Shown here: positions 1 through 34,969 of the stretch, piece by piece
How the letters are laid out: every line of letters begins with the position of its first letter
Position numbering within the stretch: the first letter of the stretch is position 1
DNA from: Lachnospiraceae bacterium
Lineage (GTDB): Bacteria > Bacillota > Clostridia > Lachnospirales > Lachnospiraceae
Reading direction: 5' to 3'
DNA: 34,969 nucleotides
Assembly (NCBI GenBank): GCA_017634975.1
Contig: JAGBMJ010000054.1
Location: forward strand, 1-34,969
The notes under the pieces: generated by a model
The model's input: only the letters and a program-made list of their open reading frames with translations
The model's database searches: none
Told to the model about the DNA's origin: nothing
Translations under genes and position numbers: made by a program

Positions 1-198
1 CGTTTTGGAGATCCACCGGCCTGCTGCGGAAAGCGCATTTCCGGTCTCCGCTTTTTTCAGGCGCCAGAAAGAGTACGTGTTGTACCACATCTTACCGAAC
101 ACATTCGCTTTGTCATAGCTCTCTCCATACAGGATGGTTCGAGTCTTCTCAAGCTTTGATTCGTACTTTTTCCCTTCTTCTACCAGATGACTTGGCAT
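1..198 (-). CDS. unknown protein, N-terminal 66 residues (partial)
   Basis: This reading frame starts at ATG 198-196 and is still open at the window edge, so only the first 66 residues are visible. A clear ribosome binding site (GGAGGA) sits just before the ATG. The visible part begins MPSHLVEEGKKYES and is soluble-looking and helical, rich in Lys, Glu, Tyr and Trp (for example FGKMWYNTYSFWRLKK). It has no signal peptide or membrane segment. I do not recognise a family. Two SARP-like promoters (254-286 and 352-384) of the same type as those before the T4SS operon and the pilin gene lie directly upstream, so it is probably co-regulated with the secretion locus. It could be a secreted substrate, a chaperone or an accessory protein; that is inference from regulation only. 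Confidence 0.8.
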   Translation of the reverse strand, partial: MPSHLVEEGKKYESKLEKTRTILYGESYDKANVFGKMWYNTYSFWRLKKAETGNALSAAGRWISKT

Positions 199-253
199 AT
201 AGTCTTTCCTCCTTCATAAATCTTTCAAAACCATCATTGTCTGCGTTTTTCTC

Positions 254-286
254 ATCTTATCATGCAAAGTGCAAGCATTGTGCAAG
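254..286 (-). promoter_or_regulatory. SARP-like promoter B, upstream of the left-edge gene
   Basis: On the minus strand the two 11-mers CTTGCACAATG and CTTGCACTTTG follow each other directly (276-286 and 265-275). The TTGCAC cores are therefore exactly 11 bp apart. Eight bases separate the proximal heptamer TTGCACT (268-274) from TAAGAT (254-259), a 4/6 match to the -10 consensus. The start codon at 198 would lie about 50 bases downstream of the expected transcription start. Repeat pitch and spacing match the three other copies in the window. The -10 is the weakest of the four. Confidence 0.72.
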
Positions 287-351
287 CGCTCTCCCTGACG
301 GTATTTGATTTATAATGATTCCCTTTCAACCATGTTTTCATTGTTGCATTC

Positions 352-384
352 ATTCTACAGTACCATGTGCAACAAAAGTGCAAG
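352..384 (-). promoter_or_regulatory. SARP-like promoter C, upstream of the left-edge gene
   Basis: On the minus strand CTTGCACTTTT (374-384) and GTTGCACATGG (363-373) give two TTGCAC cores 11 bp apart. The proximal heptamer TTGCACA (366-372) is followed after exactly 8 bases by TAGAAT (352-357), a 5/6 match to the -10 consensus. No convincing gene starts between this site and promoter B, so both probably serve the gene starting at 198. The upstream transcript would run through the promoter B repeats. Confidence 0.72.
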
Positions 385-409
385 TATTTTGTATGTTTTC
401 AAAGTTTTC

Positions 410-439
410 AAAAAAAGATGGCAGACACCATCTTTTTTT
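410..439 (-). terminator. rho-independent terminator after the phosphatase gene
   Basis: The stem GATGG / CCATC closes on a six-base loop and is flanked by A-rich and T-rich tracts on both sides. It can therefore act on minus-strand transcripts leaving the phosphatase gene (stop at 446) and possibly in the other direction too. It separates the phosphatase gene from the SARP-like promoters that follow. Confidence 0.85.
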
Positions 440-445
440 CTTCCT

Positions 446-2614
446 TTATTCTTTTCCATAATACTTCAGACACAGCATCGTGATATCATCAAACTGCGCA
501 GCCGTTCCCACATATTCCGCAATTCTCTCCGTTATGTTTTCCAGCACTTCTTCAGGCGTTGTATCCGCTTTACTGTTTAAAGCGTCCACCAGCCGTTTTT
601 CCCCAAACAGCTGATTCTCTTTCTGTGCTGCCTCGGTCACACCGTCCGTATATACAAAGAGCGTATCGCCACGGTGCAGCTCAAATGCGTGTTCCAGAAC
701 CGGAATCTCCTCCAGCAGCCCCAGCGGCGGAGAATGTTTATATTCCACCAGCGCAAACGCTCCTCCTTCATGACGAAGTGCCGGATGCTCATGCCCTGCA
801 TTCGCAGCCATTCCTTTTCCGGTAGAGATCTGCAGGATTGCCATCCAGACCGTAACAAACAATCCGCTGGTATTGTGTTCACACAGCTGCCGGTTTACAT
901 CCGACAGGATCTGCGCCGGTGAACCACCCATCTGCGCACGATTCCGGATGAGTGTCTTTGCGATCACCATAAACAGGGCTGCAGGTACACCTTTTCCTGA
1001 CACATCCGCCATCACCAGTGCCAGATGATCTTCATCGATCATAAAGAAATCGTAAAAATCGCCCCCCACTTCCTTTGCCGGATCCATCAAGGCATACAGA
1101 TCAAACTCACTGCGTTCCGGAAACGGCGGAAAGATCCGTGGCAGCATATCTGCCTGTATCCTGGCGGCTACATTCAATTCCGCCCCGATGCGCTCTTTCT
1201 CTGCGGTAATACGCGTATTCTCGGCAATATATTCTCTGGTACGCCGGGACAGTTCCGCAAAAGACTGTGCCAATACCTCGATCTCATCACCACTCTTATA
1301 TTCCTCCGCCATCTCAAAAGCCGGATCTTCACCTGTCAGAACAGCGATCCGCTTAGTCATACGATTGAGCGGCCGTACGATACGTCTCGCCAGGATCAAT
1401 GCGTTGACCAGCGCCAGTATTCCTAACAGCAGCAGCAACACAGTGATCATCTTCCCGGATCGTGTGATCCCACGGCGATAGCTTTCTTCTGCTGCCGCCC
1501 GGATCTCCCTCTGCTGTGCCTTCATCATCTCTGCCGGTTTTTCCACCGCCTCCCGGTAGGTTGCCACGACCACTGCCCAGCCCACGTTTTTGACCGGCGC
1601 CCCTGTCATGTAGCATTCTTTGTCCTCCAGCGCCACCGGACGTATTACACGCACTCCGTTTAAAGCATCCTTCACTACCGCTGCCAGATCCTCGGATCCC
1701 GCATTGCGCAGATCCACCGCCTCTGCAGTCGGCACCACCCGAAGTATACCTTCCGTCCTCGGCGAAAAGATCACGTGCCCTTTTTCATCCACGATAAACT
1801 GGAATCCGCTGTCAGTGGCACTGTCGCTGATCGCCTGTTCCATATCGTCCAGAAAAAGATCGCCTCCGACCACCGCGGCCAGCTTTCCGTCCTGATAGAC
1901 CGGTATGGCGCAGATAATACCGATGCGGTCCGTGTAATAATCCCTCTCGATCCCCGTAAAATACAGGCTGCCTTTTTGCTCGGCTCCCTGATACCAGGGA
2001 CGCGTCCTTGCATCAAATATATAATCCGCTTCCGCACATTCCTTTATAACCGCTGCATCATCGCACATCAGCGTCAGCCCGGATGGGGTAGCGATATAGC
2101 ACGCTCCCAGATACTCTGAATTATCCAAAAGGGACTTGAGCATTCCGCTCATATTGCCGATCAGTTCCATCTCTTCTAAGATTTCTTCCGAAGTCACATC
2201 CGTTTGCTGCGCATGAAGCCAGGCAGTCAGGTTTTCGCCTTCCGGAAATGTCGCAGGTACAGCCGGCTCCACACGCGCCGCCGCTTCCGGATCCGCATAC
2301 AATACTTCCGCATAATCGGCCAGCATATGTACATCGTTTCGGATCTCGCAGAACATACGATCCGCCAGATCCGCCTGCATGACCGCCGTATCGTTCATGG
2401 TATTATCCATCACGCCCTGCATCACGGCAGCCGAGATCGTCTCTACACTCTCCTGCTGCTGACGGCTCGTCTCCTCGATCACTCCGGCCAGTTCTTTTGA
2501 CTGATGGTAGATCACCAGCGTATAAACAAGAACGATCATTATAATGGTCAGAAAAACCAGGTTAAATACTTTATTCTCGATCCCGCCGATCACAAAATTT
2601 TTTATGCGTTTCAT
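446..2614 (-). CDS. RsbU/SpoIIE-type PP2C serine phosphatase with Cache-like sensor and HAMP
   Basis: A 722-aa membrane phosphatase of the kind that dephosphorylates STAS anti-anti-sigma proteins in partner-switching systems. In order: membrane segment (about 19-36), a large extracytoplasmic Cache-like sensor region, a second membrane segment (about 388-412), a HAMP-like linker, and a C-terminal SpoIIE/PP2C domain. Catalytic-type acidic motifs are visible: GGDFYDF near residue 517, ADVSGKG, YTDGVTEA near 653 and FDDIT near 706. I chose the ATG at 2614 because the upstream ATG at 2647 overlaps a TATAAT -10 element, while the 2614 start is preceded by AGGGAAG. The gene has its own promoter and is separated from the RsbW-like kinase gene by a terminator. 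The likely substrate is the STAS protein at 32499-32783; this is inferred from co-location. Confidence 0.93.
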   Translation of the reverse strand: MKRIKNFVIGGIENKVFNLVFLTIIMIVLVYTLVIYHQSKELAGVIEETSRQQQESVETISAAVMQGVMDNTMNDTAVMQADLADRMFCEIRNDVHMLADYAEVLYADPEAAARVEPAVPATFPEGENLTAWLHAQQTDVTSEEILEEMELIGNMSGMLKSLLDNSEYLGACYIATPSGLTLMCDDAAVIKECAEADYIFDARTRPWYQGAEQKGSLYFTGIERDYYTDRIGIICAIPVYQDGKLAAVVGGDLFLDDMEQAISDSATDSGFQFIVDEKGHVIFSPRTEGILRVVPTAEAVDLRNAGSEDLAAVVKDALNGVRVIRPVALEDKECYMTGAPVKNVGWAVVVATYREAVEKPAEMMKAQQREIRAAAEESYRRGITRSGKMITVLLLLLGILALVNALILARRIVRPLNRMTKRIAVLTGEDPAFEMAEEYKSGDEIEVLAQSFAELSRRTREYIAENTRITAEKERIGAELNVAARIQADMLPRIFPPFPERSEFDLYALMDPAKEVGGDFYDFFMIDEDHLALVMADVSGKGVPAALFMVIAKTLIRNRAQMGGSPAQILSDVNRQLCEHNTSGLFVTVWMAILQISTGKGMAANAGHEHPALRHEGGAFALVEYKHSPPLGLLEEIPVLEHAFELHRGDTLFVYTDGVTEAAQKENQLFGEKRLVDALNSKADTTPEEVLENITERIAEYVGTAAQFDDITMLCLKYYGKE

Positions 2615-2645
2615 CTTTCTTCCCTGTATCTTGTTTTTAAAGAAC

Positions 2646-2654
2646 ATTATACCA
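2646..2654 (-). promoter_or_regulatory. extended -10 promoter of the phosphatase gene
   Basis: On the minus strand TGGTATAAT is a perfect extended -10 (TGnTATAAT), 32 bases before the chosen start codon. I see no good -35 at the right distance, which is common for extended -10 promoters. It lies just after the terminator of the upstream kinase gene, so the phosphatase is probably transcribed apart from the T4SS operon. Confidence 0.6.
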
Positions 2655-2704
2655 AAAACAGGCAGCTTCCGCCACCTGTTTTGACCGTTTACACTGCTCC
2701 TGTC

Positions 2705-2743
2705 TTTAAAAAAAGGAAGAACCTTTCTCCGGTACTTCCTTTT
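2705..2743 (-). terminator. rho-independent terminator after the RsbW-like kinase gene
   Basis: Arms at 2711-2723 and 2731-2743 form a 13-position stem with one mismatch around a seven-base loop. On the minus strand they are followed by a run of seven T. The element starts seven bases after the kinase stop codon (2750), so it is the probable end of the long T4SS operon. Confidence 0.9.
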
Positions 2744-2749
2744 GGAATT

Positions 2750-3184
2750 TTACATCTGTTTTGCAAAATCTTTCCGCATTCGCAGGATGTTCATGCCGCC
2801 TCGGTACTCATAAGTCACTTCATTCATCAGATGCTTGACCATATAGATCCCCAGTCCGCCGATCTGGCGTTTCTCCGCTTCGAGGGTCACGTCCGGATCC
2901 GGTTTTTTCAGCGGATCGTACGGAATCCCCTGATCCAGAAAAGTCATCCGCACCGATGATGTGTCCGGCGTAAAATCCAGCCGCACCGTGATCTCGCCTG
3001 CTTCATCATCCCCGTAAGCGTAATTTGCTACATTGGCATAGATCTCGTCCAAGGCAATATCTATGGATGAGATATCCCCCATGGAAACATCCCTCTTTTC
3101 CAGCTCCGTATCCACAAAATCCGCCACCTGTCCGTAATTCTCCAGGATCGCGATCACAGTCAGTTCCAGTTTTTGCTCTTCCAT
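2750..3184 (-). CDS. RsbW/SpoIIAB-like serine kinase (anti-sigma type)
   Basis: A 144-aa GHKL ATPase of the anti-sigma-factor kinase type. The N box is IDIALDEIYANVANYAY, with Glu47 and Asn51 as the usual base and magnesium ligand. The G1 box is FLDQGIPYD (about 82-90) and the G2 box GGLGIYMV (about 109-116). There is no sensor or membrane part. The family phosphorylates a serine in a STAS antagonist and is released from its target by the unphosphorylated antagonist. A candidate antagonist (32499-32783) and a candidate phosphatase (446-2614) are both in the window. Its usual target, a sigma factor, is not. The start has a strong GGAGG. It is the last gene before a terminator. Confidence 0.93.
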   Translation of the reverse strand: MEEQKLELTVIAILENYGQVADFVDTELEKRDVSMGDISSIDIALDEIYANVANYAYGDDEAGEITVRLDFTPDTSSVRMTFLDQGIPYDPLKKPDPDVTLEAEKRQIGGLGIYMVKHLMNEVTYEYRGGMNILRMRKDFAKQM

Positions 3185-3213
3185 ACGACACCTCCGCTAT
3201 CCGCTCCTGCCCT

Positions 3214-5652
3214 TTATTTTATCCGCATGCCATGCTGTTTGGATTTTTCCTCTTTGCTCATCAGCGGCTCCTTATCCAGCATCTCCCGTTCTTTGCGTTT
3301 CTTATCGGCATTCTGCCTTGTCTTCTCCCTGGTTGCTGCCTTTTCATCGCCCTCTTTTTCCAGCTCACTTAAGCGGGCATTCAGTTCGTTATAACTCATC
3401 TTCCTGGTGGCCTTGCCCTGCTTTACGGTAATGTCAATGTTGGCTCCCAGTTCCTTTGCCCGTTCGGGATTTAAGATATCCATAGCATCCAGCGCATCCT
3501 TGATACGTGTGTTACCGAGACCGGAACCCATATTACGCTTGTTTCCGTTCAGAGTCTTTTCCCGGATATAATTCTCCGTTTTCTTTTCCACTTCCGCCAG
3601 CCGCTGTCCCATTGCCAGATCCATCGGACCACCCGGACGCATCAGATCCTTATATACCGCCATCTCGCCGAAATCGCGCTTCAGGGAGCCGAAGCTTCCC
3701 CCCAGTTCCTCACTTAAGGATCCTTTTACATTGCCCAAGGCCGACATCATGGTATCATATTTATCCGAATTCTTATGCCCCTTGCCGGTATGTCCCAGCA
3801 TGGTATCCATCAGATCCATGAGCTTAAATGCCTTTTCAATGTTCGGCCCCATTTCAAATTTCGGCTTCTTCGGTTTCGCTGCCTCTTCTTTTGCCTGTTC
3901 TTCTTTTGCAGGTTCTTCTTTTGCAGGCTCTCCTTTTGCCGGCTTTGCTTCTTCGGCGATCTCTGCCGACTGTTTCTCCTGCTTTTGCAGTGCCGCCTCA
4001 TTCAGTTCCGCGTGCGCCACACCCTTTAACGCTTTCCCGGAAAGCTTGCTGCCTTCCTTTAGAGAAAAGCTCTTCCGTGCAGAATTCTGCTCCTTTCCGG
4101 CCTCTTTCTCCGGCTTCTTTTCTGTTTTCTGCTCTTCTTTGACCTCCGGCTGTTTTCCCTCTATCTCGGCATGGGGAAGTTCTTCGATATCCTCCTTTTT
4201 CAATTTGCCGCGTACCGGCTTGTAAGACATACGTCCTGCTTTTTCCGCCTGCTTCTGCGCTTCATGATCGATCCCGTCAAAATCCAGATCCGCATTCTTA
4301 TCCGCCCGAAGAATGATCTCGGAGGCTTTTTCCTTCTTAAGTTCCGTTTCCTTGAAGAGCCCGGTGGTATCGGCACCTCCCTCCAGAACCACACTGTCTT
4401 TTTCTCTTTTGGGTACGGACGGCAGGAACAGATCCTTCACACGATCCGGTCCGGTCGGGAATGTAACATCACCTGCTCCGAAAAAGGAGGGCAATCCGTA
4501 ATTGGGCATCGGCACCTGCACTGCCGTTAAGCCCGGACGTCCAAACAGCTCTCCCACCAGACTGAAAGCCGTCTGCGGCAGCCAGCCCGAAAAGACCTTC
4601 ATAAATGCGCTCTGGAAGATATTCGGCTTAGGGTCCGCTGCCTCCGCATGATAGACTGCCGCATCATCGTTTGCCTTTTTTTCATGCTTATGGGTAAGTT
4701 CAATGTCCTCCTCCAGCTGTTTTGCCTCTTTGGTCTCTGCCTTGCCTTCTTTCTTCAGCGCATTCTGCTTCGGCTTTAACAGGTTTTCCCTGCGTTTATA
4801 GACTTCATCCGCATAGCGGTCTTCAACCTGCGCCGCCACCCTGCTGCGGTCTTTTGTCACCTGCGTCAGATGATCGCCCATTTCCTTTTCCAGATCTTCC
4901 AGTGGCTTTTTATCATCGCCCTCTTTCAGATTTTTACGCATTTTGTCAATGCGTTCGGTCAGATCCTTTGTTTTCTTATTCTGTTCCTCAAACAGGTCAT
5001 GGTTCTCAAGAAGACATCCCTCCTCGATCGCCTTGCGCATCTTTTTGTCCCACTCCTCCTGCGGCATATCCGCATTGCTGCGGAGCGCTTCCATGGTATC
5101 CTCGTTTTCCTTTTTCAGTTCCTCGAGGCTCTTTTCCGGCTCTTCTTTTTGGGGCGCTTCTTTTTTCTTTTCGTCTTTCGCCGGCGCTTTTTCCGCTTCC
5201 TTCGCTTCTTTTTCCGGAGCCTTTTCTTCTTTCCCAGGCTCTTTGACTTCCTTCTCCGGTGCTATTTCTTCTTTCCCGGGCTCTTTCTCTTCCTTCTCCG
5301 GTGTATCCTTTTTCTTCGATTCCGCAGCAAATTCGGTACGCTTCTCGCGGTCGCCCTTCACCAGATCCTCAACCGTTTCATCGATCTTCTGCTCGGCCTT
5401 CGCCATCTTTTCGGATGTTTTCTCCAGATTTTCCGTCAGATCCTTTAACAGCTGGGGATCCGGCTTGTCGCCCTGCACCGCTGCCGCGATATTCTCACGG
5501 ATCTCCTTCAGCTCCTCCTCCATTCTCCGGATATCGGGCATCTGCATATACTGGGATTTATAGGACTCGGTCATTTCCTGACGCCATTCTTCCTCCGTCA
5601 GTGTCATATCGTCCATGATCTCTTTGGTCTCGCGTATATTTTCCTTTGGCAT
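3214..5652 (-). CDS. large charged coiled-coil protein of unknown function
   Basis: An 812-aa cytoplasmic-looking protein with no signal peptide and no clear membrane segment. The N-terminal third is very rich in Lys and Glu, with long helical stretches and degenerate repeats such as KEPGKEEIAPEKEV and KEEPAKEEQAKEE. A less charged central part (about 350-420, with NIFQSAFMKVFSGWLPQTAF and PMPNYGLPSFFGAGDV) could fold or touch a membrane. The C-terminal third contains a conserved-looking segment (GPNIEKAFKLMDLMDTMLGHT, then a Gly/Leu-rich helix region). The start is supported by GGAGG. It follows a VirB6-like gene and precedes the RsbW-like kinase gene by 29 bases. It could be a cytoplasmic scaffold, an adaptor or a secreted substrate; the sequence does not decide. 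I recognise no family. Confidence 0.88.
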   Translation of the reverse strand: MPKENIRETKEIMDDMTLTEEEWRQEMTESYKSQYMQMPDIRRMEEELKEIRENIAAAVQGDKPDPQLLKDLTENLEKTSEKMAKAEQKIDETVEDLVKGDREKRTEFAAESKKKDTPEKEEKEPGKEEIAPEKEVKEPGKEEKAPEKEAKEAEKAPAKDEKKKEAPQKEEPEKSLEELKKENEDTMEALRSNADMPQEEWDKKMRKAIEEGCLLENHDLFEEQNKKTKDLTERIDKMRKNLKEGDDKKPLEDLEKEMGDHLTQVTKDRSRVAAQVEDRYADEVYKRRENLLKPKQNALKKEGKAETKEAKQLEEDIELTHKHEKKANDDAAVYHAEAADPKPNIFQSAFMKVFSGWLPQTAFSLVGELFGRPGLTAVQVPMPNYGLPSFFGAGDVTFPTGPDRVKDLFLPSVPKREKDSVVLEGGADTTGLFKETELKKEKASEIILRADKNADLDFDGIDHEAQKQAEKAGRMSYKPVRGKLKKEDIEELPHAEIEGKQPEVKEEQKTEKKPEKEAGKEQNSARKSFSLKEGSKLSGKALKGVAHAELNEAALQKQEKQSAEIAEEAKPAKGEPAKEEPAKEEQAKEEAAKPKKPKFEMGPNIEKAFKLMDLMDTMLGHTGKGHKNSDKYDTMMSALGNVKGSLSEELGGSFGSLKRDFGEMAVYKDLMRPGGPMDLAMGQRLAEVEKKTENYIREKTLNGNKRNMGSGLGNTRIKDALDAMDILNPERAKELGANIDITVKQGKATRKMSYNELNARLSELEKEGDEKAATREKTRQNADKKRKEREMLDKEPLMSKEEKSKQHGMRIK

Positions 5653-5705
5653 AGTTATACCTCCTTCGTATAAGCTCCTATTTGGGGAGAATTCATTGGC
5701 TTCGC

Positions 5706-5732
5706 GCTATCCCCCTGACTTCTCCTTGAGGG
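5706..5732. repeat. degenerate copy of the GGCTTCCCCTTGAGGGGAAG hairpin family
   Basis: The plus-strand stretch resembles one half of the hairpin at 9043-9070, including the flanking GCTA-CCCCCTG-like part, but the second arm is lost. It lies in the 85-base gap between the VirB6-like gene and the charged-protein gene. The match is by eye and weak. Confidence 0.35.
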
Positions 5733-5737
5733 CACGA

Positions 5738-8098
5738 TTACTCTTTCTTATCTCCGGTATCCTCCTCATCGTCATCGTCGTCCTGCTCCTCCATATCCTC
5801 GTAGAGACTGCGGCCGCCGAAACTCTTCACCGATACCAGTTTCCTCTTTCCGGTTTCCTTGTCCAGTTTGTACGCGCGGTTGGAGGTAAAGCCCTTGCGT
5901 GCCACCACGTGATAGTTGCCCGCCTTGTCGCGGTCATACACGGAAGTGGTGCCCAGGAAGTTGCGATGCGTCTTGACAAATTCTGCTGTGCCGTCTTCCC
6001 TGACATTCTTCGCATAATGCACACCCAGTTTACTGTGCGTCTCCACCTTGCCGGTATCCGCATCAAAACGCTTCTTTAAGCCGATGGCGGAGCAGTTTGC
6101 CACATACATACCGCCCAGCGTGCGCTTGCCGTTTCCGTCCACCTGCTCGGTTCGCTTCAGCTGCATGCCCTTGGTCAGGCGTACCCTTGCCACCTGCAGC
6201 TTGCCGTCGGCATTGCGCTTGAATTTCACAAACGGTACCGCCAGCTTGTCGATCTTGCCGTCCGCGCCGCGCTTCCAGCTCAGACCGAATACATTACCTG
6301 CCACCGAACCGTCCGCCTGCATACCAAAGTGAAAGTTCTTGCCCAGGTTGATGCCCCAGCGGCTCTTGCCGTCCGGTCCGGTGCCCTTGACGAACATACC
6401 GCCCAGGAAACTCTTCTTTACCTTGCCCTTATTCGTAGTGCTCTCCGCACCGGATCTGTCTGCGCCGGTGCCTCTCTTTGCGTCCTGCTTTGCAGCATTG
6501 CCGGTCTCCGCAGTAGCCTTTGACGTTGCCGCCGAACCCTCAGCTGCGCCGAAGCCGCCTACGCCGCCACCGCCGGTTTTACCGCCGCCGGAGGACTTGT
6601 CGGAAGAGGACGATTTCCCGGAGAATTTATTGCTGTCAGAATCTCCGTCGTCCTCATCGCCTCCCTTCTTGTTTCCTTTCGCCTTCTCTTTTTCTTTGTC
6701 TTCCTTTTCCTTCTTCCGCTTCTTATCAAAGAGGCTTGTCGCCTTGCCGTATGTATATTTTGCGGCATCCCAGCCCATCTGTCCGGCCTTCAGTGCGTTC
6801 GAAACAGACGAAGCATTGGCACTGCTCTCCAGATTGGCTGCCGCGCTGCTGACAAAGCCGGTGATCACCGGACCTACATCCTTGATCATAAAGGCACCGC
6901 CGGCCAGCATGATCAGGCGGATCAGGTAATGTGCTGCCGGTGTGCCGGTACCGAACTGCACGCCGCCGTCCATGATAAAGGGGATCAGCATCAGATAGAC
7001 CTCCATGCCGATCATCAGACCAAAGGCGGAGAAAAAGGTACCGATGTACAGATCCTTCCAGCCCTCGTATTTCTTGCCCTGATCGAGGGGATAGGTACAG
7101 GCAAAGACCGGTCCCGCGATGGTCAGCACAAACAGATGAAAGATACGGGTAATGAAAGTGAGCGCGCCGCGCCCAAGCATAAAGAAGAACAAAAGCAGCA
7201 GCGCCACGCCGATCAGATAATCGATCTCCCGGACATCAAAGTCTCCCTTGGCAATGAATTCGCCCTTGGCATTTTTTTCCCAGAATTTTTTTGCCGCCGG
7301 AGTTTCTGTTTTCCCGCTTATAGTCGCATAATCACTGTAATAGTACTGCCTGCGGATGGAGTCCGAAGTGCCCGGTATCTCCGCCTGACTCCTGCTGTTG
7401 ATATTATAACTGGGATTCCAGGCCGCATCCATGGTACTTACGACAAAGATGGCGCGTCCGATGGTAGTCTTCGTACCGCGGTAGGTGGTATTCGACTGCG
7501 CTGCCTGCATACTGCCGAGGCCGGTGTTGACGGAATTGAGCAGCACGCAGGTGCCGATCATCAGAAAAACGCAGACAAAAGGCACCATGATCATATGCAG
7601 AAAGCCCTGAAAGATATCCCGCAGTACACGGTTTAATGGGTGCTGCACCTCATTACCCAATTCTCCGATGGAACGGATCACCGAAATAATGGAAAATAAG
7701 AGCAACAGGGCAAACGACACGCCGATCAACATCCAGATGGCCCGCCATACCGGCGAGATCTGAAACAGTGTCAGGATCAGATAGTTCTCCGCTCCGTTAT
7801 ATTTTACTTTGGTGATGCCGCCGAAGATATTAAAGCATTCCCCGATCCAGTCCAGCACCTGCAGTGCCTTGACATAAAACTCGAAAAGGACATCCACCAG
7901 GATATCAAAGACCATCTTGGCAATGGTCTGGAACATGGGGAAAAAGACATTCACAAGAAGAGGCTTTAACACCTCTTCAAAGAGAAAGGCCAGGATCTCA
8001 TTTAGTATGCCGGAAAGAAATTCAATGACCGGACGCAAAATGTTATCAAAAACCCAGTCGAATATTTTGCTGAAGAGACCAAGATATACCGGTTCCAT
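5738..8098 (-). CDS. VirB6/TrbL-like T4SS channel protein 3, with C-terminal repeat-type tail
   Basis: A 786-aa protein with an amphipathic N-terminus (VFDNILRPVIEFLSG, then EEVLKPLLVN) and several membrane segments to about residue 400. The motif PLDQGKKYEGW, followed by a YLMLIPFIMDGG segment, is shared with the proteins at 21663-26261 and 26283-27476. VirB6/TrbL proteins form the inner-membrane channel of T4SS. A Lys/Gly/Ser-rich linker (about 440-550) leads to a tail (about 557-786) of short beta-type units: GGMFVKG, KSRWGINLG, FDADTGKVET, YDRDKAGNYHVV, LDKETGKRKLV. The same tail occurs in the 1532-aa protein. The end is very acidic. The start has GGAGT and lies four bases after the sensor-like gene. 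Assignment as VirB6-like is by architecture and neighbours; the tail's function is unknown. Confidence 0.85.
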   Translation of the reverse strand: MEPVYLGLFSKIFDWVFDNILRPVIEFLSGILNEILAFLFEEVLKPLLVNVFFPMFQTIAKMVFDILVDVLFEFYVKALQVLDWIGECFNIFGGITKVKYNGAENYLILTLFQISPVWRAIWMLIGVSFALLLLFSIISVIRSIGELGNEVQHPLNRVLRDIFQGFLHMIMVPFVCVFLMIGTCVLLNSVNTGLGSMQAAQSNTTYRGTKTTIGRAIFVVSTMDAAWNPSYNINSRSQAEIPGTSDSIRRQYYYSDYATISGKTETPAAKKFWEKNAKGEFIAKGDFDVREIDYLIGVALLLLFFFMLGRGALTFITRIFHLFVLTIAGPVFACTYPLDQGKKYEGWKDLYIGTFFSAFGLMIGMEVYLMLIPFIMDGGVQFGTGTPAAHYLIRLIMLAGGAFMIKDVGPVITGFVSSAAANLESSANASSVSNALKAGQMGWDAAKYTYGKATSLFDKKRKKEKEDKEKEKAKGNKKGGDEDDGDSDSNKFSGKSSSSDKSSGGGKTGGGGVGGFGAAEGSAATSKATAETGNAAKQDAKRGTGADRSGAESTTNKGKVKKSFLGGMFVKGTGPDGKSRWGINLGKNFHFGMQADGSVAGNVFGLSWKRGADGKIDKLAVPFVKFKRNADGKLQVARVRLTKGMQLKRTEQVDGNGKRTLGGMYVANCSAIGLKKRFDADTGKVETHSKLGVHYAKNVREDGTAEFVKTHRNFLGTTSVYDRDKAGNYHVVARKGFTSNRAYKLDKETGKRKLVSVKSFGGRSLYEDMEEQDDDDDEEDTGDKKE

Positions 8099-8102
8099 TC
8101 GT

Positions 8103-9002
8103 TTACTCCGTGTGTTTTATCGTTTCGAAATCCAAAGTGCCGTCGTCGTGATCGTCCGGCTGCGGCTCCTGAGCTATTCCGAGTCCCTGTTTTTTGTATA
8201 CGATCCACAGGATGCGCAGGCTGCAACACAGCAGCGCAAGGGCGATCGCGATGAGCGGGAACAGCAGTTTTTTCAGTTCGCTGCTCATGATGCCTGCGAA
8301 GGAAAATGTACCGCCGATGTATAATTCCGCCGTGCCGCTATCCGGAGCGGTCAGTGTAAGGTTCTTCCCCTCCTGCGTCCGCAGCGGCAGGAGCACCATA
8401 GTGCCTTCCTTACGCCCGGCGAAGTCCTTTAAGTCATACCCCTCTTCTCCGGGCAGGGCGATGTCCGAAAACCACGCCGCGTAACCGGTCTTATGTCCCG
8501 GACCCGCCAGCCAGATGAGCTGCTGCGAGTCCGCATCCAGCAGCACCAGCGAAAACTCCGCTGCATAGGCGTAATACCCGGTCAGTTCCGACATATACGC
8601 ATACAGCGCCTGCCAGTCTCCACGCTGCTCCACTGCTTCATATCTGGCCAGCAGCACGACCTGTTCATCTGCCGTATAGTCACGTGTCGCTTTCTGCGGC
8701 GCGTCCGCACGGATCTTTAGCAGTTCCTCCGCTGCCGTCTGCGCCGTCCGGTCATCCACAGCCTGTGCCGCCAGTTCCGCCACCGCGCGGGTGCCTTCCG
8801 TGACCAGACGGATATTGTGGAGCGCCCACAGCCACAGCATGAGCAAAAACACTGCCAGTCCCGCGAACAGGATCCAGAAGCACACGCAGCGCAGCAGTTT
8901 CTTTTCCAGAGGCTCGATGTCCTCACCTCGCGGCCGTCCTTTCCGCCGCGGGGGGGGTGATTCCTGTTCCGGTTCTGTTATCTCTGCTTCAATCTGCTCC
9001 AT
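8103..9002 (-). CDS. two-TM membrane protein with extracytoplasmic sensor-like domain
   Basis: A 299-aa protein with a cytoplasmic, Pro/Arg/Glu-rich N-terminus, a membrane segment at about 41-63, an extracytoplasmic part of about 175 residues, a second membrane segment at about 243-268 and a short acidic tail. The topology resembles the input half of a sensor (Cache-like), but there is no kinase, cyclase or methyl-accepting output domain. I cannot name a family. An alternative is a T4SS structural protein; it does not have the single-TM plan of VirB8. Codons 16-18 contain a run of eight C on the coding strand, a possible slippage site. The gene sits between the PTPYGW surface protein and a VirB6-like protein. 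Confidence 0.85.
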   Translation of the reverse strand: MEQIEAEITEPEQESPPPRRKGRPRGEDIEPLEKKLLRCVCFWILFAGLAVFLLMLWLWALHNIRLVTEGTRAVAELAAQAVDDRTAQTAAEELLKIRADAPQKATRDYTADEQVVLLARYEAVEQRGDWQALYAYMSELTGYYAYAAEFSLVLLDADSQQLIWLAGPGHKTGYAAWFSDIALPGEEGYDLKDFAGRKEGTMVLLPLRTQEGKNLTLTAPDSGTAELYIGGTFSFAGIMSSELKKLLFPLIAIALALLCCSLRILWIVYKKQGLGIAQEPQPDDHDDGTLDFETIKHTE

Positions 9003-9042
9003 GCTTTACCTTGTTCTATACTGTACCAATCAACGATACTCT

Positions 9043-9070
9043 CCTGGCTTCCCCTTGAGGGGAAGCCAGG
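9043..9070. repeat. perfect 12-bp hairpin repeat, TTGA/TCAA loop
   Basis: Arms 9043-9054 and 9059-9070 are perfectly complementary around a four-base loop (core GGCTTCCCC-TTGA-GGGGAAGCC). It lies in the 77-base gap between two operon genes and has no T run, so it is not a classical terminator. Related copies lie at 11435-11454 and 18767-18794, with a degenerate one near 5706. They look like a REP-type intergenic element that could also stabilise or process the mRNA. Confidence 0.8.
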
Positions 9071-9079
9071 GGGTAGCGA

Positions 9080-11320
9080 TTATCTGCTACCTGCCGGCTT
9101 CGGGGTGGGCAGCGGGGTCGGTGTCGGGGTGGCACCGATCTGCGTACTGCTGTAGTTCTGTATCATGTTTTCCCCGTTATCCGAACTGTTTACGATCACG
9201 CGTCCTTTCAGGATATGCGCCATCGCCTCATCCCAGGAGCTGTAGCTCAGGTTCTTCTGCGGAAAAGCCTTCTTCAGCCGTGTAATCGTATCGTAATACG
9301 TGGCGTTGTTTTTGAGCGTCTGCCAGCGTGTTGACTCGTTCTGCTGATACAGCCAGCTGTAAAAAGCATCCTTCTGTATATCCGTCTTCAGATAATACTC
9401 GATCATCAGCACTTCCAGATCCAGCTGCGTTTCACAAAGCGCCAGGCTTTCCTCGATGTCCCACCATTTCTGCTTATCCTCATAGGATAAGGAATCAAAT
9501 TTCCTGGAAGCGAAGAAACCTCCCATCTCCATAAACAGTGACACATCATCCTGCGCTACCGCTACTTCCGCCATAGGATTGCCCGCGTCACGCAGTACCA
9601 CGCCCAGACCTTCGTTCCAGGTATAACCCAGGGCTTTATTCTCCATCCTCGACTGCAGATCCGCAATGATCTTATAGCAGGGCGAACGCATCAGCGACGC
9701 CTTTCTCGCATCGTCATCCGCATAGATGCCGTTTGAAAAGGTCAGGTAAGCCTGCTGGTAGCTCTGCTTGTATTCCGCACGCTCCACCATATATTTTACG
9801 ATAATTTCCTCCAGCTGCCAACGGTAAGCCGCCTTACCCACTTCCTCCGTGATGGTATCCCATTCAGCCTGCTGAGCCGCTGCCAGTCCGGCACGGGTCA
9901 CCGGCTTGCTGCCGAAGATCTCGGACATACGGAAGAACAGCTCCATGCCCTCGTTCTGCAGCACGGTAAACGCATCCACGGAATAATCCGGACTGACTTC
10001 CTTAAACAGAGACGCCAGATACTCGTTCCACCGGTCATCGCCGAAATTCACGCCGCCGTTATAGTCCGACTTGTTGCTCTCATTCAGGATATTCCAGCTG
10101 TTCAGACCGCTGCCATCGCCGTTTCCTCCCTTCGGTGTTGGGGTAGGTGTAGGCGTAACTGTTGTACGTTTTCCGTTCTCATCGTCATCCCCGTTTCCGG
10201 GCTTCTGTGTCGGGGTCACTCCCCAGCCATAGGGGGTCGGAGTGACCGTCGGCGTTGTACCCCAGCCGTATGGAGTCGGCGTAGGGGTCGGCGTCGGCGT
10301 CGTGGTCACGCGGTCTCCGTTTCCATTCCCATTGCCGTTCGTAGGAGTAGGAGTTGTCTTATCCCCCCAGCCGTAGGGAGTCGGGGTCGGCGTATTCGTC
10401 GGGGTCGGCTTATCCCCCCAGCCATAAGGGGTCGGCGTAGTTGTCGGCGTTACCGTTACGCGTTTTCCCTCATCATCATCTCCACCCTTAGGCGTCGGTG
10501 TTACCGTTCCGGACGGTCCGTTATATTTTGTCGGAGTCGGCGTGTCTCCCCAGCCATAAGGCGTCGGGGTTGGCCTGTCGCCGCCGTTTGTCGGGGGCGG
10601 CGTATTCGTCGGTGTCGTGGTTACACGTTTTCCGTTATCATCATCACCGTTTCCTCCCGTCGGGGTAGGGGTAATGGTGACTCCCCAGCCATAGGGGGTC
10701 GGGGTCGGTGTTATTCTGGCAACGGTCGGAGTGACTCCCCAGCCGTAAGGGGTCGGCGTAGGGCCGCCGGGGGTCGGTGACGGCCAGCCGTAAGGGGTCG
10801 GTGTGGGTGTCGTTGTTACATTTTTTCCGCTCTCATCATCACCGCCGTTTCCTCCACCTGTGGGGGTCGGCGTGATCGTTGTACGTTTTCCGTTCTCATC
10901 GTCATCCCCGTTTCCGTTGCCTCCGGTCGGAGTCGGTGTTATGGTCGTTCCCCAGCCATAGGGGGTCGGCGTGGGCGTAGGAGTTCCGTTTTTCCCATCC
11001 TCGTCCTCATCTCCGTCACCGTTTCCGTTGGTAGGCGTAGGTGAGCCTCCCCAGCCGTAAGGCGTGGGGGTGGGTGTTCCTTTTCTGCTGTTCTCATCGT
11101 TATCGCCGTTACCGCTGCCTTCGGTAGGCGTAGGACCACCGGGCGGTTCCGGGATCACGGAATTGGTAGGTCTGGGGATATGGTCCTGCTTGTTACGGCC
11201 GTCGCCCCCGTTTCCCGCTCCTTTCCATGCCAGGATCAACAGGAAGATGATGCCCGCAAGGATCACGATCCCTACGGCCACCCAGAGAAATACATTCCTG
11301 TTGTTACGCTTTTGGTTCAT
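9080..11320 (-). CDS. membrane-anchored surface protein with ten PTPYGW repeats
   Basis: A 746-aa protein with one membrane segment near the N-terminus (about 9-31) and the rest probably outside the cell. Residues about 50-400 are a low-complexity stalk: ten copies of PTPYGW(G/P), separated by TPTP runs and acidic linkers such as [12 protein letters not shown] non-repetitive, mostly helical domain (about 405-730) follows, rich in Trp and Tyr, and then a short [12 protein letters not shown] end. Pro/Thr-rich stalks commonly span the cell wall and may be glycosylated; the regular Trp in each unit is unusual. I recognise no family for the C-terminal domain. Its place inside the T4SS operon suggests a wall-spanning or surface-exposed part of the machine. 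Confidence 0.9.
10200..11080 (-). repeat. coding repeat array (PTPYGW units)
   Basis: Ten units encoding PTPYGW occur at irregular spacing within the stalk of the surface protein. At DNA level the units share a CCCCAGCC(A/G)TA(A/G)GG core on the plus strand. The spacers code for TPT-rich and acidic GNGDDD-type linkers and differ in length, so copy number could change by recombination. Confidence 0.85.
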
Positions 11321-11385
11321 GTGATAGAGTTACCTCGTATGTGTCGTATGCCAGGATCCACCTCATCCGCCCAGCTAACGCATAC

Positions 11386-11422
11386 AGTCCTACTAAACTC
11401 GCAAGCTCGTTAAGTAGGAACT
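11386..11422. repeat. imperfect intergenic hairpin
   Basis: The arms AGT-CCTACT and AGTAGG-A-ACT pair, with further partial pairing inward (AA/TT and C/G around CTCGCAAGCTCG). It lies in the 148-base gap between the giant lipoprotein gene and the PTPYGW gene, next to a copy of the GGGGAAG hairpin family. There is no T run. It is probably part of an intergenic repeat element. Confidence 0.5.
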
Positions 11423-11434
11423 GGTATCCGGGCA

Positions 11435-11454
11435 CCTTCCCCTCAAGGGGAAGG
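11435..11454. repeat. GGGGAAGG hairpin repeat
   Basis: Arms 11435-11442 and 11447-11454 (CCTTCCCC and GGGGAAGG) surround the loop TCAA. It has the same core as the hairpins at 9043-9070 and 18767-18794 and lies seven bases beyond the next gene's flank, in a gap between two operon genes. The T run of a terminator is missing. Confidence 0.75.
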
Positions 11455-11468
11455 CAAGTGGTTTATTG

Positions 11469-14400
11469 TTACTGTCCTGCGTTTTCCTGCTGGCGGAGAG
11501 CGGTTAAGTACTTGTCTTCCAGGTCGTCCGAGACTGCCTTGTAGAAGTCGCTGTCGCTGAAATCCGTGGTATCGCCCTGCTTTTTCATCATATCGTACAG
11601 TTCATTGTTGATCTTGTCGCTCTGCAGGCTTAAGTTGCGCTGTTGTGCCTTTTCCGTATTCATCAGTTCATTCATGATGTCGGTATTCGCCTGGGTGCTG
11701 CTCCAGTCCTTGTACTGGCTGCGGTATGCCGCGTATTCGTCCACATATAGCGTAGCGCTGAAATTCGTCACAAAGTACAGATTCTTATCCGTCGCGCCGG
11801 TACTGTTACCCTCACTGTTCAGGATCTCCTTGCCATCCCAGGTCGGATCATAGACATGGATAAACGAATTGTTCAACTTGTCATTATAAACATAGCGCTT
11901 GCCGCCGTCGATTGCCGCGTCATATTTATGCACGCCCGCCAGTCCGGTGGCGCCCTTTAACTGCGGCGTATACAGATTTTTCAGATAAAAATCGGACAGC
12001 ACGATCTGCACCATGGTCATCTCCAGCAGACTCTGGTAGGACGCGTTGAAAAGCTGTCCTTCATAGCGCAGATACCGCCAGTTGTTATCCAGCTTTGTGG
12101 CGTCGATCCCCAGGAATGTATAGATCTCCGTCATGGCCGCACGCTGGCCCGCATAGTTCGCGCGTATATTCTTCAGCACGTTCACGGAGTCATCCGTCGG
12201 TTTATCGATGCCGTATTCCTTACAGATCGCCTGCAGTTCCGGATAGGCCTCTTTTTCATAATCCCCGGTGATCAGCTTCTTCGCGCGTGCGTATTCCGCG
12301 TCATTCGCATTCGGCTTTACGATCTCCACCTTTATGACTGCATTATTCGAAGATACGATCGAAGTATCATCCGCAGATATATTCTTTGCTTCATTACCGG
12401 ATAATGTCGTCGTCCGGATGGTATGTGTCTGGGTCAGGAAGTAATTCCGCAGGCTCTCCAGATACTCGCTTACTGCCGAGTTTCCGTGCTGGTCTACCAA
12501 ATCTCCGAGGTTTAAGTCATAGACCCTCGCCATGCACACATCCGCTTCGCTGTAGCTGTACTCCTGCGTCTGGAAGCCTACCACCTTGTAACCGTTCCCA
12601 TTGGGGAACACGCGGAAATAGGAACCGTCCAGCAGTTTCATGATACGCCCCTGCTTCTGCCAGGACTGCGCGCCGGTACCGCCGTTCAATACATACAAAA
12701 GGTGCAGACCGCCATCGTTGGAGAAATACAAAAAGCGTTTCAGATCATTACCCACCGGCAGGATATTATCCGAAGTCAGGTTATACATAGCCTCATCGCT
12801 GTTCAAGACCTCCTCGGCATGCTGCAGTGCCTCTTCCTCCCGGGTCATGTCGGTGGCGGTGGTATTGGAGGACACGTTTCCGTCCTCTTCTTTCAGCAGA
12901 TAGCCGGCGGTAAGTCCCTTCAATTCATCCACACGCAATTCCACAGAGGCACGGTAAACGCCTGTCTTTCCGCCTGTCTTATAGGTTTCCCCATCCTTTT
13001 TCTCATAGAAACGGATCACCTGGTCGGTAAAGTAGGCTACGATCTTTTTGTCGCCCACATCCCAGATGCCCAGATCCTGTGCCTCGCCGGGCACCATGCG
13101 GTCATAGATCACACCGTTCACGCCCTGTTTCTCCACCTGCAGGGTGCCGAACTTCTTTTCGCTCTCTGCCCCGGAATAGAAGTTCCAGAAATTGTTATTC
13201 AGGTAATATCTATGCAAAAACCACCAGTAACTCCCCCATGCCCAATTATTGTAAGTTCCTGCCGTGCTGATCTTCTGCCCGGAGGCATTGTCATAGATGG
13301 GATACTGTGTTTCGCGGTATCTTTGAACCCACCACCAGCCGGTGTCATAGACGCTGTCCTGTGCCAGACGTGTACCGTTTACACTGTAATAGGTGAGCGC
13401 ATTCAAATCCCCGGCACCCGCCTTTACCGTATTGCCGACCCAGGTCTCGCCTACACTGCCGATATAGCAGCCTTCGGGATACATCATACGGTACTGCACC
13501 GGAACCGAAACCGTCGCTTTTTTGGTAAGGAAAGATGCCACCTTGCCCGCCGAATTCCCACTTGCGGAATTACCACTGGCAGAATTTCCGCTGGCCGAGT
13601 TGTCACTTGCCGAATCATCCCTCAATACCCAGTCGTAACTTAAACTGATATCCTTCTTGGCCTGCAGTGTCATGACCGGCAGTTTGAAACTGCCAAATCC
13701 ATCATTCATTATGGTCAAGTATTGCGAAGATGTTTTTCCATCTGTATCCAGCGTGGTTTTTTTTATGATCGTATAGGGCATATTTGTTCCCAGCCTGTAT
13801 TGAGCACTTATATCGTATTTAGAAGTACTTTGATCCAGCCAGTACTTACTGTTCAGACTGTTATGGTAATAATAACGTCCGGCATGGTAGGCATTGCCAT
13901 ATACCATATCCGAAGCATTCTTTGCCTCTAGCCCGGTACCATCCGCCGTAGCTTCAATACGCCCGGAGCCTTCATTAAAAGACAAAAGAGTCCCCCAACC
14001 ATAATTAGTGCCACTTTTAAAATACGAAGCAGATACCAATGGCTGGGCATGCCCCTTAATCAGATTCGATCCGCTGACGGAATAGTCGCCGTTGGATTCT
14101 TTGTAATCCCCGATATTGTAAGACGCGTAATCTTTTCCACCGAACAGACCCGGCTTCAGATCCGGAAGCATTTTTCCCCAACGATTCAGCACGGATACCA
14201 GATTTCCACAAGCATAATCCTGATCCTGCCGCAACTGGTTCAGCAAACTAGCCTGTGAATAATTACGCCAACGTTGTGCATTATACACAACAACCTGTAC
14301 ACCATAGTTGTCGGTCTGCCACCTGGTTCCATCGGTATTCAGAACTGTCACTCTGTGGACGGTCGGTCCTCCGGCCAGGGAATACTCAAACATGCCTCCC

Positions 14401-15902
14401 TTATTTGCGGTAAAGCCGGTGAATTGGTTCAGACTGACACTCACGCTGGCGTCGTTATAAAACTCCTCGATCAGTTTGTTGCCGGAATGTTCATTGACGG
14501 CATCCGTACTGACCACAGCAGAGGGATCCTTTTTCAGACGCGCCAATGTCTCATCAAAAGTCTCGTAGCGCCGGCTGATCTCGTTGCCGGACACATCCTT
14601 TGTTATGATCTCCTTCCGGTACTTGGTATAATCAAAAACCTCCTGCCGGTGGTTGATGGCATTTGTACTCAGCGCGTTCCATGCTTCCGGCTCGATCTCG
14701 GAATAAAAACTCAAACCGTTCGCTCCACCAATCTCGATGCGGTTGACGGAGAAGGTACCATGGAAATAGGTGATGTCCCCTACTTTTTCCGGGTCATCTC
14801 CCTGAGCATCATCCTTGTCATCATCTTCTTCCACTTCCTGATCCAACTGCTTCTCCGCCTGCTCATCCGCCTGCTCAAAGTCCTTGTCGGATACCTCCAT
14901 ATTGAGGGTGAAATAGGGCACACCCCTGTCATCCAGTTCCACATCCGCCACGGTATAGCGCCAGTAGGCATGCCAGCCATAGCGCCAGTTCAGTTCAGAA
15001 GCCTTCTGCTGGATCACGGAACGGTAGAAACCGCAATAGACCAGATTGCCCCACTGGTCATACAGATACAGATAATCATCGGCAAATACGAAATAGTTTT
15101 TGCCGGCGCTGCTGATATTCGTATTTGCGGTCATACCGCCGTTATTCTTCGCCTCGCTGTTCTGGACACCGCTGCTTAAGCCTGCCTTGCCCGCCAGACA
15201 GCGCATGTCGTTTTTCAGATCTTCCTCCGCAGTAAAATGCTTGCTGAAAAAGACGGTATAGTCTCCGCTCTCCGGATCATAACTCATCAGCACCAGCACG
15301 GCACCATCCACATCCGCTTCCCCGTTGGGGCGTTCGATGATCCAGTTATCGCTGGCAGTGCCGGTTTTCTTCGCAACGTCCAGTCCCGTATCCTCCACCT
15401 CCGGATACTTGCTGTCCGTATATTTCTTGCTGGTTGGGTTCCCGTTCTTATCCCTTATTTTCATATAAGGGGTATAATAGGCATAGACAAAGCGTTTGGT
15501 GACCTCATTGTAATCGATCACCTTAAAATCGCCCTTGTAGAGTTTTTTCTGCTTGCTCATATCCACCAGTTCCGCGTTGTAATCATTGATGGCCTGGTTT
15601 AAAACCTGCACATCCGCAGGATTGACATGGCCGGGCAGCGTAACAAAGGCGCGCTTGCCGGAGATGGCATACTTTTCGGCATCGCCGTAGGCGAAGGACA
15701 CATTCTTCATATAGTCCTGCACTACGCTGCTCGTTACTGCCATGGGCTGCACCGGCGAGTTGGCGGTAAAGGTCAGATCCCCGTTTAAGATGATGGAGCC
15801 GCAGCCCGAAAGACATAAGACGCACAGCAGGAAAAGGCAGAGCCATCGTCTGCGCTGCCTGCGACCTGTCTTTTTCCTCTCCCATTCAAATCGAAACCGC
15901 AT
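11469..15902 (-). CDS. giant lipoprotein (1477 aa) of the T4SS locus
   Basis: The protein starts with a basic N-region and a hydrophobic stretch ending in the lipobox LSGC (Cys34), so it should be lipid-anchored outside the membrane. I chose the ATG at 15902 because GGGAGT precedes it; the longer frame to 16001 lacks a ribosome site and puts residues before the signal peptide. Visible parts are a first region (about 35-400) ending in an acidic linker (EVEEDDDKDDAQ), a middle with many Tyr and Trp (GWWWVQRYRETQYP, NNWAWGSYWWFLHRYY), a short Ser/Asn/Gly/Ala tandem repeat (SGNSA units, DNA 13550-13625), and a helical C-terminus. I recognise no family. The size and aromatic content suggest a structural or binding role on the cell surface. 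Gram-positive T4SS do not normally include such a protein. Confidence 0.9.
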   Translation of the reverse strand: MRFRFEWERKKTGRRQRRRWLCLFLLCVLCLSGCGSIILNGDLTFTANSPVQPMAVTSSVVQDYMKNVSFAYGDAEKYAISGKRAFVTLPGHVNPADVQVLNQAINDYNAELVDMSKQKKLYKGDFKVIDYNEVTKRFVYAYYTPYMKIRDKNGNPTSKKYTDSKYPEVEDTGLDVAKKTGTASDNWIIERPNGEADVDGAVLVLMSYDPESGDYTVFFSKHFTAEEDLKNDMRCLAGKAGLSSGVQNSEAKNNGGMTANTNISSAGKNYFVFADDYLYLYDQWGNLVYCGFYRSVIQQKASELNWRYGWHAYWRYTVADVELDDRGVPYFTLNMEVSDKDFEQADEQAEKQLDQEVEEDDDKDDAQGDDPEKVGDITYFHGTFSVNRIEIGGANGLSFYSEIEPEAWNALSTNAINHRQEVFDYTKYRKEIITKDVSGNEISRRYETFDETLARLKKDPSAVVSTDAVNEHSGNKLIEEFYNDASVSVSLNQFTGFTANKGGMFEYSLAGGPTVHRVTVLNTDGTRWQTDNYGVQVVVYNAQRWRNYSQASLLNQLRQDQDYACGNLVSVLNRWGKMLPDLKPGLFGGKDYASYNIGDYKESNGDYSVSGSNLIKGHAQPLVSASYFKSGTNYGWGTLLSFNEGSGRIEATADGTGLEAKNASDMVYGNAYHAGRYYYHNSLNSKYWLDQSTSKYDISAQYRLGTNMPYTIIKKTTLDTDGKTSSQYLTIMNDGFGSFKLPVMTLQAKKDISLSYDWVLRDDSASDNSASGNSASGNSASGNSAGKVASFLTKKATVSVPVQYRMMYPEGCYIGSVGETWVGNTVKAGAGDLNALTYYSVNGTRLAQDSVYDTGWWWVQRYRETQYPIYDNASGQKISTAGTYNNWAWGSYWWFLHRYYLNNNFWNFYSGAESEKKFGTLQVEKQGVNGVIYDRMVPGEAQDLGIWDVGDKKIVAYFTDQVIRFYEKKDGETYKTGGKTGVYRASVELRVDELKGLTAGYLLKEEDGNVSSNTTATDMTREEEALQHAEEVLNSDEAMYNLTSDNILPVGNDLKRFLYFSNDGGLHLLYVLNGGTGAQSWQKQGRIMKLLDGSYFRVFPNGNGYKVVGFQTQEYSYSEADVCMARVYDLNLGDLVDQHGNSAVSEYLESLRNYFLTQTHTIRTTTLSGNEAKNISADDTSIVSSNNAVIKVEIVKPNANDAEYARAKKLITGDYEKEAYPELQAICKEYGIDKPTDDSVNVLKNIRANYAGQRAAMTEIYTFLGIDATKLDNNWRYLRYEGQLFNASYQSLLEMTMVQIVLSDFYLKNLYTPQLKGATGLAGVHKYDAAIDGGKRYVYNDKLNNSFIHVYDPTWDGKEILNSEGNSTGATDKNLYFVTNFSATLYVDEYAAYRSQYKDWSSTQANTDIMNELMNTEKAQQRNLSLQSDKINNELYDMMKKQGDTTDFSDSDFYKAVSDDLEDKYLTALRQQENAGQ
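13550..13625 (-). repeat. SGNSA coding repeat in the giant lipoprotein
   Basis: About five 15-bp units encode S(D/G)NSA in tandem. The codons vary between units, so it is an old or drifting repeat and probably a flexible linker between two domains. Confidence 0.75.
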
Positions 15903-16001
15903 AAAAAATCTACTCCCTTTTTTCTGCCCCATTTTGCAAAAAACAGCGCTCCGCCCACTCCCCGGGTCTGCGCTGCTTGCCAGCTGCTTTTTGCAAAACA
16001 A

Positions 16002-16036
16002 GGCAGTACCGGCTGTAGTTTATCACCGGTACTGCC
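16002..16036 (-). terminator. strong stem-loop after the pilin gene
   Basis: Arms 16002-16012 (GGCAGTACCGG) and 16026-16036 (CCGGTACTGCC) pair perfectly over 11 bp around a 13-base loop. On the minus strand this comes 11 bases after the pilin stop and is followed by TTGTTTTGC, a weak T run. It could be a partial terminator or a 3' stabiliser that lets pilin mRNA exceed that of the downstream lipoprotein gene. Confidence 0.65.
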
Positions 16037-16047
16037 GCCTGTCAAAA

Positions 16048-16431
16048 TCAGTTTAATGTCGATGTCGGAACAGCCATATTGATGTTGCCCTGTGTGCCCG
16101 GCTGGCCGTTTACCCAGTTCAGCATCGGGCCAGTTGCCACACGCAGTACCACGATCAGCACGAAGATCAGTATGAAGCCGATGATGGCATTCTTTAACTG
16201 TCCTTTTGCCTTCATCTTATCCTGCGGCTCCTCCGCCTTTGCCAGCTTCACGCCCAGGAAGATGGAATAGATGGCACCCAAAGCCACCACGATAGCCAGG
16301 AGCGGACCGGTTGCACTGTTGATGAGCGACACGACCGGTCCGGCAGCTGCTTTAAACGGGTCATTTGAGTTGTTGTCCAGTAACATCATTGCCATTGTTG
16401 AGAATGTTGAGATTGTAGCGGTGTTTAACAT
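16048..16431 (-). CDS. T4SS pilin-like protein (VirB2-like, two TM)
   Basis: A 127-aa protein with two membrane segments (about 43-62 and 82-100) joined by a short basic/acidic loop (KLAKAEEPQDKMKAKGQLKNAI). This is the plan of VirB2/TrbC pilins and of the small pilin-like proteins of Gram-positive T4SS. The N-terminus contains an Ala/Gly/Pro stretch before the first segment. The C-terminal tail is about 25 residues, polar, with no cysteine. I chose the ATG at 16431 because GGAGG precedes it; the frame extends upstream to 16590 but would run through the promoter. The gene has its own SARP-like promoter with a perfect TATAAT, and a strong stem-loop follows it, which fits a subunit needed in many copies. 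Confidence 0.88.
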   Translation of the reverse strand: MLNTATISTFSTMAMMLLDNNSNDPFKAAAGPVVSLINSATGPLLAIVVALGAIYSIFLGVKLAKAEEPQDKMKAKGQLKNAIIGFILIFVLIVVLRVATGPMLNWVNGQPGTQGNINMAVPTSTLN

Positions 16432-16482
16432 TGCTTGTCTCCTCCTTGTAATAAAAAGTGGTAAAATTGATTTGTTAAGATC

Positions 16483-16515
16483 ATTATACAAAACAAAGTG
16501 CAAGCAAAGTGCAAG
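16483..16515 (-). promoter_or_regulatory. SARP-like promoter A, driving the pilin gene
   Basis: On the minus strand CTTGCACTTTG occurs twice back to back (16505-16515 and 16494-16504), a perfect 11-bp direct repeat. Exactly 8 bases separate the proximal heptamer TTGCACT from TATAAT (16483-16488), a perfect -10. No sigma-A -35 hexamer is present; the repeats occupy its place, as expected for an activator-dependent promoter. The pilin start codon is about 45 bases downstream of the expected transcription start. Confidence 0.85.
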
Positions 16516-16549
16516 TTTTTGACCCTTTTTTGAAAAAATTTTAATATTT

Positions 16550-17632
16550 TTATCGTACCCGCATATTCTGTCCTGCATAGACCGCAACACCCACAGCAGC
16601 CAGCAATCCGACCAGCGCCAGGATCAGGAACTGCTTTCCCGGCAGCGGGAGCGGCGCCTTTACGGAAAACACATAGGTTCTCGCGTTCCCCACGGCATCC
16701 CGCACCGTGATCTCATAATTCCCGTTGACGCCGATCTCTCCCTCCGGCAGTTCCGCCGTGACATAGTTGCGCTCGACATCCACCTTCGTGCCATATTCCG
16801 TCACGCGGTAATGCACCGTGGTATCAAACTCCTTCCCATACCGGTACTCCGGTGTAATGGCCAGCGCCGGCGGCGTGGTATCCCGTACAAACTCCATCTC
16901 ATAGCGCCCGCCGCCGCCCTCAAAGGCGATCCGGTAGGAGCCGTCCTCATTGGCCTGCAGGAAGCGCTTATCCTGCTCCGATATCTCCCGCTCACTGCCG
17001 TTATACGTGACCTCCACGGTTTCCATACCCTGTGGCGCTTGAATATGGCTTAAGTTCATGGTATGATCCGAATATATGGTAAAGCAGAAGTCATAGCGAT
17101 AGGCCTTGTTCACATCTCCGCCTACGTTCAGATCCCAAAAGGTCACCACATAGCTGCCGTTTTCCAGAAAAGGGCCGTTGCCTGCGCTCACCACACCATC
17201 CTTCATATAACTGAGTGTGGTGATGGCTTCCGATTCGGCGAAGCGCACCTCTCCTCGGCAGAACGCCCCCTGAGGCACATTACACTCGATCCACTGCCCG
17301 TCCGGCAGTATATAGCGGTAATTGTTATATTCCGTATTGTAATACATCAGCGTGTCCGGCTCCCGGAAGATCTCCATAGGGCGGTCGGACTGCCGGTCCA
17401 GATACTCATCAGCGATCTGTCTGGCATAGCCCTCCAGCTCGTCCAGATCCTCCTGCGTGAGGCCGCCCATTCCCGGCACATCCAGAACCATCTCTCCGGC
17501 TTCGTTCCTTGAAACCGTGCTTTCTCCGTCTTCTCCCGGCACATCGCTATCGGCTGCCAGTGCGATACTGTTGAAACACAGTGCGAAACCCAGGGCGATC
17601 ACGCAGCAGAACAGACTGCAATACCTGCGCAT
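16550..17632 (-). CDS. secreted, C-terminally membrane-anchored protein (paralogue of 27506-29098)
   Basis: A 360-aa protein with a signal peptide (cleavage likely after SIALA), an extracytoplasmic part with Ig-like beta segments, one membrane segment near the end (about 333-352) and the basic tail MRVR. Motifs shared in order with the 530-aa protein at 27506-29098 are LPDGQ, a YMKDGVV-type strand, LSHIQAPQG, EDGSYRIAFEGG, a DTTPPALAI strand, DAVGNARTYVFSVKA, the membrane segment and R/K-V-R at the end. I recognise no named family. The start codon overlaps the stop of the preceding small gene by one base (TGATG), so translation is probably coupled. A structural role outside the membrane, near the VirB6-like channel, is likely but inferred. 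Confidence 0.87.
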   Translation of the reverse strand: MRRYCSLFCCVIALGFALCFNSIALAADSDVPGEDGESTVSRNEAGEMVLDVPGMGGLTQEDLDELEGYARQIADEYLDRQSDRPMEIFREPDTLMYYNTEYNNYRYILPDGQWIECNVPQGAFCRGEVRFAESEAITTLSYMKDGVVSAGNGPFLENGSYVVTFWDLNVGGDVNKAYRYDFCFTIYSDHTMNLSHIQAPQGMETVEVTYNGSEREISEQDKRFLQANEDGSYRIAFEGGGGRYEMEFVRDTTPPALAITPEYRYGKEFDTTVHYRVTEYGTKVDVERNYVTAELPEGEIGVNGNYEITVRDAVGNARTYVFSVKAPLPLPGKQFLILALVGLLAAVGVAVYAGQNMRVR

Positions 17633-17955
17633 CAGCTGCCCGCCTTTCTTGCTGTCCCCGCTGCCGGTTCGCCCGGCTCCATCGTTCCCACATTTTCCAT
17701 GGAAAACGGCTTGGATCTGGTAGGACGCTTCACGCGGCGGATCTTGCCCATCTGCATATCGATCCGCTCCAGCTCTGCCAGATTGATACGCCTGCGGTGG
17801 GGGTTATTTTCTTTTACCTCCGCCTGCTTTGTCGCCTGCTCTTCCTTCTTTTGCGGATGGTAGCCCTCTGCGGCACGGCGTGCTTTTTCTCTTTTCAGTT
17901 CCGCCAGCTCCCGGTTCCACATGGCCAGGTTCTTCGGACTGTCAAAATATCCCAT
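17632..17955 (-). CDS. small basic protein of unknown function
   Basis: A 107-aa, Lys/Arg/Glu-rich cytoplasmic protein (MGYFDSPKNLAMWNRELAEL) without membrane segments. I chose the ATG at 17955 because a GGAGGAGG site lies just before it, inside the end of the preceding gene; the frame stays open to 18012 but that part overlaps the lipoprotein gene. Only one base separates it from the lipoprotein stop, and its own stop overlaps the next start by one base. Tight coupling to the two neighbours suggests a small accessory of the same complex. The N-terminus is helical, the C-terminus disordered. No family recognised. Confidence 0.78.
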   Translation of the reverse strand: MGYFDSPKNLAMWNRELAELKREKARRAAEGYHPQKKEEQATKQAEVKENNPHRRRINLAELERIDMQMGKIRRVKRPTRSKPFSMENVGTMEPGEPAAGTARKAGS

Positions 17956-17956
17956 A

Positions 17957-18739
17957 CTATTCCTCCTCCTCATCCTGCGGGCCGACTGCCTCGTAGTAGA
18001 AATGCAGGTCAATGGCGTAATTTACCCAGCTGATGAGCTTCTCCTGTCCCACGCCCGCCAGAAATACCAGTCCGACCTGGGGTGTGCTGCGCATTTCGGC
18101 CGCTTTCAGTTCCGTGGTGGTCAGGATATAGAGCATCTCATCCTCCGTCACCACGCCCGCCGAGACCACACCGCCGGCGATATCCCGCGCCAGCTGTGCC
18201 ATATCCGCGTAAGGATTCTGCACCACATTTTCCACGCCGGCCATCTCCGCCAGACTGCCTGCCGGGATGCGGGAGGACACGCCCACCGCGCAGTCCGCAA
18301 AGGCTGCCAGCGTATCCAGATAGGCATTTTTACCGTTCACAATGTACAGACTGCCGTAACCGTAATCATCGGAAATGAGGTACTGGCCGTTATAGCTCTC
18401 CAGCCGGGTGAAGGCTCCCGCCGCCAGCTCCACTTCTCCGGTGTTCAGCCAGCTGATGAGTTCCGCCTGATCCTTCGCCACACGGTATTCCAGGGTGCAC
18501 TCTTCCATGACCTCATCGAGCTGTCTCAGGATCTCCGGCTCCCAGCCGGAATAGAACGGATCTCCGTTTTCATCCACGATACGGAAACAGCTGCGGTCCT
18601 CCGTATCCACCAGTCCCACCACCAGAATGCCGTCATCCAGCACGGACGGAATGGCCGGTGCTTCCTCCTTCTTCTGTCCGCACGCCGTGAGGGCGAGGGC
18701 GGCTAATGCTGATGTGATCATTAGGTTTCGCTTTTTCAT
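17957..18739 (-). CDS. solute-binding lipoprotein, SBP family-3 fold
   Basis: A 260-aa lipoprotein with lipobox LTAC (Cys20). The rest resembles amino-acid-type periplasmic binding proteins (family 3): a strand ILVVGLVDTED, then GWEPEILRQLDEVM, the hinge region ELISWLNTGEVELAAGAFTR, YLISDDYGYGSLYIV, and a second lobe with CAVGVSSRIPAGSLAEM and VSAGVVTEDEMLYIL. No permease or ATPase gene of an ABC importer is nearby; instead it sits between the VirB4 gene and two T4SS-type genes. It may therefore act as a ligand sensor or have been recruited as a structural part. Some ligand residues of the family (the Arg of the amino-acid clamp) cannot be assigned by eye. The C-terminus ends in an acidic run. 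Confidence 0.85.
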   Translation of the reverse strand: MKKRNLMITSALAALALTACGQKKEEAPAIPSVLDDGILVVGLVDTEDRSCFRIVDENGDPFYSGWEPEILRQLDEVMEECTLEYRVAKDQAELISWLNTGEVELAAGAFTRLESYNGQYLISDDYGYGSLYIVNGKNAYLDTLAAFADCAVGVSSRIPAGSLAEMAGVENVVQNPYADMAQLARDIAGGVVSAGVVTEDEMLYILTTTELKAAEMRSTPQVGLVFLAGVGQEKLISWVNYAIDLHFYYEAVGPQDEEEE

Positions 18740-18766
18740 GGTTTTTCCTGCTTTCTGAAATTTATA

Positions 18767-18794
18767 CTTGCCTTCCCCTCAAGGGGAAGCCAAG
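18767..18794. repeat. GGGGAAG hairpin repeat
   Basis: Arms 18767-18778 and 18783-18794 pair over 12 positions with one mismatch, around the loop TCAA. It lies in the 59-base gap between the VirB4 and solute-binding lipoprotein genes. Same family as 9043-9070 and 11435-11454; no T run. Confidence 0.75.
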
Positions 18795-18798
18795 AGGG

Positions 18799-21624
18799 TT
18801 ACGTCATCGTAAACAGTTCTTCGATACCCTTAGATGCTACTATATTCACGGCGGTGCGCTCCTGTGGGGAGGTGATCACGAAAGCGCGGCCGCGGCCGTT
18901 GTTGATGATATCCTCCTGCTCGGTCTCGTTGATGGCACCGGCCTTTTCATACAGTTTGCACAGGTCGGACATATCGTTGGGCGCCAGCGGGAAGATGAAA
19001 CTGTACTGGCTGGCATTGATGATCGCCGTGGATTTTCTCGCCAGCTCCTCCGTCCCCACAAAGTCCTTGATGTTCTGCGTGATAACGATCTGCATACCGT
19101 TGTACTTACGGATACGCTTGGCCAGCTGAAACATAAAGTCAAGGGCGATGGGATATTTCGCGTCGATGAATACGTGTGCCTCGTCGATGACTACCACGAT
19201 CTTGCGCTGCGCATTATAGCGCATATTGTATTCTCGGTTCTTGATGATCTCGTTATCCAGCCATTTCAGCACCAGAAGCATCTGCGCATTGGCGATGGTA
19301 CCGTTCTTATTGGCCAGCAGTGACTGGAAGTTAAATACGATAAAGTTCTCATTCGTCGAGATGGTCGCCTCGCCGTTCCAGAGCTGTGAGTTGCGACCGC
19401 CGGTGGCAAATTTGCTCACGTAGTTGATCAAGATACGCAGGGCGTTACGACGGTAGCCTTCGCCGGATTTCTGGAATTCGTCCAGGATCGTTTCGTACAG
19501 CGCGTCAAAGGTCGGGAAATCCGCCGGTGTCAGCTTACTTAAATCCGTATTCTCGTCAATGTTGTATGCTGCGTACATATTGGTGGTCACACTGTTGAGC
19601 ACTTCCAGCGCGTCCGTATTGATGCCCGGCAGGATCTGACGGTAAAACTCTTCCAGAAACTGCAGGTGGATCGCAAAGCTGTTGGCTGCTGCTTCTTCAT
19701 CGTCGCCCTCATCATCTGCCAGACCTGTGATGATATGGAATGGATTCAGACGTCCCTGGGTAGCCGCGCCCACGTCGATGATCTTGCCGTTCATATTCTT
19801 TGCGAGCTTCGTATACTCGTTTTCCGGATCGAGTATGAATATCTTGCTGTTCTCCGCTGCCAGCTGCGTGAGGATCGTCTTCGTCGCATAGGATTTACCG
19901 GAACCGGACTTACCGATGATGACCGTATTGGAATTGACGCGTTCGCTGTCCCTGCGGAAGAAATTGATGAATACCGGCACGCCGGCGGAATTGCCGATAT
20001 ACAGGCCGTTTTCATCATTCAGTGCGCTGTAAACGTAAGGGAATACCGCCGCCACGGAAGACGAATGGATCCCTCGTTGGAATTTCTTGAAGTAATCATA
20101 AGCGGAAGGCATGGACGATGCATACGCCTCAAACTGCTGCATCATATTGTCCGTCACCTTGAAGCCGTCCTCTGCCAGCTCCCTGCGCACTTCTTTCTTG
20201 AAGCCGTAGATCTTGCCGTCACTCTTTTTGGCACGCCCCGCCTCCGCATCCAGCAGATGCTCGGACAACTCATAATCATTCGCCTGCACGTAGGTAGATA
20301 CATTAAAGAGGATCTCATTTTCCCCCTGCAGCAGACGCAGCACTTCTGTCAGGGTGCGGATATGTTCGCTCACTTCCATGATCTTGGAATACTTACCGGT
20401 ACTGCCGCCCTGCTCCCGCAGCTCATCGATGGAGCCGTCGATCTGCTTCACTGCCTTGTAACGGTCCACCGGTGTCATCTTCATCACCACGCGGGTACCG
20501 ATCTTGTTAAAGAAGGTGGCACCCCACGCATTGGTTACCATGGTGGGGTAGTCTCTCAATCGGAAATTGTGCGTCACCAGATCGTCATACTGCACGGTAC
20601 GCAGACCGAATTTGATCTTGTCCGGCAGGATCCATTCCATATATTCCTCCGGTGACAGTTTGTCCGCTTCTCTCTCATCAAAGGTCATATCGAACTGGTA
20701 CTTTAAGAAGACCGCCAGTTCCTTGCCCTTTAACTGATGGCACTCCATATTGCTGTTGGCAAAATTCGAGATGGCGTCCTCGATCTGGTTCTGCAAAAAC
20801 GCCCGGTCATTGTAGCAGAACATCACATAATGATGCGGCTGATAAACCTTTTCCTTGTAGTCAAAGGTTTCCAGCTGCGCGATACGGTCATAAATGATAC
20901 CCACACGGGTGGTCAGCTCGTCATCGTTCAGCAGGCCGTTTAAGTAGGCTTCCTTCAGGTCATTGATCTTGAGTTTTTCATTTTCGATATACTCGTCATA
21001 GATCACCGGACGATCCACCTTTACCAGGTTGATCACTTCGTCCATGGCGCATGTACGCAGGATCGTCGCGAAGCAGCGGTCGATCACGCTGTTCTGCCGG
21101 TGCTCGCTGAAGAAGCGGAACTCCACGCTGGGCACGCTCATGACCACGGCACTGTATTCGTCGCCGTACTGGATATAATTGCCGTCGATGCCGGTGAAGG
21201 GCATGATGTCTTCCACATCAAATTTTCCCGCCGGGAACAGTTTCGTCAGCAGAGTATCCCCCTTTTTCTTCGGTGCCTTGACCTTGCGGCCTTCCGCCAC
21301 TGCCCGCTCAAAAGCGGCGTTCTCCTTTGCCTCCGCTTCGGCTTCTTCCTCCTCCCGCACGCTGCGTTTCCGGAACTCGCGCTTGCGTCCCAGGTAACGT
21401 ATCAGGTAGAGCACGAACAGATAGCCCTTGTCATCATCGATGGGTACCACCATCGCCACGGTGAGCAGCAGCAGGATCACGGCAATCACGTACTTGCCCG
21501 GCAGGTTGGAGAAGATCAGGGAGATGCTCAGACCGACCCCGGCCGCACCCACCAGTACATCCACCACCTCGATGCCTTTGAACAACTCAAGTCTTACTTT
21601 TGTCCGTTTGGGAATGACTCTCAT
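18799..21624 (-). CDS. virB4: VirB4-type T4SS ATPase with VirB3/PrgI-like N-terminus
   Basis: A 941-aa protein. Residues about 1-65 hold a basic start and two membrane segments (about 22-40 and 44-62), the plan of VirB3/PrgI fused to VirB4. A charged linker follows (EEEAEAEAKENAAF), then a VirB4 N-terminal domain and a RecA/FtsK-type ATPase. Walker A is GKSGSGKS near residue 570, Walker B is VVVIDEAHVF near 805-815, and a later IVITQNIKDF strand is typical. VirB4 powers assembly and substrate transfer at the inner membrane face. The length fits a fused VirB3-VirB4. It is the most secure marker, with VirD4, that this is a T4SS locus. The start is preceded by AAGGGT only. Confidence 0.96.
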   Translation of the reverse strand: MRVIPKRTKVRLELFKGIEVVDVLVGAAGVGLSISLIFSNLPGKYVIAVILLLLTVAMVVPIDDDKGYLFVLYLIRYLGRKREFRKRSVREEEEAEAEAKENAAFERAVAEGRKVKAPKKKGDTLLTKLFPAGKFDVEDIMPFTGIDGNYIQYGDEYSAVVMSVPSVEFRFFSEHRQNSVIDRCFATILRTCAMDEVINLVKVDRPVIYDEYIENEKLKINDLKEAYLNGLLNDDELTTRVGIIYDRIAQLETFDYKEKVYQPHHYVMFCYNDRAFLQNQIEDAISNFANSNMECHQLKGKELAVFLKYQFDMTFDEREADKLSPEEYMEWILPDKIKFGLRTVQYDDLVTHNFRLRDYPTMVTNAWGATFFNKIGTRVVMKMTPVDRYKAVKQIDGSIDELREQGGSTGKYSKIMEVSEHIRTLTEVLRLLQGENEILFNVSTYVQANDYELSEHLLDAEAGRAKKSDGKIYGFKKEVRRELAEDGFKVTDNMMQQFEAYASSMPSAYDYFKKFQRGIHSSSVAAVFPYVYSALNDENGLYIGNSAGVPVFINFFRRDSERVNSNTVIIGKSGSGKSYATKTILTQLAAENSKIFILDPENEYTKLAKNMNGKIIDVGAATQGRLNPFHIITGLADDEGDDEEAAANSFAIHLQFLEEFYRQILPGINTDALEVLNSVTTNMYAAYNIDENTDLSKLTPADFPTFDALYETILDEFQKSGEGYRRNALRILINYVSKFATGGRNSQLWNGEATISTNENFIVFNFQSLLANKNGTIANAQMLLVLKWLDNEIIKNREYNMRYNAQRKIVVVIDEAHVFIDAKYPIALDFMFQLAKRIRKYNGMQIVITQNIKDFVGTEELARKSTAIINASQYSFIFPLAPNDMSDLCKLYEKAGAINETEQEDIINNGRGRAFVITSPQERTAVNIVASKGIEELFTMT

Positions 21625-21662
21625 AATTCTGTTACCCTTTCATGTTACTGTTTGTTGTATCT

Positions 21663-24600
21663 TTACTTCTTCTTACCGCCGTGTCTGCTGCCGCTGCCTT
21701 TGTTGCCGCCACCGGTGCTGCCACTGCTACTCTTATTGCCGGTGTTTCCGCTGCCGGTACTGCCCGTACTGCTTCCGGTCCCGGGTGCCGTATTCAGATT
21801 CGGCATTTCCGGCCTGCTCATATTCATGTTCGGCATTTCCGGCTTCGGCATTTCCGCTCTGCCCATATCTGCTTTGGGTGCCTCCGGCTGCGGGATGTTC
21901 ATCTGCGGTGCCTCCGGCTGTGGGATATTGACCTGCGGTGCTTCTACCTGCGGCATCTCCGGCTGTGCGAAGTCCTCCGGCTCCATCACTTCAAAGCCGT
22001 CCGCGATATTCTCCTGCGGATAACCGTAATCCTCCGCGATGCCGCCGTCGCCGCCATCATTACCGCCGTCGTCACCACCCTGCGGCACGTCGGCAAATAC
22101 CAACTGCTCGATCTCAATCTTTGCGCCTTCTACTTCCTTCTCTACGTGCTTTTCCACTACGGGGCGTTCCTGCGCCGGAGCCTGCTGCGCCTGTGCCACG
22201 CTGCCCTGACTACCGGAACCGCCGGCCCTGCCGCCGCTGTAACCGCCGCCAAAGGCGCTGCCCCCGTATCCGCTGCCGGCACTTCCTCCGGAACTGCTGC
22301 CCGTGCTTCCGCTGCCCGGTGCTCCATCCAGCTGCTTCTGCACGATATTGATCTCGGTCGCGCCCGGCACCTCATCCACGATGATCTTTTCCTCCGGCTC
22401 CACGGCCGGTGCATCCGCGTTCAGGGATGCGATCGCCTGCTCATGGATCGTATTGTCCGCGCCGTCGTCATCCAGAGAGAATGCGGTATTCATCACATCG
22501 TCCATCAGGATGTCCGGCTCACTGAAGTCCGCGCCGCCCACGTCTGCCTGCGGCACTTCTATCTCTACGTTCTCCACCGTCGGTGCTCCCGCCTGATGGA
22601 TCTCCACCTGCGGTGCGCTTCCCGTGGCTTCCGCCTGTACCGGTGCCTGATGTGCTTCCACTTTGATGCCGTCCTTGTTGCCGCTCAATGCCGGCCCCGA
22701 CTGCATCGTGAACTGCACACCCGATCCCTGCGGTGCTTTCGGTGCTTCCGGCTGCGCTGCTCCTGCCTTCGGCACTTCTATCTGTATGGTTTCCGTCTGC
22801 TGGATCTCCATCTGCGGTACTCCCACGTTCAGGGATTCGATCGCCTGCTCATGGATCGTATTGTCAACACCATCATCACCTAAGGAGAACGAGCTGTTCA
22901 GCATATCTTCCATCAGCATATCCGGCCCGCCGGCATCCATCTGCGGCATTTCTACCTGAGGTGCATCCACCGGTACTTCCACCTGCTGCGCTGCGCCCGG
23001 CTGCGGTGCTTCCACCTGTACTGCTCCTGCCTGCGGTGCGTTCGGCTGTGCTGCTCCTGCCGGTGCCGCATGTGCTTCCACTTTGATGCCGTCTTTGTTG
23101 CCGCTCATCGTCGGCCCCGACTGCATCGTAAACTGTGCAGCCCCTCCCTGCGGCGCACCTGCCGGTTCCTCATTAAACAGCATATTCAGGGATTCCCCGA
23201 TGTCGTCCATATTGTCGGCTGCCGGCTGGATGGTGTGTGCTTCCGCCTTCACGCCGTCTTTGTCTGCGCTGAGAGACGGTCCCGCCGAAATACTGAACTG
23301 TGCCGCCTTGCCCTGCACGCCGGTCTTTTTGCCCTGTCCCGGTTCCTTCTTCGCGCCGAGGTTCGCTGCATTGCCGCTGCCCGTCTTTCCGCCTTCCTTT
23401 TTGCCACTCTCCTGCGTGCCTGCCGGGCCTGCATCCAGTGTCGGTACACCCAGTCCGTTGTTGTTCTGCTCTGCCGCTTCCTCGCTCTTCTCCTGCGCCT
23501 CAAAATCATCATACAGCGAGAAGCCGCTGTTCAGCTGCGACTTGAGCAGCGTGGTCTCACCGGTATCCTTATTCAGCGAGTATACCTCGGAAGATACCCA
23601 GCCTCTGGAAGCCACCACATGGTAATTGCCGGCCTTGTCGCGGTCGTAGATCTTGGTGCGTCCCAAAAAGTCGCTGTGCGTCTTGACATATTCGACCTTG
23701 CCGGTCTGCTTGTTTACCGTACGTGCAAAGTTATCGCCCGTAATGCTGCGGAGCGTCTCTACCTTACCGGTCTCCGCGTCAAAAGCTTTCTTCACACCCA
23801 GAGGCGAGAAGTCCGCACAGTACATCTCCGTCTTTAACGCGCCGGTTTCTTTATCATAATACATCGCCCGCTTAAACTTCATGCCCTTGGTCAGCTGTAC
23901 CTTGGACAGTTTGAAGGTCTTGCCACCCTTACCGTCATCTACGGACTTGAATCGCATAAACGGTACAGAGATCTTGGTGGTATTGCCGTCTTTATCCACC
24001 TTCCAGCTGGCAGCGCCCAACAGGCTCCTGGTCTTGGTGCCGTCCGCGTTCTCGCCCCACTTCGCAGCACCGCCCAGCAGGCTTCTGGTCTTGTTGCCTT
24101 CCGCATCCTGTCCCCACTTCGCAGCGCCGCCCAGGATACTCCTGGTCTTGTTGCCCTCCGCATCCGTCTTCCAGCTGGCGAGACCAAATACATTACAGCC
24201 CACGGAGCCGTCCTTCTTCAGACCGAAGTTGAACTTGCTGCCCAAGTTCAGGCCCCAGCGGGACTTGCCGTCCTTATCCACGCCCTTAACAAACATACCG
24301 CCCAGGAAACTGCTGGTCACGCGCACGCCTGCCTTGTTAAACTTCTGCTTCTTATCCTTCTTGCCGTCTTTCTTTCCGGCATCCGATTTCGATGCTGCGC
24401 CGCCCTTCTTGCCGCCGGACGCTCCACCCTTCTTGCCGCCGGTTGCTGCCTGTGACTGTTCCTCCTGCTCTTCTTCCTCGTCGGCATCTGCCTTTCCGTC
24501 TGCATCCGGTTTTGCCGGCATACCGGGCTTGCCTGCACCGCCCTTCTTGCCGCCGGCTGCCCCCTTCTTTCCTGCCGCAGCATCCTTGTTTCCTGCTTCA

Positions 24601-26261
24601 CCGAGATCTGCCTTCGCACCGGGTTTGCCGGCTCCTGCCTCACTCTTATTACCGGCATCCTTGCCGGCACCGTCTTCTTTATCCGCGCCCAAAGCACCAC
24701 CCTTGCCTGCGCCGCTCTTCTCCGCCAGATTCTTGGCACTCTTCTTCTGGGCATCGCTGCCTGCACCGCCGCCCTGCTTCTTTCCTTCAAATTTCGCTCC
24801 CGTGCCCTTCTCTCCGGAGCCCTTGGAACCGTCAAATTTGTTGCTGCCGCTTTCCTTGCCTCCGGAGGAACCTTCCTTGCCTCCGCCGCCCTTGTCATCT
24901 TCCGGCAGCTCCGGCATCTTGCCGTCGCTATCCTTTTCGTCGTCCTTCCCGCCCTTCGGCTTCAGAGTACGATATGTCGCTCCTGCCACATTCTTTGCCA
25001 GTGACAGACCTGCGGATATCAGACCCTTGCCCTGCTGTGCCTGGGCACTCTCCATGGACGCCGCCGTGGAACTGATGAGTCCGGTCAGCATAGTGCCCGC
25101 GCTTTCGATGGCCAGCGCTCCGCCAATGATAAATACCATTCGGATCACGATATCGCCTTCCGGAGTGGTACTCATAAGATTCAGTTTACTGTCCAGCATA
25201 TAGGGTGCCACCATCAGATAGATCTGCATGGCAATGACCGCACCATAACCGGAGAAAAGCTGCCCGACAAACATCTCTTTCCACTGGTTGTAATTCTTCC
25301 CCTCATCCAATGGCATACTGCACACAAACAGTGGCGCGGTGATATACAGAAGGATCACATTAAAGATCCGGTTGATAAACTTAAACACGCAGGTTCCCAT
25401 GATCATCAGGAAGATGAGTCCCACGCCGAAGCCGGTCACGAAATTGAATTTTTCGTACTTAAAATCATTCCCCACCTGCCCCAGGTCGGAATACTTCTTT
25501 GCTCCGGAGATATCGGAAAAATAATAATATTTCCGCAGACTGTCCTGCATACCTGCGTTGCTGCTTACGTTACTTACGTTCGGGCCGTCCTTTGCCGCAT
25601 CCAGCGATGCCATGCAAAAGATCATCCTGCCCATGGTGGTCTCGTGCGCCCCGTCTTTTTCCGAGGCGGCCACCAGCTTTAAACCGTCATTGACCGACAC
25701 CAGTATGGTACCGGAGAGACGGATCAGCAGCATGCACACAAAAGGGATCATGACCAGTTTTAAAAAGCACTGAAAGGTCAGCCGCAGCACCTTACTGACC
25801 GGATTTTTCATCTCGCCGCTCAAATCCGCCATGCTGCGCATCACCGCGATAATGGCAAAGGCCATCATCAGTGCCAGGGAGATACTGATCAGGATCCATG
25901 TCGCCTTCTGTACAAAATCCCTGGAGAAGAACAGATCCAGCATATAATAGCTCTGACCGTCATATGACACCGGCTTGATCCCCGCAAAGACATCAAAGAT
26001 CTTTTGTATCGTATCGATGATCTTGAGTAGTTCCGCAAAGACCCCGTAGATCACACTGGCCAGGATCTCATAGATCAGTTCGATCAGCCACTTGAACAGC
26101 GGAAGCAGCACGTCCACCAGCAGGGGTTTCAGGATATTGTCAAATATCCATGTGAACACCTTGTTGATCAGACCGCCGATGAACTCGATGACCGGTTTGA
26201 GGATCGCGTTGAATATTTTTTTAAACAGGCTGGAAAATAATCCCAGATATACGGTTTCCAT
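21663..26261 (-). CDS. VirB6/TrbL-like T4SS channel protein 2 with very long repetitive tail
   Basis: A 1532-aa protein. Residues 1-430 are a VirB6/TrbL-like membrane region with the shared motif PLDEGKNYNQW and a YLMVAPYMLDSK segment. Residues about 430-640 are a Lys/Gly/Ala/Asp-rich linker. Residues about 645-920 match the tail of the 786-aa VirB6-like protein (GGMFVKG, KSRWGLNLG, NVFGLASWK, FDAETGKVET, YDRDKAGNYHVV) and contain extra 19-aa repeats. Residues about 920-1400 hold duplicated modules (QF(T/S)(M/I) ..GP..S..KDG(I/V)K.EAH, then an acidic NTIHEQAI unit). The end has PEAPQ/PEMPN units and a Gly/Ser/Lys tail. Ordinary VirB6/TrbL proteins are 300-600 aa. The tail could be an extended cytoplasmic or extracellular part; topology cannot be fixed by eye. 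Confidence 0.9.
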   Translation of the reverse strand: METVYLGLFSSLFKKIFNAILKPVIEFIGGLINKVFTWIFDNILKPLLVDVLLPLFKWLIELIYEILASVIYGVFAELLKIIDTIQKIFDVFAGIKPVSYDGQSYYMLDLFFSRDFVQKATWILISISLALMMAFAIIAVMRSMADLSGEMKNPVSKVLRLTFQCFLKLVMIPFVCMLLIRLSGTILVSVNDGLKLVAASEKDGAHETTMGRMIFCMASLDAAKDGPNVSNVSSNAGMQDSLRKYYYFSDISGAKKYSDLGQVGNDFKYEKFNFVTGFGVGLIFLMIMGTCVFKFINRIFNVILLYITAPLFVCSMPLDEGKNYNQWKEMFVGQLFSGYGAVIAMQIYLMVAPYMLDSKLNLMSTTPEGDIVIRMVFIIGGALAIESAGTMLTGLISSTAASMESAQAQQGKGLISAGLSLAKNVAGATYRTLKPKGGKDDEKDSDGKMPELPEDDKGGGGKEGSSGGKESGSNKFDGSKGSGEKGTGAKFEGKKQGGGAGSDAQKKSAKNLAEKSGAGKGGALGADKEDGAGKDAGNKSEAGAGKPGAKADLGEAGNKDAAAGKKGAAGGKKGGAGKPGMPAKPDADGKADADEEEEQEEQSQAATGGKKGGASGGKKGGAASKSDAGKKDGKKDKKQKFNKAGVRVTSSFLGGMFVKGVDKDGKSRWGLNLGSKFNFGLKKDGSVGCNVFGLASWKTDAEGNKTRSILGGAAKWGQDAEGNKTRSLLGGAAKWGENADGTKTRSLLGAASWKVDKDGNTTKISVPFMRFKSVDDGKGGKTFKLSKVQLTKGMKFKRAMYYDKETGALKTEMYCADFSPLGVKKAFDAETGKVETLRSITGDNFARTVNKQTGKVEYVKTHSDFLGRTKIYDRDKAGNYHVVASRGWVSSEVYSLNKDTGETTLLKSQLNSGFSLYDDFEAQEKSEEAAEQNNNGLGVPTLDAGPAGTQESGKKEGGKTGSGNAANLGAKKEPGQGKKTGVQGKAAQFSISAGPSLSADKDGVKAEAHTIQPAADNMDDIGESLNMLFNEEPAGAPQGGAAQFTMQSGPTMSGNKDGIKVEAHAAPAGAAQPNAPQAGAVQVEAPQPGAAQQVEVPVDAPQVEMPQMDAGGPDMLMEDMLNSSFSLGDDGVDNTIHEQAIESLNVGVPQMEIQQTETIQIEVPKAGAAQPEAPKAPQGSGVQFTMQSGPALSGNKDGIKVEAHQAPVQAEATGSAPQVEIHQAGAPTVENVEIEVPQADVGGADFSEPDILMDDVMNTAFSLDDDGADNTIHEQAIASLNADAPAVEPEEKIIVDEVPGATEINIVQKQLDGAPGSGSTGSSSGGSAGSGYGGSAFGGGYSGGRAGGSGSQGSVAQAQQAPAQERPVVEKHVEKEVEGAKIEIEQLVFADVPQGGDDGGNDGGDGGIAEDYGYPQENIADGFEVMEPEDFAQPEMPQVEAPQVNIPQPEAPQMNIPQPEAPKADMGRAEMPKPEMPNMNMSRPEMPNLNTAPGTGSSTGSTGSGNTGNKSSSGSTGGGNKGSGSRHGGKKK
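22421..23130 (-). repeat. coding module duplicated at about 410-420 bp
   Basis: Stretches at 22651-22720 and 23071-23140 are near-identical and exactly 420 bp apart (encoding GNKDGIKVEAH and flanks). The NTIHEQAI unit near 22442 recurs near 22851, 409 bp away, so an indel has changed the spacing. A third, diverged copy of the KDG(I/V)K.EAH unit lies near 23250. The array arose by internal tandem duplication in the VirB6-like tail. Confidence 0.85.
24004..24185 (-). repeat. 57-bp (19-aa) tandem repeat in the VirB6-like tail
   Basis: About three and a half units encode LLGGAAKW-type repeats with DAEGNKTRS. Phase marks recur at 24023, 24080 and 24137, exactly 57 bp apart. The corresponding segment of the 786-aa paralogue has a single unit, so the expansion took place in the 1532-aa protein or was lost in the other. 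Confidence 0.85.
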
Positions 26262-26282
26262 TCCTCTCCCTTTCCGTTATCC

Positions 26283-27476
26283 TTATGCACCGATCTTTGC
26301 AATGATCTTGTTCACGCCGGCAAAGGCGATACTGCCCGCCTTGGAGCCTGCTGCTCCGTTTCCGTCCATCTGTCCCGCCAGCGACGGATTGAGCACCTTC
26401 AGGAACAGATTGCGGCTGGTATAGATCGCCAGTGCCCCTCCGATGATGAACAGCAGCTTCACACAGACCATCTGCGATTCATCGATGCCGGGAATCCGCA
26501 GCTTATCCTCCATCATAAAAGGCAGGAACATCATAAACAGTTTCATACTCAGGATGGGCGAAAAGGCGCTGATCAGATAGGCCACAAAGGTCTCCCTCCA
26601 CTGTCCGAAACTCTTTCCCTCATCCAGCGGCATATAAGCCACAAACAGAGGACTCACGATATACAGGATGAGGATCATCATGAGCCGCTGCACCGAACCG
26701 ATGATGGTCGCCAGCAGGATCCCCAGGATGAATACCGTCGCCACGATGACTATGATCCAGTTGAAATGCACATAATCAAAATGCGAAGTGATATCGCTCA
26801 CATTGGCGTACTTCGCCCCGCTGGCATACTTCTTTATATCCGTACCGCCTTTCTCATGCCCCTGCGCCAGCATATAAAAGATCTGATCCCCCATGGATGA
26901 CTGGTCGTTCTTCGCATTTATAGACAGATTGATCTGCAGCAGCACCTGTGTGGTCATCTGTATCGCAAAGATGCATGCGAACTGCAGCAGTGCAAAGGTA
27001 AGACAGCATTTCAAAGAAGTCTGCAGCACTGCGCTGATGGGCTTTTTGTTTTCAAAGGGCGAATCCGCCATAGAGCGGATCACCGAGATCATAGTGGTCA
27101 GCATGCACAGCACCAGCGATATGGCCATGATCACCATAAAGGTCTTCTGCACACTGCCCAGCCCAAAGAGATACTGCACGATGCCCTGATTGGTCGTCTC
27201 ATACTGCACACCGGTTTTCAGGTCAACGTCTTTAATGAGCGAGATAGAGGTCAGTCCCGAAAAGATCGAGAAGATATCTTCCAGGAAATCCACGACCTTA
27301 AGCAATATCACCCAGATTTCCAGCAAAATACCGCTTAAGGCATTGATGATCAGCTCGCCGATCAGCGTCACCAGGATATTAAACACATCCTTGATGACCG
27401 GCATCAGCACATTCTCAAACACCCAGCGAAGAACTTCCTGCAATATGGATAGAAAACTCAGGTTAACAGGTACCAT
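26283..27476 (-). CDS. VirB6/TrbL-like T4SS channel protein 1 (no tail)
   Basis: A 397-aa membrane protein with the N-terminal amphipathic pattern (VFENVLMPVIKDVFN) and the same core as the other two VirB6-like proteins: a segment with MISVIRSMADSPFENKKPISAVL, the motif PLDEGKSFGQW, and a LFMMFLPFMMEDK segment. It ends soon after the last membrane segment, so it is the minimal form of the trio. Its length is usual for TrbL/VirB6. The start has AAGGAG. The next gene, the long paralogue, starts 21 bases later. Three different VirB6-like proteins in one locus suggest a hetero-oligomeric channel. Confidence 0.87.
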   Translation of the reverse strand: MVPVNLSFLSILQEVLRWVFENVLMPVIKDVFNILVTLIGELIINALSGILLEIWVILLKVVDFLEDIFSIFSGLTSISLIKDVDLKTGVQYETTNQGIVQYLFGLGSVQKTFMVIMAISLVLCMLTTMISVIRSMADSPFENKKPISAVLQTSLKCCLTFALLQFACIFAIQMTTQVLLQINLSINAKNDQSSMGDQIFYMLAQGHEKGGTDIKKYASGAKYANVSDITSHFDYVHFNWIIVIVATVFILGILLATIIGSVQRLMMILILYIVSPLFVAYMPLDEGKSFGQWRETFVAYLISAFSPILSMKLFMMFLPFMMEDKLRIPGIDESQMVCVKLLFIIGGALAIYTSRNLFLKVLNPSLAGQMDGNGAAGSKAGSIAFAGVNKIIAKIGA

Positions 27477-27505
27477 ACCTTACTCTCCTTGACATAAAAC
27501 ACAGC

Positions 27506-29098
27506 CTATCTTACCTTCACATGTGTATTCAGATACCGCAGATAGATAAACAGTCCCACGATGAAGGCAACGCTCAGAAAGATGGCTATGGCCGCTCCCT
27601 TGTTGAAACCGTACCGCACATAAAACTCCTGTGCGCTCATATTGCCTGCCTCATCAAATACATAAAACCAGTATTTTCCGGTATCCTTAAGCTGGTAGAT
27701 CACTTTGCCCTCCGTCTCGTAGGGCTTCTCGTCCAGATACACGATCGTGGAGAATACATCCTGCGAAAGATACGCGATATCTGCCTGGTTCTTCTGTGTC
27801 TGCACATAAAAGCGCGGCTTCACACGATCCAGGGTATAGCGCATATCCATTGTAAACTCACCATTGGTAAACTCGATCAGGTAGTCCCCGTCCTCCCGCA
27901 GCAGCACACTCTGCGGCCCCAGGTTCTTTGCGGTGACTGCCGGAATATCATCCTTATACACCATCTGGATCCGGAAGCCCTCCGGTGCCCGCACCAGCGA
28001 CAGGTCGTTGGCTGCATTATCCATGATGCGGAAGGAAAATACCGGTTTTTCCTCCTGATACGCATCCAGAAATACCACGTCCGAAGAATCGGGGATCAGC
28101 ATATAAGTACCGGCCTGATCGAAGCTGCTCTTATCCTCCTCTTCATAAAGCACACCGTCCTTATATACAATAAAATCCACGCCCTCGTCAGAGTGTACCG
28201 ACACCGCCAGCTTGGTCACACAGCCGTTCGGTACATCCGTATAAAAAACCTGTCCGCTGCGCAGAATATGCTTGTAATAACCGGTCACCGGATCCAGTGC
28301 GGAAGACATACCCGTCGCCTCATTGATCCCTTCCGAAACATAGATATCACCGATCTCGCCCATTTCTTCCATGCTTTCGTTCATCAATGCATCCAGCATC
28401 TCCTGGTTGATGGTACCGTCCGGATTGAGCAGTTCCTCTTCCGAGCCGTCGTCGCTGCCGAATACCATCTCCAATGCTGCCTGCTCTTCCGGCGTCAGAT
28501 CCTCATAGCGCCGTCCTTCCAGCTCCGTTCCCTCCAGGGAAACATCCGTGGTGCCGTCCGTGGTTCCGGTAGTGGTCGTAGGATCCTCCGTTACCTGTGC
28601 CGCCGCTTCCATGATACGGAAACGGAATGTGGCGATGTAATGTGTCACATTCAGACCATCCGTTTCGTCCACCGTGATCGTCAGCACATAGGAACCGAGT
28701 GACTGCACCGCCGTGCCGGAATTGTAAACGATCGGCGTCGCGTCCTTCTCCATGGTATACTGCAGATTGGCCGGGATATCCAGAACCACGGCATCCGCCG
28801 TCATTCCGCCGTTACCGATATTGCTGTAGAAGAAATACCGGTTGTTGAAACCTTCTTCATACAGATCAAAGTCCATATTATAATTCTCGGTCAGGTTCAC
28901 ATTGACCGTGCGTTCCGTCGGCTGATCGGGATCCGTGGTCTCTTCTCCTTCTTCACCCCCCACCGTCAGATCCACAGCCACATCGGTCTGCAGGACCGCC
29001 GCGCGTGCCTCTGCCGCCGGTGCAAACCACAGGCCGACCGCCAGTGCCGCCGTCCCGAGGAACATCAAATGTTTTTTCAGATCCGTTGCTGTTTTCAA
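27506..29098 (-). CDS. secreted, C-terminally membrane-anchored protein, TTG start (paralogue of 16550-17632)
   Basis: A 530-aa protein with a signal peptide (cleavage likely after AEARA), an extracytoplasmic part and one membrane segment near the end (about 503-522), followed by a short basic tail ending VKVR. The first half contains a predicted beta domain and an acidic Thr/Glu-rich linker (TTTTGTTDGTTD, EEQAALEMVFG). The second half aligns by eye with the 360-aa protein: RSGQVFYTDVPNG, YKDGVLYEEED, LSLVRAPEG, EDGDYLIEFTNG, DRVKPRFYV and DEAGNMSAQEF. The start is TTG, seven bases after GGAGG and two bases after the VirD4 stop; no ATG in the frame fits the signal peptide as well. Function unknown; a wall-side T4SS part is likely. 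Confidence 0.88.
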   Translation of the reverse strand: MKTATDLKKHLMFLGTAALAVGLWFAPAAEARAAVLQTDVAVDLTVGGEEGEETTDPDQPTERTVNVNLTENYNMDFDLYEEGFNNRYFFYSNIGNGGMTADAVVLDIPANLQYTMEKDATPIVYNSGTAVQSLGSYVLTITVDETDGLNVTHYIATFRFRIMEAAAQVTEDPTTTTGTTDGTTDVSLEGTELEGRRYEDLTPEEQAALEMVFGSDDGSEEELLNPDGTINQEMLDALMNESMEEMGEIGDIYVSEGINEATGMSSALDPVTGYYKHILRSGQVFYTDVPNGCVTKLAVSVHSDEGVDFIVYKDGVLYEEEDKSSFDQAGTYMLIPDSSDVVFLDAYQEEKPVFSFRIMDNAANDLSLVRAPEGFRIQMVYKDDIPAVTAKNLGPQSVLLREDGDYLIEFTNGEFTMDMRYTLDRVKPRFYVQTQKNQADIAYLSQDVFSTIVYLDEKPYETEGKVIYQLKDTGKYWFYVFDEAGNMSAQEFYVRYGFNKGAAIAIFLSVAFIVGLFIYLRYLNTHVKVR

Positions 29099-29100
29099 TG

Positions 29101-31290
29101 TCAGCCCTCCGCTTCTGCGCTTTCCTCATCTGCTCCCTGGTCCAGGATCAGATAGTTTCTCTCATCCAGATCGTAGAAAACTTCATCACTGTAAAATACA
29201 TTATTGCGTACATCCGTCATATCCATCTGTCCGAACTCGTAGAGCGGGCACTTGTAGCTGGGCGTAAACTGCGTCTTTAACGGATGATTGCCGAAGGTAA
29301 CGATGATCGAGTTACCGGTGGAATACTTATTGTTCAGCTTCATCAGTTCCGACGGATAGATCAGCGGCCGGTTGGTAAGCTGATTCGAGAAGTTGACCTG
29401 CTCTCCCTTATCTCCCGTCGATCCGGACACGCTGGTGGATCGTACCGTCATATTGCCGCACAGCTTCGAAAATTCTTCACAGGTGCCGATATCGTTGGAA
29501 CCGATGAACATCTTGATACCGCAGTTACCTTTTACGATATCCGCTACGGTCTCACCGTATACATTATTGAGCTGTGCAAAGGACTGGATGATCATGTGGA
29601 ACCAGATCTTACGGGAACGGCCTACGGTGATCATCTTGTCAAACTTGTCGATCTTCGGCATATTACCGAACTCATCAAGGATAAAGTATACGTTTCTCGG
29701 CAGGGACAGATCCTCCCGACCGGAAGCCACCTTGATGAGCGCTTTGTAGATGCACAGGATGAATACCGCTGCCAGCGCGTGACGAGTATCTTTTTCATCA
29801 GGGATCTTAAGGAACAGTGCCGTCGGTTCATAGGCAAACTGTGCCGGCTCGATATCGGTTGCCGCGGTCAGTGCGCACAGACCTTCGTCATTGAACATCG
29901 ACAATTTATCAAATGCGATGGACATATAGGAAGACAGTGTCTGATCCGCTGCAGAAAGCACCTGTCTGGAAAGGCCCACTGCCTTGGACAGTTTATCGCG
30001 TCCCTTGAAGTAGTCCTTCAGTGCGGCAAATTCGTTCTCGGAATTCATGATCGCCTTGGAGACATTAAAGAAGCAGAATTTCTCCTTGGTCATCTCCAGT
30101 TCCGGATTGGCGGAATCTTCCAGCATTGCCAGGCAAGTCGCCATGATGATGGAGCGCGCACCTTTCTCCCAAACCGGATCGTCCTTGGATTCGATGGGGC
30201 AGATGACGGAGATCAGGTCGTTTAAGTCCTCGTACATTTCATCGTAGATCTTCTGTTTTTCCACACGGATCTTGCCGATCAGCGCCTTGCGGTCGGAATA
30301 CGCCTTGCCCTCATACTCATACCAGACATCTCCGAAAGTCTCCCTCGGGTTCACCAGTTCCAGCCCCTCCGCTTCATCGATGGAGAAAGTATTTTCGTAT
30401 ATCTCATCCCCCGTATGCAGATATTCCTGATAGCGGTCATAGATATCTCCCAGCGGATTCCAGCGGAAAGAGGAATAGGGATCACGCAGATCCAGCACCA
30501 TACATTTATAACCATGCTCCTTGAGCATCTTGGAATGCATCTGAAAGAGTTCGCCCTTCGGATCGGTACAGATCATGGAGGAACCGGCTGCCGCATGTCC
30601 CAGGATCTGGATCAGCGGGTTTACAAAGGTGGTGGTCTTACCGGAACCGGTAGCACCGATGATGATACCGTGGCAGGGCGACATCAGGTTGATATCCATT
30701 TCCTTTTTCTTCTGGTTGTAGACCGCGTAAACCGCCACACCGTCCTTTTTCTCTTCACCGAGAGCACTGTATTTCTTGTGCGGGAACAAGTCGTCACGTT
30801 CCTTATCCGTTAAGAAGCGGGAATTCTCCAGGTTACCCTCGATGCCTTCCACCTTGGAACGCAGCATCTTGCCGCCATTCTTGAAAGGTGTGCCACTGCC
30901 GACTGCAAAATACAAAACGATACACAGGATTTCCAGGATCAGACCGTAGATGTAGGTCGTGCCCCAGCCCATAACGCCCATATCCAAAAATTTTTCGTTT
31001 TTCAGCTGTATGCCGGAACCGTTCACAAATGTTGCATAATCCGGAAAGGTCTCCACCGCCAATGCCGCCAGTTCCTCATCCGTCATATCGGTTTCCTGCG
31101 ACTTCCAGTTTTCCACCACGATCGCCTGTGCTGTCGGCAACAGCCGATTCCCCACGGACTTCGGTGCATTTGCCGGAACTCCGATATAAGCCCACTGTGC
31201 CATCGCTGCCAGGGCGCCGATGATGACCGCCAGCACCAGGCCGACCCCCGCCCAGATCGCCAGTTTTTTCCCGAATTCCTTCCAGTCCAT
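29101..31290 (-). CDS. virD4: VirD4/TraG-type T4SS coupling ATPase
   Basis: A 729-aa coupling protein that selects substrates and delivers them to the T4SS channel. Two membrane segments lie at about 11-33 and 112-130. Walker A is GATGSGKTT (212-220), preceded by SPCHGIII. Walker B is YFILDEFGNMPK (near 532-545), the form typical of VirD4/TraG. A later QSFAQLNNVYG strand and a TGNSIIVTFGNHPLK strand complete the RecA fold. The start has AGGAGG. It precedes the signal-peptide protein with almost no gap and follows the CPBP protease by 20 bases. VirD4 proteins act in both DNA and protein transfer, so its presence alone does not show that DNA is moved. Confidence 0.96.
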   Translation of the reverse strand: MDWKEFGKKLAIWAGVGLVLAVIIGALAAMAQWAYIGVPANAPKSVGNRLLPTAQAIVVENWKSQETDMTDEELAALAVETFPDYATFVNGSGIQLKNEKFLDMGVMGWGTTYIYGLILEILCIVLYFAVGSGTPFKNGGKMLRSKVEGIEGNLENSRFLTDKERDDLFPHKKYSALGEEKKDGVAVYAVYNQKKKEMDINLMSPCHGIIIGATGSGKTTTFVNPLIQILGHAAAGSSMICTDPKGELFQMHSKMLKEHGYKCMVLDLRDPYSSFRWNPLGDIYDRYQEYLHTGDEIYENTFSIDEAEGLELVNPRETFGDVWYEYEGKAYSDRKALIGKIRVEKQKIYDEMYEDLNDLISVICPIESKDDPVWEKGARSIIMATCLAMLEDSANPELEMTKEKFCFFNVSKAIMNSENEFAALKDYFKGRDKLSKAVGLSRQVLSAADQTLSSYMSIAFDKLSMFNDEGLCALTAATDIEPAQFAYEPTALFLKIPDEKDTRHALAAVFILCIYKALIKVASGREDLSLPRNVYFILDEFGNMPKIDKFDKMITVGRSRKIWFHMIIQSFAQLNNVYGETVADIVKGNCGIKMFIGSNDIGTCEEFSKLCGNMTVRSTSVSGSTGDKGEQVNFSNQLTNRPLIYPSELMKLNNKYSTGNSIIVTFGNHPLKTQFTPSYKCPLYEFGQMDMTDVRNNVFYSDEVFYDLDERNYLILDQGADEESAEAEG

Positions 31291-31310
31291 CCCTATTTCC
31301 TCCTAAAAAA

Positions 31311-32495
31311 CTATTTCCCTGTAACTCTTCTCCACAACAGTTTCAGATCCAGCTGCCCCGTATACACCGCTGCCAGGAAAAGCGATATTACCACTCCCAA
31401 TATACCGTAAACCGCGATCAGCGCCTTACTGCCGAAGAACAGATTATATTTCACCGGATCGTCCGTGATGAAATAATTGACTACCGATGTCGCATTAAAA
31501 CCGATATGCAGGATCACCCCGTAAGCGATGTTGTCTTCCTTCATCGAAGTCTTCGCCAGAATCTGTCCCAGCAGGAACGCATACAGAACCCAAATGAAAC
31601 TGCCGTGCAGCAGCGCGAAGATGATACTGCTGATCAGCACGGCCGTTTTTTCCGGAATATGTTCCAGCAGTGTATTGAGCATATGCCCGCGGAAGATGAT
31701 CTCCTCCACCACCGGTGCCAGAAACAGTACGGTACCGAGCATAAAGATCAGATCCACACCCAGATACAGTTTATTCGCGGCCTGCGTATAAGCCGTTGTC
31801 AGGAAAAAACGCGGCAACAGCGTCACCAGAGCCGATACCGCCGTGGCGCTGGCAAAGCCGAAAGCAAAAAATCCGATCGCCCGCATCGGACGCATTTCCC
31901 GGAAAAAAAGGGTACTCTCTTCCCAGATGGTGCTGCCCCGGCGCTTTGCCCCCTTATGCAGGATCCACAATGTCAGAAAGGTTCCCACCGTGGTATAAAA
32001 ATTCGCGCCGTAGGAAAAGAATTCCTCGATGGTATATTTCGCTTCCTGATAGCCTCCGAACAGATATCCCAGTGTCAGACAAAGCGACGGCATCAGTGCA
32101 TACAGAAACAGCGGCCATAACGCTCGCAGGAAAAGTCCTCCGTAGAGCCAGATCTTCTGCTGCGTTGTCAGCGGCCCCTTGGGCCATTCCTTCTTCGGTG
32201 CCGGTTTGACTACCTTTACCGGCTTCTTTTTCGGCGGCTTCACCGGTTTTTCCCGCTGTACCATGCGTGTGACCGCATCCGCCGCCCGGCTCAGGCGCTC
32301 TAAGCTTTCGCTGTTTCCCTCTGCTGCCTGTCGTTGTGTGCTTTCGCCGCTTCCTGCTTCCTTCGCGGGCTGCTGCATCGTGCTTTTGCTGCTATCCGCT
32401 TTCTTCACGGACTGTCGCTCCGAACGCTTTTCTTCGGATCTTACTTCGGAGCTTTCCTCGTTCTGCCGCTTCGCCGGCCTCTTCTTTCCGGACAT
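31311..32495 (-). CDS. CPBP (CAAX/abortive-infection type) intramembrane protease
   Basis: A 394-aa protein with a charged, Lys/Ser/Glu-rich N-terminal tail (about 1-110) and about seven membrane segments. The family's three motifs are present: EEIIFR (Glu264, Glu265, Arg269), FALLH (Phe293, His297) and HIGFN (His330, Asn334). CPBP proteases cut within membranes and in other bacteria process small peptides, protect against own bacteriocins or degrade anti-sigma factors. Here it lies between the STAS gene (3 bases) and virD4 (20 bases), so processing of a T4SS part, such as the pilin or a signal-peptide remnant, is a possibility, not shown by sequence. The long charged N-tail is unusual for the family. 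Confidence 0.93.
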   Translation of the reverse strand: MSGKKRPAKRQNEESSEVRSEEKRSERQSVKKADSSKSTMQQPAKEAGSGESTQRQAAEGNSESLERLSRAADAVTRMVQREKPVKPPKKKPVKVVKPAPKKEWPKGPLTTQQKIWLYGGLFLRALWPLFLYALMPSLCLTLGYLFGGYQEAKYTIEEFFSYGANFYTTVGTFLTLWILHKGAKRRGSTIWEESTLFFREMRPMRAIGFFAFGFASATAVSALVTLLPRFFLTTAYTQAANKLYLGVDLIFMLGTVLFLAPVVEEIIFRGHMLNTLLEHIPEKTAVLISSIIFALLHGSFIWVLYAFLLGQILAKTSMKEDNIAYGVILHIGFNATSVVNYFITDDPVKYNLFFGSKALIAVYGILGVVISLFLAAVYTGQLDLKLLWRRVTGK

Positions 32496-32498
32496 TCC

Positions 32499-32783
32499 TT
32501 AATCTTCCAGCGTCAGGAATCCGGAAAATCCGGTCACGTCAAAGATCTCACGCACCTGCTCATTGGCGCCCCGGATCAACATCGTGCCGCCGTTCGCATT
32601 TACTTTTTTCTGCATGGTCAGCAGCGCACGCAAGCCCACAGATGAGATATATCCGGTCTCGGACATATCGATCACCAGGTCATATTTGCCTTCTGCCGCC
32701 AACGCTTCCAGATCCGCCGAAAGCTTCGGTGCTGTTCTGGTATCGATCTTTTTTTCGGTTTTGTAGATTGTCTGTTCTGCCAT
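32499..32783 (-). CDS. STAS anti-anti-sigma protein (RsbV/SpoIIAA type)
   Basis: A 94-aa single STAS domain. The characteristic strand-helix is LVIDMSETGYISSVGLRALL; the phosphorylatable serine should be Ser48 (second Ser of ISS), where the usual Asp before it is replaced by Ser. In this family the unphosphorylated form binds and sequesters an RsbW-type kinase. An RsbW-like gene (2750-3184) and an RsbU-like gene (446-2614) lie at the other end of the locus. I chose the ATG at 32783 because it lies nine bases after GGAGG; the ATG at 32789 is only three bases away and would add two residues. It is the second gene of the main operon. Confidence 0.92.
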   Translation of the reverse strand: MAEQTIYKTEKKIDTRTAPKLSADLEALAAEGKYDLVIDMSETGYISSVGLRALLTMQKKVNANGGTMLIRGANEQVREIFDVTGFSGFLTLED

Positions 32784-32803
32784 TTTCATAGTCCTCCGTT
32801 TTT

Positions 32804-33271
32804 TTATTCCTCGATCGGTTCGCCGTATTCATTTAAGTAGATCACCCGGCCGTCGTCACCGTAGATAAAGAGGTTGCCGTGCTCATCTTCATAACAGTAT
32901 TCATCCTCGGCCTCTTCCATATCTTCTTCGATCTGTGCCCGGCGCAGCTCCGCCATCTCTTCCTCGGGGATCGTGCCGTTATCGATGATATATTCCTCGG
33001 TGTCCATCTCGCCGTTCAGGATCGCTTCTGCCTGGCGTGCCACTTCATAATACAATGCATCATCCTCGATATCATCCAGGATCATCTCATCATCTTCTCC
33101 CGCATGGAATCCCATGATCTGAAGTTCGCCTTCCCCGCCTTCTCCGGCAGGCTGAAGCACGATAAAATCCTGTCCCCGCACCCCCAGTGTCAGAACAGGT
33201 TCAAAGATATGCTCATTTCCCTCCGGATCCACCAGTACCATTTCCAGTCTTTTTTCCTGTTCTTCTGCCAT
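32804..33271 (-). CDS. DUF1292-like acidic protein, first gene of the main operon
   Basis: A 155-aa, strongly acidic protein. The N-terminal part (VLVDPEGNEHIFEPVLTLGVRGQDFIVLQP, then an acidic turn and IMGF) resembles the small DUF1292/YrzB proteins of Firmicutes. The C-terminal half is an extension with DDIEDDALYYEVARQAEAILNG and a closing strand pair NLFIYGDDGRVIYLNEYG. No enzyme motif is visible. The start has AGGAGG. It is the first gene after the dual promoter region and is followed after 20 bases by the STAS gene. Function unknown; the family occurs near general housekeeping genes elsewhere, so its placement here is unusual. Confidence 0.8.
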   Translation of the reverse strand: MAEEQEKRLEMVLVDPEGNEHIFEPVLTLGVRGQDFIVLQPAGEGGEGELQIMGFHAGEDDEMILDDIEDDALYYEVARQAEAILNGEMDTEEYIIDNGTIPEEEMAELRRAQIEEDMEEAEDEYCYEDEHGNLFIYGDDGRVIYLNEYGEPIEE

Positions 33272-33309
33272 GCGTGTTCCTCCTTTTTAACCCCATTTGC
33301 AGGAAATAT

Positions 33310-33325
33310 ACACAAAATATTGTGT
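33310..33325. promoter_or_regulatory. AT-rich inverted repeat in the operon leader
   Basis: ACACAA-AATA-TTGTGT gives six-base arms around a four-base centre. It lies just downstream of the expected start of the sigma-A promoter (33339-33367), a position suited to a repressor operator. The short arms make chance possible. Confidence 0.35.
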
Positions 33326-33338
33326 CATATCCTTTTAT

Positions 33339-33367
33339 TTTATACTACATTTACAAAAACGTGTCAA
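33339..33367 (-). promoter_or_regulatory. sigma-A promoter of the main operon
   Basis: On the minus strand a perfect -35 TTGACA (33362-33367) is followed after 17 bases by TATAAA (33339-33344), a 5/6 -10. It lies between the SARP-like promoter D and the first gene (33271) and could give basal expression without the activator. Confidence 0.82.
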
Positions 33368-33408
33368 TTTCAGACCGTGAAAAGGCACAGCCTTCCCATT
33401 CCAGATCT

Positions 33409-33441
33409 ATCATACCACCCAAAGTGCAACAAAAGTGCAAG
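33409..33441 (-). promoter_or_regulatory. SARP-like promoter D, upstream of the main operon
   Basis: On the minus strand CTTGCACTTTT and GTTGCACTTTG (33431-33441 and 33420-33430) give two TTGCACT heptamers 11 bp apart. Exactly 8 bases separate the proximal heptamer (33423-33429) from TATGAT (33409-33414), a 5/6 -10. The site lies 42 bases after the response regulator stop. Transcription from here would read through the sigma-A promoter into the DUF1292-like gene with a leader of about 130 bases. Confidence 0.82.
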
Positions 33442-33482
33442 CCTTTCGGAAAATATGAAAGGATCCAACACTTACCGCGTTC

Positions 33483-34292
33483 TTAATACCGGTTTCCGAG
33501 ACTCATCTCGGCCCAGGAATACTGTGACATATATTCACCGCTGTAATCATTCAGTGCCAGCGGATTGCCTTCCAGCAGTTTGTAGTAATCGCAGTCGATC
33601 TTTTCACAGTTCACCGACAGACTGTTCCAGCCCTTGATCAGTACATCCCCCACACCGGCTTCCTCCAGCGTATGTTTCAGATCCTGCACCAGCGTACGCA
33701 GCCAGGACTTGCGGGAATTGGAATTGTCGTCTTCAAACAGTATCCCCAGGAGTTCCGCCATATTGCAGACAGCCCCTTTCCGGTCGATCAGATATGCCAG
33801 CAGTTCCTTACTGCGCCCGCGATGAAAAGCCAGCGGTTTATCTCCGATGAATACTTCAAATTTTCCGAAACAGATGACACGCAGACGCTTTTCCTCCGTC
33901 CCGGCCTTATTCTCCTGCAAGGGGTTGCGCAGATTCCCCAGCGCATTTTTGACATCCTCCGCCGAAGCCGGTTTTAACAGATAATCACTCACATGCAGCT
34001 TCCACGCATCCAAAGCATATTCCTGGTATGCCGTGACCATGACCAGATTGGTATCCGGGCTGCACTTACGGATCGCTACTGCCAGCTCCAATCCGTTCAT
34101 CCCCGGCATCTCGATGTCCTGAAAGACGATATCGTAGGGAGCACCGCCTTTTGCCGCATCCTCCACGGCAGCCAGTGCCTCCTTCGGATCCAGAAACGTA
34201 TCCAGCTCGATCCCTTTCCCCAGTGCTTCCGTCACCGATTCCGTGAGTCCGTCAATCCCCATCTGTTCATCATCCACGATCAGTATCTTCAT
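33483..34292 (-). CDS. response regulator with SARP-type DNA-binding and BTAD-like domain
   Basis: A 269-aa regulator. The receiver (1-120) has Asp8 and Glu9, the phosphorylation site Asp59 in FQDIEMPG, Thr87 and Lys107. The output part starts near residue 137 with LRVICFGKFEVFIGDKPL and FHRGRSKELLAYLIDRKG, the pattern of the OmpR-type winged helix of SARP regulators, followed by helices (RKSWLRTLVQDLKHTLEEAG) and a BTAD-like end (ALNDYSGEYMSQYSWAEM). SARP activators bind direct repeats of 11-bp pitch at -35. Four sites of this type lie in the window, the nearest just downstream of this gene, so it is the likely activator of the T4SS locus. The start has GGAGG. The kinase gene ends 28 bases before it. 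Confidence 0.93.
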   Translation of the reverse strand: MKILIVDDEQMGIDGLTESVTEALGKGIELDTFLDPKEALAAVEDAAKGGAPYDIVFQDIEMPGMNGLELAVAIRKCSPDTNLVMVTAYQEYALDAWKLHVSDYLLKPASAEDVKNALGNLRNPLQENKAGTEEKRLRVICFGKFEVFIGDKPLAFHRGRSKELLAYLIDRKGAVCNMAELLGILFEDDNSNSRKSWLRTLVQDLKHTLEEAGVGDVLIKGWNSLSVNCEKIDCDYYKLLEGNPLALNDYSGEYMSQYSWAEMSLGNRY

Positions 34293-34320
34293 CTTCTTAC
34301 CTCCTCTTTTCTTCCCCCTG

Positions 34321-34969
34321 TTACGGCGTTCGGATACACAAGATCATCTGTGTCCCGACGCCCTTTTTGCTCTCTATGAGCAGGTCCCCTCCGTACTTGC
34401 GGATCCGTTCCCGCACATTTGCCAGTCCCACGTGTCTCCTGCCGCTCTCATCCTCGCCGCCGTTTTCACGGATGTTCTTCTCCCATTCCGCTACATCAAA
34501 CCCTTCACCGTCATCCTCTACGGCAACACAGACTTCCCCGTTCTCCAGAAAGCTGCTGATGTGGATCATCCCGGTCCGGTTCGTTGCCCGTATCCCATGG
34601 CGTACGGCATTTTCTACCAGCGGCTGCAATGTCAGTGCAGGGATAGAAAAATCTTCCTCCTGAATGTCATATTCCACATTCAATGCATCCGGAAAACGCA
34701 GCTGCTCGATGGAGACATAAAAACGCACATGCTGCAGCTCCTCCTTGAACGGTACCGGCTCGGTACGATCCATCTGCTCAAAATTTCCTCTCAGATACTT
34801 TGAAAAATCATAGATCGCCTTTCTGGCACGCTCCGGCTCCTTTCCGCACAGAACATATATGGCGTTTAATGTATTATAGATAAAATGCGGCCGGATCTGG
34901 CTCATCATAAGCCGCATATTGCTCTCGCGAAGCAGGATATTTTTGTGCTGTATCTCTTCCTTTTGCCGA
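34321..34969 (-). CDS. LytS-type histidine kinase, C-terminal 215 residues (partial)
   Basis: The frame is open at the window's right edge, so the start and any sensor part are outside. The visible part has a coiled stretch (RQKEEIQHKNILLRESN), the His_kinase motif QIRPHFIYN with the phosphorylated His, an N box LQPLVENAVRHGI, a G1 box EDDGEGFD and a G2 region GLANVRERI. This is the family of LytS/YesM-type kinases, which usually have membrane-spanning sensors. It should phosphorylate the response regulator that follows. The signal it senses cannot be seen. Confidence 0.93.
   Translation of the reverse strand, partial: RQKEEIQHKNILLRESNMRLMMSQIRPHFIYNTLNAIYVLCGKEPERARKAIYDFSKYLRGNFEQMDRTEPVPFKEELQHVRFYVSIEQLRFPDALNVEYDIQEEDFSIPALTLQPLVENAVRHGIRATNRTGMIHISSFLENGEVCVAVEDDGEGFDVAEWEKNIRENGGEDESGRRHVGLANVRERIRKYGGDLLIESKKGVGTQMILCIRTP

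Follow-up and report, generated by a model that had tools for sequence, protein, structure and literature searches.

A two-component system as the probable switch of a genome-dispersed type IV secretion regulon in a group of Lachnospiraceae

Background

In Legionella, a Gram-negative pathogen with the Icm/Dot T4BSS, one regulator and one operator can serve many effector genes of the type IV secretion system (T4SS), and PmrA and CpxR are regulators of such effector regulons. Orthologues of the LysR-type Legionella regulator LelB control few or 19-36 genes, depending on the species, according to the accessible text of the source (PMC12239595). Among Gram-positive bacteria, the 89K T4SS of Streptococcus suis is reported to secrete a protein; the available part of that paper names one substrate, describes no dispersed substrate regulon, and calls dedicated effector T4SSs in Gram-positives a long-standing question (PMC12857230). 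Among the matches listed in a literature search that covered few subscription journals, there was no paper on T4SS effectors of Lachnospiraceae or on a SARP-type regulator of a T4SS.

The SARPs of Streptomyces (AfsR, ActII-ORF4, PimR) activate antibiotic biosynthesis, and their hallmark is a bacterial transcriptional activation domain (BTAD) after the winged helix. The accessible text of two papers describes their operators as direct repeats of heptamers, 11 bp apart in the classical case, that overlap the -35 region (PMC5930380, PMC10972967), and that of a third describes PhoP, of the OmpR/PhoB type, as binding 7-bp repeats with a 4-bp spacer (PMC4832192). The locus described here differs from the Legionella systems in that it belongs to Gram-positive Lachnospiraceae and has a conjugation-like T4SS, a winged-helix response regulator (RR) and predicted tandem operator units of 11 bp. 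It occupies contig JAGBMJ010000054.1 (34,969 bp, the window) of a Lachnospiraceae bacterium (GCA_017634975.1), a gut bacterium that is probably of ruminant origin.

Results and discussion

The T4SS locus and its operator-promoter sites

The window holds genes for VirB4 and VirD4 ATPases, a conjugal membrane protein and a pilin in one locus, which was the basis for assigning a T4SS (Table 1). VirD4 scored 292 bits against NCBIfam conju_CD1115 (cut-off 250), and VirB4 matched the Mbov_0397 family at E 7.9e-162 with 540 bits, below the cut-off of 590. Over their first 63-65 residues, proteins encoded downstream of sites in G014, G016 and G030 share 62-65% identity with the truncated product of gene 1-198, which is also 44% identical over 48 residues to a G005 protein behind a clade-C operator (see below).

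Table 1. Features of the window, listed by position
Position	Strand	Feature	Evidence
1..198	-	Candidate substrate gene, start only (MPSHLVEEGKKYESKLEKTRTILYG...)	Homologues behind sites in relatives
254..286	-	Operator-promoter TTGCACA-N4-TTGCACT-N8-TAAGAT with preceding conserved C	Exact pattern match
352..384	-	Second, tandem operator-promoter TTGCACT-N4-TTGCACA-N8-TAGAAT, same target as 254 site	Exact match
446..2647	-	dCache-HAMP-SpoIIE phosphatase, presumably RsbU-like	SpoIIE E 6.2e-50
2750..3184	-	Kinase, which we take to be RsbW-like	HATPase_c_2 E 5.8e-24
3214..5652	-	812-aa soluble protein, tail RKMSYNEL, candidate T4SS substrate in locus	Sequence; strict tail motif not fitted; no Pfam or NCBIfam match
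5738..8098	-	Second MMCAP2_0566-family membrane protein	NF045848 E 5.3e-49
16048..16431	-	T4SS pilin, VirB2-like	PF18895 E 9.7e-10; NF045849 E 5.5e-14
16483..16515	-	Pilin-gene operator-promoter	Counterpart before pilin in G013, G014, G016, G030
17632..18012	-	126-aa soluble protein, tail RRINLAEL matching candidate substrate motif	Sequence; no Pfam match
18799..21624	-	VirB4 ATPase	P-loop_TraG E 8.4e-22
21663..26261	-	Membrane protein, MMCAP2_0566 conjugal transfer family (labelled VirB6-like in this analysis)	NF045848 E 3.5e-56
29101..31290	-	VirD4 coupling protein	T4SS-DNA_transf E 2.5e-51
31311..32495	-	CAAX-type membrane protease homologue	Rce1-like E 1.8e-17
32499..32789	-	STAS-domain protein, presumably anti-anti-sigma-like	E 2.1e-16
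32804..33271	-	DUF1292 protein, first gene behind 33409 site	E 1.1e-8
33409..33441	-	Operator-promoter of DUF1292-STAS-...-VirD4 T4SS operon	Same place in G013, G014, G016, G030
33483..34292	-	RR, receiver and winged-helix output, proposed regulon activator	Receiver E 2.4e-19
34321..34969	-	Histidine kinase (HK), C-terminal part, contig ends (labelled LytS-like in this analysis)	His_kinase E 5.8e-23; HATPase_c E 1.8e-13

A preliminary description of this sequence had reported four intergenic sites running in the direction of the genes, and this was borne out. The pattern TTGCACW-N4-TTGCACW-N8-TAnnnT is present exactly at 254-285, 352-383, 16483-16514 and 33409-33440, sites and genes all being on the minus strand, and the -10 hexamers are TAAGAT, TAGAAT, TATAAT and TATGAT as given there. 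Each site lies between assigned genes, some being overlapped by purely mechanical ORFs, and the extra base in that description (286, 384, 16515 and 33441) is C at every site. The 254 and 352 sites are in tandem, both before gene 1-198, which is cut by the contig end. With the -10 included, four exact matches were obtained in the window and none in 100 dinucleotide shuffles; without it there were 16 matches at up to three mismatches (four of them exact), only modestly above the chance mean of 8.0.

The same description took the regulon to be local, which is ruled out by exact sites elsewhere in the genome: 15 of the 19 (18 distinct) are on other contigs, outside the window. The earlier observation is correct and its interpretation was too narrow. 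Allowing one mismatch and no -10, the genome gave 23 matches versus 3 for the reversed pattern. When 35 genomes of the genus were scanned with the exact pattern, 15-17 sites were found in each of four relatives and none in 29 genomes, and the reversed-pattern control gave none in all 35. The five site-rich genomes (G000, the window's own, with G013, G014, G016 and G030; clade A) are exactly those with an orthologue of the window RR (72-100% identity, the next best RRs in the genus reaching at most 48%), an association (Fisher 3e-6, phylogeny ignored) that amounts to co-occurrence in a few related MAGs. Among 299 genomes of the family, matches were confined to the window's own genome and two others with one each; neither an RR nor a T4SS homologue was found within the 15 kb surrounding the lone site of G036, and the other lone site is in G048. 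Named relatives of this Lachnospiraceae group come largely from rumen samples.

Some assemblies show the parts separately. In G018 (72% complete) there are module genes (see below), a single exact site and a single near-site, with neither RR nor VirB4; G025 and G034 have a T4SS and showed no such RR, clade-A site or module, the clade-A pattern being the only one run; and the G013 assembly lacks VirB4, though VirD4 and others are present.

In 81 sites from six genomes, direct repeats of heptamers with an 11-bp pitch lie near the -35 position; the spacer is TTGC in 53 of these sites and the -10 is TATAAT in 40. Outside the search pattern, a C at -1 is conserved in 99% of the 79 distinct sites and a T at +18 in 97%, with G or T ahead of the -10, and conservation ends at the edges of operator and promoter. 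A called start lies 68-353 bp from the start of 77 of the 79 sites, versus 50% of 2893 random positions, and 30 of the 79 overlap an ORF of at least 150 aa, versus 93% of random positions. The genes behind the sites include operons of the T4SS, the operon of kinase and regulator, and many that encode large soluble proteins, off-window targets being candidate substrate genes, chemoreceptors, lipoproteins and others; classing the 81 first genes by eye left six outside every class and one without assignment. Sites precede the DUF1292 and pilin genes in all five clade-A genomes, and the row of lead gene, HK and RR in all four in which that row is assembled. The search of the window's own genome turned up no lead gene, hence no autoregulatory site is visible there.

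Family of the response regulator

The RR had been described as SARP-type, a label borne out only in part: its winged-helix output and a weak match to EmbR and AfsR agree with it. The Trans_reg_C domain was detected after the receiver in 10 of the 14 members that were aligned, namely the window RR with 13 relatives, at E ≤0.1 and with a best value of 2.2e-5; the window RR itself gave E 0.0034 and 17.9 bits, below the Pfam cut-off of 26.2. BTAD had no match at E ≤0.1 in these 14 members, and only about 35 residues lie beyond the winged helix. This C-terminal tail is conserved as CDYY..Y.GEYM..YSWAE, and our impression is that it may be a BTAD remnant. When the output-domain profile was compared with the PDB, EmbR and AfsR (E 0.015 each) and the OmpR-type DrrD (0.008) matched about equally weakly, the alignment starting at output-domain position 3 for EmbR and 28 for DrrD. 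The 11-bp pitch of the heptamers is not specific to SARPs because PhoP has the same 7+4 geometry, and the accessible text of PMC5930380 and PMC10972967 was not found to state the 8-bp distance from repeat to -10. The system resembles SARPs in its repeats and weak profile matches, and differs from them in the absence of a detected BTAD, the fused receiver and a secretion regulon as target. With OmpR/PhoB regulators such as PhoP and DrrD it shares a clear receiver, the repeat geometry of PhoP and a winged helix that in the window RR scores below the Trans_reg_C cut-off, whereas the late start of the DrrD match and the conserved tail set it apart.

Operator variants in related clades

Sites of the same geometry and other letters were found in four further genomes that have a related T4SS and a diverged regulator: G010 and G022 (clade B; 14 and 5 exact) and G029 and G005 (clade C; 11 and 7 exact). 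The operator is of the CTACRC type in G010 and of the CAACACT type in G029. Neither pattern occurs in the clade-A genomes tested (G000, G013, G030). G005 (67% complete) has no module hit. The preliminary description would have counted related loci keeping the genes and not the repeats against itself; in these four genomes this is literally the case, and each has its own version of the repeat. Of the 37 variant sites 34 were examined, and 16 of these stand before a gene homologous to a clade-A target and none comes after one. This recurrence of the geometry before homologous genes, in genomes with diverged regulators, is better evidence for a link between regulator and operator than the motif by itself. 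All five clade-A RRs have the same putative recognition helix, and it differs in both other clades; its invariance within clades B and C says little because the RRs there are 93% and 97% identical. The proposed link of the operator to the adjacent RR is supported by presence and absence across genomes and by the different operators that accompany diverged regulators, a prediction from sequence that holds without the local scope first given to it. TGACAC, initially a single match considered as a separate G029 operator, was later recognized as one variant of the CAACACT-type operator. In G010 and G022 the promoter before DUF1292 looks like an ordinary -35/-10 promoter, without the operator of the clade.

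Candidate substrates

Many of the large soluble proteins encoded behind sites have a C-terminal module in common, and such proteins are likely, judging from their sequences, to be T4SS substrates. Among the 36 module ORFs from clade A or G018 whose 5' end is in view, 26 have a site at up to three mismatches and the remaining 10 have none nearby (at least 9 mismatches). Strong module hits (E <1e-10) occur in 8 of 11 T4SS genomes versus 1 of 24 others (Fisher 6e-5), and a strongly hydrophobic segment is absent from 49 of the 52 module ORFs. Two PI3/PI4-kinase-like regions are present in one likely substrate, which had no PDB match by sequence at E ≤1.

Some candidates end in a short basic-hydrophobic-acidic motif. 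The expression was built from six G000 tails, which it matches 6/6 by construction, and was then applied to the remaining candidates: 4 of 18 regulon proteins outside G000 have the strict form and 7 of 18 the relaxed form, most being without it. The relaxed-form and HGVND counts are not independent because both were chosen after the other tails had been seen. Tail tests used 24 of 29 candidates (5 homologues removed) and 150 of 175 control tails (near-duplicates removed). An unsupervised 10-residue motif, a mixture dominated by HGVND, was not used because its score of 188.6 is only modestly above the 146-173 of 8 shuffled-tail runs, which had fewer starts and rounds.

Proposed circuit and alternative explanations

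We consider it quite probable that the HK-RR pair at the head of the T4SS locus acts as master switch for a T4SS regulon that is dispersed over the genome in this Lachnospiraceae group, including substrates and clade-specific operators. From the sites, their counts and positions, the presence and absence of the partners, the variants and the homologous targets we infer binding, activation and translocation as follows. A tandem pair of phosphorylated RR molecules would occupy two 11-bp units with the consensus (R)CTTGCACTTTG-CTTGCACTT, which would replace the -35 box, and, to judge from the geometry, would assist sigma-A polymerase at a -10 of the TGn-TATAAT type located 8 bp downstream. In this way the RR would activate the operons of the T4SS, the operon that encodes it and a set of unlinked genes. 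About half of these unlinked genes encode candidate substrates, mostly large and soluble and many with the shared C-terminal module, some also with the short tail motif; these would most likely be carried by the T4SS. In related species the circuit would be kept, the operator and the putative recognition helix being different.

An origin of the sites as a repetitive element or by chance is suggested by their near-identical sequences, and is extremely improbable; it is already refuted by conservation confined to operator and promoter, controls of zero and many different downstream genes. It is quite unlikely that a real regulon is activated by another protein, such as a second RR paralogue or an alternative sigma factor, with the adjacent HK-RR serving something else. 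In G013, G014 and G030 a second RR, 36-42% identical, does lie no more than about 5 kb away from sites, but a search at E 1e-20 detected it in neither G000 (19 sites) nor G016 (15 sites), and its copy in G013 is interrupted by an internal stop. SpoIIE, RsbW-like and STAS genes, typical of sigma-factor control, lie in the T4SS locus; the -10 is nevertheless sigma-A-like, the upstream element is a tandem repeat rather than a single -35, and the operator letters co-vary with the T4SS-associated regulator across three clades.

The T4SS might be an ordinary ICE conjugation machine, with the module proteins as cargo (entry-exclusion, anti-defence or polyvalent) delivered with DNA, and the VirB4, pilin and membrane proteins do match conjugation families of Mycoplasma ICEs. 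We regard this as unlikely: the Pfam scan found no relaxase among the 21 ORFs of the window, which is one contig ending on both sides, the targets are on many contigs, and the regulon takes in chemoreceptors and lipoproteins. More serious, though still doubtful, is the idea that the module proteins are co-regulated without being T4SS substrates, remaining cytoplasmic or being exported otherwise, for instance by a type VII system. The regulons of clades A and B include a DUF4176 protein, from a family that neighbours type VII genes, and the module occurs in G018 without an assembled T4SS and is missing from three T4SS genomes. Against this stand the concentration of strong module hits in T4SS genomes, the scarcity of hydrophobic segments, and the tail motif or something similar on two soluble proteins within the T4SS locus.

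Conclusions

A scattered set of about 10 proteins that share one promoter signature with the T4SS may be injected by it. We tentatively suggest, as a possibility short of an even chance, that rumen Lachnospiraceae have a dedicated protein-injecting T4SS parallel to that of Legionella, with a large modular repertoire directed at eukaryotic neighbours (ciliates, fungi, animal epithelium) and all under one two-component switch, of which there are now three or more versions that differ in their operator letters while the circuit was kept. The regulon yields a list of candidate substrates and a promoter rule for finding more, and it also points to a possible C-terminal signal and lets operator evolution be followed as a natural experiment.

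Sites in the window and their promoter character

A pattern search of the window, which is the entire contig C145 of a 4.36 Mb genome in 147 contigs (G000), returned as exact matches all four TTGCAC-repeat sites of the preliminary description. The window annotation places these sites (TTGCACW-N4-TTGCACW-N8-TAnnnT) upstream of three transcription units. By profile matches, the products of the T4SS locus include VirD4, VirB4, conjugal membrane proteins and a pilin of Mycoplasma-ICE-like families. The same locus codes for a kinase, a response regulator, and SpoIIE, RsbW-like and STAS proteins, the last three of which might gate secretion.

Features discussed, with location (window coordinates unless a locus, L, is named; C, contig)
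Feature	Location	Strand	Remark
Site	33409-33441	-	upstream of DUF1292-STAS-CAAX-VirD4 row
Site	16483-16515	-	upstream of pilin gene
Tandem pair of sites	254-286 + 352-384	-	upstream of gene 1-198, cut by contig end
SpoIIE, RsbW-like, STAS genes	446-3184, 32499-32789	-	within T4SS locus
Soluble proteins with similar tails	17632-18012; 3214-5652	-	strict tail motif fits the former, not the latter
Near-site, one heptamer base changed	L038, ~3256 downward (G000 C50)	complement	before 845-aa candidate substrate
Second response regulator paralogue, same type, near sites	L089 (G013 C255), L129 (G014 C206), L143 (G030 C15)
187-aa acidic protein	L024:980-1543, L135:8459-9022		heads module-protein rows
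DUF4176 protein	L113:1116-1439 (G013)		under clade-A operator; homologue under clade-B operator in L230 (G010)
Twin kinase-like protein, 1350 aa	L025:3845-7897 (G000 C23)

A logo built from 79 distinct sites showed that conservation reaches outside the search pattern: 99% have a C ahead of the first heptamer and 97% a T following the second, the spacer is preferentially TTGC, and T, then G/T, stand ahead of the -10. The natural operator unit looks like CTTGCACTTTG at an 11-bp repeat. A called start lay 68-353 bp from the start of 77 of the 79 sites, compared to 50% for 2893 positions drawn at random from these loci, and 30 of the 79 overlapped an ORF of at least 150 aa, compared to 93% of random positions. 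Judged by this sequence context, the sites look like promoters.

A genome-wide regulon

A whole-genome scan of G000 gave 19 exact matches to the pattern with its -10 and none to the reversed control; these represent 18 distinct sites, because contigs C118 and C137 hold the same copy. One locus for a protein with the C-terminal module described below is identical on both contigs, which may reflect duplication in the assembly or a mixture of strains (contamination value 7.5%). Among 35 genus genomes, G000 included, exact sites numbered 15 in G013, G016 and G030 and 17 in G014, which with G000 form clade A; G018 (72% complete) had one and the remaining 29 had none. In a family-wide sample of 299 genomes, matches were found only in G000 and in two others, one apiece. 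The regulon had been described as local to the T4SS locus, but its sites are genome-wide. They do head T4SS rows, but also chemoreceptors, lipoproteins and other genes: by our own assignment on reading, the first genes behind 81 sites comprised T4SS rows (10), the kinase-regulator row (4), SpoIIE-type phosphatases (4), chemoreceptors (5), lipoproteins (9), candidate substrates or small genes leading them (42), others (6) and one without a class.

The control of T4SS effectors by one regulator has a precedent in Legionella (PMC12239595), and the review PMC12857230 names one case of a protein-secreting T4SS in Gram-positives and calls the general question open. No description of this Lachnospiraceae regulon was found in the literature searched, judged at listing level.

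The regulator

Where the region was assembled (four genomes), the gene order was site, TM198-like membrane gene, kinase, regulator, site, DUF1292 and STAS. A site thus heads both the regulator row and the DUF1292 row, and the switch would therefore reinforce itself. The TM198-like lead-gene part was not found on a search of G000. The four closest named relatives of the regulator (72-92% identity) are all from Lachnospiraceae MAGs, three of them titled sheep omasum, sheep rumen and roe deer rumen. Among the 35 genus genomes, all five with at least 15 sites, and no others, encode a homologue at 72% identity or more; paralogues elsewhere reach at most 48%. The neighbours of the second response regulator in L089, which has an internal stop, are SpoIIE, RsbW-like and STAS homologues.

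The regulator had been called SARP-type. Profile matches gave a receiver and a winged-helix output domain, whose profile matched EmbR (positions 3-117, E 0.015) and AfsR (5-79, E 0.015), and the operator geometry agrees with that of SARPs (PMC5930380). However, DrrD also matched (28-85, E 0.008), and PhoP operators share the geometry (PMC4832192). BTAD, the domain that follows the winged helix in SARPs, went undetected in all 14 aligned family members, so the regulator was not filed as a SARP.

Operator variants in related genomes

Four further genus genomes carry a related T4SS, with VirB4 at 78-82% in G010/G022 (clade B) and 57-60% in G029/G005 (clade C), and much more diverged regulators (about 45% and 40%, respectively), located on the same contig as the T4SS in G010, G022 and G029 and on a separate one in G005. 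The TTGCAC repeats were absent from all four on an exact pattern scan, but upstream of their module genes these genomes have repeats of their own, with unchanged geometry and different letters. The clade-B operator, CRCW-TTTG-CTACRC, had 14 exact matches in G010 and 5 in G022 (17 and 7 when one mismatch was allowed), and the clade-C operator, RACACT-NNTG-NRACRCT, 11 in G029 and 7 in G005. Neither was found in the clade-A genomes tested (G000, G013, G030), nor in seven genomes with response regulator paralogues, save one 1-mismatch match each in G017 and G032. At one mismatch the clade-B pattern also matched G029 (9) and G005 (1), which we read as their own clade-C operator. Reversed controls gave 3 matches in 14 genomes for the clade-B pattern and none for clade C.

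DNA could be inspected at 34 of the 37 exact clade-B/C sites, the upstream stretch being short at 5; 16 of the 34 had a clade-A target homologue (pilin, MPSH family, lipoproteins, DUF4176, module proteins) downstream, and none had one upstream. The putative recognition-helix segment, positioned by our own sequence-based assignment, does not vary among the five clade-A regulators though overall identity drops to 72%, and differs in clades B and C. The target homology and this co-variation of helix and operator are as expected if this regulator reads these operators.

Candidate substrates and their tails

The first genes behind the sites gave 57 closed products of 160 aa or longer, of which 33 passed a hydropathy filter; removing 4 lipoprotein-like products left 29 candidates, one resembling a metabolic enzyme. 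A C-terminal module of about 100 residues is common to many of them. A search of 35 genomes gave strong module matches (E below 1e-10) for all five of clade A and for G010, G022, G029 and G018, and three others matched only near 1e-4; 8 of 11 T4SS genomes (10 by VirB4, G013 by VirD4) had strong matches versus 1 of 24 others. A strongly hydrophobic segment was absent in 49 of 52 module ORFs, which were taken from strong and part of the weak matches. Of the 36 clade-A and G018 ORFs whose 5' end was visible, 22 had an exact site and another 4 had one at 1-3 mismatches, which had escaped exact search; the remaining 10 had none (at least 9 mismatches), and 3 of these sit in rows whose leading small gene has a site. 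This rate of 26/36 is not unbiased, since many regions were chosen for holding a site. In G010, G022 and G029, 0 of 10 such ORFs had a clade-A site and 7 of 10 had their own clade's operator. The 187-aa acidic protein could be a substrate chaperone.

A tail motif, [RK][KR][LIT]xxx[ED][LVM], was derived from six G000 candidates. In its strict form it matched within the C-terminal 110 residues in 4 out of 18 candidates from other genomes and in none of the 150 control tails, where shuffles predicted 0.2 and 1.2, respectively; a relaxed form, picked after other tails had been seen, gave 7/18 versus 4/150. Some candidates have HGVNDVMxNNKxxVP-like endings. The tail motif could be a signal read by VirD4.

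The L025 regulon protein has the tail motif and is not among the module matches. Its two PI3/PI4-kinase-like regions contain DRHDGN and IDND, and DRNESN and IDND, respectively; PF00454 matched in two stretches (E 3.3e-12), and Fam20C weakly in the second region (1.7e-7). No match was found among PDB sequences, and a near-identical homologue in G014 is cut by a contig end. From their sequence, the kinase-like domains suggest a eukaryotic target, although the target could be bacterial.
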